64,000 nucleotides of DNA from the NCBI GenBank assembly GCA_018222765.1, contig JAAEZT010000011.1, positions 1 to 64,000 of the forward strand, in the 5' to 3' direction. Source of the DNA: a bacterium (GTDB taxonomy: Bacteria > Verrucomicrobiota > Verrucomicrobiia > Verrucomicrobiales > Akkermansiaceae). The notes beneath the pieces are model-generated. The model was not told where the DNA came from. It did no database searches and saw nothing but the letters and a program-made list of their open reading frames with translations. The first letter of the stretch is position 1, and the number at the start of each line of letters is the position of its first letter. Of the stretch, positions 1 to 64,000 are shown piece after piece. The position numbers and the translations under genes were made by a program.

Positions 1-243
1 CCAGTGTAGAGCGAGAGGTCGCCACACCGAATGATATAAACAAACCAACTTGACTTCCTAAATTTCATCCCTTTCCGATGATCGAACCAGTCTACACCTT
101 CAAAATCAACCCTCATTGGGAAATCATGCCCAGTTGCCAGGATCTGAAAAGGAGGCGTTTTTTCTATTTCGTCCGAGCCGTATGAAGACTAGATTCCATT
201 CAGTAAGGTTCCTCTTCCTCCCCCAAGCACATAACAATCACCG
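1..243. other. Left-edge intergenic region, no feature recognised
   Basis: No convincing coding frame, RNA gene or hairpin terminator is visible. Short open stretches here have no protein-like composition. The stretch presumably carries the promoter of the CotH/lamin-tail gene starting at 244, but I could not pair a -35 with a -10. No Shine-Dalgarno sequence precedes the ATG at 244. Confidence 0.5.
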
Positions 244-3200
244 ATGAAACCAATTTCATTTTCGTCCATTTTAGCCGCCATGCTACTGACGGCAGTCTCA
301 TCACAAGCCGCCGACCTGAGTTTCATCTCTCGCACGCAGGTATCGAGCAATAATGCCAATTTCGACCTTTCGGTGTTTCCTGGAAATGCCAAATACAATA
401 ACCGAGGCAACGGAGGCTCGGAGCCAGGATCCCCTACATTCCAGACCACCTTGGGAGACGGCACGGTATTGGACTACAATTTTGTCGGCAATGCTGGAAC
501 AGGAAGCGCCTTGACCACCTACGCCAGCGGAGGAGCCGGACGGATCCCTACTCCCACCTCACCTTCCGCGAATGTCCATAGCAATGGTGAAAACTGGGCC
601 AATGTCTGGACCACCAACGATCCGGGCGCGGCCATCACCTTCACGGGATCGTCCAAAAACCACAATCCGACTGGCGTCGGCGGAGCAGCCAATACTTTCG
701 CCCGCACCGCAGAAGTTGATGGCACCATCGATATCTCCGGGCTTGGATCCGGGCAGATCTACATTCCCCACGGAACTTACGTTAACAATTGGACTCTGAC
801 CTTGACCATGAGCGGGCCCGGGCAGCCTAATATCGTCGCCAGCGAAACCCAGGGAAGTAATGGTCCGAATACGAACTATGGCTGGATCACTAATTTCAAT
901 TTCACTACCGACGGCGTTTATGACACTGTCACCTACAACTTCACCCACGGCGACCGCGACGGCTCGCGAGCCCGCTTCATGGGAGTGATTCTCGACGGCA
1001 CCGTGCTCGCATCGAATCCACCCACGGTTGTCAACAATGGTGCGACCAATATTGAAACAATCACGGCCACAATTGGCGGCGAGGTCACTGACACCGGCGG
1101 TGCCAACCCAACAGTTACTCTCTACTGGGGCAACAACGATGGCGGCACTACCCCCGGCAACTGGGACGACTCCGTTTCCCTCGGCAATCAGAGTGGAACA
1201 TTTTCGACCGGACTCACCGGCCTGAACCCGGCAACTACTTATTACTTTCGCGCCTTCGCCAGCAACAACGCGGGCGACGACTGGGCCAACTCCACCGCGA
1301 CCTTCTCCACCGGAGCCCCACCGAATCCTCCAACCATTGTCAACAACGCTGCAAGCAGCGTCGACTTCACCAGCGCCACCCTCAACGGGACCGTCACCAA
1401 CACCGGAGGCGAAACTCCAAATATTACAATTTACTACGGCGACAACGACGGCGGGACCAACACCGGAAGTTGGGACAACTTCGTCACGGTCGGGGCACAG
1501 TCAGGCGCTTTCTCCTCCGAACTCATCAACCTCACCTCAAACACCACCTACTTTTTCCGCGCCCGTGCTCAGAATTCAGGGGGCACTTCTTGGGCGCCGT
1601 CTACTGAAAATCTCACCACTCTCGCATATTCATTGGCCGCTCTCACTAATAGTGCTGCGACCAACCTCACCGGCACTGCAGCTCAAGTCAGCGGCGACGT
1701 CACTTCCACCGGCGGAGACATTCCCACCATTACCATTTATTACGGCGACAACGACGGTGGGACCACCCCCGGCAATTGGGACAACTCCATTAGTCTCGGT
1801 CTCCAGGGGGCCGATTTCTCCACTGCACTCACCGGTCTTTCGCAGCTCACAACACACTTCTATCGCGCAAGCGCCCAAAACGCCGCCGGAATCTCGTGGG
1901 CGAGTTCTTCTCTCAGTTTCACCACCCTGGAGGTCAGCGAACTGGTTATCAATGAATTTATGGCTGCCAACGACGGAGGCATGTCAAACAACGCCAACAG
2001 CTGGCATCCCATCGCCAATCAGGTTCCGGGGACCAGCGAAGACTGGATCGAGATTCTTAACACAGGCTCCACCACTCTCGACCTCGGCGGTTGGCGGTTG
2101 ACCGATAACGCCGGAGACCTTGCCAAGTGGACCTTTCCTCCGGGCACCAACCTTGGCTCCGGACAGTTCCTGATCGTCTATGCTTCAAATGACAACGCGC
2201 CGGATGCCAACGGAAATCTGCATACCAACTTCAAACTCTCCGGCGGCGGCGAATACCTCGCCCTGATCCGACCTTCGGGAACCATCGCCAGCGAATTCGG
2301 TCCCGGCGGCAGCGACTATCCCTCGCAAGACGACGATATTTCATACGGGCTTCACCCCGTTACCGGGGAATCCGTCTTCTTTCAGAACCCAACTCCCGGC
2401 TCTGCTAATGATCCCGGCGGTGTGTTGCTTGTCGCCGACACCAACTTCAGCCACAAGCGGGGTTACTACACCTCCGCATTCGACGTCACCATTTCCACAG
2501 ATACCCCAGGCGCGACCATCCGTTATACCACCGACGGAACCTTGCCCACTCTTTCAAACGGGAGCACTTATTCAACCCCAATCACCATCACCACCACGAC
2601 CGTCCTCCGCACACGCGCCTACAAAACCGGACAACAAGAAACCGACGTCGACACCCAGAGTTACATCTTCCCAGTTGATGTCGCCAGCCAGGTCAAACCA
2701 GCAGGCTACCCCAACAACTGGGGCAACAACGACTACGAAGTCGACACGTCAATCTCCCAGTCCGGGACCTATGCCACGCGCTTTCAGACTGGCTTGCGGT
2801 CCGTTCCAACCGTCTCTCTCGTGGGTGACCCATTAGACTTTTTTGGCCCCGGCGGCATCTGGGTAAACAGCGGGAATCGAAATCTCGAGGCACCCGTTTC
2901 CGCCGAATATTTTCAACCCGACCCGCTCACTGATGGAGTGAACACCCTCAGTGGATTCCAGATCGACTGCGGCGCCAAGCTCCAGGGTGGTGCAAGTCGC
3001 ACCCCGAGCAAGGCGGTCAAACACTCGATGAGCATGCGCTTCCGAGATTCTTACGGAGAGGGCAAACTCAACTTCCCGGTTTTCGAAGACAATAATGTGA
3101 CCACCTTCGACAGCCTCCATCTGCGCGCGATGTACAACAACTCCTGGGTGCACAGCAACTCCGGTCAACGCGCCCGCGCCACCATGATCCGTGATCAATG

Positions 3201-6200
3201 GGCTCGCTCCAGCATGATCGACATGGGCAACCTCGACGGTGGACACGGGCACTATGCCCACGTCTATATCAACGGCCTCTACTGGGGACTCTACAACCTA
3301 CACGAACGACTTGAAAACGATCACTACGCCGCCCACAACGGCTACGAGGACGACGAGGTCCTCGGCCGCAACCCCGGAAGCGCGACCTCCGAGGAGAACG
3401 CCTCCTACAATCAGATGATCAGCGTGGTTACCAACAACTCGAGTACCTGGACGCAGATCAAGGCCGTCATCGATGTCGAAAACTACATCGACTACGTCAT
3501 CACCGAATACTTCGGCCGCAATGCTGACCTGAAGAGCAACGACAACTGGCGTTGTGCAGGTGGCGGAACCGCCAACGCACCTTGGCGATTCTACTGCTGG
3601 GACACCGAGCGTATCTTCGAGAGCGAGACCAACACGAGTCCTCCGAGTAACAGCGGACAATTTGACGGCGCTCTTATTTTCGATGACCTGCGTGACTACC
3701 GGGAATTCCGCGTTCTCTTCGCTGACCGTGCTTACAAACATCTCTTCAATAACGGTGCACTCAACAACCTAAACAGCCGAGCGCGCTTCGAGAAGTTAGC
3801 TACGCTTATCGACACCGCCATCATCGGAGAGTCGGCACGTTGGGGTGACGATCGCGGCACCACCTATACCCGCGATAATCACTGGACCAGAGCGGTCTAC
3901 GGAACGCCCGGAGGTCCGGGCACGAGCCCGTCCAACGGAGTGCTGGGATCGTGGTTCCCCTTGAGCGGCACCACCCGCACCGACCGCATCATCACAAATT
4001 GGCAATCTAGGACATTCTCTGGCCACTCGGACACCTACCTCGGAACGATCAATGCGCCTCTGTTCACTGTAAACGGTACTAGCCAACACGGCGGCGAGGT
4101 TCCCACGGGCGGCAGCGTTTCTGCCACGGCTACATCCGGTAACATCTACTATACAACCGATGGCACGGACCCACGACTCGAGGGCGGCGGGCTTTCAGCG
4201 GGAGCCACACTACTCAACACCAATATCAACCCCGGCAGTAGCGGCCTCGTCCGCGCCCGTGCCCGCGTCGGCAACGGTGATTCATGGTCACCTTTGACGG
4301 AGGCTTCTTTTTACCTCGAACAACTCGCCGCACCTGGCGATCTCGTCATTGCTGAGATCCACTACAATCCCTACCCAGCCACCGCGACAGAGAACGCCAC
4401 TGGTGCCGGACTCGCGATACCGCGCACCTTCAACAACGCGGACGACTTTGAGTTCATTGAGGTGCACAACATCTCAGGAAGCACGCTCAATCTGGACGGG
4501 GTCTCCTTCTCTGCAGGAATCGACTTCACTTTCGGATTGCTTACTCTGGCCCCGGGCGAACGTGCTGTGGTAGTCAAGGACGTCGAAGCCTTCGCCGCAC
4601 GCTACCCATCGGTGACTCCTGCAGGCACCTTCACCGGAAGTCTTAACAACGGCGGCGAGCAGATCGTCCTCGAGAGCACTGCGGGCGCTCCCATCTTCGA
4701 CTTCACATACGACAACGGCGGCCAGTGGCCCGGTCGCGCCGATGGCAATGGCTCGTCGCTCGAACTGATCAGCTCCGCCGGCAGCTTCACCGATCCCGAC
4801 AACTGGCGATCGAGTAGCGAGTTCAACGGCTCACCCGGAGCTGCTGGAGCAGGTCCTGACGGACGCATTCTTATCAACGAGGTCCTCTCTCATACCGACC
4901 TCCCCCTGACCGACTCTATCGAAATCTACAACACAACGGGATCGGGAATCTCCATTGGAGGCTGGGTTATTAGTGACGATAATTCCGCCTATTCCTCGTT
5001 CAGCCTTCCAGCGGCCACCATCGGAGCCGGACAGTATCTTACCTACGATGAATCTGACTTCAATGCCGCACCGGAAAATCCTGTAACCTCCTACTCGGGA
5101 ACATTAGCCGCCGCACCAACAACCGTCACCGACAACAGTCACGGCCTCAGCACGGGCGACACTATCACTATCGAAGGCTATGGCGGCACCGGAACCTACA
5201 ATAACACTTGGCAGGTCACAGTCACCGGCGCCAACACCTTCACCATCGATACCGCCTTCCTCGACAACCACTCCACGAAGGGCAGCTGGGCCAAGGGACG
5301 TCCCTTTGGCTTGAGCTCCGCGGAGGGAGAGACGCTCTGGCTTCTCGAAACCGACGGATCGGGTAATCCAACCCGCTTTGTTGATGTCGTCAATTTCGCC
5401 GCCGCCTTCAATGGCGAAGCCCTCGGTCGCTGGCCCAATGGTGCCGGCACGGGAACCTTGGTTTCCATGACCAGCAACACCCTCGGCTTCGAAAACCTCG
5501 GCGCCCAGATCGGCCCGGTCGTCATCTCCGAGGTGATGTATCATCCGAATCAACCAGCCGAAGACTTCTTCGAATACGTCGAAATCTGCAACACCGGGTC
5601 GGTCACAGAAAACCTCGCGAACTGGAAGCTTCGCGGAGGTGCTGACTTCAACTTCACCGCCAGTCAAAACCTCGCTCCCGGAGAAGGGCTCGTCATCGTC
5701 GCCTTCGATCCGGTTACCAATACCGCAGCTGCGGCCGCCTTCCGCAGTGAATATGGGATCGATGGCACCATTCCTCTCGCTGGCCCCTTCACTGATGGAC
5801 CACTCGACAACGTATCCGGCACCGTTCGTTTACAACGCCCGGATTCTCCGCCTGCCAGTGACCCGACCTTCTATCCCCAGGTCACCGAAGACGAGGTCAT
5901 CTATGAAAATTCCGCACCATGGCCCACCGCAGCCGGTGGCACCGGCAATTCACTCGATCGCCTGCCCGGTTTCCTCTTCGGAAACTTCGCCACCAGTTGG
6001 ACTACCAATAATCCTACTCCCGGAGGACATACCACTACTTACGACAGCTGGGCCGAGTCTGTCTTTGGCCCCGGCAACCCGCCGAACAGCGGTGAAACGG
6101 AAGACTTCGACGGCGACTCTATTCCCAACCTGATCGAATTCGCTCTGGGGATGAACCCCCTTGTCAACGGCCCCGAACTCGCCCCTGAATTTGTGATCGA

Positions 6201-6405
6201 AGGACCCAATGCCACCATGACCTTCAACAAAAACCTTCTCGTGTCCGGACTGACTTACACCGTGCAAAGCTCACCAGATCTCGTCAATTGGACTCCGGTT
6301 CCTGACAGCCAAGTGTCGGTCTCTAATTTCGTGGAAATCCGAAAAGCCTCCGTCGCCCTGCCGGCGGCCGGAGGCTTCTACCTCCGCCTGGTGGTCACCG
6401 ACTAA
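244..6405 (+). CDS. Secreted CotH-kinase / lamin-tail / FN3 multidomain protein
   Basis: A 2053-aa exported protein with an N-terminal signal peptide (residues 1-22, ending in S-S-Q-A-A). In order I see: a beta-rich N-terminal region; three tandem fibronectin-III-like units (about 259-560), each carrying Y-[WY]-G-[ND]-N-D-G-G-T; a lamin-tail domain (about 566-700); a chitobiase-C-like Y-T-T-D-G-T unit (about 735-815); a CotH-like kinase region (about 856-1126) with V-Y-I-N-G-L-Y-W-G-L-Y-N-L-H-E-R and a W-D-T-E-R motif; a second Y-T-T-D-G-T unit; three more lamin-tail domains (about 1364-1905); a calcium-binding-like D-F-D-G-D-S-I-P-N-L segment (about 1955); and a C-terminal domain with the V-Q-S-S-P-D-L-V-N-W signature. 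The third lamin-tail domain holds a foreign-looking insert (about 1616-1684). CotH enzymes are atypical secreted kinases; the target here is unknown. Monocistronic by position. Confidence 0.85.
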   Translation: MKPISFSSILAAMLLTAVSSQAADLSFISRTQVSSNNANFDLSVFPGNAKYNNRGNGGSEPGSPTFQTTLGDGTVLDYNFVGNAGTGSALTTYASGGAGRIPTPTSPSANVHSNGENWANVWTTNDPGAAITFTGSSKNHNPTGVGGAANTFARTAEVDGTIDISGLGSGQIYIPHGTYVNNWTLTLTMSGPGQPNIVASETQGSNGPNTNYGWITNFNFTTDGVYDTVTYNFTHGDRDGSRARFMGVILDGTVLASNPPTVVNNGATNIETITATIGGEVTDTGGANPTVTLYWGNNDGGTTPGNWDDSVSLGNQSGTFSTGLTGLNPATTYYFRAFASNNAGDDWANSTATFSTGAPPNPPTIVNNAASSVDFTSATLNGTVTNTGGETPNITIYYGDNDGGTNTGSWDNFVTVGAQSGAFSSELINLTSNTTYFFRARAQNSGGTSWAPSTENLTTLAYSLAALTNSAATNLTGTAAQVSGDVTSTGGDIPTITIYYGDNDGGTTPGNWDNSISLGLQGADFSTALTGLSQLTTHFYRASAQNAAGISWASSSLSFTTLEVSELVINEFMAANDGGMSNNANSWHPIANQVPGTSEDWIEILNTGSTTLDLGGWRLTDNAGDLAKWTFPPGTNLGSGQFLIVYASNDNAPDANGNLHTNFKLSGGGEYLALIRPSGTIASEFGPGGSDYPSQDDDISYGLHPVTGESVFFQNPTPGSANDPGGVLLVADTNFSHKRGYYTSAFDVTISTDTPGATIRYTTDGTLPTLSNGSTYSTPITITTTTVLRTRAYKTGQQETDVDTQSYIFPVDVASQVKPAGYPNNWGNNDYEVDTSISQSGTYATRFQTGLRSVPTVSLVGDPLDFFGPGGIWVNSGNRNLEAPVSAEYFQPDPLTDGVNTLSGFQIDCGAKLQGGASRTPSKAVKHSMSMRFRDSYGEGKLNFPVFEDNNVTTFDSLHLRAMYNNSWVHSNSGQRARATMIRDQWARSSMIDMGNLDGGHGHYAHVYINGLYWGLYNLHERLENDHYAAHNGYEDDEVLGRNPGSATSEENASYNQMISVVTNNSSTWTQIKAVIDVENYIDYVITEYFGRNADLKSNDNWRCAGGGTANAPWRFYCWDTERIFESETNTSPPSNSGQFDGALIFDDLRDYREFRVLFADRAYKHLFNNGALNNLNSRARFEKLATLIDTAIIGESARWGDDRGTTYTRDNHWTRAVYGTPGGPGTSPSNGVLGSWFPLSGTTRTDRIITNWQSRTFSGHSDTYLGTINAPLFTVNGTSQHGGEVPTGGSVSATATSGNIYYTTDGTDPRLEGGGLSAGATLLNTNINPGSSGLVRARARVGNGDSWSPLTEASFYLEQLAAPGDLVIAEIHYNPYPATATENATGAGLAIPRTFNNADDFEFIEVHNISGSTLNLDGVSFSAGIDFTFGLLTLAPGERAVVVKDVEAFAARYPSVTPAGTFTGSLNNGGEQIVLESTAGAPIFDFTYDNGGQWPGRADGNGSSLELISSAGSFTDPDNWRSSSEFNGSPGAAGAGPDGRILINEVLSHTDLPLTDSIEIYNTTGSGISIGGWVISDDNSAYSSFSLPAATIGAGQYLTYDESDFNAAPENPVTSYSGTLAAAPTTVTDNSHGLSTGDTITIEGYGGTGTYNNTWQVTVTGANTFTIDTAFLDNHSTKGSWAKGRPFGLSSAEGETLWLLETDGSGNPTRFVDVVNFAAAFNGEALGRWPNGAGTGTLVSMTSNTLGFENLGAQIGPVVISEVMYHPNQPAEDFFEYVEICNTGSVTENLANWKLRGGADFNFTASQNLAPGEGLVIVAFDPVTNTAAAAAFRSEYGIDGTIPLAGPFTDGPLDNVSGTVRLQRPDSPPASDPTFYPQVTEDEVIYENSAPWPTAAGGTGNSLDRLPGFLFGNFATSWTTNNPTPGGHTTTYDSWAESVFGPGNPPNSGETEDFDGDSIPNLIEFALGMNPLVNGPELAPEFVIEGPNATMTFNKNLLVSGLTYTVQSSPDLVNWTPVPDSQVSVSNFVEIRKASVALPAAGGFYLRLVVTD

Positions 6406-6588
6406 ATAAGACGCATCTGTGTCTTCTGCGGCTCCAGCCCCGGCCTGAATTCGCAGTTCTGGGTTACGGTCACGACATTTGGAAAACTCCTAATCCATAA
6501 ACCAGAGTATCGGGACAAGTGGGTTGATCGCACTTGAATAACAGACTTTTCACTCGCCCCGAACCCTGTCGGCAGCTTCATTAAGTCC

Positions 6589-7017
6589 ATGTCCGAGCCC
6601 ACTGGAATCCCTTGCTCTGCGCGCACCGAATTTGGGGGCATCATCTACCTTCCCCGCCTCGTCGATAAGATCCGTCTCATGGAAGGCGGAACCCTGCATG
6701 AGGACTTCCACGCAAACCTAGGACGCGGTATGGATCTCTGGACCTGCCAATTCCTGGGCGTAGATTACAACGACCTTCGCGCCCAGGTCATCGCCGGAGC
6801 TACAGACGACGAGATCTTGGTCTGGATCAAGGAACATGGTCGCTCACGCCCCGATTTCGAACTCGCTTGGTTCAATTCCTACATGAGAAATCGCGGCTTC
6901 CGCGATGACCTTTCCGAACGACTCGCCGAACGCAAAAAAGAAACTCCCCACACCGATCGCGACGACATCATGTCCTTCATGGATTACATCGAAGTCGACG
7001 AAGGACGCAGCCTCTAA
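6589..7017 (+). CDS. DUF5069 domain-containing protein
   Basis: A 142-aa cytoplasmic protein of the DUF5069 family, which is common in Verrucomicrobiota and Planctomycetota. It has no signal peptide or membrane segment. Family-like features are the early L-P-R-L-V-D-K-I-R motif, F-L-G-V-D-Y, a segment around W-I-K-E-H-G and a tail rich in acidic residues. The gene lies 12 nt upstream of the class I fumarase on the same strand, so the two are probably co-transcribed. Its biochemical role is unknown. The ATG at 6589 was chosen because the following sequence matches the start of the conserved region; no Shine-Dalgarno sequence is obvious. Confidence 0.8.
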   Translation: MSEPTGIPCSARTEFGGIIYLPRLVDKIRLMEGGTLHEDFHANLGRGMDLWTCQFLGVDYNDLRAQVIAGATDDEILVWIKEHGRSRPDFELAWFNSYMRNRGFRDDLSERLAERKKETPHTDRDDIMSFMDYIEVDEGRSL

Positions 7018-7029
7018 CATTCTTATCCC

Positions 7030-8655
7030 ATGACTGATTTTCACTACCAAGATCCCTTTCCCCTCGGCCCCGACGAGACCGAGTATGAACAGCTCTCGTC
7101 CGACTTCGTCAGCGTAAGCGAATTTGAAGGGCAAGAGATCCTCAAAATCGACCCCGAAGCCCTGAGCCTCCTTTCCAACGAAGCGATCAAGGCTATTTCC
7201 TTCAAACTCCGCACCTCACATCTCAAACAAGTCGCCGCCATTCTCGATGACCCCGAGGCCTCCGAGAACGATGTCATGGTCGCACTCATGCTTCTGAAAA
7301 ATGCCAGCATCGCGGTCAATGGAATCCTCCCTGCCTGCCAAGACACCGGCACTGCCATCGTCATGGGTAAAAAAGGCGAAGACGTCCGCACCGGAGTCGA
7401 TGACGCGGAATACCTCTCCAAAGGAATCCACAAAACCTATCAGGAAGAAAACCTTCGCTATTCCCAAACCGCGCCTCTCTCGATGTACGAAGAGGTCAAC
7501 ACCAAGACCAACCTCCCTGCCCAAATTGATCTCTACGCCACCGAAGGCTCGGCATACAAATTCCTCTTTATCACAAAAGGCGGAGGATCAGCCAACAAAA
7601 CCTTCCTCTACCAACAGACAAAGGCCCTGCTCAATCCGAAGACGCTCCGTGAATTCTGTATCGAGAAAATGAAGAGCCTCGGCACCGCAGCGTGCCCCCC
7701 TTATCACCTCGCCTTCGTGATCGGTGGAACCTCCGCCGAGACCTGTCTCAAAACTGTCAAGATGGCCTCAACGCGCTACTACGACGAGCTCCCCACTAGC
7801 GGCAACGAACACGGTCGTGCTTTCCGCGATACCGAACTCGAGGCCGAGCTTCTTGAATGCGCCCGCCAAGTTGGAATCGGAGCACAATTCGGAGGGAAAT
7901 ACTTCGCCCTCGACGTCCGTGTCATTCGCCTGCCGCGCCATGGTGCCTCCTGCCCTGTCGGGCTAGGTGTCTCCTGCTCCGCCGACCGCCAGGCCAAGGC
8001 CAAGATTACCAAAGACGGACTCTTCCTCGAAAAGCTCGAAACAAACCCCGCTCAATTTATTCCCGAAAAATACCAGGACTGGAAATTTCAGGGCGTCGAA
8101 ATCGACCTCGACCAAGGCATGGAGAAAACACTCGAAACGCTCAGCAAGTATCCCGTCACTACCGCTCTCTCCCTCAGCGGAACAATCATCGTAGCCCGCG
8201 ACTCTGCTCACGCGAAGCTCAAGGAGATCCTCGAGGAAAAGGGCGACTTCCCCGACTACTTCAAGCAATACCCGGTCTACTACGCCGGCCCGGCCAAAAC
8301 TCCCGAGGGCTATCCTTCAGGCTCCTTTGGCCCAACTACTGCCGGACGCATGGATCCTTATGTCGACCTCTTCCAGGAAAACGGCGCCTCCATGGTCATG
8401 CTCGCCAAAGGCAACCGCTCTCAAATGGTCACCGATGCCTGCAAAAAACACGGGGGTTTCTACCTCGGCTCAGCAGGTGGCCCCGCCGCCCTTCTCGCCA
8501 AGGAACACATCAAGAGTCAGGAGGTCGTCGATTTCCCCGAGCTCGGCATGGAAGCGGTCTGGAAGATCAAGGTGGAAAACTTCCCTGCCTTCATCCTCGT
8601 CGATGACAAAGGGAACGATTTCTTCAAACAGATCAACCAGTGCCCCGTGCACTAG
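7030..8655 (+). CDS. Fumarate hydratase, class I (iron-sulfur)
   Basis: A 541-aa single-chain class I fumarase, close in length to E. coli FumA/FumB (548 aa). It converts fumarate to L-malate in the TCA cycle, in the cytoplasm. The N-terminal catalytic part has [10 protein letters not shown], and the C-terminal swivelling part has [12 protein letters not shown]. The three cysteines expected to bind the [4Fe-4S] cluster are C103, C222 and C308, which line up with FumA C105/C224/C318. Downstream is a small hairpin (8679-8694) without a clear U-run, then a degenerate convergent gene. Class II fumarase is unrelated, so fumC can be excluded. Confidence 0.95.
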
Positions 8656-8699
8656 GCTGACCTAATCTGTTCCGAAGCTCGGACTTCAGTCCGAATTCC

Positions 8700-8934
8700 T
8701 TAATCCGAATAGCTCAGAAAGAGATCTTCTCCGAGTTCTTCTGCAAACCAATGTCCCCCGCAGAACGGAGCTTTAACATCTTCCGCTGCTTCCCTTCCTT
8801 ACCATCGAGGATGACAGTGACCGTCCGGTAGGCACCACCCTGATTGACTCAAAATTTCAAGGTCCTGCCATCAAAAAGATCCCCCATTCGCCTCCAGACA
8901 AGGGAAGCGCCAAACCAAAAAGAATCGCGATCAA
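8700..8934 (-). pseudogene. Frameshifted small secreted protein remnant
   Basis: The 326-nt gap between the fumarase and nfeD genes is not empty. Read on the minus strand, three frames in succession look coding. From a TTG at 8934 there is a good signal peptide (I-A-I-L-F-G-L-A-L-P-L-S-G-G-E-W). The next frame continues as W-G-D-L-F-D-G-R-T-L-K-F, then G-G-A-Y-R-T-V-T-V-I-L-D-G-K-E. The third frame gives A-E-D-V-K-A-P-F-C-G-G-H-W-F-A-E-E-L-G and ends D-L-F-L-S-Y-S-D at a TAA (8702-8700). Together they suggest one secreted protein of about 75 aa broken by two or three indels. It may resemble the small SLA1-homology proteins common in this phylum, but that is a guess. Sequencing error is an alternative. 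Confidence 0.4.
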
Positions 8935-8981
8935 TTTTGTTGCGGGATCATTCCCAAATATCCGAGAAAGCGGCAAAATCC

Positions 8982-10394
8982 TTACACCGTCTTCACCACG
9001 ATCCCCATGCCATCCTCTTTGACGATTCTCACCGCGTCACCTTTCCGCGCAAATCCACCCTCGACGACGACATCGACAATTTCCCCATCAATTTCGGCCT
9101 TGCCGGAAGGATGCAAATCCGTTTGGGCCTCTCCGGTCATCCCGACTCGGGAATCCTCCCCTTCGCGGGTTTCCATCCCGGTCCCTTCAGCCAAAGAGGC
9201 ATTCAATAATGTTCTATTGAGAAACGGAATTTCCGGCACAAAGCGAAACATCAAGTAAAGTAATCCAACCCATCCAAATATGCCGATAGCCAGATACATC
9301 GCGGGGCCGGAAATCGCATCGAGAAGCGATCCACTGCCCCATTCATACTGCCGCCATTTCACGCCATCAATCATCGAAAACACAAGCGAGCCCACCGCCA
9401 TTAATAGCCCGCAAATCCCGGGCAATCCAAATCCCGGAAGAACAAAGATTTCCACCGCGATTAAGATCAGTCCCAGAACAAAAACCGCCGCCAGTTCGTA
9501 TCCCGCCATATTTCCAGCGAGATAGTTCCCGAAGAAAAACAAAGAAAATGCGATGATCGAAATGACACCCCCAACCCCAAAGCCGGGAGCTTTGAATTCG
9601 AAATACCCGCCAGCCAATCCCAGAATAATCAAAATCGGTGACACACTCGCGACCCACCAGGCTAGTTTTTCAAAGGCACTCGGCGTGGCATCCACCAGAT
9701 CGGCGCGACTCCATCCTTCGGCTTCGAGAACTGCATCCAGATCCTCTAACTCCGCCTCTGCGAGAATCGGACCATCATCAAGGAGCTTGACTGCATCACT
9801 CGAATTGAGGTTCAGCAATTTTCCTTTCTTAACGACCAACTCGCCGAAACTTTGATCTTCGTCATTCAGAAACATCATGGCCTGAATCACTTCCTTACGG
9901 TGGCCCTTTTTCTCCGCGATATACCGAACATGTGCATCGAAAAAACTCTCCAGCTTTTCTCGCATCACTTTTTCAATTTCCTGCCCGGTTCCATTCACAA
10001 TTGCCGAGGAACCGATCGTCGAACCAGGCGTCATGTAGATCCGATCGGTCGAGATCGCGATCATAGAACCTGCACTCAGCGCCTTGGGATTCACAAAAGC
10101 GACTGTCGGCATCTTAAGATTGGCAATTTGACTCATTATCTCCCCGGTTGGAAAGGCCAGCCCTCCCGGGGTATCCAAATCAAAAATAACCGCTTTAGCA
10201 CCCTCCGCCTCGGCACGATCGAGGGTTCTCTCCCAAAACTTAAAGCTCTGTCCAATGGAGAGATCCTTTTCCCCTACCGTAATGCGAACAATCTTCCCAT
10301 CATAACTCTCCTCCTCGGCTTTTCCAAGGACATTGCCATCCTCTCCCCTGAGAAGATTCACCAAAACAAACAAAAACAAAACGATGCGATTCAT
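8982..10394 (-). CDS. NfeD-family membrane-bound serine protease
   Basis: A 470-aa protein with the NfeD/1510-N architecture: signal peptide or first membrane span (residues 1-18), a periplasmic ClpP-like protease domain (about 30-240), a cluster of membrane spans (about 255-395) and a C-terminal OB-fold NfeD domain (about 410-470). The probable nucleophile is S107 in K-A-L-S-A-G-S, followed by the typical Y-M-T-P-G-S-T-I-G-S-S segment. Family members cleave hydrophobic C-termini of membrane proteins such as stomatins; no stomatin partner is adjacent. The start at 10394 gives a clean signal peptide; a longer frame to 10421 exists but adds nine unlikely residues. Divergent from dnaG across 86 nt. 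Confidence 0.88.
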   Translation of the reverse strand: MNRIVLFLFVLVNLLRGEDGNVLGKAEEESYDGKIVRITVGEKDLSIGQSFKFWERTLDRAEAEGAKAVIFDLDTPGGLAFPTGEIMSQIANLKMPTVAFVNPKALSAGSMIAISTDRIYMTPGSTIGSSAIVNGTGQEIEKVMREKLESFFDAHVRYIAEKKGHRKEVIQAMMFLNDEDQSFGELVVKKGKLLNLNSSDAVKLLDDGPILAEAELEDLDAVLEAEGWSRADLVDATPSAFEKLAWWVASVSPILIILGLAGGYFEFKAPGFGVGGVISIIAFSLFFFGNYLAGNMAGYELAAVFVLGLILIAVEIFVLPGFGLPGICGLLMAVGSLVFSMIDGVKWRQYEWGSGSLLDAISGPAMYLAIGIFGWVGLLYLMFRFVPEIPFLNRTLLNASLAEGTGMETREGEDSRVGMTGEAQTDLHPSGKAEIDGEIVDVVVEGGFARKGDAVRIVKEDGMGIVVKTV

Positions 10395-10480
10395 GTCAGC
10401 ATTGTATCTTGAAAGTGCCACAATGCAAAATTCTCAAATTTCCTATTTCATCTCAGCCATTTCCGCCTTCAATCCCCTCC

Positions 10481-12301
10481 GTGGGCCGCATTCCTGAAGA
10501 GACCATTGAGCAAATCCTTGCCGCGACGGATATTGTCGATCTCATCGGCTCCTATTTCCCTCTTAAGCGGGCCGGATCCCTCTTCAAGGCCAACTGTCCT
10601 TTCCACAACGAAAAAAGCCCTTCATTTACCATCAATCCTGCCTGGCAGAGCTACAAATGCTTCGGTTGCGGGGAAAGCGGCAGCGCTATCGGCTTCGTGA
10701 TGCAATACGAAAACCTCACCTTTCTCGATGCCGTCAAGAAGCTGGCCCAACGCGCCGGGGTCACTATTATCGAGGATGCCTACGACCCCGAGGCTGACCG
10801 GAAACGCAAGCGCATTTCACGAATCAAGGAACTGAACAACCAGACCGCCCGCTTTTACCATAAGCTCTTGATGAAATCCCCCGATGCCCAGCACGCTCGG
10901 GATTACCTCAAATCACGGGGCTTCTCCAGAGAGACCGCCGAAAAATGGCTCATCGGTTGGGCTCCCAAAAACTCAAACCTCTTCCTCCAGTTCGTCCGTG
11001 AGAAGGAATTTAAAGGCCGCGAAATTGTCCAAGCCGGACTCGGTGGCATGCGGGACGAAAACAACCCTCGCGCCGGGCTGTGGATCAAATTCTACGATCA
11101 ACTCACCTTTCCCATCAGCAACGACTACGGCGATGTCGTGGGATTTAGCGCGCGCGTCCTGAGAGATGACGACAAGCGTGGAAAATACATCAACACCAGC
11201 GACACCCCGCTTTTCGACAAATCGAAACTCCTCTTTGGACTCGATAAGGCCCGTAAGGCCATGGGAAGACAGAAATTCGCCCTCATCTGCGAGGGACAAA
11301 TTGACGCCATTGTTCTGCACGAAGAAGGAATCGAAAACACCGTAGCCCCCCTCGGCACCGCCTTTACGGAGCAACACGCACGAATGCTCAAGCGCTACAC
11401 CGATCGAATCGTCCTCTGCTACGATGGAGACTTCGCAGGCCTCGCTGCGGCCGACAAAGCCTTTGCCCAACTCACTGCTGCCGGGCTTCCCGTAAAACTA
11501 ATGCATCTTCCCAACGGAGAGGATCCCGATACCTTCATCAAATCCCACGGGGCCGATTCCTTCCGCGAGCTCATGGAGAACGCAAAGGACTTCTTCGACG
11601 CCAAACTCGACAAGGAACTACCGAGTATCAACCTCGCCTCCGCCTCCGACCGCGCCACTCTTCTTCAGGGGCTCGCCGAACTTGTGGCGGAAATGAGCGA
11701 TGATCTTGTGCGAGACGCCACCATCCAGAATCTCTCCACCCGTCTTCGTCTCGGAGCTGATGATTTCCGTCAGGCCGTCGCCGCCGCCAAAACTGAAAAG
11801 CGCAAGTTTCCCGATCGGAATAAAAAAGAGAATCCTCTCCTCGAGAAAATCGCGCCCGCTCCTATCGATCACTCTGTCGCCTACCTTTGCCATCTCGCCA
11901 TGGCTTCAAAGGAGGCCTGTGACTACCTGTGCGAGCAACTCGAGGCCCTCCACGACACCATTGAAGACACCCCTGGCGGACAAATCCTTCGCTCCATCCT
12001 CGCCCGCCGACCCGACCCAAAAAGCCCGGCCGCCCGTCAGGCCTTCATTTCCACCCTGAGCCAACCCGAGCAGTTGGCACTTCTCCAGACCTTTACCGAA
12101 GAACCTCCGGAAAAGCCGCTCCTCGCAGCCGAGGAAACAGTGACCCTCCTCCTGAGCTCATATTTCCAAAAGAAAGAAAGCGCCCTCCGCGCCCAACTGG
12201 CTGATCCCAACCTTCCAGTCGATCAGATGATCCCGCTAATGGAGGAAGTCAAAGAACTTCAATCCTTCCTAAGCAACCTTGACTCCCGCTTTATCCGTTA
12301 A
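10481..12301 (+). CDS. dnaG: DNA primase
   Basis: A 606-aa primase that makes RNA primers at the replication fork. The N-terminal CHC2 zinc-binding domain has C39, H42, C60 and C63 (C-P-F-H ... C-F-G-C-G). The TOPRIM domain shows the acidic E-G-Q-I-D-A-I motif and D-G-D-F-A-G. The C-terminal third is the divergent helicase-binding region. I placed the start at the GTG at 10481, immediately before R-I-P-E-E-T-I-E-Q-I-L, where primases normally begin. An in-frame ATG at 10409 would add 24 non-conserved residues. It is followed 135 nt later by rpoD, recalling the macromolecular-synthesis arrangement dnaG-rpoD but without rpsU. Confidence 0.95.
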   Translation: MGRIPEETIEQILAATDIVDLIGSYFPLKRAGSLFKANCPFHNEKSPSFTINPAWQSYKCFGCGESGSAIGFVMQYENLTFLDAVKKLAQRAGVTIIEDAYDPEADRKRKRISRIKELNNQTARFYHKLLMKSPDAQHARDYLKSRGFSRETAEKWLIGWAPKNSNLFLQFVREKEFKGREIVQAGLGGMRDENNPRAGLWIKFYDQLTFPISNDYGDVVGFSARVLRDDDKRGKYINTSDTPLFDKSKLLFGLDKARKAMGRQKFALICEGQIDAIVLHEEGIENTVAPLGTAFTEQHARMLKRYTDRIVLCYDGDFAGLAAADKAFAQLTAAGLPVKLMHLPNGEDPDTFIKSHGADSFRELMENAKDFFDAKLDKELPSINLASASDRATLLQGLAELVAEMSDDLVRDATIQNLSTRLRLGADDFRQAVAAAKTEKRKFPDRNKKENPLLEKIAPAPIDHSVAYLCHLAMASKEACDYLCEQLEALHDTIEDTPGGQILRSILARRPDPKSPAARQAFISTLSQPEQLALLQTFTEEPPEKPLLAAEETVTLLLSSYFQKKESALRAQLADPNLPVDQMIPLMEEVKELQSFLSNLDSRFIR

Positions 12302-12386
12302 ATCTTTTTTTCCCAAAGTGTGAAAAAACTTGACGATTAGGCGTCCGTCACAAACATACGCCTCCCGGCGGAATCCCTGCTGGACA

Positions 12387-12416
12387 TATAATAGGTGAGG
12401 TGTGTCTCCCCACACC
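12387..12416 (+). promoter_or_regulatory. Candidate rpoD -10 element and 5'-end hairpin
   Basis: A perfect TATAAT lies at 12387-12392. Seven nt downstream, about where transcription would start, is an inverted repeat GGTGTG (12399-12404), a 6-nt loop and CACACC (12411-12416). The mRNA would thus begin at or within a short hairpin, which could stabilise it. No good -35 sits 17 nt upstream; a TTGACG at 12330 is too far away to pair. No Shine-Dalgarno sequence precedes the ATG at 12437. Confidence 0.35.
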
Positions 12417-12436
12417 AACTTTCTCACAAAATCATC

Positions 12437-14506
12437 ATGGCAAAAAAGAAGAAACCGGCGAAGAAAGCCACTGCAAGAAAGGCAGTTAAGAAGGTGGCAG
12501 CCAAAAAAACGGCAAAAGCTCCGGCTAAAAAAGCAGCGAAAAAGGCCGCCAAAAAAGCCCCGGCCAAAAAAGCCGTGAAAAAAGCTCCAGCCAAGAAAGC
12601 AGCTAAAAAGGCAGCCAAAAAAGCTCCAGCCAAGAAAGCGACTAAAAAGGCCGCCAAGAAAGTGGCTAAAAAGGCCGCCAAGAAAGCTCCTGCCAAGAAA
12701 GCGGCTAAAAAGACGGCCAAGAAAGCTCCAGCCAAGAAAGCGGCTAAAAAGGCCCCAGCCAAGAAAACTCCAGCCAAAAAGTCCGCTAAAACGTCCCCGG
12801 CCAAGAAAACTCCAGCCAAAAAGTCCGCTAAAAAAGCAGCCTCTAAAAAAGAGGCCGTCAAAATAATTCCCGCCACTACCGAAGCTCCCGAGAAGCCCAA
12901 AGGCAAAAGACCCAAAAACCGTATCGATACCCCTGAGATTCAGGAAAAAATCCGAGAACTCATCAAGCTGGCGAAGGAACAGGAATATCTTACCTACGAC
13001 GATATTCACGAAATCCTCCCCAAAAACCTCGTTGAGGAAGACGACATCAGCGCCATCCTGGACCGTCTCCGTCAAATGGAATTCGACATCATCGATGCCT
13101 CCGAAGTCGATCGTTTTAAAGACCGCAAGCGCGGCGATCTCGACACCGAGGAGGAAACGAAAGACCAGAAGCTCGACATCCTCGACGACCCTGTTCGGAT
13201 GTATCTCAAACAGATGGGACAAGTCCCTCTCCTCACTCGCGAACAGGAAGTAGAAATTTCCAAGCGTATCGAGGATGCAGAGATCGAAGTTCAAAAATAC
13301 CTTCACCTCTTCGGCTTCACCGCAAGTGGCTACCTTGCCCTCGCTGATAAGCTCATGCGCGGCAAAGAGCGCTTCGACCGCGTCATTCTCGATAAGAAAA
13401 TCGAAAGCCGCGAGCGCTACATGAAAGCTCTTCCTAAGCTTTGCGAACAGGTTCGCACCCTTCACGAAGAAACCACCGAGATTTTCAAGAAACTCTCCGT
13501 GAAATCTCCCCGGGGCAAAAAGAAGCTCGAGACAAATTTGGAGAAAAACCTCCAATCAGTTGCCCGACTCTACACTCGCTTCTACTTTAAACAGAAGGTC
13601 ATCGAAGACTTCTGCGATGTCGTTGAAGATTATCAGGGTAAGATCTGGAAATACTCCCGCAAAAAGAGTGCCGAAGCCGAGACCGCCATTCGCGAACTTC
13701 AACTTGAGTCCTGGCACACCGTGGAGAATTTCGAAGCGACCAATTCCAATCTCCATATTTGGATGCGCAAGGCACTCAAGGCCAAGACCGAGATGGTCGA
13801 AGCCAACCTGCGTCTCGTGATTTCTATCGCCAAGAAATACACCAACCGTGGCCTCTCCTTCCTCGACTTGATTCAGGAAGGGAACATGGGCCTCATGAAA
13901 GCCGTCGAGAAATTTGAATACCGTCGTGGCTACAAATTCTCAACCTACGCCACCTGGTGGATTCGTCAGGCCATCACCCGCTCCATCGCGGACCAGGCCC
14001 GAACCATTCGTATCCCGGTCCACATGATCGAGACCATCAACAAGCTCATGCGCGTGCAAAAGCAGTTGGTGCAGGAATACGGACGTGAACCAACCCCAGA
14101 CGAAATCGCCGAGGAAATTCACCTTCCCGTCGAGCGTGTCCGTGCCGTTCTCAAAATGGCCCAACAGCCGATCTCACTTCAGGCTCCTGTCGGCGACTCA
14201 GACGACACTTCCTTCGGTGACTTCATCGAAGACAAGTCCGCTGAAAACCCAATGGAGGAAGCCGGCTTCGCCATGCTCAAGGACAAGATCATCGAAGTTC
14301 TCGACACCCTCACCGAGCGTGAGCGCGAAGTTCTCGAACAGCGCTTCGGCCTCAAGGACGGCTACTCCCGCACTCTCGAGGAAGTGGGCCGCCAATTCCA
14401 GGTGACCCGTGAGCGGATTCGTCAAATCGAAGCCAAAGCTCTCCGGAAAATGCGACACCCGACCCGTATCCGGAAGCTGGAAGGCTTCATCGAGCTGCCA
14501 ATGTAA
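12437..14506 (+). CDS. rpoD: RNA polymerase primary sigma factor (RpoD/SigA) with histone H1-like N-terminal tail
   Basis: A 689-aa group 1 sigma-70 factor that directs housekeeping transcription. Residues 1 to about 142 form an extreme Lys/Ala/Pro-rich tail of A-K-K-A/A-P-A-K-K repeats resembling eukaryotic histone H1 tails. Region 1.1 follows (about 154-235), then region 1.2 with [11 protein letters not shown], a non-conserved insert, region 2 from about 453 ([12 protein letters not shown] for -10 recognition), region 3, and region 4 from about 624 with the [10 protein letters not shown] helix for -35 recognition. The start at 12437 (M-A-K-K-K-K) is preferred to an in-frame ATG at 12395, which adds 14 unlike residues. 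The tail probably binds DNA or polyanions; its purpose is unknown. A strong intrinsic terminator follows. Confidence 0.95.
12450..12855 (+). repeat. Degenerate tandem repeats encoding the Lys/Ala-rich tail of RpoD
   Basis: Within rpoD the DNA repeats short units such as gccaagaaagctcca and gcggctaaaaaggc in tandem with small changes. Units of this kind can expand and contract by slippage, so tail length may vary between strains. The low-complexity run also creates long spurious antisense frames. Confidence 0.75.
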
Positions 14507-14520
14507 GTTCACCATCTTTC

Positions 14521-14556
14521 AAAAGCCCGCCGACCGATTGGTCCGCGGGCTTTTTC
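14521..14556 (+). terminator. Intrinsic terminator after rpoD
   Basis: A 10-bp stem, AAAAGCCCGC (14521-14530) pairing with GCGGGCTTTT (14545-14554), can be extended inwards by GACC/GGTC past a mismatch and closes on a GATT loop. A T-run directly follows the stem. It lies 15 nt after the rpoD stop codon. Confidence 0.85.
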
Positions 14557-14595
14557 ATTCTTCCCAACTCCACAATCACTCTTCATTATTCCTCC

Positions 14596-14982
14596 GTGCA
14601 GCCGATCCAACTTGAGAGCGCCGTCGCGACGATCCTCGAACACGAATCCCGTTTCGAGCCGGGCGCGTATTTTCTCGTGAGGGATATTCTAGATTTCACC
14701 GTAGAGCGACTCGCTAAGAAAAACAAAGGTGAGAAACGCCACGTGACCGGGCCAGAACTCCTCATCGGTTTTCGTGATTTTGTTCTGAAAGAATACGGTC
14801 CGATGGGAGCCACCCTGCTCGAGGACTGGGGCATTACCTCTTGCAGGAACATCGGCGAGATCGTCTTTCTCTTTATCGAACACGGTGTCTTTGGCAAACA
14901 GGATTCGGATACCATCGACGATTTCTCCGAGATCTTTGATTTTGAAGAAGCCTTCACCGCGCCCTTTCTTTCCATAAAATGA
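14596..14982 (+). CDS. Minf_1886 family protein
   Basis: A 128-aa soluble acidic protein of the Minf_1886 family, a small conserved family found mainly in Verrucomicrobiota and Planctomycetota. Recognisable parts are F-E-P-G-A-Y-F-L-V-R-D-I-L-D-F-T near the N-terminus and G-P-E-L-L-I-G-F-R-D-F in the middle. The start is a GTG at 14596; there is no ATG in a suitable place. Its stop overlaps the start of the UbiA gene (ATGA at 14979-14982), so the two are probably translationally coupled. Function is unknown. Confidence 0.8.
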   Translation: MQPIQLESAVATILEHESRFEPGAYFLVRDILDFTVERLAKKNKGEKRHVTGPELLIGFRDFVLKEYGPMGATLLEDWGITSCRNIGEIVFLFIEHGVFGKQDSDTIDDFSEIFDFEEAFTAPFLSIK

Positions 14983-15896
14983 TCTCGCGGGAACGATTCA
15001 TCGACCTGCTGGCGATGAGCCGGTTCGCCAATCTCCCCACCGTTTGGTCGAATGGACTTTTAGGCACCCTTGTTGGATTGACGCTCTTTGAGAGAAACAC
15101 TGAGTCGATTTGCCCTCTGTGCCTGACTGCAGTTGGTCTTGCTCTTTCATTTCTTTATTTAGGCGGCTGCTTTCTCAACGATGCCCACGACCTTGAATTC
15201 GACGAGAAGACCCGCCCCGAGCGTCCCATTCCCGCAGGTCGATGGTCTCGCAAAACCATCTTCACTTTTGCGGTCGTTCTCATGGGACTTGGTCTGGGCC
15301 TTTGCTTGCTTGTTTCTGCGGCATCAGGACTTTTTGCCGCCGGAATCATCATCTGCATCTTAGCCTACACCAAATGGCACAAGCGCACTGCCTGGAGTTT
15401 TTTCTTCATGGCCGGAGCCCGCGCGCTGATCTATCCGACAGCAGCGTTCAGCTTTCTCTCATGGGAACGATTTCAAGCAATCTCTCCCGAATTACTTCCC
15501 ATATTCGTCACTATCGCCCTGGGGCTCGGAGGATACATTCTGGGGATTTCCCTCACGGCAAAGAGCGAAAGCTTCCCCACTCCTCCGACACCAAAAGAAC
15601 AGGCCATTCCCGTTGCCTGCCTCTGTGCTCCTTCAATTTTCATCTCAGGACTACTTCTCCTGGGAGGAACAGGAAACGCAGCCGCACCTCTTCTTCTCTT
15701 TTTTGTCGTTCTCATCTTCTCGGTGAGATCGGTTCGCGCCAATCATAACGTCGGCCAATTCGTCTCACGAACTTTGGCCGCCATCCCCTTGGTCGACTGC
15801 CTTCTCGTGATCCCCCTTGCTCCACATCTTTGGTTTACCTGTCCCATTCTCGCCTTATTGGCGCTGGGACTTCAGAAAATCGCTCCTGCGACCTAA
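14979..15896 (+). CDS. UbiA-family prenyltransferase
   Basis: A 305-aa polytopic membrane protein with about eight hydrophobic spans. The first conserved Asp-rich prenyl-diphosphate/Mg2+ site is seen as N-D-A-H-D-L-E-F-D-E-K-T-R-P-E-R-P-I (about residues 67-84), characteristic of UbiA enzymes. The second Asp-rich loop is not obvious, which suggests a divergent subfamily. UbiA enzymes attach prenyl chains to aromatic or other acceptors in quinone, heme or lipid synthesis. No quinone, heme or chlorophyll genes lie next to it, so the substrate cannot be assigned. It overlaps the upstream Minf_1886 gene by 4 bp. Confidence 0.85.
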   Translation: MISRERFIDLLAMSRFANLPTVWSNGLLGTLVGLTLFERNTESICPLCLTAVGLALSFLYLGGCFLNDAHDLEFDEKTRPERPIPAGRWSRKTIFTFAVVLMGLGLGLCLLVSAASGLFAAGIIICILAYTKWHKRTAWSFFFMAGARALIYPTAAFSFLSWERFQAISPELLPIFVTIALGLGGYILGISLTAKSESFPTPPTPKEQAIPVACLCAPSIFISGLLLLGGTGNAAAPLLLFFVVLIFSVRSVRANHNVGQFVSRTLAAIPLVDCLLVIPLAPHLWFTCPILALLALGLQKIAPAT

Positions 15897-15953
15897 TAAT
15901 TTGTAATACTCTCGCTTTCCTTTCCACGTCGTTTGGTGATAGAAATCGCCCTG

Positions 15954-17237
15954 ATGAAACACGAAACTCTTTGTCTCCACGGCGGCTACTCCCCTGATCC
16001 TACCACAAACTCCCGCGCCGTCCCACTCTACCGCACCGCGTCATATGTTTTCGATAGCACCGAGCACGCGGCCAATCTTTTTGCTCTGAAGGAACTCGGC
16101 AACGTCTACACCCGCCTCCAAAACCCAACCACCGACGTTCTCGAAAAACGCGTTGCCTTGCTCGAGGGGGCGCACGAGATGGCCGGTCTGGGACACGCCT
16201 CGGGAACCGCCGCCATTTTCAACGCCATCGTCACTCTTGCCAAAGCTGGTGATAATATCGTCTCTGCACAAAATCTCTACGGCGGCAGCTACACCCAATT
16301 CAACGACATCCTTCCCGCTCTCGGCATTGAAGTCCGTCTGATCGATTCCAACGATCCTGAAAACTTCGCTAAAGCCATCGACGGAAACACGCGTGCCCTT
16401 TTCTGCGAGACTGTTTCCAACCCCGCGCTCGAAATCACCGACCTCGATGCCGTCGGCGACATTGCCAAGGCTCACGGTATTCCTCTCATCGTCGATTCCA
16501 CTTTTTCCACACCCTATCTCACCAAACCATTCGATCACGGCGCAGATGTCGTTGTTCACTCGATGACCAAATGGTTTGGCGGACACGGGGCCGGCATCGG
16601 CGGAATGGTTGTCGATTCCGGACGCTTCAACTGGGCCGGAGGAAAGCACCCACTCTTTGACGAACCCGATTCATCTTATCACGGGCTCCGATGGGGGCAT
16701 GATCTCCCGGACATGCTCGCTCCGCTCGCATACATTCTCCGGATGCGCACCGGCCCACTCCGCAACCTCGGAGCCTGCATCTCACCTGACAATTCCTGGA
16801 CGCTTCTCCAGGGCATCGAAACACTTCCCCTGCGAATGGAGCGCCATTGCGAAAACTCCCTCGCCGTCGCCAAGCACCTTAAAGATCACCCCAAGGTTGA
16901 TTGGGTCCGCTTCCCCGGACTTGAAGACGACCCCGAGTTCGAGAAGAACAAAAAATACCTCAAAGGCAAAGGGGGCTCGATGGTAGTCTTCGGCATCAAA
17001 GGTGGCGCTGAAGCTGGAGCCAAGGTCATCGAATCCTTCAAGCTCTTCTCACACCTTGCCAATGTTGGAGACGCCAAATCCCTCGCGATTCATCCTGCAA
17101 CGACCACACACTCCCAACTCACCGGAGAGCAGCAACTCGCTGGTGGAATTTCCCCCGAACTCGTTCGCCTCTCCATCGGAATCGAACACATCGACGACAT
17201 CCTCGAAGACCTTGAACAGGCATTGGCGTCGGTCTAA
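15954..17237 (+). CDS. metY: O-acetylhomoserine sulfhydrylase (Cys/Met metabolism PLP enzyme)
   Basis: A 427-aa PLP-dependent enzyme of the Cys/Met metabolism family. It most resembles O-acetylhomoserine (thiol)-lyases, which add sulfide to O-acetylhomoserine to give homocysteine. The PLP-binding lysine is K206 in V-V-H-S-M-T-K-W-F-G-G-H-G. The Y-T-R-L-Q-N-P-T motif and the length of about 430 aa favour MetY over the shorter cystathionine gamma-synthase and beta-lyase families (about 390 aa). Start at 15954 (M-K-H-E-T-L-C-L-H-G-G) rather than 15933, because family members begin just before this motif. The LON-domain gene starts 10 nt downstream. I see no S-box or SAM riboswitch upstream. Confidence 0.9.
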   Translation: MKHETLCLHGGYSPDPTTNSRAVPLYRTASYVFDSTEHAANLFALKELGNVYTRLQNPTTDVLEKRVALLEGAHEMAGLGHASGTAAIFNAIVTLAKAGDNIVSAQNLYGGSYTQFNDILPALGIEVRLIDSNDPENFAKAIDGNTRALFCETVSNPALEITDLDAVGDIAKAHGIPLIVDSTFSTPYLTKPFDHGADVVVHSMTKWFGGHGAGIGGMVVDSGRFNWAGGKHPLFDEPDSSYHGLRWGHDLPDMLAPLAYILRMRTGPLRNLGACISPDNSWTLLQGIETLPLRMERHCENSLAVAKHLKDHPKVDWVRFPGLEDDPEFEKNKKYLKGKGGSMVVFGIKGGAEAGAKVIESFKLFSHLANVGDAKSLAIHPATTTHSQLTGEQQLAGGISPELVRLSIGIEHIDDILEDLEQALASV

Positions 17238-17247
17238 ACCCTTCACC

Positions 17248-17871
17248 ATGTCTTCCCTCACCATCCCGGAAAAGTGCGGTGTCATGTTGCTCCCCGACTC
17301 TGTTCTTTTCCCACATGGGGCGATGCCCCTGCGCATCTTCGAACCCCGATATCGGCAGATGCTCGAAGAGGCAGTCGAGGGTGATTGCATGTTTTGTATT
17401 GGCAATCTGATAGGTTCTAATGATTCCGACCCCGAGACCAGTTGCGCTCCCATCGGGGCCATCGGACTCATCCGGGCGTCGCGAGAAGCAAAGGACGGCA
17501 CCTCTAATCTTCTCCTCCACGGGGTAATCAGAGTGCAATTTAAAAAATGGTTGAGGGAAAAACCGTATCCCTATGCTGAGATCCGCCCGGTCATGGATAC
17601 TACCCTGGATTCTCAGGAGGAGGCTTCCTACCTTGACCGCCTGAGAAAATCCATGAACCGCGCGCTTTCAGGGTTCCCCTCCGAAGTGAACGAACAAATG
17701 AACAAGATCCTGGATCAAGCAGGCGATTCGGGATCCTGCGCGGATGCTGTAGCCCAGCAGTTCATTCACGACCCAAACGACCGACAACGACTCCTGGAAA
17801 CCTCCGAAGTCCGAAAACGCATGGATTTTCTCATTCAATTTCTGAATAAAGCAGGACCTTCAACGTCCTAG
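17248..17871 (+). CDS. LON peptidase substrate-binding-domain protein
   Basis: A 207-aa protein consisting of a stand-alone Lon N-terminal (LAN) domain. The conserved start of the fold is visible as L-L-P-D-S-V-L-F-P-H-G-A-M-P-L-R-I-F-E-P-R-Y-(R), with I-G-L-I-R-A about 70 residues in. No AAA+ ATPase or Ser-Lys protease domain is present, so it is not a Lon protease; such proteins may be adaptors. The ATG at 17248 fits the domain start; the long in-frame extension upstream lies inside metY and is not real. Probably in an operon with metY (10-nt gap) and the secreted-protein gene (6-nt gap). Confidence 0.85.
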   Translation: MSSLTIPEKCGVMLLPDSVLFPHGAMPLRIFEPRYRQMLEEAVEGDCMFCIGNLIGSNDSDPETSCAPIGAIGLIRASREAKDGTSNLLLHGVIRVQFKKWLREKPYPYAEIRPVMDTTLDSQEEASYLDRLRKSMNRALSGFPSEVNEQMNKILDQAGDSGSCADAVAQQFIHDPNDRQRLLETSEVRKRMDFLIQFLNKAGPSTS

Positions 17872-17877
17872 CTCTTA

Positions 17878-18726
17878 ATGAAGGTTCCCTTAGCTCTCCT
17901 TTCACTACTCACCACCTCACTCTTCGCCGCCAGCCCCTTCACCACGGAGGAATTCAACACGGCCATCAACACATCCCGGTGGTTCATCTACAATTACGAA
18001 ACCGGAGGGTTCACGACTCCTGACTGGAATGCGGTGGACGGAGGCGCCAATCCTGAGGCATCCACCACATTGACAGTGGGAAACGGAGTTTCTTTTATCG
18101 CGAACGAAGCTTCTTCGCTGGGAACATTTACCGGCGACTTCTACGGTGCTGGAATCGAGGGTCTTGATTGCGATATCTTTGCCGAGGCCGCTTCCTTAAT
18201 CCAAAGCGTGGAATTCTTCTTCCTCCACGACGGCGTTTTTTACTTCAGCGACCCATTAACTTTAAACAATGACGGATGGTCCCTTCTGCAATACTCATTC
18301 ACAACTGACCCTTGGTATACCATCGAAGATGGCATTTTCGTGGACACTCTTATTACCGATGAAATTCTCTCGGATATCAGCCAAATTGGCGTCGACTTTC
18401 TCCCCCTCGCCGCTGATGACGCGATTGGCTCCCGCGTGGGGCTCGATAATTTCACTCTCATGGGCCAAGTCCCCACGACTCCCTTGGAAATTGCCAAGGG
18501 AAACGCTAATGACCTCGCCCTAAGCTTTTCGCTAAAGGATAGTTTCAGTTACACCATCGAGGCAAATGAAGAACTTACCAGTGATGGCTGGAACCCACTC
18601 AGCCCGGAAACCACCGATTTGTCGGGAACCGAACCCTTCGAAACGACCATTCCCCGATCCGTCAGGCAATTCTTCCGCTTGATGATCAGACCGCTTTACT
18701 ACGCTGTCCCGAATATCGGGGCCTAA
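17878..18726 (+). CDS. Hypothetical secreted protein
   Basis: A 282-aa protein with a signal peptide (residues 1-18, M-K-V-P-L-A-L-L-S-L-L-T-T-S-L-F-A-A). The mature part is acidic, rich in aromatic residues and predicted to be mostly beta. The C-terminal 60 residues (Y-T-I-E-A-N-E-E-L then a W-N-P-L-S turn then Q-F-F-R-L) resemble the end of the CotH/lamin-tail protein at 244-6405 and may be a small C-terminal beta-domain shared by secreted proteins of this organism. I recognise no enzymatic motif. It starts 6 nt after the LON-domain gene. Confidence 0.65.
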   Translation: MKVPLALLSLLTTSLFAASPFTTEEFNTAINTSRWFIYNYETGGFTTPDWNAVDGGANPEASTTLTVGNGVSFIANEASSLGTFTGDFYGAGIEGLDCDIFAEAASLIQSVEFFFLHDGVFYFSDPLTLNNDGWSLLQYSFTTDPWYTIEDGIFVDTLITDEILSDISQIGVDFLPLAADDAIGSRVGLDNFTLMGQVPTTPLEIAKGNANDLALSFSLKDSFSYTIEANEELTSDGWNPLSPETTDLSGTEPFETTIPRSVRQFFRLMIRPLYYAVPNIGA

Positions 18727-18789
18727 AAAGCGGTCCGGAGCCAAAAAAAGCTTTCGCAAATCCCACCTCTCTGGCTTATCCCAACGGCG

Positions 18790-20076
<1,287 letters not shown>

Positions 20077-20096
20077 ACCTTTCCCGCCGCTCTCAC

Positions 20097-20128
20097 AGCC
20101 GGAGCCTCTCCACGGGTTCCGGCTTTTT
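20097..20128 (+). terminator. Intrinsic terminator after argG
   Basis: AGCCGGAGCC (20097-20106) pairs with GGTTCCGGCT (20115-20124) with one G-U pair, closing a 9-nt loop, followed by TTTT. It begins 21 nt after the argG stop. The rest of the gap to the RND pump gene, 20129-20405, holds an inverted repeat listed separately and no coding sequence. Confidence 0.8.
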
Positions 20129-20329
20129 CAGAATTCCGAAAAAACAAGAGGACAGCGAAAAACCTAACCAAAAATAGCAAGAGAACTGAAGAGCTGTAAT
20201 CTTGGAGAGATCAGGCACGTAGCACCCTACAATTATTCCGTTCCGGGGGTTGGGCGCTTGCAAAAGGACGAAAGAATCTATTTCCAATTCGACGGCGTTT
20301 ACCCGAGCAAAGGTTTCCAGTAGCCTCCT

Positions 20330-20356
20330 GAGATACTCTCGGGAAAGAGTAATCTC
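20330..20356. promoter_or_regulatory. Imperfect inverted repeat upstream of the RND pump
   Basis: GAGATACTCT (20330-20339) is complementary to AGAGTAATCTC (20346-20356) with one bulged A, around a 6-nt spacer. It sits about 50 nt before the pump start codon at 20406. It could be an operator for a regulator encoded elsewhere or a 5'-UTR hairpin. No adjacent regulator gene is present. Confidence 0.25.
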
Positions 20357-20405
20357 TCTGATCCCGACAGGATTTCCCGTCTCTCTCCGTTATTAGCCAC
20401 CTCCA

Positions 20406-23400
20406 ATGATCCGCTGGTTCACTCGAAATGACATTGCTTCCAACTTCCTGCTGGTAGCGATTCTTCTTGGTGGCGCCTTTGCGGCCTTCAACAAAGTCCC
20501 TCTGGAAGTCCAACCGACCTACGAATGGGGTGAGGTCGATATCAAGATGACCTATCGCGGGGGCAGCCCGAAGGATGTTGAGGAACAGGTGGTCATTCCC
20601 ATCAACCGGTCCCTGCAAGACCTTCCAGGCATCAAGGAAGTTCAGGCGCATGCCAACCGGGGAGGGGCCAATTTTGACATCACTGCCGAGAAAGGTGTCG
20701 ATCTTCAGGAATTGCGGGATGAAATCGAAGCTCGTGTCGACACCATCAACACCTTTCCTCCCGAAGCCGAACGACCGCGCATCACTGTTCCCCATACTTC
20801 CAACTACCGCGAAGTTCTCACGGTGGCCATTACCGGGAGCTTGTCCGACCTCGATCTTTACCGCGTCGCCAAGAGAGTAGAAACGGACATTCTCGACCTT
20901 CCGGAAGTCTCCCGGACCGATCTTCGAGGCACCCACCCCCTCGAGATCAGTATCGAAGCAGACGACGAAAAACTACGCGATTACGGCCTCACCATTCAGG
21001 ACCTTGCCAATGCTATTCGGCAATCATCCCTCGCCCTCTCTGCAGGATCGGTCAAGACCCCCTCGGGTTCAGTGATGATCCGCACCGAGGGTCAGGCCTA
21101 CGACACGGAAGCCTTTGGAAACATTGTAGTCACCGCTGCCGATGGTGCCCTTCTCAAAATTTCCGACCTCGCCAATATCTCGGATGGCTTTGAGGAAAAC
21201 GAACAAGCCATGCTTTTCAATGGGGCCCCTGCGATCATGCTTGATGTCCTGCAGGGACAAAACGAGAGCGCCATCAAGATCTCGAACGCCGTCAAAAATT
21301 ATATCGCGAAGTCCGCTGAACGCTTCCCCGAGGGCATTAATCTTTTTGTCTGGGATGACGAATCGGTCCGGATCCGCACCCGCCTCTCCACCCTGGGAAA
21401 CTCCCTGATGATCGGAGCTCTTTTGGTTCTCATTGTTCTTGGTCTCTTCCTCCGTCCCATGCTGGCATTTTGGGTCGTCCTCGGGATTCCCGTCAGCTTC
21501 GCAGGCGGAATCATGCTCATGCCCTATTTTGGCCTGACCGCGAATACCATGAGCATCTTTGCCTTCATCATCGTTCTCGGAATTGTGGTCGATGATGCCA
21601 TTGTGACAGGTGAAAACATCTACTCCCGATTAAAGGATGACCTCAGCCCGCTCGACGCGGCCGTTCTCGGAACGAAACAAGTAGCAACCCCTGTGACCTT
21701 CGGCGTCATTACAACCATCGTCGCCTTTATCCCCTTAATGTTTATTGAAGGTCACTCGGGAGTCTGGGCCGCGCAAATCCCACCAGTCGTTGGGGCTGTC
21801 CTCATCTTTTCCCTCATCGAATCCAAATTCATCCTCCCCTGCCACCTGAAGCACCTCAAACGTGATCGCGACACCGCTAAACTCAGTCTCTTCTCTCGCT
21901 TCCAAAAAGGGATTGCCGATGGGCTGGAACGCAGTGTCGAAAGATTCTACGCCCCCATCCTGCGTTGGTCGGTGAGACATCGCTACACAACCTGCACCCT
22001 CTTCCTGGCTTTTGCCATGGCGGCATTTGGATACAAACGAGGAGGACATCTTGGATTCGAGGTGTTCCCATCGATCGAGCGATCCATCATCTACTCGAAA
22101 CTCCGCATGATGCAGAACACTCCCTTCGAGGAAACTCAGGAAAAAATTGCTTACATTTCCCAATGCGCCCGCGAACTCCAGGAGGAACTCATTGATCCCG
22201 GAAACGGAAAACCTCTTATCTTGAATGTTCTGAGCGATATCGGAAGCGGACGCTACGGACGCGGAGGAAGCCCGGAGGAGGGACGGGTATATATGGAGAT
22301 TCTCTCTCCAGGACTCCGCTCCGAGCCGGGCCCAACCAACGACGAGATCGCGAAAATGTGGCGCGACAAAGTAGGCGAACTTTCGAACGTCGAAAGCTTT
22401 CGAATTGACGGGAGCCGCGGCGGACGCCGCTCGGGCGGAGAAGAAGATGAATCGATGGAAATTCAACTTCGAGGTCCCGGCAGTGAACTCAAAACTGCGA
22501 TCGCCGAAGAACTCGAAGACTTTTTAAAAAATCACAGGGAAATTGAATGGGGACACGCCGATCATGAAAGCAGTCGTGAAGAATTATCTATCACCCTGAA
22601 GCCCCGCGCACTGGAACTAGGAATCGCCCAACGCGATCTGGCCCGACAAATTCGTCAGGCCTTTTATGGAGAGGAAGCCCAACGCATCCAACGCGAAGGC
22701 GACGAGCTTAGGGTCATTGTGCGACTCCCCCGCGAGAAGCGTGAATCACTCCAAACATTCGAAACCCTCAACATCAAGGCGCCCGGTGGAACCAACGTCC
22801 CCTTCTTCACCGTCGCCAATGCCGAACTCAAACGAGCGCCCGGCCAACTCGAACTCATCAATGGCTCTCAGGTCATCGCCGTTTACGCCAAGCCGGAAAA
22901 CAAGGAAACCGACATTATGAAGCTCGCCCTCGAGCTTGAACCAGAAATCAATGCGATCGTCGATCGCGCCCCGGGCATCTCCTGGATCTGGGAAGGCAAT
23001 ATCAAAGAAAACCGCGAAGCCGATAGCCGCACCGACTGGCTTTTCGCCGCTCTCATGCTCACGCTCTTCGCGCTTCTTGCAATCCCCTTCAAATCCCTAC
23101 TCCAACCCCTCATCGTTCTCCTCGCCGTCCCTTTCGGTGTAATTGGAGCCTACGCCGGACACATCATCATGGATGTCACCCCGTCATGGCTTTCAGTATT
23201 CGGAATTCTCGCCCTTGCGGGCGTAGTGGTGAACGACTCCCTCGTGCTGGTTGATTTCATCAACAAAAAGCGGGAAGAAGGCATGAGCATTAAAGAAGCA
23301 GTGCAGATCTCCGGAATTCGACGCTTCCGACCCATTTTCCTCACCTCCATCACCACCTTCGCCGGACTGATGCCCCTCATTTTCGACGGAGCCCGCCATG

Positions 23401-23573
23401 CCCAATTATTGAGACCCATGGCCATTTCCCTTGGATTTGGTATCCTTTTTGCCACCTTGATCACTCTTCTCCTCATCCCCTCCGCCTACCTCATGCTCGA
23501 AGATCTCAAAGCACTCTTCAGAAGAGGCTGGGCCTGGTATCGTAAGCCATTTCAGGAAGAGAACGACTCTTAA
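20406..23573 (+). CDS. RND-family efflux transporter permease (AcrB/HAE1-like)
   Basis: A 1055-aa inner-membrane RND transporter: one N-terminal span, a periplasmic loop, a span bundle around 335-470, a second large periplasmic loop, and a C-terminal bundle around 880-1030. The TM4 proton-relay aspartates are D396 and D397 in G-I-V-V-D-D-A-I-V-T-G-E-N. Such pumps export drugs, detergents or lipids using the proton motive force, together with a periplasmic adaptor and an outer-membrane channel. Neither partner gene is adjacent, which is unusual. The heavy-metal CzcA subfamily is unlikely, since its motif around TM4 differs. Substrate unknown. Confidence 0.9.
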   Translation: MIRWFTRNDIASNFLLVAILLGGAFAAFNKVPLEVQPTYEWGEVDIKMTYRGGSPKDVEEQVVIPINRSLQDLPGIKEVQAHANRGGANFDITAEKGVDLQELRDEIEARVDTINTFPPEAERPRITVPHTSNYREVLTVAITGSLSDLDLYRVAKRVETDILDLPEVSRTDLRGTHPLEISIEADDEKLRDYGLTIQDLANAIRQSSLALSAGSVKTPSGSVMIRTEGQAYDTEAFGNIVVTAADGALLKISDLANISDGFEENEQAMLFNGAPAIMLDVLQGQNESAIKISNAVKNYIAKSAERFPEGINLFVWDDESVRIRTRLSTLGNSLMIGALLVLIVLGLFLRPMLAFWVVLGIPVSFAGGIMLMPYFGLTANTMSIFAFIIVLGIVVDDAIVTGENIYSRLKDDLSPLDAAVLGTKQVATPVTFGVITTIVAFIPLMFIEGHSGVWAAQIPPVVGAVLIFSLIESKFILPCHLKHLKRDRDTAKLSLFSRFQKGIADGLERSVERFYAPILRWSVRHRYTTCTLFLAFAMAAFGYKRGGHLGFEVFPSIERSIIYSKLRMMQNTPFEETQEKIAYISQCARELQEELIDPGNGKPLILNVLSDIGSGRYGRGGSPEEGRVYMEILSPGLRSEPGPTNDEIAKMWRDKVGELSNVESFRIDGSRGGRRSGGEEDESMEIQLRGPGSELKTAIAEELEDFLKNHREIEWGHADHESSREELSITLKPRALELGIAQRDLARQIRQAFYGEEAQRIQREGDELRVIVRLPREKRESLQTFETLNIKAPGGTNVPFFTVANAELKRAPGQLELINGSQVIAVYAKPENKETDIMKLALELEPEINAIVDRAPGISWIWEGNIKENREADSRTDWLFAALMLTLFALLAIPFKSLLQPLIVLLAVPFGVIGAYAGHIIMDVTPSWLSVFGILALAGVVVNDSLVLVDFINKKREEGMSIKEAVQISGIRRFRPIFLTSITTFAGLMPLIFDGARHAQLLRPMAISLGFGILFATLITLLLIPSAYLMLEDLKALFRRGWAWYRKPFQEENDS

Positions 23574-23658
23574 AGGTCAATTAATTAAGAAATTTAAGCT
23601 TTCTTGAATAAATCACTCGTCGAAGCCCCCTGAAATTGGTAGTCTAAGGAACCCGATA

Positions 23659-24294
23659 ATGATGGGTTTTGTCATGGCTACCACACTCGAGCGCAAACAA
23701 CAGATCAGCATCAACGACCCCCAGCTCGAAATCTCCGAGGAAGCCCCGGCTTTCACCGAGGACTTCGAAAGCAAGCTGGCAGACGCCCAAACCCAGCTGG
23801 AAATGCTCCATTCCCAGCGCAAAAACCTCGAAAGGCAGAAGCTTGCTCTCGAAGACCTGAATCACCGCAAGCAGGAATTCATGAACGGTCAGCTCGACCT
23901 CACCGAAAAACTTTCCTCGGCCATTACCACCATCGAGAGAGAACTTTTCGAGGCGAAACAGGAAATGGAAGACCTGGAGCAGACCAAGTCGGCCTTCACA
24001 ACCCACCTTCGTAAAATCGAGACCCTCAATCCCGAAGCTTGGCCCAAGGACAACCTTAACACCGAACTCCAATCGGCTCTCCTGACTCTCGACAAAGCCG
24101 AAGATGAATACGAGCAAGCTGTTTCCTACTTCACCGGCTCAAAGCGAGGCGGTGTCTTCGGCGGCTCTTCCTCCCCTTCCCGTGGAGCACGTGTTGGATC
24201 TGATTTCCAGTCGACCCTCCTCAATGGCCTTGCCTTTAATCTCCCCGTGATCCTTCTGGGCTCACTCGCCCTCGTCGTTTACTTCCTCAAATAG
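23659..24294 (+). CDS. Coiled-coil protein with C-terminal membrane anchor
   Basis: A 211-aa protein of unknown function. Residues about 28-165 are rich in Glu, Gln, Lys and Leu with heptad spacing, typical of a long coiled coil. A Gly/Ser-rich linker (S-K-R-G-G-V-F-G-G-S-S-S) follows, and the last 19 residues (N-L-P-V-I-L-L-G-S-L-A-L-V-V-Y-F-L-K) are a single membrane span, so it is tail-anchored with most of the chain in the cytoplasm. TAAGGA 8 nt before the ATG at 23659 supports this start; an in-frame ATG at 23674 is an alternative. It is followed 12 nt later by another C-terminally anchored small protein; the two may act together. Confidence 0.65.
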   Translation: MMGFVMATTLERKQQISINDPQLEISEEAPAFTEDFESKLADAQTQLEMLHSQRKNLERQKLALEDLNHRKQEFMNGQLDLTEKLSSAITTIERELFEAKQEMEDLEQTKSAFTTHLRKIETLNPEAWPKDNLNTELQSALLTLDKAEDEYEQAVSYFTGSKRGGVFGGSSSPSRGARVGSDFQSTLLNGLAFNLPVILLGSLALVVYFLK

Positions 24295-24306
24295 AGCACC
24301 AGACCC

Positions 24307-24639
24307 ATGTTCCTTAAAAAGAAAAGCAGCAACCCAATGGCCAGCCAAGAGCAGGCCCTCTATTCTCAAATCGCCAAATATGAGGATTTTATCGAGAAAG
24401 CTCCCGAGCGGATTCGAGAACAAATGGAAAAGGAACGCACTACCATGCCCGCGCCGGACGATTTCGCCCAGCGCCGCCGAGAGCGTGCTTTCTATGCCCA
24501 GATGTCTCGTAATGAAATCCGCAACGAACGCAAATACCGCACGCGAAATACCGTGCTCTTCGTTCTCCTCGCCGCAGCCACAGTTTCGGTCTGCTGGTGG
24601 ATCTACGCCGAGCTCGTAGCGAACAAAGTTCTTCAGTGA
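24307..24639 (+). CDS. Small hypothetical protein with C-terminal membrane span
   Basis: A 110-aa highly charged protein. Residues 1-80 are helical and rich in Glu, Arg and Lys; residues about 83-102 (V-L-F-V-L-L-A-A-A-T-V-S-V-C-W-W-I-Y) form one membrane span, preceded by R-N-E-R-K-Y-R-T-R, which would keep the N-terminal part cytoplasmic. It lies 12 nt after the coiled-coil gene and 51 nt before gatC, so it may be co-transcribed with both. I do not recognise a family. Confidence 0.6.
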   Translation: MFLKKKSSNPMASQEQALYSQIAKYEDFIEKAPERIREQMEKERTTMPAPDDFAQRRRERAFYAQMSRNEIRNERKYRTRNTVLFVLLAAATVSVCWWIYAELVANKVLQ

Positions 24640-24690
24640 GATTCGCACTTTGCGATTCCCTCACACGCATCAGCGGTGCATTCTTGGGTC

Positions 24691-24981
24691 ATGGCTGATT
24701 CACCCATCGATGTCCGCTACGTCGCGAACCTCGCGCGTATCAATTTAAGCGAAGAAGAAGTAGAGCGCTTCGGCTCCCAACTCACTGGAGTCATGGAGCA
24801 CATCGAGAAGCTTTCCGAAGTTGACATCGAGGGCATCGAGCCCATGTCTCACGCCAACACCACCTCAAACAAAGTGCGTCCGGACGAGCCGGTGGAAAGC
24901 CTCCCTGCCAAAGGCTTCCTTCAAAATGCTCCCGATCAAGCGAACAGCCAGCTCCGCGTCCCAAAAGTCGTCGACGCCTAA
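24691..24981 (+). CDS. gatC: Asp-tRNA(Asn)/Glu-tRNA(Gln) amidotransferase subunit C
   Basis: A 96-aa GatC subunit of the GatCAB complex, which amidates Glu-tRNA(Gln) and/or Asp-tRNA(Asn). The typical start V-R-Y-V-A-N-L-A-R-I-N-L-S-E-E-E and the middle M-S-H-A-N are present, and the length matches the family (about 95 aa). The ATG at 24691 fits the family; a GTG five codons upstream is less likely. GatA follows after 13 nt. GatB is not in the window, so the third subunit must be encoded elsewhere. Confidence 0.93.
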   Translation: MADSPIDVRYVANLARINLSEEEVERFGSQLTGVMEHIEKLSEVDIEGIEPMSHANTTSNKVRPDEPVESLPAKGFLQNAPDQANSQLRVPKVVDA

Positions 24982-24994
24982 ACTTCCCAGATAC

Positions 24995-26404
24995 ATGTCT
25001 CTCGCAGCTCAATCTCTCAGCTCTTTGCGTCGGCAACTCACCGCCGGCGAAATCTCTTCCCGAGACATCATCGAAGATGCCGTCGCACAAATCTCCGCCA
25101 GAGATGGAGATATCGGAGCCTTCATTTCATCCGAACCTAAAACAGCTCTAACAGAGGCCGACAAGGCCGACCTCTCGCTCCCTCTTGGTGGTCTGCCCAT
25201 CGCGATCAAGGACAACATCAATGTTCTAGGATCACCATGCACCTGTGGTTCCAAATTCCTCTCCGGGGCCTACACCTCACCCTATGACGCCACCGTCATC
25301 AAAAACCTGAGAGCTGCCGGCGCGATTCCCTTTGGTCGCACTAACCTAGATGAATTCGCGATGGGCTCATCCACCGAGAACTCTGGAATTCAGCTCACCC
25401 AAAACCCTGCCGCTCCCGGACACATCCCCGGAGGCTCCTCCGGAGGTTCAGCAGCTGCCGTGGCAGGCAACTTTATTCCCGCCGCACTCGGATCAGACAC
25501 AGGTGGCTCAATCCGCCAACCAGCCAGCCATTGTGGAGTGGTAGGGTTGAAACCTTCCTACGGCCGGGTTTCCCGCTATGGCCTGGTTGCCTTCGGTTCA
25601 TCTCTTGATCAAATCGGACCACTCACACACACCGTTGAAGACGCCGCTCTTCTCCTCAATGCCATCGCCGGAGTCGACCCACGCGACTCCACCAGTCTCG
25701 ATGCCGAAATTCCAGATTATACCGAGGGACTTGATCAAGGAGTCGCCGGAATGAAACTCGGACTCCCCAAGGAATACTTCACCCACGGAATTGACTCCCA
25801 GGTTCGCGAGCGTGTCGAGAGCGCTGCCAAGGCCCTCGAAGCCCAGGGAGCCGAACTGGTTGAAATTTCCCTCCCACATACTGAATACGCCATCGCGACC
25901 TACTACATCATTGCTCCGGCAGAGGCATCATCCAACCTCTCGCGCTTCGATGGCGTCCGCTACGGCAACCGCACCGAGAACCCCAAGGACATGCTCTCAC
26001 TCTATACCGACAGCCGGGAAGCAGGATTTGGTTCGGAGGTGAAACGTCGTATCATTCTCGGCACCTACGTTCTCTCCTCCGGCTATCACGATGCCTACTA
26101 TCTCCGCGCGTTAAAGGTTCGCACGCTCATCAAGCAAGACTTCGTTCAAGCCTTTGAAAAAGTGGACGCCATCCTGACTCCGGTCGCTCCGGACGCAGCT
26201 CCAAAAATGGGAGCTGCTTCGGGCGATCCACTGAAGCACTATCTCGCCGACATCTTCACAATCTCCGCGAATCTTGCCGGGAATTGCGGGATCTCTGTGC
26301 CTCTCGAACCTGTCGACGGGCTGCCGGTCGGACTTCAGATCCTCGGACCACACCTCGGAGAACAGACGATCCTCCGCTGTGCACGCGCTGTCGAAATTTT
26401 ATAA
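24995..26404 (+). CDS. gatA: Asp-tRNA(Asn)/Glu-tRNA(Gln) amidotransferase subunit A
   Basis: A 469-aa amidase-signature enzyme that releases ammonia from glutamine for transfer to misacylated tRNA. The catalytic triad is K72 (in I-A-I-K-D-N), the cis-serine S148 (in G-G-S-S-G-G-S) and the nucleophile S172 (in D-T-G-G-S-I-R-Q-P), with spacing like S. aureus GatA (K79/S154/S178). The ATG at 24995 is chosen because the GatA N-terminus begins there; the open frame continues upstream into gatC out of frame. The stop codon overlaps the convergent purF stop by 6 nt (26399-26404). Confidence 0.95.
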   Translation: MSLAAQSLSSLRRQLTAGEISSRDIIEDAVAQISARDGDIGAFISSEPKTALTEADKADLSLPLGGLPIAIKDNINVLGSPCTCGSKFLSGAYTSPYDATVIKNLRAAGAIPFGRTNLDEFAMGSSTENSGIQLTQNPAAPGHIPGGSSGGSAAAVAGNFIPAALGSDTGGSIRQPASHCGVVGLKPSYGRVSRYGLVAFGSSLDQIGPLTHTVEDAALLLNAIAGVDPRDSTSLDAEIPDYTEGLDQGVAGMKLGLPKEYFTHGIDSQVRERVESAAKALEAQGAELVEISLPHTEYAIATYYIIAPAEASSNLSRFDGVRYGNRTENPKDMLSLYTDSREAGFGSEVKRRIILGTYVLSSGYHDAYYLRALKVRTLIKQDFVQAFEKVDAILTPVAPDAAPKMGAASGDPLKHYLADIFTISANLAGNCGISVPLEPVDGLPVGLQILGPHLGEQTILRCARAVEIL

Positions 26405-28324
26405 GTGTAGATCGTAACTACGGCCGACCTTCCCTTCGCGCCAGTGAATGAAGGCCCTATTCGCAACAGCCACCCCACCTTTTGTGGGATAGTCTCCAGT
26501 GAAATACCAATCTCCCGACGGCCCTTCAATCGAGTCGTGAAGGTTATCGACGGTCTGATAAAGCACTTCGACTTCACCGTGCCAATCGATATCCTCGGGA
26601 TACACGATTGAGGCAATCTCCCTCGAAATTTCATCGTCAGTAAAGTCAGCGTAGAGCCTCTTCACCGCATTGATTCGTTCTTCAGCCGGCTTTTCGAGCT
26701 CGGCAATGCAATCCTTGTAAACGTCCTCGATTAAGGCCCCTCTTCCCGAGCGTTCCAGCAAATTGATCGCTGCCTGAAAGGCGATGAACTTGCCCATCTC
26801 CGACATGTCGATTCCATAACAATCAGGATAACGAATCTGGGGTGCTGTTGAACAAATAACAATCTTCCCGGGTTTGGTTCGGGCTAAAATCTTAAGGATC
26901 GATTGCTTCAGCGTCGTCCCGCGAACGATCGAATCATCAAGAACCACCAGAGAATCCCCTTCTCCCACGACACCATAAGAAATGTCGTAAACATGGGAGA
27001 CCAATTGATTGCGCCCGCTTTCCTTGGAAATAAAGGTCCGCAACTTAATATCCTTGTGGGCAATCTTTTCACCCACGGGCCAATTGCGGAGCACCAAATC
27101 ATCGAGCTTTTCCTCCGTGAGTTCTCCCTTCTGAAGTGCTTCGAGAATATCCGAACGAACTTTTTTACGTCGATAGAGACGCAAGCCATCCATCAAACCA
27201 TAATAAGCTGTCTCCGCAGTATTGGGAACAAAGGAGAAGACCGACTTATCAAAGTCATACCCGATGGACTGCACAACCTGCTCCACGAGAGCCGCTCCCA
27301 TCGCCTTACGCTCCTTGTAGATCTGAGGATCATTTCCCCGGGAGAAGTAAATCTTTTCGAACGAACACGGCTTCGGATCCACCTTTTCCGCGAAGCGTTC
27401 CGATTGATGCTCACCCGAATTCTTAATCGTCATCACGGTTCCGGGAGCGAGCGCCTTCACCTCATCCTGCTCGGCTTCAAAAACCGTCATCAAGGGAACC
27501 CGCTCGGAGGCAAAAGCAATCACCTCGTCCGTCTCATAATAGTGACAGGGACGAATGCCATGCGGATCCCGCATCACAAAAAGATCTCCATTTCCAACCA
27601 CACCGGAAATACAATATCCGCCATCCCAGCCCTTCGCCGACTCCGCGACGATATGCGCGAGATTAAGACGTTCGGAAATTAGCTCCGCGGTATGATCGCC
27701 GGCAATCCCCTCGTCCCTCACCTCATGATAAATATCCGTATGGGCTTCATCCAAATGAAATCCAATTTCCTCCAGCACCGTCTGGGTATCCGTTCCAAAC
27801 ACCGGATGCTGACCACGATCCAACATCCGCTGGTTCAGCTGGCTGGTATTGGTCATGTTGAAATTTCCCATCACCATGAGACTCCTTGTGGGCCAGTTAC
27901 TCCGGCGCAGATAGGGATGACAGGAACCGTCATCAAATTCTCCCGACGTCCCGTAACGCAGATGCCCCATATAAACATCTCCTGCAAAATCAAAATTCGT
28001 GCGGAGATCATCCGGGTTCTCTTGATCAAGAAGTCCCTCGCGATGCTTTCGTTGCAGCTCCTTGAGCTCCTTCCGAAAGAGCTTGGCCAAGGAATCCTTC
28101 TTGGAGTCCCGGCGTCTGAAAATATATGGTTGCCCTGCTGGCATCCCAATTTTGGCACAACCAATTCCAACCCCGTCCTGTCCGCGATTGTGCTGCTTCT
28201 CCATCAGAAGGAACAACTTATTGAAGCCCCAGAGAGCCGACCCGTAACGGTCTTGATAATAAGCCAGTGGCTTCTTCAATCGCACAACGGCGATTCCACA
28301 CTCGTGTTTGAGAGGATCGCTCAT
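26399..28324 (-). CDS. purF: Amidophosphoribosyltransferase (class II glutamine amidotransferase type)
   Basis: A 641-aa enzyme catalysing the first step of de novo purine synthesis, PRPP plus glutamine to phosphoribosylamine. The N-terminal Ntn glutaminase domain should start at C9 (K-H-E-C-G-I-A-V-V) after removal of an 8-residue propeptide. The C-terminal phosphoribosyltransferase domain has the PRPP loop V-V-L-D-D-S-I-V-R-G-T-T. It is about 130-170 residues longer than B. subtilis or E. coli PurF (about 475-505 aa), with inserts in the glutaminase domain and a C-terminal extension of about 100 residues. It forms an operon with purM (12-nt gap). Annotation as purF is supported by the context and motifs, though it belongs to a long, divergent subgroup. 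Confidence 0.9.
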   Translation of the reverse strand: MSDPLKHECGIAVVRLKKPLAYYQDRYGSALWGFNKLFLLMEKQHNRGQDGVGIGCAKIGMPAGQPYIFRRRDSKKDSLAKLFRKELKELQRKHREGLLDQENPDDLRTNFDFAGDVYMGHLRYGTSGEFDDGSCHPYLRRSNWPTRSLMVMGNFNMTNTSQLNQRMLDRGQHPVFGTDTQTVLEEIGFHLDEAHTDIYHEVRDEGIAGDHTAELISERLNLAHIVAESAKGWDGGYCISGVVGNGDLFVMRDPHGIRPCHYYETDEVIAFASERVPLMTVFEAEQDEVKALAPGTVMTIKNSGEHQSERFAEKVDPKPCSFEKIYFSRGNDPQIYKERKAMGAALVEQVVQSIGYDFDKSVFSFVPNTAETAYYGLMDGLRLYRRKKVRSDILEALQKGELTEEKLDDLVLRNWPVGEKIAHKDIKLRTFISKESGRNQLVSHVYDISYGVVGEGDSLVVLDDSIVRGTTLKQSILKILARTKPGKIVICSTAPQIRYPDCYGIDMSEMGKFIAFQAAINLLERSGRGALIEDVYKDCIAELEKPAEERINAVKRLYADFTDDEISREIASIVYPEDIDWHGEVEVLYQTVDNLHDSIEGPSGDWYFTGDYPTKGGVAVANRAFIHWREGKVGRSYDLHL

Positions 28325-28336
28325 AAATAATCAGGA

Positions 28337-29329
28337 TTAGGATTTTACGGTGGCAGTGATGCCGTCTCCATCGCGAAGTTCGCCCAACACAATGCCACCC
28401 GGCCCAACCGCGCAGGCCGCCTCCACCGAATCAGGATCCACCACCGCGACCCAACCGATGCCCATATTGAAGGCATTAAATCGATCCTCGGGATCGGTGT
28501 GGAGCAAAAGCTTCTGGATCGGCTCATTCTCCCAATAAGGAATCGTGAGGTCCGCCCCCATCCCCCGGAACAAGCGCTCCAAATTTTCAGGAAGACCACC
28601 ACCGGTGATGTGGGCAAAGGCCTTCGCGCGAACACCCGCTGACTTTAAGCCATTGGTCACGTCGTGATACAAACGAGTTGGAGCAAGCATCGACTTAATC
28701 TCTTCATCGCTAAATTCAGATCCATGTTCACTGAGAATGCGACGACAGAGACTCCAGCCATTGGCGTGGAACCCGTCGGATTTGTATCCCACCAAAACAT
28801 CTCCTAATGCTGCAGTATCAGGCTGAATCATTTCATCCTTCTCCACTGCGCCGATACAAAATCCTGAAAGCTCCACAACATCAGGAGGAACGAGGCCCGG
28901 CATTTCCGCAGTCTCACCTCCAGCCAAAATGCAGCCACAGTCCTCGAGGTAATCGCACATTCCCGAAATCAGGCGCTTGATTCGCTCGGGATGGAGTTTT
29001 TCAATCCCGATATAATCGAGGAACAGAAGAGGATCACCACCTGTCGTGATAATGTCGTTCACGCTCATGGCGATCAGATCCTTCCCAGCTTCGGATTCCA
29101 TTCCGTGCTCCAGAAGCAATTCAATCTTGGTTCCCACTCCGTCGCAGCCCGTGACGATCACCGGTTGGCGATACTCACTCAGGTCAAAGGCCGCCGCAAA
29201 AAGGCCGAAGGAATTATGCAACTGGCGCTGTTTCTGCGTCCGGGCAACGTCCGATTTAATCTCGTTGACCAGTGCCGCAGCGGCCTGGGTATCAACTCCA
29301 GCTTCTTGGTAGGTGACCTTGTTCGCCAT
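28337..29329 (-). CDS. purM: Phosphoribosylformylglycinamidine cyclo-ligase (AIR synthetase)
   Basis: A 330-aa AIR synthetase, closing the imidazole ring in step five of purine synthesis with ATP. Recognisable motifs are V-T-G-C-D-G-V-G-T-K, A-M-S-V-N-D-I-I-T-T-G-G-D-P-L-L-F-L-D-Y, G-G-E-T-A-E-M-P-G and H-I-T-G-G-G-L-P-E-N. The ATG at 29329 (M-A-N-K-V-T-Y) fits family lengths (about 345 aa); a longer frame to 29392 adds 21 Arg/Lys-rich residues that are not conserved. It heads the purM-purF operon and is divergent from the DUF3108 gene across 104 nt. I see no purine riboswitch upstream. Confidence 0.95.
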   Translation of the reverse strand: MANKVTYQEAGVDTQAAAALVNEIKSDVARTQKQRQLHNSFGLFAAAFDLSEYRQPVIVTGCDGVGTKIELLLEHGMESEAGKDLIAMSVNDIITTGGDPLLFLDYIGIEKLHPERIKRLISGMCDYLEDCGCILAGGETAEMPGLVPPDVVELSGFCIGAVEKDEMIQPDTAALGDVLVGYKSDGFHANGWSLCRRILSEHGSEFSDEEIKSMLAPTRLYHDVTNGLKSAGVRAKAFAHITGGGLPENLERLFRGMGADLTIPYWENEPIQKLLLHTDPEDRFNAFNMGIGWVAVVDPDSVEAACAVGPGGIVLGELRDGDGITATVKS

Positions 29330-29433
29330 AGGCTTCAGACGGGTTTTAACCTTCCCCCACCTCTCGTCACGCCTTTTTCTTTTTAAAGACACGATTGTGA
29401 ATAAGTGGCGCTGGTTCGGGGTCTCACAACCAC

Positions 29434-30216
29434 ATGAAATTCCTTCTTCTTTCTTTTGCTCTCGTCCTTCCTGTCTCGGCTGCCCCCACTTGGCTCAAAC
29501 AGGCCAATATTCCCCCAAAAGCTCCGCTCCGAAAAATCTCGCCCACCAAGCTCTCCTACACCATGTCCTGGAACGGACGACTCAAGGCTGGCAACTTTGA
29601 CATTCTCTTCGGAAAAAAAGACCCCAAATACCCCAAGCATTTCCTCGTTCATGCCTACGGCGGCAGCACCGGCTGGGCCCATGTCCTCTACCCCTTCCAA
29701 TTCAACTACATCAGCTTCCTCCGGCCCTCAAATCTAAGACCACTCATGTTCATCGGCACCGAGAAAGCCCGTGCAGAGATCAGTAAACTGGAATACCTCT
29801 TCGATTCCAAAGGCGTCAAAGGATCAAAGATCGAAACCGAGAACGGCAAAACAGACCTTGATAAAAGCACCTTTAACTACCCTCACTCCCTCGACCTCTT
29901 CGCGGGTCTCCTCCAGGTCAGGAGTCTGTCTCTCAAAAACGGAGACACCGTAGTGATGCCCTTTCATCCGATCGCGACGCCGTATCTCTGTAAACTCAGG
30001 GTCCTCGGCCGTGAAATGCACCAAGGCCGCAAGTGCATCAAGATGAGTATCGCCCTCCAGAAAATCGACGACGACATGAGTCTCAAAGACTACAAAAAAC
30101 TCAAGTCCGCCACTCTCTGGATCTCTGATGACACCTGGCGGATCCCGGTTGAAATTCGCGCCAAAGTCTTCGTAGGCGACGTCCGTGTTCTTCTCACGAA
30201 ACACGAAGCTCTCTAA
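29434..30216 (+). CDS. DUF3108 domain-containing secreted protein
   Basis: A 260-aa protein with a signal peptide (residues 1-16, ending V-S-A-A). The mature part fits the DUF3108 family: an early L-S-Y-T-M-S-W-N-G-R-L-K-A-G segment, a central D-L-F-A-G-L-L-Q-V-R-S-L, and L-W-I-S-D-D-T-W-R-I-P-V-E near the C-terminus. Proteins of this family are periplasmic and have a lipocalin/LolB-like look, but their function is not known. Probably transcribed with the DUF1549/1553 gene 59 nt downstream. Confidence 0.75.
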   Translation: MKFLLLSFALVLPVSAAPTWLKQANIPPKAPLRKISPTKLSYTMSWNGRLKAGNFDILFGKKDPKYPKHFLVHAYGGSTGWAHVLYPFQFNYISFLRPSNLRPLMFIGTEKARAEISKLEYLFDSKGVKGSKIETENGKTDLDKSTFNYPHSLDLFAGLLQVRSLSLKNGDTVVMPFHPIATPYLCKLRVLGREMHQGRKCIKMSIALQKIDDDMSLKDYKKLKSATLWISDDTWRIPVEIRAKVFVGDVRVLLTKHEAL

Positions 30217-30275
30217 GACCCGAAGTTGGTTCTCGCGGAGGAGTAGGACTTGTGCTTTTTTCGAGGCGTTCTTCC

Positions 30276-32525
30276 ATGCGAATTATTTCCATCGTTCTCC
30301 TCTTCGGCACGCTCGGCGCGGCTGGAAAGCTCTCGTTCAATCGTGATATCCGCCCCATTCTTTCCAATAAGTGCTTCGCTTGCCACGGTCCCGATTCCAA
30401 AACACGCGAAGCTAAACTGCGGCTCGATCAACGGGGGTCCGCTCTCAAAGTCATTGAACCCGGAGCACCTGACAAAAGCGAACTGATCGCTCGCATCGCC
30501 CACGTTGATGATGAGGAAATGATGCCTCCGCCTGAGACCAATAAGAGCCTCTCTCCCGAGGAAATTCTGTCTCTCCGAAAATGGATTGAAGAAGGCGCCC
30601 AATTCGAACCTCATTGGGCCTTCATCCCTGCGACCCGGAAAAACGAACCACGAAACATCGACTATTTCATCATCAGGCGCCTCCGGGATTCAAATCTAAC
30701 GCTCTCCTCTCCCGCCTCCAAGGAAACACTCATTCGTCGCGTCAGTCTAGATCTAACAGGAATCCCTGCTTCGCCTGAAGAAGTGAGCGCTTTCGTGAAC
30801 GACTCCTCTCCCGACGCCTACGAAAAGCTCATCGACCGACTCCTAGCCTCACCCCGATACGGCGAACACATGGCCGCGTTCTGGATGGAAGCCTCGCGCT
30901 ACGCGGATACCGATGGTTATCAAAACGACCGCTACCGCTACCAATGGGCTTGGCGGGATTGGCTCATTCGCGCCCTGAATCAAAATCTTCCCTACGATAA
31001 ATTCATTACTCACCAACTGGCGGGAGACATGCTTCCCGACACCACCCTGCATCAACAAATCGCAACGGGCTTTTGCCGAAACCATCGCATCAATTCCGAA
31101 GCCGGATCGATCCCCGAAGAATGGCAGGCTGAATACGTCGCCGACCGGGTCGATACTCTTGGCACGGTCTTCTTGGGACTCACCGTTTCATGCGCCCGTT
31201 GCCACGATCACAAGTTCGACCCGATTTCGCAGAAGGAATACTATCAACTCTTCGCCTACTTCAACAACATCCCCGAATTTGGAACCGGTCCCAATAATGG
31301 CAACAGCCCGCCTTATATCCCTGTTCCCAAAGATTATCCCAACATTGATGAAGCGACCAACAAAGCCCAAACCCCAGAGCCCATCACCTGGCAAAAGAAA
31401 GGGCAATACAGCGGGGGGGTCAGACGTCCGGTACCCGGCAAGGAGAATACCGTCATGGTCATGCACGAGCAGAGTATACCTCGCGAAACCTATCTCTTAA
31501 ATCGAGGCCTCTACAACGATCCTGACAAATCCGAAAAACTTCAACCCTCGACACCAAGCAGCCTGAATACCAGCGAGGAGAAATTTGAAAAGAACCGTTT
31601 AGGCCTCGCCCAATGGCTCATTCATCCCAAACACCCCCTCACCTCCAGAGTTGCCGTTAATCGATACTGGCAGCATTTCTTCGGGGCAGGTCTCGTGCGC
31701 ACTCCGGAAAACTTTGGTGCGCAAGGCGAAGCCCCCACTCATCCGGAATTACTCGATTGGCTGGCTGTCGAATTCATTGAAAACGGCTGGGACGTGAAAG
31801 CGCTCCACAAACTCATTGTGATGAGCATGACCTACCAACAATCATCGCTCACGACTTCCCAACTCTTAGCCCTTGATCCAGAGAACCGCCTTTTGGCCCG
31901 GGCACCCCGCTTGCGTCTGACCGCTTTCGCAATCCGGGACCAGGCTTTATTCGCCAGCAATCTCCTCGTTGAAAAACAATATGGCCCTCCCGCCAAGCCC
32001 TACATGCCACCCAAGATCTGGAGCGCAATTTCCAACAACAAATACAAGCGAGACATCGGCGATAACTTGTACCGCCGCAGCCTCTACACATACTGGCGTC
32101 GCACCATTCCTCCGCCCACCATGATGACATTCAATGCCGGGGACCGCGAAGTTTGCACCATCCAACAGAGCCGAACCAATACTCCATTACAGGCTCTCAC
32201 CTTGATGAATAACGTCGCCTTCGTCGAAGCAAGCCGCTTTCTCGCTGAACGGATCTTGCGGACGAAAGGAAGTCCTTCAGAAAAGATCGCAATCGGATAT
32301 CGAATCCTTTCCGGACGCACTCCTTCGAAAGAAACCACGGAACGGCTCGCCCAGGATTACAAGGCCTACCAAAGTGATTTTAAAAACACTCCGGATAAGG
32401 CTGCCGAATTGCTCAAAATTGGAGATAAGGCCTACAATCAAGATTTGAATCCAACAGACCTCGCCGCCATGACCATTGTTGCCACAACGATCTTAAACCT
32501 CGATGAATCTTTGACTCGTGAATGA
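30276..32525 (+). CDS. Planctomycete-type cytochrome C / DUF1549 / DUF1553 protein
   Basis: A 749-aa exported protein with a signal peptide (M-R-I-I-S-I-V-L-L-F-G-T-L-G-A-A-G). A heme-binding-like motif C33-F-A-C36-H37 belongs to a PSCyt1 domain (about 20-105). DUF1549 follows (about 120-330; A-D-T-D-G-Y-Q-N-D) and then DUF1553 (about 430-700; N-R-Y-W-Q-H-F-F-G). The start at 30276 places the signal peptide at the N-terminus; an upstream in-frame start at 30252 would add eight residues. Its stop overlaps the DUF1501 start by 8 bp, the classic paired arrangement of Planctomycetota and Verrucomicrobiota. The pair is thought to act in the periplasm, perhaps on polysaccharides, but the activity is unproven. 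Confidence 0.9.
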   Translation: MRIISIVLLFGTLGAAGKLSFNRDIRPILSNKCFACHGPDSKTREAKLRLDQRGSALKVIEPGAPDKSELIARIAHVDDEEMMPPPETNKSLSPEEILSLRKWIEEGAQFEPHWAFIPATRKNEPRNIDYFIIRRLRDSNLTLSSPASKETLIRRVSLDLTGIPASPEEVSAFVNDSSPDAYEKLIDRLLASPRYGEHMAAFWMEASRYADTDGYQNDRYRYQWAWRDWLIRALNQNLPYDKFITHQLAGDMLPDTTLHQQIATGFCRNHRINSEAGSIPEEWQAEYVADRVDTLGTVFLGLTVSCARCHDHKFDPISQKEYYQLFAYFNNIPEFGTGPNNGNSPPYIPVPKDYPNIDEATNKAQTPEPITWQKKGQYSGGVRRPVPGKENTVMVMHEQSIPRETYLLNRGLYNDPDKSEKLQPSTPSSLNTSEEKFEKNRLGLAQWLIHPKHPLTSRVAVNRYWQHFFGAGLVRTPENFGAQGEAPTHPELLDWLAVEFIENGWDVKALHKLIVMSMTYQQSSLTTSQLLALDPENRLLARAPRLRLTAFAIRDQALFASNLLVEKQYGPPAKPYMPPKIWSAISNNKYKRDIGDNLYRRSLYTYWRRTIPPPTMMTFNAGDREVCTIQQSRTNTPLQALTLMNNVAFVEASRFLAERILRTKGSPSEKIAIGYRILSGRTPSKETTERLAQDYKAYQSDFKNTPDKAAELLKIGDKAYNQDLNPTDLAAMTIVATTILNLDESLTRE

Positions 32526-33930
32526 CCCTTTTAACTTAACCCGTCGTTACTTTCTGCAAGGAGGCGGAGCCGGACTGGGCTCTCTCGCACTTGGTTCTCT
32601 TTTAGGATCAGAGCACGGGCTTCATTCATCGGTCGTTTCGAAACCAAAGGCCAAACGCATTATCTACCTTTTTCAAAGTGGCGGCCCCTCTCAACTCGAC
32701 CTTTTCGACCACAAGCCCGGGCTGAAAAAACGCTTCGGCGAAGAAGTCCCCACTTCAATCTACCCCGACGAACGAAAGACCAAAATGTCGGCGGCCCAAA
32801 GCAGCTTCGCCACCGCACCCAGCATTTTCAACTTTACCCGACATGGCGAGAGCGGCGCCTGGATGAGTGAACTTTTACCGCACACCGCAAAGATGGCAGA
32901 CGAACTCTGCATCATGCGATCTCTCCACACGGAAGCGATCAACCACGATCCCGCCATCACCTTCTTGCAAACCGGCTCCCAAATCGCCGGCCGTCCTAGC
33001 ATGGGAGCCTGGATGCACTACGGTTTAGGGAGCAACAATAGCGACCTCCCCGCCTTCGTCGCGATGAGCTCCCGAGGTAAGGCAAAAACCGGGCAACCTC
33101 TCTACGATCGCTTGTGGGGGGCGGGTTTTCTTCCGGCCAAGTATCAGGGGATCAAATTCCGTAACCAGGGCGATCCCGTTCTCGACATCTACGACCCGCC
33201 CGGCGTCAGCCGCGAGATGCGCCGTCGCATGTTGGACTCGCTAAAGAAACTTAATCACGACCGATTTTCTATTACACAAGACCCTAAAATTGCAGCCCGC
33301 ATTTCCCAATACGAATTAGCCTACCGCATGCAAACCTCCGTGCCAGGCCTGCTCGACTTTGCCAACGAACCAAAAGACACCTTCGATCTCTACGGCGAGG
33401 AGGCCAAAAAAACCGGGACCTACGCTTACAACTGCCTCATGGCCCGCCGACTCGCCGAACGAGGCGTGCGCTACATCCAACTCTTCCATCAAGGCTGGGA
33501 TCAGCACAACAATCTCCCCGGCCAAATGCGCAGTCAGGCCCGCGACACCGACCAGGCCACCGCAGGACTCCTCAGGGATCTCAAGCAGCGAGGCATGCTT
33601 GACGACACTCTCGTTATCTGGGGCGGCGAATTTGGACGCACCGTCTACTCACAAGGCAAGCTCACCGAGAAAAACTACGGTCGTGATCATCATCCCGGAT
33701 GCTTCACGATGTGGATGGCGGGAGGCGGAGCCAAACCGGGAATCACCTATGGCCAAACCGACGATTACAGTACCAGCGTCGTGAAAGACCCCGTCCACGT
33801 CAACGATCTCCATGCTACCATTCTTAAACTCATGGGCATCGACCACAAACGCCTCACCCACTTCCACCAGGGGCGTGAATTCCGCCTCACCGACGTCGGA
33901 GGCAATCCAATCTCAGACCTCATGGCATGA
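32518..33930 (+). CDS. DUF1501 domain-containing Tat-exported protein
   Basis: A 470-aa protein with a twin-arginine signal (T-R-R-Y-F-L-Q-G-G-G-A-G-L-G-S-L-A), so it is exported folded. The body belongs to DUF1501, which is related to the alkaline phosphatase/sulfatase superfamily. Visible conserved segments are Q-S-G-G-P-S-Q-L-D-L-F-D-H-K-P, L-H-T-E-A-I-N-H-D-P, H-Q-G-W-D-Q-H and W-G-G-E-F-G-R-T. The Asp/His-rich motifs suggest a metal site. It overlaps the DUF1549/1553 gene by 8 bp and is the usual partner of that protein. Function is inferred only from context. Confidence 0.9.
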   Translation: MNDPFNLTRRYFLQGGGAGLGSLALGSLLGSEHGLHSSVVSKPKAKRIIYLFQSGGPSQLDLFDHKPGLKKRFGEEVPTSIYPDERKTKMSAAQSSFATAPSIFNFTRHGESGAWMSELLPHTAKMADELCIMRSLHTEAINHDPAITFLQTGSQIAGRPSMGAWMHYGLGSNNSDLPAFVAMSSRGKAKTGQPLYDRLWGAGFLPAKYQGIKFRNQGDPVLDIYDPPGVSREMRRRMLDSLKKLNHDRFSITQDPKIAARISQYELAYRMQTSVPGLLDFANEPKDTFDLYGEEAKKTGTYAYNCLMARRLAERGVRYIQLFHQGWDQHNNLPGQMRSQARDTDQATAGLLRDLKQRGMLDDTLVIWGGEFGRTVYSQGKLTEKNYGRDHHPGCFTMWMAGGGAKPGITYGQTDDYSTSVVKDPVHVNDLHATILKLMGIDHKRLTHFHQGREFRLTDVGGNPISDLMA

Positions 33931-33932
33931 CG

Positions 33933-33968
33933 AAAAAACGACCGCTCTCAATCAAGAGAACGGTCGTT
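33933..33968 (-). terminator. Terminator between convergent DUF1501 and rplQ genes
   Basis: AACGACCGCTCTC (33937-33949) is complementary to GAGAACGGTCGTT (33956-33968) with one mismatch, closing a 6-nt loop. On the minus strand the stem is followed by a run of six T, so it should end rpoA-rplQ transcription. On the plus strand it lacks a U-run but may still slow the DUF1501 transcript. Confidence 0.75.
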
Positions 33969-33996
33969 ATGAGATGATTCTCAGCGTGAGAAGATC

Positions 33997-34413
33997 TTAC
34001 TCTTCGCCAGCTTCGGCGACCTCATCCTCTTCGATGTCATCATCGGCGAGGTTTTCAATATCCACCCACTCGATGTAGGCCATTGGAGCGGAGTCACTCG
34101 GACGGGCGCCAAGCTTGGTGATGCGGGTATACCCACCGGGACGATCGCCCACGGCTGGAGCTACGACATCAAAAAGGCGCTTCACAGCGTCCTTCTGAGC
34201 GAGGAAACGGAAAGCAATACGGCGGGCATGCACGCCGTCTTCCTTCTTGGTAAGAGTCACGAGCTTCTCCACGATAGGACGCAGGGCCTTGGCCTTGGCG
34301 ACGGTAGTGCGGATACGGCCGTGCTGAATCAGAGCGCACGCTTGGTTGGCAAGCAGCGAACGGCGGTGACCGTCCTTACGCTGGAGTTTAAGTGTTTTAC
34401 GACGGTGTCTCAT
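33997..34413 (-). CDS. rplQ: 50S ribosomal protein L17
   Basis: A 138-aa ribosomal protein of the large subunit. The family N-terminus M-R-H-R-R-K-T-L-K-L-Q-R-K-D-G-H-R-R-S-L-L-A-N is clear, as are L-R-P-I-V-E-K-L-V-T and the G-G-Y-T-R-I-T-K-L-G-A-R motif. The C-terminal 20 residues are very acidic (D-D-D-I-E-E-D-E), an extension beyond the usual 115-125 aa. It follows rpoA after 29 nt on the minus strand, the standard order. Confidence 0.97.
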   Translation of the reverse strand: MRHRRKTLKLQRKDGHRRSLLANQACALIQHGRIRTTVAKAKALRPIVEKLVTLTKKEDGVHARRIAFRFLAQKDAVKRLFDVVAPAVGDRPGGYTRITKLGARPSDSAPMAYIEWVDIENLADDDIEEDEVAEAGEE

Positions 34414-34442
34414 CGGTGAATTTTCTTTCTAGGGTGTGTGGA

Positions 34443-35570
34443 TTACTGGTCCAGATTCTGAGCGATCAAGTCGGCAAGACCAACAGGAGCTTCTTCCTCA
34501 ACGCCGAGACGTGGAGCAGCAGGAGCGCCGAGAGCGGCACCAGTAAGGAGCGATGGATCGAGGTTCATTCCGAGACCAAGTCCGAGCTCGGAAAGCTTGT
34601 CCTTAATTTCGTTCAGAGACTTCTTACCGAAGTTACGATACTTGAGCATTTCAGCCTCGGTCTTAAGCGCAAGCTGACCAACGGAGGTAATGTTTGCGTT
34701 GTTGAGGCAGTTGGCTGCACGGACGGAAAGTTCGATCTCGTTGACACTCATGTTGAGAAGCTTCTTGAGAGCGGCATTCTCTTCGGACTGCTCGGCTGGT
34801 GCTTCTTCGAATCCAACAGCGTCGTCGTCGTAATTAACGAAGACGTCGAGGTGGTGACGAAGAATTGCCGAGGCCTGAAGGAGGGCATCATGTGGCTCAA
34901 TGCGACCATCGGTCCAAACATCAAGGATCACCTTGTCGAAGTCAGTCATCTGACCGAGACGAGTAGCTTCCACGGAATACTTCACCCGAGAAACAGGTGA
35001 GAAAATCGAGTCAATCGCGATGACGCCGATAGGAGCACCGTCGCGCTTGTTTTCGTCGCCGGTCTTGAACCCCCGGCCGACTTGAACCTCAATGTCGCAG
35101 TCGAACTTCACCTTCTTGTCGAGCGTACAGATCACCTGCTTCTTGTTCACGACTTCAAACATGTTATCGCCTTGGATGTCTCCGGCGGTAACAACGCCCT
35201 CCTTCTCGACATTGAGGGTAAGAACACGTGGCTCTTTGCCGTGAGCAATAAATTTGACCTTCTTGAGATTCAGCACGATGTCGGTGACATCTTCGACAAC
35301 TCCGGGAAGCGTGGCGAATTCGTGCTGCACACCGGCGATCCGCACAGATGTGATGGCGGCGCCCTCCAGTGAGGAAAGGAGAACGCGGCGGAGAGAGTTT
35401 CCTATCGTATGACCGAATCCCTGCTCAAATGGCTCGGCTGTGAAGCGAGCATATGTGTCGGTTGCGGTGTCTTCGTCTTTGACGAGACGGTTCGGGAGTT
35501 CGAAGCGGTTAAGCTTCACAGGATTGTTTTCATCCTGCTCTTCAGGAGTAGTGGTATCAGTATCTGACAT
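34443..35570 (-). CDS. rpoA: DNA-directed RNA polymerase subunit alpha
   Basis: A 375-aa alpha subunit that dimerises to start RNA polymerase assembly. The N-terminal domain shows F-G-H-T-I-G-N-S-L-R-R-V-L-L-S-S-L. The C-terminal domain, which contacts UP elements and activators, has I-E-L-S-V-R-A-A-N-C-L and K-S-L-N-E-I-K-D-K-L. The length exceeds E. coli RpoA (329 aa), with an acidic N-terminal leader and a Pro/Ala-rich C-terminal tail of about 35 residues. The start at 35570 (M-S-D-T-D-T-T) is preferred to an in-frame start at 35618. The usual upstream neighbours rpsM, rpsK and rpsD are absent, so the gene must have its own promoter in 35571-35798. Confidence 0.96.
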   Translation of the reverse strand: MSDTDTTTPEEQDENNPVKLNRFELPNRLVKDEDTATDTYARFTAEPFEQGFGHTIGNSLRRVLLSSLEGAAITSVRIAGVQHEFATLPGVVEDVTDIVLNLKKVKFIAHGKEPRVLTLNVEKEGVVTAGDIQGDNMFEVVNKKQVICTLDKKVKFDCDIEVQVGRGFKTGDENKRDGAPIGVIAIDSIFSPVSRVKYSVEATRLGQMTDFDKVILDVWTDGRIEPHDALLQASAILRHHLDVFVNYDDDAVGFEEAPAEQSEENAALKKLLNMSVNEIELSVRAANCLNNANITSVGQLALKTEAEMLKYRNFGKKSLNEIKDKLSELGLGLGMNLDPSLLTGAALGAPAAPRLGVEEEAPVGLADLIAQNLDQ

Positions 35571-35798
35571 TGTTTTTTTTGGTTGCCGGGTTTCCCTCTC
35601 GCGAGTGAACCCACCCATTTTTGGTGAATTCAGAGGACCTACGGCTGTTTAAACTTCTCGCGGGCGCGGAAAGAACCACTACGGGGAAGCAGTTGCAATC
35701 CTTTTCTCAGAGATTCTTCGGAAAAACGGGCGAAAATGACCAAAAATAGATGAAATCCCGCCACATTGGAGTATCTACTCCCATAATCGGTCAAAATC

Positions 35799-36059
35799 AT
35801 GAAATCGCGCAAGAACCTCACTCGCTTCACTTACGAAACAACCGCATTCGAAGGATGGCGGCTCTGCTTGAGCCGGGCCGGGACCACCTTCACCAGATAT
35901 TTCTCGGATAAACAATACGGAGGGCCCCGAAAGTCGCTCAATGCGGCCGAAAACGCCCGAACCGACCTCATTCAGCTGGTAGACAACTCCCGTCGGGTCA
36001 ACGGTAAGCTCAGCAAAACAACGGTTTCAAAAGGCACAAAGCTCCTGAAGCTGAGCTAA
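35799..36059 (+). CDS. Small AP2-like DNA-binding domain protein
   Basis: An 86-aa basic protein. Residues about 17-60 follow the AP2/ERF-like pattern F-E-G-W-R-L-x-x-x-R-A-G-T-x-F-x-R-Y-F-S-D, then Y-G-G-x-x-K-S-L-x-A-A-x-x-A-R-x-D-L. Bacterial AP2-like domains bind DNA and are best known from homing endonucleases and mobile elements; stand-alone copies occur in Verrucomicrobiota. It ends 10 nt before the photolyase gene, so the two are probably co-transcribed. A link to DNA repair regulation is inference. The family call rests on pattern only. Confidence 0.6.
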   Translation: MKSRKNLTRFTYETTAFEGWRLCLSRAGTTFTRYFSDKQYGGPRKSLNAAENARTDLIQLVDNSRRVNGKLSKTTVSKGTKLLKLS

Positions 36060-36069
36060 AAAAGGGGGT

Positions 36070-37449
36070 ATGGCGAAACGATACACCCGGGTAATTCATT
36101 GGTTCCGCAGAGACCTACGCCTCACTGACAACACCGCACTCCTTGCCGCTTGTGGGTCATCTGAGGAGGTTATCCCCGTCTACATTTTGAGTCATTGGGC
36201 AAAAGAGCACACATGGACCGGGCCCAAGAGGCAACTCTTCCTTTGCCAATGCCTCGAATCGCTCTCAAAAAATATCGATCACCTCCAAGGCGCACTTGTC
36301 ATTCGCGAGGGGGAGGCCCTCGGAGAGCTCACCAAGCTAATCAATGAAACCAATGCCGAGGCAGTCTTTTTCAATCAAGACGTCGATCCCTTTGGAAAGA
36401 AAATCGAAACCCAACTCGCCGAGCATCTCGACATTCCAGTCCATTCTCACCAAGACAGCAGTCTCCACGGCCCCGTTGAGGTGCTCAAGGGCGACGGGAC
36501 ACCCTACCGGGTCTACACCCCTTACTCCAAGCGTTGGCTCCCGCTCCCAAAGACACCCCCCGGAGGGAAGCCAAAAACCCTGAGGAACTCGCTCACCATC
36601 GAATCGCTCCCCCTTCCCACCCTTGAACACTGGCAATTGGACAGTGATTCATCGAATTGTCTGGAGGGAGGAGAAAAAGCGGCCAGAGCCCGAATGCGAG
36701 AAGCGCTATCCTCCCGCATCTCAAAATACGATTCTTTGCGGGATATTCCTTCCGCCAGCGGAACGAGCCGACTTTCTCAAGATCTTCGCTGGGGAACAAT
36801 CTCGGTTCGGGAACTCTACCAAAATGCCCGCTCCTGTGGATCACCGCAATACCTCAAAGAATTGGCGTGGCGGGAATTTTACTTTCAGATTCTCCACCAT
36901 TTTCCAGAAGTCTTGCATCACGAGTTTAACCCCGACTGGAGAGGCCTGCCTTGGTTCGCTCCCGACGAAAAATTTGAGGCCTTCAAAAGAGGAGAAACCG
37001 GTTTCCCCATCGTCGACGCTGGCGTCCGGGAACTCCTTACCACGGGATTCATGCACAACCGCGTTCGCATGATTGTCGCGATGTTTCTCACCAAAGATCT
37101 CCACCTCGACTGGAGACTTGGTGAACAATTTTTCATGCAGCACCTCGTCGATGGTGAAATCGCCTCAAATAATGGAGGCTGGCAATGGAGCGCCGGAACA
37201 GGTGCGGACGCCGCGCCCTACTTCCGGATTCAAAACCCATGGTCGCAAACCAAGCGCTTCGATCCCAAAGGAGACTATATCCGTACTTGGATCCCCGAAC
37301 TAATCGATGTCCCGGAAAAAAGCCTCCAAGCCCCGCCTGAAGACGGACTGCCAATTGCGAAAGGCTACCCTTCCCCTATTTTGGATCATGCGGACGAAAG
37401 ACAAGTCACCCTCGCGCTCTTTAAGAAACATCGGTCCGAGCGAAACTAA
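36070..37449 (+). CDS. phrB: Deoxyribodipyrimidine photolyase
   Basis: A 459-aa FAD-dependent light-driven DNA repair enzyme that splits cyclobutane pyrimidine dimers. The N-terminal Rossmann-like antenna domain begins I-H-W-F-R-R-D-L-R-L-T-D-N. The C-terminal FAD domain has E-L-A-W-R-E-F-Y, F-M-H-N-R-V-R-M and N-N-G-G-W-Q-W-S-A-G-T-G-A-D-A-A-P-Y-F, typical of class I CPD photolyases. The length (459) matches E. coli PhrB (472). It follows an AP2-like gene by 10 nt and overlaps the convergent protease-like gene by 4 nt at the stop codons. Confidence 0.95.
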   Translation: MAKRYTRVIHWFRRDLRLTDNTALLAACGSSEEVIPVYILSHWAKEHTWTGPKRQLFLCQCLESLSKNIDHLQGALVIREGEALGELTKLINETNAEAVFFNQDVDPFGKKIETQLAEHLDIPVHSHQDSSLHGPVEVLKGDGTPYRVYTPYSKRWLPLPKTPPGGKPKTLRNSLTIESLPLPTLEHWQLDSDSSNCLEGGEKAARARMREALSSRISKYDSLRDIPSASGTSRLSQDLRWGTISVRELYQNARSCGSPQYLKELAWREFYFQILHHFPEVLHHEFNPDWRGLPWFAPDEKFEAFKRGETGFPIVDAGVRELLTTGFMHNRVRMIVAMFLTKDLHLDWRLGEQFFMQHLVDGEIASNNGGWQWSAGTGADAAPYFRIQNPWSQTKRFDPKGDYIRTWIPELIDVPEKSLQAPPEDGLPIAKGYPSPILDHADERQVTLALFKKHRSERN

Positions 37450-38438
37450 AGCCCCGAGGCTATTTTCATCTCGGAGAGGCTGCTCTTGAGGTTTTCAACC
37501 GGAATCGCGAAGGCCTCCACCCGATTCGCTGCTGCAATATTCATTCCGAGAAACCGTCCATCCAGAGTAAACAAGGGACCACCCACGGAGCGCGCCGACA
37601 ACATGGTCTCATGCTGTAGCACCATGGGGAAACTGCTCCTACGTTCGGAGAAATCACCACTCATGGAATCGTTCCGACTCTGGGGTCCGCCAAAAAGTTT
37701 ATGCCGGGCCATCAGCTCAACATCCAACTCCAAGACTTCCTCGTCCCGTTGAATTTTCAGCTTCACGATCTCACCGGCAGCCTTGGCTTTTAACAATTCG
37801 ATAAACTCTTTGTCATCACCAACTTCCTTTCCATCAAAACCAATGATTATATCCCCTTTCTCCAATCCCGATTTCTCCGCACCGGAATCTTCCGTGATCT
37901 TGGTGATGGTGATCTTGTCATCCTCCATCTTAAATCCCACGCCAAGCACGGCGGGACTCCCACCTTTAATTTCCCGTTTGTTGGCGCTGATAATCCCAGG
38001 ACGAGGACGCCGGGTTTTTCGGTCACTGGCACCGTTAGACACCGTCCAAGTTCCCAACTCCACCTCACTATTTCCATCCAGCTTGACCGGAATCAATCCT
38101 TCCGCCTCAACCTTCACAAGGGCGAGATCCCAGGTCTCATTCTTATTCAAAATTGTAGGCTCCTTGTAGCGTTCGGCTCCAATCCGAATATAAAACTCCT
38201 CAACTTCGTCGAGCTCACTCGCCTTGGTCAAAATCAAGCCGTCCGAACCTACAATCGTGCCGTAGACAAACGGCACTCTTCTCTTCGAATCATAAAAGAC
38301 CGCACTACTCTCCTGAAGGTATTTTTGCACCGGAGAGAGAGTCGCCTGCATCGACTTGTTGGTCTTCCGCTGCTCCGAGGGAAGAGTATTTCCAAGGACA
38401 GATGAAGAGAGAATGATTGAAGTAATAATACTCTTCAT
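37446..38438 (-). CDS. HtrA-like pseudoprotease with PDZ domain
   Basis: A 330-aa exported protein with a signal peptide (residues 1 to about 19) and the fold of a trypsin-like serine protease, with a PDZ domain (about 155-235; A-E-K-S-G-L-E-K-G-D-I-I-I-G-F-D-G). The catalytic triad is broken. The His position reads L-T-K-A-S-E-L with S74 instead of H. The Asp remains (W-D-L-A-L-V-K, D104). The Ser motif reads R-S-V-G-G-P with V285 where G-D-S-G-G-P has the nucleophile. The PDZ is inserted before the Ser motif, which is unusual. It overlaps the upstream active protease by 4 bp (ATGA), suggesting that the two are made together and may form a complex. Confidence 0.8.
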   Translation of the reverse strand: MKSIITSIILSSSVLGNTLPSEQRKTNKSMQATLSPVQKYLQESSAVFYDSKRRVPFVYGTIVGSDGLILTKASELDEVEEFYIRIGAERYKEPTILNKNETWDLALVKVEAEGLIPVKLDGNSEVELGTWTVSNGASDRKTRRPRPGIISANKREIKGGSPAVLGVGFKMEDDKITITKITEDSGAEKSGLEKGDIIIGFDGKEVGDDKEFIELLKAKAAGEIVKLKIQRDEEVLELDVELMARHKLFGGPQSRNDSMSGDFSERRSSFPMVLQHETMLSARSVGGPLFTLDGRFLGMNIAAANRVEAFAIPVENLKSSLSEMKIASGL

Positions 38439-39415
38439 GGTCGGTCTTCCAGTTTCACTTCTTTTTCCTTGGTTTCTTTGCCGCCGGTCCACTTGATCAA
38501 AATCTTCTGACCGGAACCAAGTTGCCCAAGAGAGCTCTTCAATAATTCCTGGGTCGCACTCTCCCCCTCGACCTCCAAAATCAAGTCACCCACTTTAATA
38601 CCAGCTTTCTCCGCCGGTCCCTTTTCCCACAATTCCGTGACGCGCAGACCTTTCTTTTCCGAATCCTCCTCCACCATCATCCCCAGAAAACCACTTCCCG
38701 GGACAGGCTTCTTGGCAAATGGACCTTCACCCACGAAGTCACTTTTCTCAAGTTCTTCCCAGTGGGCTTGAAACTCACGAAGCGGCACATGCATACTCTC
38801 TTCTTTCGAAGCGCCGACCCGACTGTGAATCCCAATCACTTTTCCAGTCATATCAAAAAGAGGACCGCCGGAATCTCCGCCGATCAGCATACAATCCGAC
38901 TGAATGGTGGTTTCGGCTTCCCTCACCAGACGCCCGATCCTGACATTAATTCCCCGCGCTTTATCGTATCCGCCCGAGTGGCCCAAAGAAAAAACCCAGT
39001 CGCCCAGCTTGGTCGCATCATCCTTGTCGTATTTCACGAAGGGAAACGGCCCCGAATCGGTAATTTTCAGCATCGCAGCATCTGTCTTGGCGTTTAATCC
39101 CAATGATACTCCCTGATATTCGGTGCCATCCTCCATGACCACCGTGACCTCTTCCCCAACTCCTCCCGTCACGTGAGCTGCAGTCAGCACCAGACCATCC
39201 GGACTCACGATCACACCACTTCCCGATCCCTCTCCAATTTGAAGACAAACCGTGGCCTCCCGAGCTCGGGAGAGATTGGACTGCATCGCCTCCTGGATCG
39301 CTCGAAGATCATCGAGCGATTTAGGGGTCGCCAAATCATTGAAATACAATCGATCCGCCAAAGCCTGCATGGAAAGCACTCCGAGAAATATATAGATTGC
39401 TTTGCGCAACTTCAT
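38435..39415 (-). CDS. HtrA/DegP-like trypsin-fold protease with C-terminal PDZ
   Basis: A 326-aa exported serine protease. It has a signal peptide (residues 1-20, ending Q-A-L-A-D), a trypsin-like domain with an intact triad H81 (L-T-A-A-H-V), D112 (T-D-A-A-M-L) and S182 (G-G-D-S-G-G-P-L-F), and a C-terminal PDZ domain (about 240-322; A-E-K-A-G-I-K-V-G-D-L-I-L). Proteases of this kind degrade or refold misfolded envelope proteins. It has only one PDZ, like DegS. The start at 39415 gives a proper signal peptide; an in-frame start at 39502 is unlikely. It is coupled to a catalytically dead relative. Confidence 0.88.
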   Translation of the reverse strand: MKLRKAIYIFLGVLSMQALADRLYFNDLATPKSLDDLRAIQEAMQSNLSRAREATVCLQIGEGSGSGVIVSPDGLVLTAAHVTGGVGEEVTVVMEDGTEYQGVSLGLNAKTDAAMLKITDSGPFPFVKYDKDDATKLGDWVFSLGHSGGYDKARGINVRIGRLVREAETTIQSDCMLIGGDSGGPLFDMTGKVIGIHSRVGASKEESMHVPLREFQAHWEELEKSDFVGEGPFAKKPVPGSGFLGMMVEEDSEKKGLRVTELWEKGPAEKAGIKVGDLILEVEGESATQELLKSSLGQLGSGQKILIKWTGGKETKEKEVKLEDRP

Positions 39416-39475
39416 TGGCGTTAATTTAAAAGCGGACGTCGCGAATAGCAATGGGCAAAATTCAGTTGTTAGAAC

Positions 39476-39540
39476 AAAAAAGACCCGACCGCCGCTCCGC
39501 AAACTCCCCCGAATCTGCGTATCTTGAACAGCCGGTCGGG
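39476..39540 (-). terminator. Probable terminator of the TPM/lipoprotein operon
   Basis: On the minus strand CCCGACCG (39540-39533) can pair with CGGTCGGG (39491-39484), followed by TC and a run of six T. The loop is long (41 nt), so the stem is less certain than the others, but position after the gene ending at 39611 fits. Confidence 0.5.
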
Positions 39541-39610
39541 CCTCAGAAACGAAGGTTTCACCTGTATTTCGACGAGAGTCAAAAACAAAAATCAGGGAGG
39601 GCTCACCTCT

Positions 39611-40672
39611 TCACATTCGCTGCAAATAATCCGGATAGTTATTCCGCTGGAGCGACGGAGGTTGCGTCCGGTTATGGTAGGAAATCACACTACCCACGCC
39701 CGGAGCATGCGGAGCTCCCAACAGAGAACTCCCCTGGGCATCGGGAAAGACAAATGCCCGATTGCGGTCCACCAAATACCTCAAGAAAAGAAGGAGACCG
39801 ACCGAAAGAGCAAAGCTCACCAAGACAACCACGGCGAGAAACGCTTCCGAATTCCCTCGAAAGTTATGCCAGAGAGAGTCCAGACTCCCGAGTTTCTCCT
39901 CCTCTTTTTCGCCCATCCATCGCAAGCGCTCGCCGAGCACTCCATCCTCCTTCAACTTTTTCTCCAACCCTGACAAGCGCCTGGCGAGTTGACCCGAAAA
40001 AAACTCGAGCTGCGCCAGAGGCTCTTCAGTCTCCATGGCCTCTTCAATCGAAAGCTTCATGAGATCCTGCATATTTCCCCGGCTGATCTCTCCACTGAGG
40101 TCCTCAGAAAAGGCCAATTCAGACCTTTTTGGGTCACCCATAAAATAAAACACTACGGCTGTAGACTCCTTGTCCGCGAAATGATCCAGAACGACTCCCT
40201 GCAACGATTCTCCCACTGGAACCTCCTGCTTGGTATCGAAAAGGTAGACGTAAAGATCAAACCCTGAATCATCTGCATGATAATTTAAAAAATTCTCGCG
40301 CTCCTGCTTTTGCTGATCAGTCAGCAAATCCTGGGGATCAACCAGAAAAGCCTCGGGAGCATAATGGAAATAGCGGCTCAAAAACTTCTCACTGATCTTC
40401 GTAGGCCATTCTTCTTCCACTGGCTTCTTTTCGGGAATTTCCCTTACCACCGGATCCAACTCAATCGGCTCCTGATCTCCGGACAACAATCGCTCCAAAG
40501 CAATTCCACCAAAAATTGTCGAACCGGGAATCAATTCCCCGGTCTTTAACATTTCCCAATCCTCCGCTTTCCACTGAGGCAACTCAGCAACTTCTTTGGC
40601 AGTATCGGGAGTCGCCTCCTGCCCCATCAGGCAAGAAACCAAACTCAAGATAACAAGTGCCCCCAACCTCAT
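39611..40672 (-). CDS. Putative lipoprotein with C-terminal membrane span, partner of TPM protein
   Basis: A 353-aa envelope protein. The N-terminus has a short hydrophobic signal ending in L-V-S-C (C13), a possible lipobox. Residues about 105-215 resemble a divergent TPM-like alpha/beta region (D-L-Y-V-Y-L-F-D-T; S-T-A-V-V-F-Y-F-M-G-D-P). A strong membrane span lies at about 275-300 (F-L-A-V-V-V-L-V-S-F-A-L-S-V-G-L-L-L-F), followed by a cytoplasmic tail of about 55 residues. The start is either GTG 40675 or ATG 40672; the TGATG overlap with the TPM gene favours the latter. A lipidated N-terminus and a C-terminal span together would be odd, so the lipobox may be fortuitous. Function unknown. 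Confidence 0.6.
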   Translation of the reverse strand: MRLGALVILSLVSCLMGQEATPDTAKEVAELPQWKAEDWEMLKTGELIPGSTIFGGIALERLLSGDQEPIELDPVVREIPEKKPVEEEWPTKISEKFLSRYFHYAPEAFLVDPQDLLTDQQKQERENFLNYHADDSGFDLYVYLFDTKQEVPVGESLQGVVLDHFADKESTAVVFYFMGDPKRSELAFSEDLSGEISRGNMQDLMKLSIEEAMETEEPLAQLEFFSGQLARRLSGLEKKLKEDGVLGERLRWMGEKEEEKLGSLDSLWHNFRGNSEAFLAVVVLVSFALSVGLLLFLRYLVDRNRAFVFPDAQGSSLLGAPHAPGVGSVISYHNRTQPPSLQRNNYPDYLQRM

Positions 40673-41334
40673 CACTCCTCCACCTCCACTTTTTCACGGG
40701 GTTCGCTCACTCTATTTCCCACACGCACTCCCTTGAGCGAGGCCTTGGTTCGAGCAACCGGATTCTGACCAATCTCACCCAACACCTTCTCGGGATTCCT
40801 CTTTGCCCTCCGCCAGCCTTTTTTTAATGTTGTCTCCAGCTTTCGAATTGTGAGGTCGATCGCCCGCAAAAACTCACCTTGAATCAAATAGGGATGGGCT
40901 GCGGACAGGGCGTCGAAGGTGCTCTCGTCATCGAGGTAGGGTAGCAAGGAGTATCCGTAGGTGACCCCCGCCGTTTTCGCCGTCACATCAACAACGATTA
41001 AAATTCCATTCTCATTCGGGCGGTTGACATCGACATCGGAAAAAGCGGCTCGGTTCAGCAGCCAAAAACCAAATTGGCGAATACTTGTCATTTCTTCAAA
41101 AGCACCCAAATAAACCGAAACAAACAGCTGCGGAAACCTCTTTTCAAAGCGCTCCATCAACTTACGCATTGGTTTGCGTTCTTTCATCCGCAGGACTCCT
41201 GCCGGGTCACTGAATTTCTGCAGGGATACGTCCTGATCACCAAAAAGCTCGTCGGCATGCTCCACGGTAAACCCACAGTGGGGACAGGATGTCGCCGCTA
41301 GATGGATTTTTTGCACGCATCGGGGACATCTCAT
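40672..41334 (-). CDS. Zinc-ribbon TPM-domain protein
   Basis: A 220-aa protein without a signal peptide. An N-terminal zinc ribbon has C3/C6 and C17/C20 (R-C-P-R-C ... S-C-P-H-C-G). Residues about 55-175 match the TPM domain (found in photosystem II repair protein TLP18.3 and many bacterial proteins), with I-L-I-V-V-D-V and G-Y-S-L-L-P-Y-L-D-D. The C-terminal 40 residues are basic. TPM proteins are usually exported or membrane-bound; this one appears cytoplasmic, which is unusual. It is coupled to the downstream membrane protein by a TGATG overlap. Function unknown. Confidence 0.7.
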   Translation of the reverse strand: MRCPRCVQKIHLAATSCPHCGFTVEHADELFGDQDVSLQKFSDPAGVLRMKERKPMRKLMERFEKRFPQLFVSVYLGAFEEMTSIRQFGFWLLNRAAFSDVDVNRPNENGILIVVDVTAKTAGVTYGYSLLPYLDDESTFDALSAAHPYLIQGEFLRAIDLTIRKLETTLKKGWRRAKRNPEKVLGEIGQNPVARTKASLKGVRVGNRVSEPREKVEVEE

Positions 41335-41340
41335 GGGTAT

Positions 41341-41358
41341 AGTTAACGTGTCTTAACT
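41341..41358. promoter_or_regulatory. Perfect palindrome between divergent TPM and rpsP genes
   Basis: AGTTAA (41341-41346), six spacer bases and TTAACT (41353-41358) form a perfect dyad 7 nt upstream of the TPM gene start codon. The position suits an operator for a dimeric repressor or a weak hairpin in the leader. No neighbouring regulator is encoded. Confidence 0.3.
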
Positions 41359-41506
41359 AAACGAAAATCCCTGTCCTACCAAGCAATTTTCGTTCCCAAT
41401 TCAACCATTTCGAAAGGCACTCCTGTAATATTCCCTCGATTTAAACTAAATAATTCTTGGCAAACCCGCCAAATTCGCACAGCTTCCGCGCCCACCACCA
41501 AATCAT

Positions 41507-41749
41507 ATGGTAGCACTTCGACTCACTCGCCAAGGATCCAAAGACCGGCCCTATTACAAAATCGTCGCTGTAGACAGCCGCAAGCGCCGTGATGGTCGCT
41601 ATATCGAGCAGCTCGGCACTTACAATCCCATGACCGAAGGTGAAAATTACACCCTCGACCTGGAGAAAGCTGACAAATGGCTCGCCGTTGGCGCCAAGCC
41701 CTCCTCGACCGTAGGCAGCATCATCAAGAAGGTGCGCAGTGCTGGCTGA
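41507..41749 (+). CDS. rpsP: 30S ribosomal protein S16
   Basis: An 80-aa small-subunit ribosomal protein. The full family pattern is visible: [23 protein letters not shown], then [12 protein letters not shown], then [15 protein letters not shown]. In most bacteria rpsP is followed by rimM, trmD and rplS; here it stands alone and ends with its own terminator. Confidence 0.97.
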
Positions 41750-41778
41750 TCCCGAGAGGCGCGAACTAATCTCTTCAG

Positions 41779-41812
41779 AAACCCGAGAAGCTCCGTCTTC
41801 ACGGGTTTTTTT
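41779..41812 (+). terminator. Intrinsic terminator after rpsP
   Basis: AAACCCG (41779-41785) pairs with CGGGTTT (41802-41808), extended inwards by GAAG/CTTC around a short loop, and is followed by a T-run. It lies 30 nt after the rpsP stop. Confidence 0.85.
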
Positions 41813-41960
41813 ATGTCCTAATCCTTGCCCCCACATTCTCACAATCCACTCTCCCCCTGTTTGCGGATAGCTTGTCAGATATGGCCCACTCAGCTTCGGA
41901 TCGAGAACAAATGATCTCCTTGAAAGCCTCCTTATAAATGCGCAGATTCTCATTTGAAGA

Positions 41961-42563
41961 ATGTGCAACGCTTTCAACACGGCCAAGAAAACCGAAAAGA
42001 TCCCTCTCCCCTTCGGTGGCAATCCGCCCGTTTCTCTCTCCGACGAACCGGAAACCCGACTCATTCGTCGCACCGATCCTACTCCCGTCATTCTTCCAGA
42101 CGGCACCCTGACCGAAATGCGCTGGGGCTTTCAACGCAAAGGCCTCGGTATCATCAATAACACCCGTAGCGACAATCTCGAAAGCCCGGTTTGGAAAGAA
42201 TCCTTCGCCCGACGGCCCTGCCTCATCCCTTTGATCTCCTACTACGAGTGGTCCGGCCCCAAGGCCCACAAACGCACCCACCTCTTCCGCAGCGCCGCCC
42301 AACAATGGCTCTACGCCGCTGGCCTCTGGGAACCCAACGCCGAACTCGGCGACTGTGTCTCCATGCTCACTACTAACGCCAATGACTTCGTTTCCCCCAT
42401 CCACCACCGCATGCCCGTCTTCCTTGATCAGAAAGACCAGAACCAATACCTCTCCCAATCACTCTCCACCTTGGAACCTTCCGTCCTTTCCTTAGAAGTC
42501 AACGACGCCTCAAATCCACTCCTGAGAAATCCTCCTCGACACATCCAAGGCGAACTCTTTTAA
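41961..42563 (+). CDS. SOS response-associated peptidase family protein (YedK/HMCES)
   Basis: A 200-aa SRAP-domain protein. Family members crosslink to abasic sites in single-stranded DNA through Cys2 and shield them. The essential residues are present: C2 after Met removal (M-C-N-A-F), N in N-T-R-S-D-N-L-E-S, E in Y-Y-E-W, and H in I-H-H-R-M-P. The length is typical (about 220 aa). It ends 8 nt before the sulfatase gene, an odd partner. I see no LexA box that I could support. Confidence 0.92.
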   Translation: MCNAFNTAKKTEKIPLPFGGNPPVSLSDEPETRLIRRTDPTPVILPDGTLTEMRWGFQRKGLGIINNTRSDNLESPVWKESFARRPCLIPLISYYEWSGPKAHKRTHLFRSAAQQWLYAAGLWEPNAELGDCVSMLTTNANDFVSPIHHRMPVFLDQKDQNQYLSQSLSTLEPSVLSLEVNDASNPLLRNPPRHIQGELF

Positions 42564-42571
42564 ATTTTCTC

Positions 42572-43969
42572 ATGAAATCACTCACCTTACTATTTCTCCT
42601 CTGCCTCTCTACGGCTCTGCGCGCGAATCAAAAACCCAACGTCCTCATCATCATTGCTGACGACTGTACCTTCAGCGACCTCCCCCTCAACGGCGGACAG
42701 AATGCCCAGACTCCCCACCTTGACGCGCTTGCCAACCAATCACTCGTTTTCGAACGAGCCTACCTCGGAATGGCGATGTGCTCGCCCTGCCGGTCCGAAC
42801 TCTACACCGGGAGATACCCTCACCGAAATGGCTGCGCGTGGAATCACGGCACCTGCCGACCCGAAACCAAGAGCATGCCCCACCTTCTCAATCCACTCGG
42901 CTATCGTGTCGGACTTGCCGGCAAGACTCACGTGAAACCCAAGTCTGTCTTTCCCTTTGAAAAGGTCCCCGGATTCGATCCTTCATGTGTCCGAAATCCC
43001 ACCAATCCGCATGACCTCTCCGGCAGCAAGGAATTCATTACGCGCGACCCGAAGCAACCTTTCTGCCTCGTCGTCGCTCTCACCGAACCACACGCACCTT
43101 GGGTGATGGGCGACGCCTCGGCCTACCCGCCCAAGAAAATCAAACTCCCCTCATATCTCGCCGACACTCCAATGACGCGGAAACAATACGCCGACTACCT
43201 CGCCGAGATCACCTACATGGATTCTCAGGTCGGCGAACTCTTGGCTCTCCTCGATAAAACCAAACTCGCCGACGACACCCTTGTCCTTTTTACCAGCGAG
43301 CAAGGTGCTCAATTCCCCGGCTGCAAGTGGACCAATTGGGATAACGGTCTCCACACTTCTCTCGTCGCTCGCTGGCCGGGAAAAATCGCAACGGCCCGCA
43401 CCAAAGCCATCGTGCAATACGCCGACATTCTTCCCACTCTCCTCGATCTCGCCGGAGCTGAAGCGACACCCGAAAAATTCGACGGCACTAGTTTCGCTGC
43501 GGTTCTTTACGGCGAGCAAGCCAATCACCGAGACTATGCCTTCGGGATGCACAACAACTTCCCCGAAGGCCCGTCTTATCCCATCCGTTCGGTGACCAAT
43601 GGCGAGTGGCGCTACATCCGAAACCTCTCTCCCGACAACCTTTACATCGAAAAACACCTCATGGGAAAAAGCGAACACAATCCCTACTGGCAAAGCTGGG
43701 TGTTCTCCTCCTTCTCAAATCCCCAACACGAAAAACTCGTCAACCGCTTCATGAATCGCCCTCCCGAAGAGCTCTACCACACCACCGAGGACCATTTTGA
43801 AATGACCAATCTGGCTACCGACCCTACTCACGCCGAAATTAAGAATAAGCTCTCCATCATTCTTGATGAACAACTTAGAGACCAAGGAGATCCAGGGGGG
43901 ATTCTGGATACGAGAAAGGCCCACAAAGCGGCCGCCAACTTGAAACCGGATTTTAAAAGCAAACCCTGA
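42572..43969 (+). CDS. Secreted sulfatase
   Basis: A 465-aa formylglycine-dependent sulfatase with a signal peptide (residues 1-19). The FGly site is C70 in C-S-P-C-R-S-E-L-Y-T-G-R, matching C-x-P-x-R. Metal-binding residues are expected in I-I-A-D-D near the N-terminus; the usual second D-H-G motif is replaced by T-S-E-Q-G-A-Q. Such enzymes hydrolyse sulfate esters, often on algal or host polysaccharides; Verrucomicrobiota encode many. No sulfatase-maturing enzyme is adjacent. The start fits the signal peptide. It follows the SRAP gene after 8 nt. Confidence 0.9.
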   Translation: MKSLTLLFLLCLSTALRANQKPNVLIIIADDCTFSDLPLNGGQNAQTPHLDALANQSLVFERAYLGMAMCSPCRSELYTGRYPHRNGCAWNHGTCRPETKSMPHLLNPLGYRVGLAGKTHVKPKSVFPFEKVPGFDPSCVRNPTNPHDLSGSKEFITRDPKQPFCLVVALTEPHAPWVMGDASAYPPKKIKLPSYLADTPMTRKQYADYLAEITYMDSQVGELLALLDKTKLADDTLVLFTSEQGAQFPGCKWTNWDNGLHTSLVARWPGKIATARTKAIVQYADILPTLLDLAGAEATPEKFDGTSFAAVLYGEQANHRDYAFGMHNNFPEGPSYPIRSVTNGEWRYIRNLSPDNLYIEKHLMGKSEHNPYWQSWVFSSFSNPQHEKLVNRFMNRPPEELYHTTEDHFEMTNLATDPTHAEIKNKLSIILDEQLRDQGDPGGILDTRKAHKAAANLKPDFKSKP

Positions 43970-44049
43970 GCGAAGACAGTCTAACAAATCTCTATTTTGA
44001 GGTAGCAATCACGAGAAGTCACTCTCGTTCTCATCAGTTAGGATCCGGT

Positions 44050-44128
44050 ATTCGCCGACGACGATAAACGCGTTCAAACTTCAATTTGACGCCCTTCGCC
44101 CATTGACCAGTCGGCGAATGATTTTTTT
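44050..44128 (+). terminator. Long-loop inverted repeat with T-run after the sulfatase gene
   Basis: ATTCGCCGAC (44050-44059) and GTCGGCGAAT (44110-44119) are exact complements, 50 nt apart, followed by GA and seven T. Inside the loop CGTTCAAA and TTTGACG (44071-44091) can form a second hairpin. It lies about 80 nt after the sulfatase stop and may be its terminator, or a leftover structured RNA. Confidence 0.45.
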
Positions 44129-44140
44129 ACCCATGGTAAA

Positions 44141-47100
44141 CTATTCCAGATCGAGCGGATCAAAAGTCGGAATAGGAGCAGCCTCAGGTTTGTGAATCTT
44201 GAGCAGAACCTTCCCTGCCCTGGCCTGAAGAGCTTTCCAGCCATAATAGTTATCTTGCACCTTGCTGTGAGCCTCAGGGCCACCACGGAGATGGGACACT
44301 TCCATGTATTCGATGACATCACGAATGGCCTTGGCAGCGATCTTAGAATCCTTGGCAGAAAGATCCTCCATCCCCTCTGCATTGGAGATCAGACTTTCCG
44401 CAGCCTCTTTGACTCCCTTTTCCAAACAATACATCAATGTCCGTAGCGCACGCGCTTCATGCACGTTAGCCAGGAAACTAATGAGACGCTTATCGAGATG
44501 AATCTTAAGCAATGGTTCGGCAAAATCCAGACGTTCCGCATTGGTAATATCACCGAAGCCTTTAGGCCCCACGACCATGCGACGCACCGCTTGTTCTCCG
44601 ACCACTCTCGCCGTTTGCTTGTCCAGGCCAGCGAGTTTGAGCATCAGATTATCGGCAGCCCGACCTTGTGAGTAGGACAACGCAAAAATGATCTCCTCAA
44701 GCTCCGCCACGCTGTCGGTGCCGGCGGCTTTTTCCAGTGCCGCGATGCTCTCGGCATCACCGATCTGGGAGAGCAGGTAATAGAGCGATGGACGCACGAC
44801 ATCGCTCGCATCAGACATCATTCCGATCACAGCATCCCGCATGCGCGCCGCGTAAGCGTCGTCATCACGCCGGGATAAGAGCGCATCCTCACAGCCTCGA
44901 AGATCCTCCTGAGTCGTCGCCTGCTTCAGATGAGCGATGACTTCCGGCAAACCCTTTTCACCACCGAGCGCGAACACCGTCTTGACCGCCGCCTGACGAA
45001 TCACGGGCTCCTTGTGCTTCATTGCCTCTTTAGCCAGCGGTAGGGCCGAAGATGATTTCGCCCTAACAAACACTTCAAGAATTCCAGAGGCGTTTGCCGG
45101 ACCAGCGCTCTGTGAAAACTGCATCTCCAGTATTTTGGAACCCGCCACCTTAACAAGCTCCACTGCAATTTTCTGGCTGTGCTCGCGAAGTCTCCAATAG
45201 TCGTGACCGAGATATGGCAGTAGATCCTCCAAGGCATTTTCTCCAAGAAGTTCATTGAGGAAATCCATCGCCGCCATCTTGCGGAAATAGTTTTTCCGTG
45301 ACGGATCTTTGAGCTCGGCTCGACACAACTTGATCTTGGCGCCGGTGCCATCCAAAGCATCGATTTTCTCCTGAAACATCTTTTTCACATCGACGGCGAT
45401 GCTGGGCAAAGCTGGTGACTTTTTCGACGCCTTGATCAGATCGTAATACTTGATCAGATTGATGGAAATTTTCTTGTCCCCTTCCAGCTTCATCACCGTC
45501 TGCAAAGGATCGTCCGTAAGAACAACTCCGAGTTGATCGAAAAACTCATGAAAGGCGCCGGGTTGTTTTTCCACCGCCTCGGGGTCAATCAGGTTGCGCT
45601 TGTATCCGACGTGGGGGCGGATGTGCCGAGGAATGGCGGCCTTTTTCAGCAATCGATGGGCAGTGCTATGAACCCCCTCACGATATCCGAATTTTCCTAA
45701 CAAGGCCTGCGAGGGCTCGCAACGATTGGCAAACATTTGATCAACGATTTGCTCCTCCTCGGCAGCAAAGGTCAGCGGCCCGGCGATTTTCACAATGGTA
45801 TCCTTACCCCATGACTTGAGACGGGAAGCCGTGAAGGACTTGAAGGCCGGATCGAGGATAATAAGCTCCTCCAGAGCCTTTCGCACCAGTTCCTCGTCGA
45901 AGTCGGATTCAAAGGGAGTATTAGCGAGGACGTTATCTTTTCCAAAAAGAGCATACTGGGTTGAGTTCCTCACTCCGTTTGGTGAGAGCGTCTGGGGCTC
46001 TTCCAAAGTTGCCTTTAGCATGGCCAACTGGGTATCCTCGGCATCGGTGGCTTTCGAAATCACCCGCACTGCGGTGATCTGCACAAAGTCCTTCGGGTCA
46101 CTCAGCAGCGGAGTGACTTTCGACAAATTCTGCAACACCGCATCGCTTCCACAGGCCCCAAGAGTGCGGAGAGCACCATCGCGAAAGCGTGGTTCTTCAC
46201 TCTTCAACAAAGCAACTACTTTGGAGATAATTTCCTTCTCTCCGGCCTGGTAACGCTTGGCCAACTCACGGGCAAAAATCCCACGCACCTTGGGCTTGAA
46301 GATGTCGAGGAGGTCAATGAGCTCCTCGGTGCTGCGCTCCTGCCATGGAGTGCCGTCAATCTCCATGAGCCACGGATCGTTGAACTGAGCACGCGCGGTG
46401 GTCATCAACTGCTTCATCTCGCGTTCAGTCGGGTAGAGCGCTTCGTTGGGATCCTTTCCCGTAATCAGGGTCTGCTTAAGAGCGACAGCCTGATGAAGAA
46501 TCTCGGTTGCGGTTGGGTCACGCAAGGCCCCGTATTCCCAGGTCGGGGAATGGTAGACAAAACTGCCATCAAACATCCGGCAGAGTGTGCGGCGCCAGCG
46601 GAAGTTGCGCTCATTATAAATGCGAACCTGCGGCCCGCACATACCCGCAGCCCAAGACGACCAGTTGCCATGGTAATCATGACCATGTCCCCCGCGACGG
46701 GTAAACGCGCAGTGACTCGACATCATCGCAAAATACTTCGCGCCATAGTCATCGCCGAGTAGCTTCATCGAAAACGCCACTCCGGTATTCTTTCCGTTAC
46801 TATCATCGGTGGCGGCCGCTCCAAAGTCGCCGTAAGGAATGGCACCCTGATCGACATAGGAGCCAAAAAATTTGTGGGCACGCTCAATCGCCTGATCGAT
46901 CTCCGGATGTTCGACCCCAACATGCTTCGCCAGGGTGATCAGAAAAAAACAACGGTTACCGGCGGCATTCAGCGCACCATATCCGGGATTCATGCGGTGG
47001 AACTCACCGCCGTTAAACGAAGGAAAGGCGAAGGTATGCCCCCAGGAACCGCCACCACTCTGCCCCAAGGCCGTATCAATAGCATACTTCCGCAGAGCGG

Positions 47101-48094
47101 GTAGCACGAACTCATCTCCTGTCGCTTCGTAGTAGAGCGCACAATTAAGTCCTATGAATCCGTGGTGCCAACTTTGGTAACCTTTATAACCCCGATAGCC
47201 TGGCTCGAACATCGCCCCTGCAGGCACAGTCGGCGGATGCCATTGCTTGGCATGTGGACCACGCACCCATTCACGAACGATCTTTCGATGCTCCGGTTTA
47301 CCCGAGGCCACCAAGGCAATCGCCTCCAGCATTCCTCCGCGACCGCTGCGTGGCTTTTTTGGATCAACAACAAACCTCTTCTCCAGAACCTTCCAGGCTT
47401 CCTCAAGGATCTGATCCGTCTTCGGGCAGTCGTAGGGCGCAGTATCGCTGTAGTCGGGAAAGACCCTGAGCTTCAGTTCAACCTCGAAAGTCGTGGGCTC
47501 CACTGGGAATTCGTCAAAACCCTGTGCCTCCCTCTCGCGGGCCTCTTCTGGCTTCCATTCGTAGAGAGTATTGTCGTCACGGGCTTTATCGAAAAGGTTG
47601 TCAATATCGACACCCGCGATGTCTTTCTTGCCAAAACGTTTAATGTAATTTTTATCGCGCCAAACCTGAAAGCTGATCTTGCCGCCATTCACCTTCTTCT
47701 CGGCCTCGATAATAGCTTTGCCAATCAAATGCCCGAGATGCCCGCCCGTGACAAATTTCTTTCCGTTCAGACCAACGAGCACATCACCGGGGAGAAACAT
47801 CCCATCCGCCGGTGAGCCTTTAATCGTCGTCTTCACCTGAAACTGATCCCCGGAAAACCTTCCCGTCCACATTCCCACAATTCCGGTTGGACCCAGAGTC
47901 CAGGGCTTATCCGTCGTCTCCGGAGGCAGGTCACCTTTTGTTAAGTCCACGAGATTTTTGGGACGGCGAACATCCTGGGGCCCGAGATCCTCTCCCTTGG
48001 TAAGGGCCTCCATCTGCTCGGGAGTCAGGGTGCGCTCGTCTGCCGAAGCAAAGAATACGAACAAGAGCAAAGTAATCGAAATAAGTGTCTTCAT
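44141..48094 (-). CDS. DUF6288 protein with PDZ and HEAT-like repeats
   Basis: A 1317-aa exported protein with a signal peptide (M-K-T-L-I-S-I-T-L-L-L-F-V-F-F-A-S-A). A PDZ-like domain lies at about 70-160 (F-L-P-G-D-V-L-V-G-L-N-G-K). The next part (about 200-600) is the DUF6288 region, an alpha-toroid-like Gly/His/Trp-rich segment with W-H-H-G-F-I-G-L-N and G-G-G-S-W-G-H-T-F-A-F. The remaining 700 residues are helical HEAT-like repeats. It is the last gene of the large operon and overlaps the preceding gene by 4 bp (48091-48094). The toroid region could be an enzyme or a binding module; nothing decides this. The start at 48094 is fixed by the signal peptide. Confidence 0.8.
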   Translation of the reverse strand: MKTLISITLLLFVFFASADERTLTPEQMEALTKGEDLGPQDVRRPKNLVDLTKGDLPPETTDKPWTLGPTGIVGMWTGRFSGDQFQVKTTIKGSPADGMFLPGDVLVGLNGKKFVTGGHLGHLIGKAIIEAEKKVNGGKISFQVWRDKNYIKRFGKKDIAGVDIDNLFDKARDDNTLYEWKPEEAREREAQGFDEFPVEPTTFEVELKLRVFPDYSDTAPYDCPKTDQILEEAWKVLEKRFVVDPKKPRSGRGGMLEAIALVASGKPEHRKIVREWVRGPHAKQWHPPTVPAGAMFEPGYRGYKGYQSWHHGFIGLNCALYYEATGDEFVLPALRKYAIDTALGQSGGGSWGHTFAFPSFNGGEFHRMNPGYGALNAAGNRCFFLITLAKHVGVEHPEIDQAIERAHKFFGSYVDQGAIPYGDFGAAATDDSNGKNTGVAFSMKLLGDDYGAKYFAMMSSHCAFTRRGGHGHDYHGNWSSWAAGMCGPQVRIYNERNFRWRRTLCRMFDGSFVYHSPTWEYGALRDPTATEILHQAVALKQTLITGKDPNEALYPTEREMKQLMTTARAQFNDPWLMEIDGTPWQERSTEELIDLLDIFKPKVRGIFARELAKRYQAGEKEIISKVVALLKSEEPRFRDGALRTLGACGSDAVLQNLSKVTPLLSDPKDFVQITAVRVISKATDAEDTQLAMLKATLEEPQTLSPNGVRNSTQYALFGKDNVLANTPFESDFDEELVRKALEELIILDPAFKSFTASRLKSWGKDTIVKIAGPLTFAAEEEQIVDQMFANRCEPSQALLGKFGYREGVHSTAHRLLKKAAIPRHIRPHVGYKRNLIDPEAVEKQPGAFHEFFDQLGVVLTDDPLQTVMKLEGDKKISINLIKYYDLIKASKKSPALPSIAVDVKKMFQEKIDALDGTGAKIKLCRAELKDPSRKNYFRKMAAMDFLNELLGENALEDLLPYLGHDYWRLREHSQKIAVELVKVAGSKILEMQFSQSAGPANASGILEVFVRAKSSSALPLAKEAMKHKEPVIRQAAVKTVFALGGEKGLPEVIAHLKQATTQEDLRGCEDALLSRRDDDAYAARMRDAVIGMMSDASDVVRPSLYYLLSQIGDAESIAALEKAAGTDSVAELEEIIFALSYSQGRAADNLMLKLAGLDKQTARVVGEQAVRRMVVGPKGFGDITNAERLDFAEPLLKIHLDKRLISFLANVHEARALRTLMYCLEKGVKEAAESLISNAEGMEDLSAKDSKIAAKAIRDVIEYMEVSHLRGGPEAHSKVQDNYYGWKALQARAGKVLLKIHKPEAAPIPTFDPLDLE

Positions 48095-49290
48095 GAAGGG
48101 ATGAGTTCGGATTGATGAGAGGATGCTTTGGATACCTTCTCGCGGAGGATCAAAATTGAAAACCCGGTCGCCACCGCCAGCTTCAGCAAGTCTGCGCGGG
48201 TCTTTTGGGGCATAGGCGATTGAAGATCCCAAACAAGGTGGGCCGTTTGGGAAACCTTGGCCCGGGAGAGTTTTCGCTGCTCCAGCATTGCCTGAAAAAC
48301 GTTAAGAAACGTAAGCGCCCTTTCCGGGTCGGCAGAGACAAACGAACTGCGACCATACCAAACTGTTTCGAAAATGAACCCTTCATCAATTTCAGCGCTC
48401 GCGGTAATCAACTCTTCCTTCCCTCCAACGAAGGGCAGCCTTCTCATCGACTTGGGTAATTTCGCAGCCCGGGCGGAATCATCGGTCAGATAAATAAAGG
48501 AATCACCCCGCTTTACCAACCGGGCCAGCTCACCCCGGGCAGACTTTCGACACCGCTTCTTTGAGATCACCAAGGGAGCCATCGGCGTCAAGGCATTCAG
48601 CAAGGAACTAGGAAGAGGTAAAGGCCAGGAAGCCTTGCCATAGATATTGGCCCGTCGAAGGTAGTCGAAAAGAAAGACACCTACTCCAACCACCAAGAAG
48701 ATCAGCGTGAGCTTGAGATTCAGCAGATCCAATCGATTGGCCATGACGAGATCAGCCTCTGACATAATGATGGGTTCCTTACTCTCATCCGCATCAAACT
48801 CATCCGATTGTATTCCACCAATCACGCCTTCCCCTCCAATCTCCGACTCAAGACTGTCGTCTCCACCTCCTCCGCTGCGCGTCTTCTTTTCCTTCTTCCA
48901 CTCGGGTTCCCCCAGCCCTCCCTGACTCTCAAAGTATTTGAGATCGGCATCATCCATCCCGGCCCGATCCAGAAAATCATTGGCTCCATCTTCCGCAAAG
49001 CGAATCTGGGCAACCTCGTCCCCTCGATTGTCGAGAAGAGCCTGCTTCCTCGCCTCCTCTTGGGCCACCTGCTTTGCAAGCTCCTCGCTACGATCAGGCT
49101 GAATGCGATTCACATGAGTCTTCGAGTTCGTCCTCGCGCAGACAAAAGCAACGACCACACATCCCAGAGCCACCAAACTCGCGATCCGCAAGGGCTTCAC
49201 GATGTAGCAAATCCACAACAAGAGAGCTCCTCCGGTGAGAAGAACTCCGAAGTATCCAATCGAGCTAAAGTATTCCGGATTCCAATTCAT
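48091..49290 (-). CDS. Membrane protein of unknown function in the ExbBD operon
   Basis: A 399-aa protein with two N-terminal spans (about 10-60), a charged periplasmic stretch (E-E-L-A-K-Q-V-A-Q-E-E-A-R-K then acidic Gly-rich), a third span (about 205-225; L-T-L-I-F-L-V-V-G-V-G-V-F-L-F) and a C-terminal soluble domain of about 150 residues. I recognise no family. Start/stop overlaps of 4 bp link it to the DUF4159 gene upstream and the DUF6288 gene downstream, so it is probably made in step with them. It may be a scaffold for the ExbBD complex; that is inference. Confidence 0.7.
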   Translation of the reverse strand: MNWNPEYFSSIGYFGVLLTGGALLLWICYIVKPLRIASLVALGCVVVAFVCARTNSKTHVNRIQPDRSEELAKQVAQEEARKQALLDNRGDEVAQIRFAEDGANDFLDRAGMDDADLKYFESQGGLGEPEWKKEKKTRSGGGGDDSLESEIGGEGVIGGIQSDEFDADESKEPIIMSEADLVMANRLDLLNLKLTLIFLVVGVGVFLFDYLRRANIYGKASWPLPLPSSLLNALTPMAPLVISKKRCRKSARGELARLVKRGDSFIYLTDDSARAAKLPKSMRRLPFVGGKEELITASAEIDEGFIFETVWYGRSSFVSADPERALTFLNVFQAMLEQRKLSRAKVSQTAHLVWDLQSPMPQKTRADLLKLAVATGFSILILREKVSKASSHQSELIPS

Positions 49291-50903
49291 TTCTTGGCTT
49301 TCGTCACCGCGTCGTCCCAATGGTTGAAGGCATAGTAAACAAGGTTCACTCCCAGACTGGTCGCGGCCTCGCGCATCTCGGATGTGACATCGGTATATCC
49401 CTGGGACTTCCAGGCATCGTTCATATCACCCGGATGATAAAAGGCCATCCAGCGACCCTCATGCTTGATCCCCAGGGCCCGACGTCCGCCATGGTGCCAA
49501 AACGCAGGAGCACCTTCTGGAAAACGATAAGGAAGTTGGTAGATGATATCGTCGTCTGCGATATCCAGGAGTGGCTTATCCGGAAACACCTGCCTGATGA
49601 AGTGGATGAAGGAGCTATGGAAACGGGCACTTCCCGCATCAGCAATGAGCATCCCGCCACCCAAACAGTATTCGCGAAGAATTTTTATGTCCGCCGAGCT
49701 CACCCGCCCCATGCTGTTATTCCCAGTGAGGTAGACAAAGGGAGGAAACCCATCCTTGGGATATTTTTTCAGAAGCGCGATGGAATGACTCTCACCTTTC
49801 CGGGCAATCTTTTTGAAGCCAGTGGCCTGCGCAAATGAACGGAGGAAGTTCAAATCCGCACCGGTTTCATTCATCCCATCATCCCATCCGGCACCGCCAT
49901 GCTCCAGGCGGATAAAGCGCACCTTGTAATCCTCCATTCCCGCCGGCCATCCACCTTCGGTCCCTCCTCCCTTTCCGATCTTGCCAGCCTTGGCAATCGC
50001 CCCCGCTTCATAAGTTGCCTGGGTTTGTTTCTCCATCTCCCGATCCACCTCGGTTTCATCCAGATCGGGAATTGCCATGATGATGTCGGAATTGGCGCGC
50101 AGAGTGAGCGTTTTCTTTTTCTTCTTCTTTGGCTTCACCATTTTCACCATCGCGACGACCGGGTTGCCACTGCCTTTGGGAACCTTGTAGGGTTCAACAT
50201 TACCACCAAGGCTGAGCAACCACGGGATGATGATGAGAATCGTGATGTGGGTCCAGACACTGGCATAAAGACTCCGACGATGCCTTGGGTCCCGTCCATG
50301 CGTTCGCAAATCTTCGAGAACCCGATCTCCCGACATTGGCTCCCCCGCCTTCCGGGTAAAGGCTACATAAACAGAGCGACTGCGCAACATCACCCGCAGC
50401 CAAAAGGCATAGACGCCAATCGCCAAGGCAGGCCAGCACACCGACCACCATCTGAGTAGAATAGTCGCGCGATCCTGCTTCAAGGCATCGATTTCTACTC
50501 CCGCATTCAAAACCGCAAAGAGACCGAGCCAAGCGGTCACCACATATAAAAGAACTGCCGCATAAACGAGAAACAGCGAATTTCGCAAAAGTAGATACGT
50601 CAGCCTATTCTTCAGAACGGAAACCGTCCCCACGATTCCACTTACCAAGCCAACCAATCCAAAAGCCTGAAAAGAAAGGCCAAACGCTCTGGTGAAGCCA
50701 TGGGAATCAAACAGGTCCGAGACTCCGGGATTTTGCTCAAGGAATATCGCTAAAGCCGGCGGCCCCCAGGACCAAAAGGCCCAACCCAAGGAAGCAAGCA
50801 TCACCATTGCCACCCTCACCACCGTTGCCTTGAGCGGTGAAGGGCGGGTTGGGATCTCGCCGACCAATTCGGTCGGAAGAGAGCTTTTAGGTTGGGGATT
50901 CAT
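49287..50903 (-). CDS. DUF4159 protein with TonB-like membrane segment
   Basis: A 538-aa membrane protein. Four N-terminal spans (about 28-175) are followed by a fifth (about 211-231) that carries S215-V-W-T-H219, matching the S-x-x-x-H motif that in TonB couples to ExbB/ExbD. Next is a Lys-rich then Asp/Glu-rich linker (K-P-K-K-K-K-K-K; residues about 245-305). The C-terminal part (about 310-520) is DUF4159, with M-N-E-T-G-A-D-L-N-F-L, F-V-Y-L-T-G and G-G-G-M-L-I-A-D. DUF4159 is a glutamine-amidotransferase-like fold of unknown role. Its place between ExbD and DUF6288 genes makes it a likely energy transducer. It overlaps the next gene by 4 bp. Confidence 0.8.
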   Translation of the reverse strand: MNPQPKSSLPTELVGEIPTRPSPLKATVVRVAMVMLASLGWAFWSWGPPALAIFLEQNPGVSDLFDSHGFTRAFGLSFQAFGLVGLVSGIVGTVSVLKNRLTYLLLRNSLFLVYAAVLLYVVTAWLGLFAVLNAGVEIDALKQDRATILLRWWSVCWPALAIGVYAFWLRVMLRSRSVYVAFTRKAGEPMSGDRVLEDLRTHGRDPRHRRSLYASVWTHITILIIIPWLLSLGGNVEPYKVPKGSGNPVVAMVKMVKPKKKKKKTLTLRANSDIIMAIPDLDETEVDREMEKQTQATYEAGAIAKAGKIGKGGGTEGGWPAGMEDYKVRFIRLEHGGAGWDDGMNETGADLNFLRSFAQATGFKKIARKGESHSIALLKKYPKDGFPPFVYLTGNNSMGRVSSADIKILREYCLGGGMLIADAGSARFHSSFIHFIRQVFPDKPLLDIADDDIIYQLPYRFPEGAPAFWHHGGRRALGIKHEGRWMAFYHPGDMNDAWKSQGYTDVTSEMREAATSLGVNLVYYAFNHWDDAVTKAKK

Positions 50904-50930
50904 CGTGCCAAAAAAATGAAAAATCAGGAC

Positions 50931-51407
50931 CTACTTGAAGAGGTCTTCCTCTTCATCAACTTTAGGGATTTCGGGACCGTCCTTCTTAATCTTGAGATCT
51001 TTCTCAATGTCCGACTTGGGATCTGAAGTTTCTCCTTGTCGTGTTTCCCCTGGAGTTTTTGGCGTCTTAACCTCCGGAGCTTGCGCACCGCCGGAACTCT
51101 TCTTATCTGAAAAGTTGTTACTAATATCCTGCACGTTCAGGCCATGCTCCTCGGCAATATCACGCAATGAATCTGTCGCTTCCTTCATCGCCAACTCCAT
51201 CCTCTCTTGCTCACTCAACTCGGAGGTATCCTTGCCGGTGACAGCCTTCTTAAGGAAAGGAATGCTCGTCCCTAAAAGCAACACTGCATGAATCACCACC
51301 GTGAATAAAATAATCGTTTTTAAGCCTCGTCCTTTGAAGCTCTCCATCAATTCATCCGGTGAAATCTCGTCGCTACCCGACTTGTTTTTCGTTTCTTGTT
51401 CTTCCAT
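50931..51407 (-). CDS. TonB-like single-span protein lacking the TonB C-terminal domain
   Basis: A 158-aa protein. One membrane span (about 30-52) carries T36-V-V-I-H40, close to the TonB S-x-x-x-H motif. The remaining 105 residues are periplasmic, charged and probably disordered (rich in Lys, Asp, Glu and Pro, e.g. K-T-P-K-T-P-G-E-T). No TonB C-terminal Y-P-x-x-A-x-x-x-x-x-x-G-x-V domain is present. It lies between the second ExbD and the DUF4159 gene, with gaps of 13 and 27 nt. I infer an accessory transducer or a plug that works with the DUF4159 protein. Confidence 0.65.
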   Translation of the reverse strand: MEEQETKNKSGSDEISPDELMESFKGRGLKTIILFTVVIHAVLLLGTSIPFLKKAVTGKDTSELSEQERMELAMKEATDSLRDIAEEHGLNVQDISNNFSDKKSSGGAQAPEVKTPKTPGETRQGETSDPKSDIEKDLKIKKDGPEIPKVDEEEDLFK

Positions 51408-51420
51408 CTGATTTTTCTAA

Positions 51421-51846
51421 CTACTGATTGTTCTCTCCCACCGCCTCCAGGATCCCTCCTGCTTCGGCGATGGCTTTCATAACTGGTTCAAAAGTTTCCT
51501 TGGGTAAGGCCGCGTCGCACTTGAATTGAACATGACGTTGTTCATCCGACACCGTACTGGCCAAAACAGCCCGAACTCCCCACTCAACATCTTTGGAGCT
51601 GTCCACCCGGGCCCCGTCGAAGTAGATCACGCCCTCCGCATCGATTGCCACGCGGGCTGCGACCGAAGCTTTCGTTTTCTCAACGTATTCCGAATTCGGA
51701 AGCGTCACCTGAAGGTTAGTCTTATCCTTGGCCACCTCGCTGCACACCAAGAAGAAGATAATCAGCAAAAAGGCAATATCGCCCATGCTGGCTATCGGCA
51801 CTGGAATCGTGCGTCTTTTCTTCTTTCGCTGTGCTCGCTTGTTCAT
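51421..51846 (-). CDS. ExbD/TolR-family biopolymer transport protein (second copy)
   Basis: A 141-aa single-span protein. A basic N-terminus is followed by a span with the essential proton-carrying aspartate D23 (S-M-G-D-I-A-F-L-L-I-I-F-F-L-V). The periplasmic domain of about 95 residues matches ExbD/TolR. ExbD with ExbB uses the proton motive force to power TonB-like partners. It differs from the first ExbD mainly in the periplasmic domain. The gaps are 3 nt to the first ExbD and 13 nt to the TonB-like gene. Confidence 0.92.
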   Translation of the reverse strand: MNKRAQRKKKRRTIPVPIASMGDIAFLLIIFFLVCSEVAKDKTNLQVTLPNSEYVEKTKASVAARVAIDAEGVIYFDGARVDSSKDVEWGVRAVLASTVSDEQRHVQFKCDAALPKETFEPVMKAIAEAGGILEAVGENNQ

Positions 51847-51849
51847 CGC

Positions 51850-52263
51850 TTACTTATCGTCCTCCACGAGAGCGACCACGCCACCATTTGCACTGATGGC
51901 CGCGAGGGCTTGAAAATAGTTTTCATAAGGAGTCCCCTTTGCTGATTCTAAAAGAATGACCCGCTTGCTTCCTTCCAACTCTGCAAGTTCAAGAGCGGCC
52001 AATCGGTCGTTAAGCTCCGCCAGGTCAACCTTCTTGTCATTAAACATGATGACATCGTCCTTCAGATTGATCGTGGGGGTTTTGTCTGACTGAGTCTGGC
52101 TGGACTTCTCGCCCGAGGGCAGGTCGGCAGTGATACTCTTCACTTTCACCAGGGTCGTCGCGACCAGGAAGTAGATGATCAACAGGAACGCGATATCCGA
52201 GAATGACCCGGTCGGGATTTCTCCCTTGCGGTGCTTCTTCTCACTACGGTCGCGCTTTCTCAT
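51850..52263 (-). CDS. ExbD/TolR-family biopolymer transport protein (first copy)
   Basis: A 137-aa single-span protein with a strongly basic N-terminus (R-K-R-D-R-S-E-K-K-H-R-K). The span has the catalytic D23 in S-F-S-D-I-A-F-L-L-I-I-Y-F-L-V. The periplasmic part is slightly shorter than usual and has V-I-M-F-N-D-K-K-V-D. It is paired with another ExbD, suggesting a heterodimer inside an ExbB pentamer. Separated from ExbB by 21 nt. Confidence 0.92.
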   Translation of the reverse strand: MRKRDRSEKKHRKGEIPTGSFSDIAFLLIIYFLVATTLVKVKSITADLPSGEKSSQTQSDKTPTINLKDDVIMFNDKKVDLAELNDRLAALELAELEGSKRVILLESAKGTPYENYFQALAAISANGGVVALVEDDK

Positions 52264-52284
52264 AAACCTGGCCGGTAATTCGAT

Positions 52285-52929
52285 CTAGTGATGGGTCAGG
52301 ATAAACTCGACAACCTCGCTATTCGCTTCCTCGATTTCGAGTTCAATCTCATCACTCCAACGGTTAAAGACGCTCTGGGGAATGACGGCGAGAAGCGCCA
52401 CAATCAAGCCCACCGCGGTGGTGACCATGGCTTCAGCGATTCCGTTTGCAACCGCCCCGCCACTGCCACCAACGCTTCCGGCATCGGCTAGTCCTGCAAA
52501 CGAGGCAATCATCCCTGTCACCGTTCCGGTCATCCCCAGCAAGGGAGCGGCTGTCCCAATGGTGGTGAGCACATCGAGTCGACGATTCACTACACCCATG
52601 GCCTGAGTGCTGTAATCCTCCATCACCTGACCAACGACAAGGCGCATCGTTTCCGAACTCTCCTGTTTTTCACTCAATTGCTGATAAGAACGCAGCCCGG
52701 CCAAAAGCACCGATGCGATCGGACCTTTTGTAGATTCACACTCGCGGGCGGCAGCCTCAATATCATTCTGTCTGAGATGACCGAGAACCTTCGAGCGCAG
52801 CGAGCGGGTATTAACCTTTCGATTTTCGCGAAAGGCAAACCATCGGTCATAGACAACAGCGAGACTGATCAGGCTGCACAAGATAAGCGGGACCATCAAG
52901 GGGCCTCCTTTTAAAAGATGTTCTAACAT
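52285..52929 (-). CDS. ExbB/TolQ/MotA-family proton channel protein
   Basis: A 214-aa inner-membrane protein with three spans: about 10-28, about 115-150 and about 160-185. The family signature is clear in T-T-I-G-T-A-A-P-L-L-G-M-T-G-T-V-T-G-M and A-M-V-T-T-A-V-G-L-I-V-A-L-L-A-V-I-P. It forms the pentameric stator that, with ExbD, couples proton flow to a mechanical partner. It is encoded directly upstream of two exbD genes and downstream of a 117-aa gene of unknown function. Confidence 0.93.
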   Translation of the reverse strand: MLEHLLKGGPLMVPLILCSLISLAVVYDRWFAFRENRKVNTRSLRSKVLGHLRQNDIEAAARECESTKGPIASVLLAGLRSYQQLSEKQESSETMRLVVGQVMEDYSTQAMGVVNRRLDVLTTIGTAAPLLGMTGTVTGMIASFAGLADAGSVGGSGGAVANGIAEAMVTTAVGLIVALLAVIPQSVFNRWSDEIELEIEEANSEVVEFILTHH

Positions 52930-52945
52930 AGTTTTATTACGGGTT

Positions 52946-53299
52946 TTAAGATTCGGATAAAGTGGTGACTTCTAAAATTTTCAAATGCCGAAGCAGTTCG
53001 AGAGCTTCGCGTGGTGAGAGTGGAAATTGCCTAAATTTAAGTCCTTCGCCCGGAACAATGACAAACTCTCCCGTAGCATGGTTATAGTGGCTCTCGCCAC
53101 AACTGGAGATAGGAAGCCGGGCGGAGTATCGGCGACGCCCTACCGACAGCATGATCAGTTGCCCTGATATGACACAGAGCCAGAGTGGAGACCTTCTCCA
53201 CCAGCGTCCGGTGTCGATCCGGGCCTTACTACGAAGACAAAGATCCGGTTTGGCATCACCGATCTCTTCACGCAGGAGCTGGCGTTCTTTCTGATTCAT
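52946..53299 (-). CDS. Hypothetical 117-aa protein, one possible membrane span
   Basis: A short protein rich in Arg and Trp (R-W-W-R-R-S-P-L-W-L), with a weak hydrophobic stretch at about 38-52 (L-W-L-C-V-I-S-G-Q-L-I-M-L-S-V). The C-terminal part ends L-S-P-R-E-A-L-E-L-L-R-H-L. It has no signal peptide and I recognise no family. It lies only 2 nt after the giant TPR protein and 16 nt before ExbB, so it belongs to the operon. Confidence 0.6.
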   Translation of the reverse strand: MNQKERQLLREEIGDAKPDLCLRSKARIDTGRWWRRSPLWLCVISGQLIMLSVGRRRYSARLPISSCGESHYNHATGEFVIVPGEGLKFRQFPLSPREALELLRHLKILEVTTLSES

Positions 53300-53301
53300 A
53301 G

Positions 53302-56300
53302 TTACTTCCGACTCTCCTTTAAGGCCTCGATAAGACGTTCCCGCTCCTGCTTTTCTATCTCAATAATTCTGGCGAATGCAGGATCAGCCAAACGACCACG
53401 GGCATATTTTGCCCACTTGCTGTCGGGGAAATCAAAGGTGATTCGACGATACAGTTGGTATGCCTCCATCATCTCGGGTTCCACGCTCCGCTCATAGCTC
53501 AGGCCACACCAATACATCGCTTGGGAACGCACGCTCCGGTCATCGTATTTCTCATTTCCGTATACCTTCTCAAATCCGGCAATCGCCTTTTCATATTGTA
53601 GAGCGCGCATGTAATTCTGCGCAGCCCGCAAGCCAGCCAATCCAGCAAGTTTATCATCCGGGAATCGCTCTTCGAGTTTTCCAAAGACCATCGCGGCATT
53701 CAGAAATTCGGGATAAGAAAGGTCATCTAGGCGAAGAACTTCCGCCTTTGATTCCGCATCTTCCTTTTCACGAAGCGGATCACCCTGCTTCTTGAGCGCG
53801 ATTCCCTTCTTTTGGAAATACCCTCCCAAACGGGACATCACTTCGGGAATTAATTCATCATCTGGGTATTTGTAGGCCAGTTTGACGTATTCCTCCACTG
53901 CATTGTCGATCTCTCCCATTTTCTCATAAACGAGCGCAGTCTTGAATTGCGCCTTGGATGCAAATTCCGTGTCCGGGTAATCCGCGGGAATTTTTGAGAA
54001 GCGAGACAAGGCATCCTGATACATCGGAAGCTTTGCCTCATCATTCTTGGAAAGGTCCGCGTATTCCTGGGCCAGGTTACCCAGAAGATACTCCGCATGC
54101 GCCCGAAGTTCGTCGTCACGATGAGTAGCAACGGCTTCCGCTAAAAGTTTTTGAGCTTGGGACATTTCCCGGCGGGCCAAACTTTCCTGTTCCATCTCCC
54201 GATGTTTTTTGGCCAATTCAAAGAAACACTCCGCTAGGGTAAAGCTGGTCTGGACCGCCATACTATCACCGGTGAAGCGCTTGCTAAACGGCTCAACCAG
54301 CCCATCCGCGCCCTTGTTGACATTCACCTGAGACGACTGCTCTCCGTCGTCGGTTCGATAGGAAATGGTGACATCGTCACCATAGCGAACCGGGAAGCCG
54401 TTCAAAGCAACTGGAGGAAGCTCTGAAGGAAGCTTCTCATCAGCGTAACTCAATGCGAAGACTCCTTTAAACACTCCTGAATGAGGCTCGGTCTCATTGA
54501 GTTCGTATGCAGTTTCCGCTCCACTGCTCGAAGTCAGCGTCACCTTGGTGATATCACGAGCCGGACCGGTATCCAGACCACGATCTAAAACACGCACATA
54601 GATTTTTTCCCCAACAAAGGAACTTGTCAGGGCACTGTTGTAGTTCCCGTCCATGACATCGAGGAAGCCATGACTGCCCACCCGAAAGGTTGTCGTCTTC
54701 CACTTCACGCTATCGTCGACATCCTTGTATGGATATCCGAGATGAACTATATCTCCGGACTTCACAATCAGACCTTCTGGAATTGAGCTCCGCGGAAGTG
54801 ACTCCGCGGCCTTGTTGGCAAAACTCCGCGTGGGTTGGTCTCCCAGAACGAGAGGCACCGAGAAAGAAAAGCGACCCTCCTCAAGCGGAGGTTCATTCGA
54901 GGGAGGACGTGGGCTTTCTCCGACTTCATATCCACTCGGCTCGACGAGCTCCACTCCTTTGAGCACTCCGGTCAGCTTCATCGTGCCGGGAACGCCCACA
55001 TCAAAGGGAGATTTCAAAGCTCCCTCGGCCGATTCCCGCCCTGCCTCGGTTTGCACGTAGGCTCGAATTTCACTACTTCCGGCAAGTGCGAGGTGCGGAA
55101 CCACAACGTCAAATCTAAGACTTGCTCCCACGACCCCCTGCAGCGGTTCTTTAGCCGAATCGGCGTTTCCAACATGAGAATAGTCCAATCGACGACGCGG
55201 CAGGACAATCTCCGGCGCCAATCTTTTCCCGGAAGTTTTCACGGCATTCGATTCTTCTACAACTGGCACTTCCAACGTTTTGGAAGCGATGGTGTATGCC
55301 GAGATTGACGGGGCTTGATATGCCGCATGACTGATCGTCACCGAACGGTCGGTAGGAATTCCCGGATCAAGATTTTCTTCATCCCGATAGGTCGCAGTCA
55401 ATGAGCCCCCCTTTGACATCTGAATTTCAGAAGCCCTTCCGGGGTCACCCTCAACCGGAAAGACTCTCCCCAAAAATCGCCCACTATGATCTTCAGTCTC
55501 AAGTGCTTTGATCGTGGCCTTTCCGCCACTTTGGGTCGTCACCTTAAACTCGATGACATCCCTCTCAGGACTTGCATCCATATCAGGATCATCAATCACA
55601 ATTGCAACGGCATCATCGAAGCGGAATCGGCGAATGGGCTCCAGAACCAACACCCGGCCCTCTTCCGTCGTCTCATAATTCAAGAATGATGCCGTGACCT
55701 CGGCATTATTGTAGGCAACCGTCAGTCGCTTTTCATGGCGGGTTCTCCGCGGAGTGGCCGTCACCGGGTCCTCGTAGCGCGCAGTAATTTGATCACCGGG
55801 GAGAACCTCAAGTTCGGTGTTTTCACGAAGAGACTTAAAATCCTGCCTCACCGGAAGGAGCGCCGCCCCCTCCCGATCACTCAAGGTCAACTTCCCAATC
55901 CCAGGCGCCACACCTTCAAACCCGGCAATCACGAGTCGAACCAAACGAGCCTGGGTTTGATTGCCAAAGGAAAAATCATATCCCTTATCGCTTTTCGATA
56001 CTTCCGCAGGCTGGGGAATTAACTTTTGCACCGCTTCCGGAAATGATTCCGGGTCAAACATCGAATCCGGACATGCTACCAATTCATCCTTCCCTGCTTC
56101 GTCGCACAACAAGACGGGCTTTCGCTTCAGTAATTCGTTTCTTCCCTCATGACGCCAAATTTGAATCTCATGAAGACCAGGCGCCAACTCCCGCTCAATC
56201 GTCATCGGATCTTCGGCATCTTCATCAGCCGGTTCTCCGTCGATCAAAAAGATGGTATTCACATTCCCCTTTTCATCCTTGGCCGGATAGCCTGAAAGCT

Positions 56301-59300
56301 GGAACCGGCGAATCGCTGCCGCAGGCTGATAGAAGAGAGCCCGATATCGGATTAGGCCCGAATACCCCGGATGACCGGTATTCACCATGGGTAGGGACTC
56401 CACCGACAAACCTCCGACTTTTGCGGAAAGAAATCTGCAAGATCCTTTGGCTGATCCCAGCTCCATCGCCTCGGCCCACTCGGAAGGCAACGCTCTTCCT
56501 TCCGGAGCTGGAATGGCAATACCACCACGGTAGGTGGGAAACGAACTCACCATGGGAGTTCCATCCCATTGCTCAACATCGGAATCTACGGGGTAACGAT
56601 ACCTCGTCGTCCAGCTCGTTCCATTCATCGAAGTCTGAAGCACAAAGTGAGTAAGAGCCCGGCCGCCTTCTCCTTCAGAGAGAGACATCTTGTCCAGAGA
56701 AACATTGTCATTCAAATCAACCCCGAAGATCCTAAGCTCTTCTTTGTCCCCCACTTTGCCCAGCCAGCCCGGATAGTTCTGCGAACTGATCGTCATGTTG
56801 GGATCGCGACCAGGCGCACTCTCAGAGGCAAAGGCCAGAGCCTGGGCTCCGCTGGTGGGAACGATGGCCTGAAACTCTCCGGTGAACGGCCCTGTCTCTC
56901 TGAGAGCAAGGCGTCGAATCTCATCACCACTGGACGCCACCAACGTCACAAAAACTTCATCGATTCCCGGAGTCTTACTCTGATCCGAGTCGGTCAAGCG
57001 TAGGTAAACCGGATTCCCCGGCCGAACCGACCTGGTTCCCAAAGCAGTCTGAGCCGTGGACAAACCGAGTTCTTCAATGGCGAGAAGCCGCTCACCCTCA
57101 CGTGGAGGAAAAGCACCTGCGGTCAGATCGAGACTGGCATCAGAAGCCACGCTGATCACCACGGTAGGATCATCTGGCAGATCATCCATCTTGGCACGGA
57201 AGCGCTTTGAATATCCAAAGCGAATTTCGTCTTCACCCAGGATTTGGAGCGTCTTGTCACCCGGAACCGGCGGCCCCAATGAGGTGGGAACTTCGGCCCG
57301 GAATTTCTCCTTATTGTCTCCAAGCTGATAAAGCATGACCCGCTCCCGATCTCCGGACTTGGCCCAAATTTCCACTTCAATATCCGCACCCACTCCTGAA
57401 ACCCGCAGCGTCGGGTCACGAAGATTAATCTTCACGGCCTCTCCTGGCACAATGACCGTGTTCTCTTGCGAGGGTCCAAGTTCAATTTCACTCGCCTCTA
57501 CCAGCTTGCGCATCTCGTTGTGAATCTTGCCTCGAAGGATCAAGGCATCAGGATGTTTGGAATCGCGAAGCAGGACCGCTTCAATTTCATCCAATCCCTC
57601 TTTGTAGTTTTCCTGATCCATGAAGACCTCGGCCCGGGCATAACGAACCTTGTTTCGGAAAGAGACATTTTTGATCCGTAACAATTTATCGAGCTCCGTC
57701 ATCGCTGCGCCAAAGTTCTTGGATGCCCGGTCAACTTTCACCGAACCCAAAGCCGCTCTCAGCCCCATCTCAGAACCTTGATATTCCTCGGCGTCGGCGA
57801 CACGTCGGTAGTAGGCACGGGAGGTCGGAAGCGCACCTTTCAGAAAGGCAAGATCAGCATAAGCAATCTTAAGCTCCGCCTCTTGTTCCAGACTGAATGT
57901 TCCCTCGGCCTGGCGCGACCAAATCGTCAACTCTTTGACAAGAGCCTCCCCCTCGTCAGTGCGGTTCATACGGGTATTTCGACTCAGCAACCAAAATCCG
58001 TAATCAACCGAAAGCTCGCGCAGGATTGGCTGGAGTTGATCTGCGTTCTTGAGATAGAGATCCCAGGCGGAGTCGAGGTTTCCTTGCACGAACTCGGCGT
58101 TCGACTTGTAAATTGGATAAGCTGGATCGGTCTCATCGACCGGAATTTCGACCGCTCCAATCGCCAAAGCCGCCGGACCGCTCACACCATTGACTCGGGC
58201 CGCAATTTTCGGAATCTCCGAGTCCTGCTTCTTAAACAGTATCCGACCAACCGGACCACGGAGGGCGGCTCGACAAAAGGATGAAGCTACCGAAGGAGAA
58301 TTTCCTTTGAGCATGGCCTCGGAAAGAGTCGACAGAACCGCCGCACCTTGTGACCTCGGATGATCCGGACTCGCAGCCGCCTGCCACAAGCCGGCAGCGT
58401 ATGGTTCAAGCGGCTCCCATTTCTTACTCTCCGTTGCGTCATTCGCGATCCGGACAACAAGTGGCTCATAACCCTGTCGGTCTGGATAGTTGCCAATCGG
58501 TGCGTTTTCTTTGAACAAGGAAAGCACCAGGCTCCGGGTCGCTGTGGACCACTCAGGCAGGGCGGCGACCTGACTCAGACCGACGACCGTGGTCGTAGCT
58601 GGCGCCTTGGACGCACGCTCCACTGCGGCCTTGAATGCCGCTTCCACCTGAGCGGGAGTGGCCTCTTTCGGTAAGGCGAGCAACTCGCGGCTAAGGTGTC
58701 GCGAGTCGGCAGCCGCCAGGGCTGGCGTCATCGCGATCTCTCCAAAATGGTGTTGATCCGCCGCTGCCCGATGGTAGGCCGGGTCGAGCTTCGCGTAGGC
58801 GGGCGACTTTGCGATCACCTTCATCAAGTCCCGCATCTTCTCATCGCGGACATCGATGCTGTGCAGCCACATCCCAAAGACCGTTTCGGAAAAAATGCCA
58901 GCTTTGGCTTGAGCTTCCACCGTCCGGGTCAAATGCGTGAGCAATTCCGCGCCACTTTCCCGCGTTTCCTTCTGATGGTAGCGGAAGTGATTGTCATAGA
59001 CTTCTGCCTGCCAAAAAATAGAGCCACTCTTTCCAAATCGACAGTTTGGTAAAATTCGGCGGAGCAGGAAATCCCGCCCACCTTGCAGATTAACAGTCAT
59101 GGATTTGAGCATCGTGACCTTGTCCGGATCGGGCGCATTAGTGAAGAGCTCACTCCAGAGTGGCAACGAACCAACAATGCGCGGAGAAGCGCCGAGGAGA
59201 TCCCCCTGCAGAACTTTGAAAGCAGCGAGGCGATCTTTGCTCGAGGCTTCTTTACTGGTCTGCTTTTTCAACTTTTGAAATAGGGTATCAAGTTTCTCAT

Positions 59301-60657
59301 ACTTCTTGATCGGCACATCGTGCTCAACATCACGCTCGAACATGCCGCTGTGCCAGAGACCATGTGTAAGCGCCTTAACTTCGGTAAAGCGCCACATCTC
59401 CGACTTCATCATGTCATCAGTGACCGCACTGTATTTGCGTTCCGGCTTGGCCCATGCCCGCACCATAGCCGCCTGGGCATGCGGGTTACGGGCGAGATGC
59501 GGAGCAATCGCCTTTGCCATTTCAGGCGTCAAAGTCTTATCAAATAACGGAACATCCGGAGCGGATAAATCATTGAAAACTGCCGGAATTTTGGTCACCA
59601 ATATTCGCAACTCTTCTTTACTAAAGAGATACTCAGCGAGTTTACGATTTTTGGAATCCGGAAACTGCTGACTTAGCACATCACGCGCCTTTTCGGCCGA
59701 TAAACCAGCCAGAGCCCGCAGCACTGGAGCAGCCTTCTCCTCACGCCGCGGATTGACGAAGGTTGCAAACACCCCCGAATCACCAGCTCTAAAAAACATC
59801 CATCCCTTGGCAACTGCTATCGAGCCTTCATAAGGAAGAATCCGCACAAGTGAATCAGCTGCTCTCAAAGCGGGATCCATGAGTTCATCGGCGATCTTTT
59901 CTTTGGCTCCCACCTTTTCGGCCATCACCGCAGCCAGCGGCACAATCACCTTAACCCAAGCAATCCGGGCCCTGTCCTGGGCGGTCGTTCTTTTGGCAGC
60001 AGCGAGACGATCGAGAGCCGCAAACAAAGTCTCCCCGCTATGGCGAAAGGTTTCCAATTCACGAATCAACTTCGCGCGAGTATTCGTAAATGGTTCCAGC
60101 GAATCATTGCTATTATAAATGGCGGCCAAACGATTCGCGATAGCAGCTAGGTCAGATCGATCTTCCGCCTGAGCGAGAAACCAAGCGTCAAACTGCTTCG
60201 TGCGACCGAATCCCCGCAAGCGGTCACCATCTTCCTTCATGAAAAGATAGGCCGCTTCGCTGTCGCCAAGATAATTAACCAGAAGTCGATAAACCGCCGG
60301 CGCCGCCTCTCCAGCCAAACGCCCGTCGACCTGCGGGTTCTTTAAAAGCTTTCGGTAGAAACTGACAGCCGATGACCAATCCCCCGCCCGCTCGGCAGAT
60401 TGGCCGGCATGGAAAAGCAGTTGTTGAGAGGACGACGGATGCGCAGCCAACCACGATTTCACCGCCGCGAAAGCTCGTGCCGAACGATGTTCCTTAATTC
60501 CAGATTGCAGGATTTGGGAGACCGCACCCTCAGTCTGAGTGGTGGCGTTTTTGAAGCCCGCAATTTGATCATCCAGAGGTGAGGCTGAAAGGCCCATCGA
60601 CCCCATGAACAATACCCCAAGGGCTACCATGCGTGACCTAAGAGAAGATCGACTCAT
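53302..60657 (-). CDS. Giant envelope protein with ET-x-x-S-G-x-F beta repeats and C-terminal TPR domain
   Basis: A 2451-aa exported protein. The start at 60657 is supported by GGAG 8 nt upstream and an adjacent signal peptide (M-S-R-S-S-L-R-S-R-M-V-A-L-G-V-L-F, cleavage near G-L-S-A-S). A longer start at 60708 overlaps the upstream stop (ATGA) and cannot be excluded. Residues about 30-1100 are alpha-helical and solenoid-like. Residues about 1100-2100 are beta-rich and contain at least three motifs of the form E-T-x-x-x-[ST]-G-x-F near 1250, 1720 and 2052. Residues about 2130-2451 are TPR repeats of the BamD/YbgF kind (V-K-L-A-Y-K-Y-P-D-D-E). The C-terminal two fifths are paralogous to the gene upstream. 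The protein probably spans much of the periplasm; role unknown. Confidence 0.8.
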   Translation of the reverse strand: MSRSSLRSRMVALGVLFMGSMGLSASPLDDQIAGFKNATTQTEGAVSQILQSGIKEHRSARAFAAVKSWLAAHPSSSQQLLFHAGQSAERAGDWSSAVSFYRKLLKNPQVDGRLAGEAAPAVYRLLVNYLGDSEAAYLFMKEDGDRLRGFGRTKQFDAWFLAQAEDRSDLAAIANRLAAIYNSNDSLEPFTNTRAKLIRELETFRHSGETLFAALDRLAAAKRTTAQDRARIAWVKVIVPLAAVMAEKVGAKEKIADELMDPALRAADSLVRILPYEGSIAVAKGWMFFRAGDSGVFATFVNPRREEKAAPVLRALAGLSAEKARDVLSQQFPDSKNRKLAEYLFSKEELRILVTKIPAVFNDLSAPDVPLFDKTLTPEMAKAIAPHLARNPHAQAAMVRAWAKPERKYSAVTDDMMKSEMWRFTEVKALTHGLWHSGMFERDVEHDVPIKKYEKLDTLFQKLKKQTSKEASSKDRLAAFKVLQGDLLGASPRIVGSLPLWSELFTNAPDPDKVTMLKSMTVNLQGGRDFLLRRILPNCRFGKSGSIFWQAEVYDNHFRYHQKETRESGAELLTHLTRTVEAQAKAGIFSETVFGMWLHSIDVRDEKMRDLMKVIAKSPAYAKLDPAYHRAAADQHHFGEIAMTPALAAADSRHLSRELLALPKEATPAQVEAAFKAAVERASKAPATTTVVGLSQVAALPEWSTATRSLVLSLFKENAPIGNYPDRQGYEPLVVRIANDATESKKWEPLEPYAAGLWQAAASPDHPRSQGAAVLSTLSEAMLKGNSPSVASSFCRAALRGPVGRILFKKQDSEIPKIAARVNGVSGPAALAIGAVEIPVDETDPAYPIYKSNAEFVQGNLDSAWDLYLKNADQLQPILRELSVDYGFWLLSRNTRMNRTDEGEALVKELTIWSRQAEGTFSLEQEAELKIAYADLAFLKGALPTSRAYYRRVADAEEYQGSEMGLRAALGSVKVDRASKNFGAAMTELDKLLRIKNVSFRNKVRYARAEVFMDQENYKEGLDEIEAVLLRDSKHPDALILRGKIHNEMRKLVEASEIELGPSQENTVIVPGEAVKINLRDPTLRVSGVGADIEVEIWAKSGDRERVMLYQLGDNKEKFRAEVPTSLGPPVPGDKTLQILGEDEIRFGYSKRFRAKMDDLPDDPTVVISVASDASLDLTAGAFPPREGERLLAIEELGLSTAQTALGTRSVRPGNPVYLRLTDSDQSKTPGIDEVFVTLVASSGDEIRRLALRETGPFTGEFQAIVPTSGAQALAFASESAPGRDPNMTISSQNYPGWLGKVGDKEELRIFGVDLNDNVSLDKMSLSEGEGGRALTHFVLQTSMNGTSWTTRYRYPVDSDVEQWDGTPMVSSFPTYRGGIAIPAPEGRALPSEWAEAMELGSAKGSCRFLSAKVGGLSVESLPMVNTGHPGYSGLIRYRALFYQPAAAIRRFQLSGYPAKDEKGNVNTIFLIDGEPADEDAEDPMTIERELAPGLHEIQIWRHEGRNELLKRKPVLLCDEAGKDELVACPDSMFDPESFPEAVQKLIPQPAEVSKSDKGYDFSFGNQTQARLVRLVIAGFEGVAPGIGKLTLSDREGAALLPVRQDFKSLRENTELEVLPGDQITARYEDPVTATPRRTRHEKRLTVAYNNAEVTASFLNYETTEEGRVLVLEPIRRFRFDDAVAIVIDDPDMDASPERDVIEFKVTTQSGGKATIKALETEDHSGRFLGRVFPVEGDPGRASEIQMSKGGSLTATYRDEENLDPGIPTDRSVTISHAAYQAPSISAYTIASKTLEVPVVEESNAVKTSGKRLAPEIVLPRRRLDYSHVGNADSAKEPLQGVVGASLRFDVVVPHLALAGSSEIRAYVQTEAGRESAEGALKSPFDVGVPGTMKLTGVLKGVELVEPSGYEVGESPRPPSNEPPLEEGRFSFSVPLVLGDQPTRSFANKAAESLPRSSIPEGLIVKSGDIVHLGYPYKDVDDSVKWKTTTFRVGSHGFLDVMDGNYNSALTSSFVGEKIYVRVLDRGLDTGPARDITKVTLTSSSGAETAYELNETEPHSGVFKGVFALSYADEKLPSELPPVALNGFPVRYGDDVTISYRTDDGEQSSQVNVNKGADGLVEPFSKRFTGDSMAVQTSFTLAECFFELAKKHREMEQESLARREMSQAQKLLAEAVATHRDDELRAHAEYLLGNLAQEYADLSKNDEAKLPMYQDALSRFSKIPADYPDTEFASKAQFKTALVYEKMGEIDNAVEEYVKLAYKYPDDELIPEVMSRLGGYFQKKGIALKKQGDPLREKEDAESKAEVLRLDDLSYPEFLNAAMVFGKLEERFPDDKLAGLAGLRAAQNYMRALQYEKAIAGFEKVYGNEKYDDRSVRSQAMYWCGLSYERSVEPEMMEAYQLYRRITFDFPDSKWAKYARGRLADPAFARIIEIEKQERERLIEALKESRK

Positions 60658-60704
60658 TCGTTTATCTCCGAAGTCGTTGAATTGATGAATATCTCTGTCT
60701 TTCT

Positions 60705-63700
60705 TCATTCCTGCTCCAATCGCTCAAGCTCCAGTTCACTTTCCAACCTCAACAAACTTCCTTGTGAAAGTTCACCCCGTGCATATGCCGCCCATTCGCT
60801 CTCCGGGAAATCATAAGTCAGGCGCTTATAGATCGAGTAAGCAGCCATTTGTTCGTTTTGATCCTGATAACACTTGCCCGACCAATACATCGCCTGCGAC
60901 CTAATCGTCTTCCCATCGTAACCTTCCTCATTGATCACCATCGAGAAAGCGCCGATTGCCTCAGGCAACTTATCAGCCCGCATATAGGCCTGTCCCGCCC
61001 GAAGTCCGGCAGCACCAGCCATCGCATGATCGGGAAAACGCTCCTGCATTCGGGAAAAGATCTGGGCCGTCTTAAGATACTCACGGGACGCCATTTTCTT
61101 CAGAGCCTCTCCTTTGAATGAGGCATCCTTGTCATCCTCCTGCTCAAGAAGAGGCTTGGACTCGGCCTCATACTGCGCAGCCTTCTTTAGGAAATGACTC
61201 CCCAGCCTCGCCATCGAAGTGGCGAGATATTCGGAATCGGGATACTTGTAGGCGAGCTTCACATATTCCTGTGCGGCGATTTCAGGCTCCTTCAATTTTT
61301 CATAAATCGTCGCGATCCTGAACTGCGCCCTTGAGGCATGCAAGGTCTCGGGATAACTCCCGGTCACGGTCATGAACCGTGACAGGGCCGCTCGATATCG
61401 ATCTTCCTTCAATTCCCCGGCCTCGGTGGTGTCAGCCTCTTCCAGGGTGAGATTCCCCAGAAGATATTCAGCATGAGCACGGGTATCCGGGTCACGGAAA
61501 TCCTCCATCGCATTGGCCAATAATTGCTTTGCCTGTTCATACTCGCGTGCCGCCAACTCGGTTTCGCCCAAGCGACGATGACGCTTTGCAATTTCGAGGT
61601 AGGCTTCCGCCAACGAAAACTGGGTACGCATCGCAACTTCGGGATCTTCATACTGTTTGGAAAAAGGCTGAATGGTTCCATCCGCTCCCTTGCTGATTGA
61701 AACCGTAGCAATCGGCGTCTTCACACCATTCGAATCAGTGTAACGGGCCGCCACCATATCTCCGTAGGCCACAGGCAGGCCTTGCCGCGCCATATTGTAA
61801 TCTTCGGGCAGACTCCCTGGAGTCTTGTCGTAGCTCAGAAGATAGCCGCCTGTAAAAACTCCGCTGTGTGGGGCGGTCTCACGCAGATCAATCCTCCCCT
61901 TTGCTCCGGACTTCGCCTGCAATAACACCGAGACGAGGTCGCTTCCGTCGGTCAAATCAGCCCCCAAATCACGCACCTGAAGATGAAGGGTTTCCCCAGC
62001 ATAAGCGGTGGTGACTCTTTCCTCAAAATCCTCGTCCAACACCTCAAAAATCGGATGAGTGGTCACTTTTGCGGAAGCGGTCATCCATTTCTTGTTCCCT
62101 TCGCGATCCTGATACTGAGCACCAAAATAGACCTTTTCCCCGGGCTTCACGACCAGTCCGCCACCAAGCTGTTCAAGGATGCGAGCGGCACTGCGTGAGG
62201 TCTCGATCTGCTTACGCAATTCGCTTCGCTCATCATCACTGAGAACGCCCCGCGCCGGAAGAACATCTGCCACAAGCGGCACCGAGAATCGAAAACGGTC
62301 ATCCGCTTCCGAATTCGAAACACTCCATTCGACTCCTCCACCCCGATAGTTGCGGCTCCGCCAATCCTGCAGCTCGCGCCACTGGTTGCCGGTCCATCTT
62401 GACGAAAGAACACCATTTAAGGAAACTGTTCCCGGCACCTGAATATCGAATTCATCATTAGGCCCCTTACCGGCAGCCCTCCGGCCCGCTTCGCTTTGGG
62501 CATACATTGTCACAGTCGAGGAACTCCTCATGGCCAACTGGGAAGCGCAAAGTTCAAGATACGCCATTTGTCCATGGATGAGCGATATCCCTTCATCAGA
62601 CACCGTCTCCGATGAGGTCAAAACACTCTTAACCAACCAATAGTTTCGGCCTCTTTTGAGCGATTCATCGCGTGCCATAAATTCGGCCTTCGAATTTCCT
62701 ACCAAGAGTTCCGGTGTCTGGAACCCGGCATGGACTACTTTTCCCTGACGTTCGATTGGAACTCCCGGCCGGTTGTTTTCTGCATCCAGGTAGACCGCAA
62801 GCAATCGCCCACCTTCTGCGACCTGAATCTGGTCATCACCTGAAGCATTTCCCTCCACAGGAACAATGGTCGCCTGAAAGACTCCCGTAGACGGTCCGGT
62901 CTCGGTAGCAACCAGTTTCTTTGTCCCACCGGTTTCGCTTTGAACACTCACCTGGACGGTATCGGCTTCCACCGTGGAATCCATGTCGGCATCTTGAACA
63001 GCAATACTCAATGGCTCATCGTAGGAGAAGCGAAGTAGCTTCTCATAAAAAGGCCGCTCTTCACCATGACGCCCACTCCAACGCGGCTCCATGTCAGCAA
63101 ACTCAACCCGCGCATCGGTAAATGCGACATCTAGAAAACGCTCCTGCTTTTCCTTACTCTCGGTCACGAACCGATCATCGACGTAGCGCACGGAAATTTT
63201 ATCGCTCGTTAAAATCTCCAGAACCTCATTCTTCCCCAGTTGGGCAAAGTCCTCCGCCACCGGCAATATCTTTTCACCTTCGGGCCCGTTGAGAGCAATA
63301 CGATTAACAACGGGCACCGGACCTTCTTGTTCCAGGAACACCAATCTCAGCAAACGAGCCCGTGATCCCGGAGCAAAACTGACCTTAAATTCTTTTCCAT
63401 CTTCATCGGAAACAATTTTTGCTGGTGAGTTGCGATGGTTGAGGACACCGGATGGAAAGGACTCAGGATTAAAAAACTGATCGGGGCAATCAACAAGCCC
63501 TTCGGAGTCATCGAGATTGGCCAACAATTTGACATTACGACCAAAGCCGATGGTGCAATCCCATCCCGTGGCCCAAATCTCAAGACGATGCAGACCGGCT
63601 CGCAAGTTGATCTGACCTTCCAATCGATCCAGTGCCTCTTGGTTAGTAATGGGGCGCCCATCGACGGCCAGAAGAAACTGGGGCGGATGAGCAACCGAGG

Positions 63701-64000
63701 GGTGCGTCTTCTCGGGCACCTGAAACTGACCAAGATTCAATTTGAATCGACGGATCACATTGGTGGGTTCATAAAAATAAGCGCGGAACCGATAGATTAC
63801 ATGGGAGTTGTGATGCCTGCCTTGGCGCAGCCACTTTACCTTCCCGGGGATCTCTGCTGACATCGCCTCCGAGGGACCCGCGACGTTTCCGGTCGCCACA
63901 GCCTGAAATTGCTGAGTAATCCAGCCGAACTCCATGTGCTCGGTCAACTCATTGAGATCGTAGACCGAGCGATCATTGCGAGTGTGATGATGGTCGGTGT
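60705..64000 (-). CDS. Paralogous giant beta-repeat/TPR envelope protein, 5' end beyond the window
   Basis: The reading frame is open to the window edge with no start needed inside, so the N-terminus lies to the right; at least 1098 residues are seen. A possible TTG start at 63947 is not used, since coding sequence continues upstream (D-R-S-V-Y-D-L-N-E). The visible part has a PA14-like or similar beta module (A-G-L-H-R-L-E-I-W), two E-T-x-x-[HS]-[ST]-G-V-F repeats (near nt 62890 and 61870) and a C-terminal TPR region with V-K-L-A-Y-K-Y-P-D-S-E. It parallels the last 1100 residues of the next gene in order and motif, so the two arose by duplication. Its stop overlaps the possible upstream start of that gene by 4 bp. 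Confidence 0.8.
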   Translation of the reverse strand, partial: TDHHHTRNDRSVYDLNELTEHMEFGWITQQFQAVATGNVAGPSEAMSAEIPGKVKWLRQGRHHNSHVIYRFRAYFYEPTNVIRRFKLNLGQFQVPEKTHPSVAHPPQFLLAVDGRPITNQEALDRLEGQINLRAGLHRLEIWATGWDCTIGFGRNVKLLANLDDSEGLVDCPDQFFNPESFPSGVLNHRNSPAKIVSDEDGKEFKVSFAPGSRARLLRLVFLEQEGPVPVVNRIALNGPEGEKILPVAEDFAQLGKNEVLEILTSDKISVRYVDDRFVTESKEKQERFLDVAFTDARVEFADMEPRWSGRHGEERPFYEKLLRFSYDEPLSIAVQDADMDSTVEADTVQVSVQSETGGTKKLVATETGPSTGVFQATIVPVEGNASGDDQIQVAEGGRLLAVYLDAENNRPGVPIERQGKVVHAGFQTPELLVGNSKAEFMARDESLKRGRNYWLVKSVLTSSETVSDEGISLIHGQMAYLELCASQLAMRSSSTVTMYAQSEAGRRAAGKGPNDEFDIQVPGTVSLNGVLSSRWTGNQWRELQDWRSRNYRGGGVEWSVSNSEADDRFRFSVPLVADVLPARGVLSDDERSELRKQIETSRSAARILEQLGGGLVVKPGEKVYFGAQYQDREGNKKWMTASAKVTTHPIFEVLDEDFEERVTTAYAGETLHLQVRDLGADLTDGSDLVSVLLQAKSGAKGRIDLRETAPHSGVFTGGYLLSYDKTPGSLPEDYNMARQGLPVAYGDMVAARYTDSNGVKTPIATVSISKGADGTIQPFSKQYEDPEVAMRTQFSLAEAYLEIAKRHRRLGETELAAREYEQAKQLLANAMEDFRDPDTRAHAEYLLGNLTLEEADTTEAGELKEDRYRAALSRFMTVTGSYPETLHASRAQFRIATIYEKLKEPEIAAQEYVKLAYKYPDSEYLATSMARLGSHFLKKAAQYEAESKPLLEQEDDKDASFKGEALKKMASREYLKTAQIFSRMQERFPDHAMAGAAGLRAGQAYMRADKLPEAIGAFSMVINEEGYDGKTIRSQAMYWSGKCYQDQNEQMAAYSIYKRLTYDFPESEWAAYARGELSQGSLLRLESELELERLEQE

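What the first reader, a model, noticed from the sequence alone, without database searches (positions are those of the whole stretch)
44141..64000. Candidate undescribed PMF-driven envelope machine: giant TPR proteins with ExbB, two ExbDs, DUF4159 and DUF6288
Nine or more genes on one strand are joined by gaps of 2-27 nt or 4-bp overlaps over about 20 kb. They combine a proton-powered stator (ExbB, two ExbD, both with D23) with two very large periplasmic proteins, two TonB-like proteins without a TonB end, and a DUF6288/HEAT protein. Known ExbBD systems power TonB, TolA or flagellar-like partners; here no TonB receptor, TolA, TolB or Pal is encoded. Stators and their mechanical partners are normally encoded together, so the giants and DUF4159 are likely the driven parts. 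The cargo (polysaccharide uptake, envelope remodelling, adhesion or gliding) is open.
Basis: partly seen in the sequence, partly recalled or inferred. Interest (0 to 1): 0.85.

Follow-up and report, generated by a model that had tools for sequence, protein, structure and literature searches.

The report
Proton-powered envelope machine with giant proteins
A verrucomicrobial genome carries a long gene cluster that joins a proton-driven membrane motor to very large, probably sugar-binding periplasmic proteins, and the same arrangement recurs in many related bacteria, so it is probably a real but uncharacterised machine that pulls on or holds material across the cell envelope.

Summary

The core recurs elsewhere. 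Among 79 named loci with a relative of the DUF4159 protein, ExbB lies upstream in 61 of 64 with enough flank, two ExbDs in 62 of 65, a giant in 43 of 49. A diverged second cluster with the same core lies in this genome and its relatives.

p158 and the DUF4159 protein carry an S-x3-H membrane motif like that of TonB and TolA, but no TonB end. The giants are a TPR array, a rod of beta-sandwiches with a CBM32-like domain, and a CpoB-like TPR end.

Best reading: a dedicated Tol-like, proton-powered machine acting on glycans at the outer membrane; coupling and cargo are inferred. The second cluster lacks the S-x3-H motif. Non-TonB motor-driven transducers in these phyla are already in print (vWA type, PMC12204202), so I rate this a new variant of a known kind.

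The parts
60705..64000 (-). giant 1, C-terminal part (full protein 2567 aa, continues outside the window to contig C33:68408): N-terminal TPR, beta-sandwich rod, C-terminal YbgF/CpoB-like TPR
   Evidence: ORF and Pfam TPR_6/YfiO; NCBIfam tol_pal_ybgF 75.9 bits, below its cut-off of 90.1
53302..60708 (-). giant 2 (2468 aa): signal-peptide-like N-terminus, TPR to about 1075, beta-sandwich rod about 1080-2150 with a CBM32/F5-8C-like domain, CpoB-like TPR at the C-terminus
52946..53299 (-). p117, small protein without a Pfam match
   Evidence: found in relatives of the window type
52285..52929 (-). ExbB/TolQ-type motor subunit (214 aa)
   Evidence: PF01618 E 5.6e-26; tolQ model 106.2 bits against exbB model 78.5, both below cut-off; T136 and T171 in 56 of 56 sequences
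51850..52263 (-). ExbD/TolR-type subunit 1 (137 aa)
   Evidence: PF02472 E 5.1e-19; D23 in 48 of 48 sequences
51421..51846 (-). ExbD/TolR-type subunit 2 (141 aa)
   Evidence: PF02472 E 1.3e-16; D23 in 34 of 34 sequences
50931..51407 (-). p158: one membrane helix with T-x3-H, then a charged periplasmic tail, no TonB/TolA C-terminal domain
49287..50903 (-). DUF4159 protein (538 aa): N-terminal membrane helices, the last (around residue 219) with S-x3-H, lysine-rich linker, C-terminal DUF4159 domain
   Evidence: PF13709 E 6.1e-30; S-x3-H column counts; model and fold match to 4i66
48091..49320 (-). p409: membrane protein without a Pfam match, three hydrophobic stretches
   Evidence: present in 50 of 71 loci with 1 kb or more downstream
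44141..48232 (-). DUF6288 plus HEAT-repeat protein, accessory of the window type
   Evidence: PF19805 E 7.8e-82; 26 of 53 loci with enough flank

Best explanation
The cluster encodes a dedicated Tol-like machine powered by the proton gradient. Shown from sequence: an ExbB/TolQ-type channel and two different ExbD/TolR-type subunits with intact proton-path residues; a single-helix protein (p158) and a multi-helix protein (DUF4159) which in the window type both carry the S-x3-H membrane motif that TonB and TolA use to sit on the motor (that role is recalled and in PMC12204202), but which end in a disordered tail or in a DUF4159 domain instead of a TonB domain; and exported TPR proteins and giants whose ends resemble CpoB, the TPR partner of Tol-Pal. 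Inferred: proton flow moves p158 and the DUF4159 protein, which pull or turn the CpoB-like ends of the giants; the giants are envelope-spanning rods that hold glycans through their CBM32-like domain; the work done is the handling of polysaccharide at the outer membrane (capture, import or retention) and not iron or vitamin uptake through a TonB receptor.
For: Linkage: ExbB upstream of the DUF4159 gene in 61 of 64, two ExbDs in 62 of 65, a giant in 43 of 49 loci with enough flank, of 79 loci examined. Second cluster type with order TPR2, giant, ExbB, ExbD, ExbD, p160, DUF4159, TPR complete in 12 loci. Further classes of the phylum: full-length DUF4159-protein matches (E below 1e-100) in 14 of 288 genomes, own genome included; a giant beside it in 12 of 16 regions fetched there, own-genome control regions not counted. 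Motor residues invariant: D23 48 of 48 and 34 of 34, T136 and T171 56 of 56. The cluster ExbBs form one clade (support 0.92) apart from four other ExbBs of this genome and one more. S-x3-H: 42 of 50 aligned DUF4159 proteins; [ST]-x3-H in 35 of 43 p158 relatives against 9 of 358 membrane-like stretches of other ORFs. No TonB_C or TonB-receptor gene in the cluster (matches up to E 0.01), while the genome has three TonB_C and five Plug matches on other contigs. CpoB-like TPR: profile of giants matches CpoB 6g5s E 2.2e-10; TPR2 passes the tol_pal_ybgF cut-off, 98.4 against 90.1, as do two of two second-type giants tested. Glycan link: giant 2 model matches CBM32 4lpl at Z 14.1, 126 residues, 2.7 A; F5/8C Pfam matches in 9 of 11 giants up to E 0.5, best 3.8e-6; DUF1501 and PSD1/PSCyt genes beside the second type, each in 13 of 14 loci with flank; in the genus, giants go with sulfatase density 26-40 per Mb against 6-18 and one 37, 12 against 7 genomes at 85% completeness or more, p 0.005.
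Against: No biochemistry. The second type lacks the membrane histidine in p160 (0 of 6) and DUF4159 (0 of 7), and 7 of 50 window-type relatives lack it in DUF4159, so coupling by this motif is not universal. Three loci (L158, L180, L186) and region L201 have the motor and DUF4159 but no giant found, and one second-type giant (G043, L083) has no motor genes in the 2.7 kb left of its contig. F5/8C in giant 2 itself is only 15.9 bits, cut-off 28.2, and the giant of L189 gave no F5/8C match. The fold of a CBM32-like domain does not prove sugar binding. PDB sequences do not decide between ExbB and TolQ (52.8 against 51.3 bits). No outer-membrane component was identified.
Confidence: 0.6

Rival explanations
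1. A Tol-Pal-like machine for outer-membrane stability: the giants tie the outer membrane to the cell wall and the motor tensions them during division. Glycan binding would then be peptidoglycan or lipopolysaccharide binding.
For: CpoB-like TPR ends, tolQ model scores above exbB, TolB_N absent from this genome and from 58 of 58 relatives.
Against: Most small genomes of the same genus lack the giants: at 85% completeness or more, 7 of 19 genomes, two of them 2.6 Mb at 92-96% completeness, and those also lack TolB_N, so it is not a general stand-in. No OmpA/Pal domain appeared among the 10 window proteins (E up to 0.01).
Confidence: 0.17
2. A surface-adhesion or gliding machine like AglRQS-Glt of Myxococcus xanthus, with the giants as the moved track or adhesin.
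For: One TolQ-type plus two TolR-type subunits and several TPR proteins, one of 4132 aa, as in the Agl-Glt clusters (PMC3169522, passages and Table 1); S-layer-like beta-sandwich rod.
Against: No Glt sequence was available for a direct comparison; no outer-membrane barrel, FHA or TonB_C domain among the window proteins. Gliding in the carriers was not looked up.
Confidence: 0.12
3. The motor serves a second, ordinary Ton-type job and the giants are a structural (S-layer-like) operon that travels with it.
For: Anammox and archaeal S-layer proteins are among the closest sequence and fold matches of the rod; p158 and DUF4159 of the second type lack the motif; one giant without motor genes in its contig remnant.
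Against: Linkage in 43 of 49 named loci and in 12 complete second-type loci; two of the three TonB_C genes have an ExbB of their own within 3 kb.
Confidence: 0.08

Closest known systems
vWA force transducers of PVC bacteria (PMC12204202, section 8 read whole)
   Same: [quoted passage not shown] membrane helix with the TonB/TolA-type histidine motif; no TonB end; function unknown.
   Different: Theirs has one N-terminal helix (His35) and a vWA end. Here the transducer candidates are a tail-only p158 and a DUF4159 protein with several helices whose end matches 4i66. Giants, DUF4159 and DUF6288 are not mentioned in the passages I saw; 'DUF' occurs 0 times in its main text. Its supplements were not seen, so overlap of some clusters cannot be excluded.
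Tol-Pal
   Same: TolQ/TolR-type motor, single-helix protein with the motif, CpoB/YbgF-like TPR proteins.
   Different: No TolB_N in the genome, no TolA/TonB C-terminal domain in the cluster, two different TolR-type subunits, giants.
Ton system
   Same: ExbB/ExbD motor and the S-x3-H helix.
   Different: No TonB_C domain and no TonB receptor in the cluster; these lie on other contigs.
AglRQS-Glt gliding machine of Myxococcus (PMC3169522, passages)
   Same: One TolQ-type and two TolR-type subunits, several TPR proteins including a 4132-aa one.
   Different: There the genes are spread over three clusters and include outer-membrane proteins and a TonB_C/FHA protein; no DUF4159 listed in its Table 1 as seen.
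Hoch_4089 (PDB 4i66), solved DUF4159-like protein
   Same: Fold of the DUF4159 domain (Foldseek E 2.9e-9, TM 0.80 on the target).
   Different: About 200 residues, no membrane part in the solved chain; function not given in the hit.

Membership tests
Tol-Pal system | TolQ and TolR-type motor subunits | tested here: met
   PF01618 and PF02472; tolQ model best of the NCBIfam hits but below cut-off
Tol-Pal system | TolA or TonB C-terminal domain on the transducer | tested here: not met
   no such Pfam match at E up to 0.01 in p158 or the DUF4159 protein
Tol-Pal system | TolB | tested here: not met
   TolB_N 0 of 1 own genome and 0 of 58 relatives; controls E. coli, Caulobacter and Bacteroides ring
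Tol-Pal system | Pal lipoprotein | tested here: inconclusive
   no OmpA domain in the 10 window proteins; the genome was not searched for Pal
Tol-Pal system | CpoB/YbgF TPR protein | tested here: met
   TPR2 98.4 bits, cut-off 90.1; giants 1 and 2 and TPR1 below the cut-off
Ton system | TonB_C protein and TonB receptor with the motor | tested here: not met
   none in the cluster; three TonB_C and five Plug matches on other contigs
vWA force transducers (PMC12204202) | TPR gene, TolQ-type gene and two TolR-type genes upstream | tested here: met
vWA force transducers (PMC12204202) | membrane helix with the S-x3-H (SHLS) motif | tested here: met
   S and H: window type 42 of 50 in DUF4159 and 35 of 43 in p158; the L and last S of SHLS were not tested; second type 0 of 7 and 0 of 6
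vWA force transducers (PMC12204202) | single N-terminal helix, linker, then globular end | tested here: not met
   DUF4159 protein has several N-terminal helices; p158 has one helix but no globular domain found
vWA force transducers (PMC12204202) | vWA fold of the end domain | tested here: inconclusive
   Pfam gives DUF4159 and no vWA; best fold match 4i66, no vWA in the 50 rows shown of 434
AglRQS-Glt machine | one TolQ-type and two TolR-type subunits | tested here: met
   definition from PMC3169522
AglRQS-Glt machine | homologues of the Glt proteins | not tested
   no Glt sequence was fetched
Glutamine-amidotransferase/ThuA-like enzymes | catalytic cysteine | tested here: not met
   no invariant cysteine in 18 aligned DUF4159 proteins; fold relation itself weak: ThuA 1t0b E 0.41

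The most novel reading that the evidence does not exclude
A previously undescribed kind of proton-driven glycan-hauling machine of PVC bacteria: the motor drives a DUF4159-type transducer and a tail-only TolA-like partner, which ratchet periplasm-spanning giants with CBM32-like sugar-binding and CpoB-like ends, so that large (perhaps sulfated) polysaccharides are drawn through or held in the envelope without a TonB receptor. This could contribute to how these bacteria take up intact polysaccharide.
Probability: 0.25. Interest if true: 0.9.

Novelty: new variant of a known kind. Interest (0 to 1): 0.7.

Why it matters
If true, it adds a further branch to the small set of ExbBD/TolQR-driven machines: one with giant sugar-binding rods as the load and a DUF4159 domain in place of a TonB end. 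It would give a first role to DUF4159 and make the question of how Verrucomicrobiota and relatives handle large sulfated polysaccharides testable with a defined set of genes. Rubritalea profundi, a named strain in the collection (L115), carries the cluster, though its giant 2 is read as two ORFs there.

Tried and rejected
DUF6288 as a core part: rejected, 26 of 53 loci with flank, and the family has many copies elsewhere (10 matches in the own genome).

The DUF4159 protein as a vWA transducer: tested by Pfam and fold search; the best and only match below E 0.001 is 4i66. vWA is not among the 50 rows shown, which does not exclude it.

DUF4159 as an active amidotransferase: no invariant cysteine.

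Canonical Tol-Pal stand-in: TolB_N missing in 58 of 58 relatives, also in those without the giants, so the cluster does not track its absence.

PA14-like part of the giant: seen by eye only; no Pfam PA14 match as shown (25 of 39 families listed), so it is not claimed.

Internal repeats of giant 2: a self-comparison by blastp found only the full-length self match.

Sulfatase link: first-look counts, not scored matches; density p 0.014 (15 against 12 genomes, all), 0.005 (12 against 7, at least 85% complete), 0.11 (10 against 4, at least 90%); G004, G023 and G025 are giant-negative but rich; G004 has a weak giant match (E 5e-4) and G023 is 61% complete.

By window-based motif search, 45 of 76 DUF4159 proteins have [ST]-x3-H and 54 of 76 [STA]-x3-H; the aligned-column count (50 rows chosen from 63 with full length) is higher because some helices fall under the window threshold. 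The p158 set of 43 includes weak hits down to 19 bits, two of them in long ORFs that may be wrong frames (L152, L156). All 43 have [STA]-x3-H, but the control was counted for [ST] only and with a stricter hydrophobicity threshold (1.6 against 1.3).

Papers: 8 searches were sent, 7 ran. No paper held DUF6288 or DUF4159. No paper held four of Kiritimatiell, Lentisphaer, ExbD, biopolymer transport protein, Akkermansiaceae, TPR. Nothing on this cluster was seen in the listings; preprints and most subscription journals are not held. PMC12204202: section 8 read whole and passages; PMC3169522, PMC6851124 and PMC5615132: passages only.

Organism names of loci L111-L189 are the submitters' titles (mostly MAGs, some plainly odd), so the spread to Planctomycetota is not proven; one search gives no kinship for them. 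Spread to other classes of the same phylum rests.
Full report
What is there. The window lies on contig C33 of a 4.33 Mb draft genome. Fetching the contig beyond the window shows that the co-directional run starts earlier: TPR1 (591 aa), TPR2 (774 aa), giant 1 (2567 aa), giant 2 (2468 aa), p117, ExbB, ExbD, ExbD, p158, DUF4159, p409, DUF6288, in all 12 genes from C33 position 72526 down to 44141.

A second cluster. The DUF4159 search of the own genome gave two places. The second, at the end of contig C43, reads ExbB, ExbD, ExbD, p160, DUF4159, TPR; its giant (2336 aa or more) and TPR2 sit at the end of contig C64. That these two contig ends join is inferred from relatives, where the order TPR2, giant, ExbB, ExbD, ExbD, p160, DUF4159, TPR is complete in 12 loci (L072-L080, L082, L084, L085). 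Giants of both types align over their length, at 21-34% identity between types or paralogues. In the second type a DUF1501 gene and a PSD1/PSCyt gene lie upstream, each in 13 of 14 loci with flank, both in 12 (Pfam for L088).

Spread. In 58 relatives (own genome included) giant 2 has matches at E up to 1e-10 in 20, from five families of the order. A scan of named genome contigs with the DUF4159 alignment found 244 relatives, of which 79 distinct loci were kept. Among those with enough flank, ExbB is upstream in 61 of 64, two ExbDs in 62 of 65, a giant in 43 of 49, p158 in 50 of 71, p409 in 50 of 71 and DUF6288 in 26 of 53. The three loci without a motor (L149, L150, L176) have short DUF4159 ORFs of 283-365 aa. 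Six loci lack a giant: these three and L158, L180, L186. In the phylum sample, 14 of 288 genomes (own included) have a full-length match below E 1e-100, the other 13 from ten families outside the class; of 16 regions fetched from them, 12 show a giant, three are cut by contig ends, and one (L201) has about 11 kb upstream without a giant.

The motor. D23 of both ExbDs is invariant (48 of 48, 34 of 34) and T136 and T171 of ExbB are invariant in 56 of 56; that these match the proton-path residues of E. coli ExbD/ExbB is recalled. NCBIfam favours tolQ over exbB (106.2 against 78.5 bits, both below cut-off), while solved structures do not decide (52.8 against 51.3). In a small tree the cluster ExbBs of both types form a clade of 23 with support 0.92, apart from five others, four of them from this genome. 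The genome has 10 MotA/ExbB matches, three TonB_C, of which two have an ExbB within 3 kb, five TonB-receptor plugs and no TolB_N.

Transducer candidates. In the window type p158 is a single-helix protein with T-x3-H. Among 43 relatives, down to 19 bits, 35 have [ST]-x3-H in the helix and all have [STA]-x3-H; among 358 membrane-like stretches of 400 other ORFs, 9 have [ST]-x3-H. The last membrane helix of the DUF4159 protein has S-x3-H in 42 of 50 aligned sequences and H in 43; the 7 without H come from one kind of relative in which p158, where found, keeps it. In the second type neither protein has it (0 of 6 and 0 of 7). The motif's role in TonB and TolA is stated in PMC12204202 (section 8). 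The DUF4159 domain model (mean pLDDT 79.4) matches 4i66 (E 2.9e-9), as does the sequence profile (E 4.6e-10).

The giants. Pfam and NCBIfam see TPRs at both ends. The giant profile matches CpoB (6g5s, E 2.2e-10), YbgF (2xev, 4.5e-8) and an archaeal cell-surface protein (8c8k, 3.3e-8). The model of residues 1080-2170 of giant 2 (mean pLDDT 83.7) is a row of beta-sandwiches; its best fold matches are the Nitrosopumilus S-layer protein (Foldseek E 1.3e-21; Z 16.6, 4.9 A over 220 residues) and CBM32/F5-8C domains (4lpl Z 14.1, 2.7 A over 126 residues). F5/8C is seen by Pfam in 9 of 11 giants at E up to 0.5, weakly in giant 2 itself. Sec-type N-termini without a lipobox are read by eye; no signal-peptide program was run.

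Function. Three weak lines point to glycans: the CBM32-like domain, the DUF1501/PSD1 neighbours of the second type (PSCyt genes lie near sulfatase genes in freshwater Verrucomicrobia, PMC5615132, passages), and the higher sulfatase density of giant-positive genomes within the genus (loose counts, one clear exception, not significant at the strictest completeness cut). The absence of giants from several small genomes of the genus argues against a housekeeping role.

Comparison. Tol-Pal, Ton, AglRQS-Glt and the vWA transducers each share some features; for Tol-Pal, Ton and the vWA type at least one defining feature was tested and not met, and Glt homology was not tested (membership table). The general idea of unexplored PMF-driven transducers beside a TPR gene, a TolQ and two TolRs in PVC bacteria is in print (PMC12204202). 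The combination with DUF4159 and giants was not seen in the papers and listings viewed.

Verdict. A real, conserved and probably dedicated machine; new variant of a known kind; cargo open, polysaccharide handling most likely.

Noticed in passing
L169:11445-18757: Directly downstream of the DUF4159 gene lies another motor run: a 1091-aa TPR protein, an ExbB (278 aa) and a 497-aa protein with an N-terminal S-x3-H helix and a weak squalene-cyclase-like (toroid) match, below cut-off. Possibly another motor-driven transducer with a different end.
   Followed up: partly
L088:9583-13324 and the other second-type loci: DUF1501 and PSD1/PSCyt1/PSCyt2 genes sit upstream of TPR2 and the giant of the second cluster type, each in 13 of 14 loci with flank.
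   Followed up: partly
L115:1-7571 (Rubritalea profundi): Giant 2 is read as two ORFs of 1631 and 877 aa, and the same genome has further DUF4159 pieces with in-frame stops (G336), as if copies were decaying. Sequencing error not excluded.
   Followed up: no
L101:3084-4673 and L102:8247-10034: ORFs of 529 and 595 aa with two DUF4159 matches in tandem (G003:C51 and G054:C84).
   Followed up: no
window 30252-33930: Two neighbouring ORFs whose first residues look like the PSCyt and DUF1501 pair; judged by eye, not scanned.
   Followed up: no
L217 (G000:C21) 13144-16751: Another run with a 776-aa TPR protein, an ExbD and an ExbB (258 aa) away from the TonB genes; what it drives is unknown.
   Followed up: partly
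G043 and G024: DUF6288 is strongly multiplied in some relatives (27 and 25 matches per genome against 10 in the own genome).
   Followed up: no
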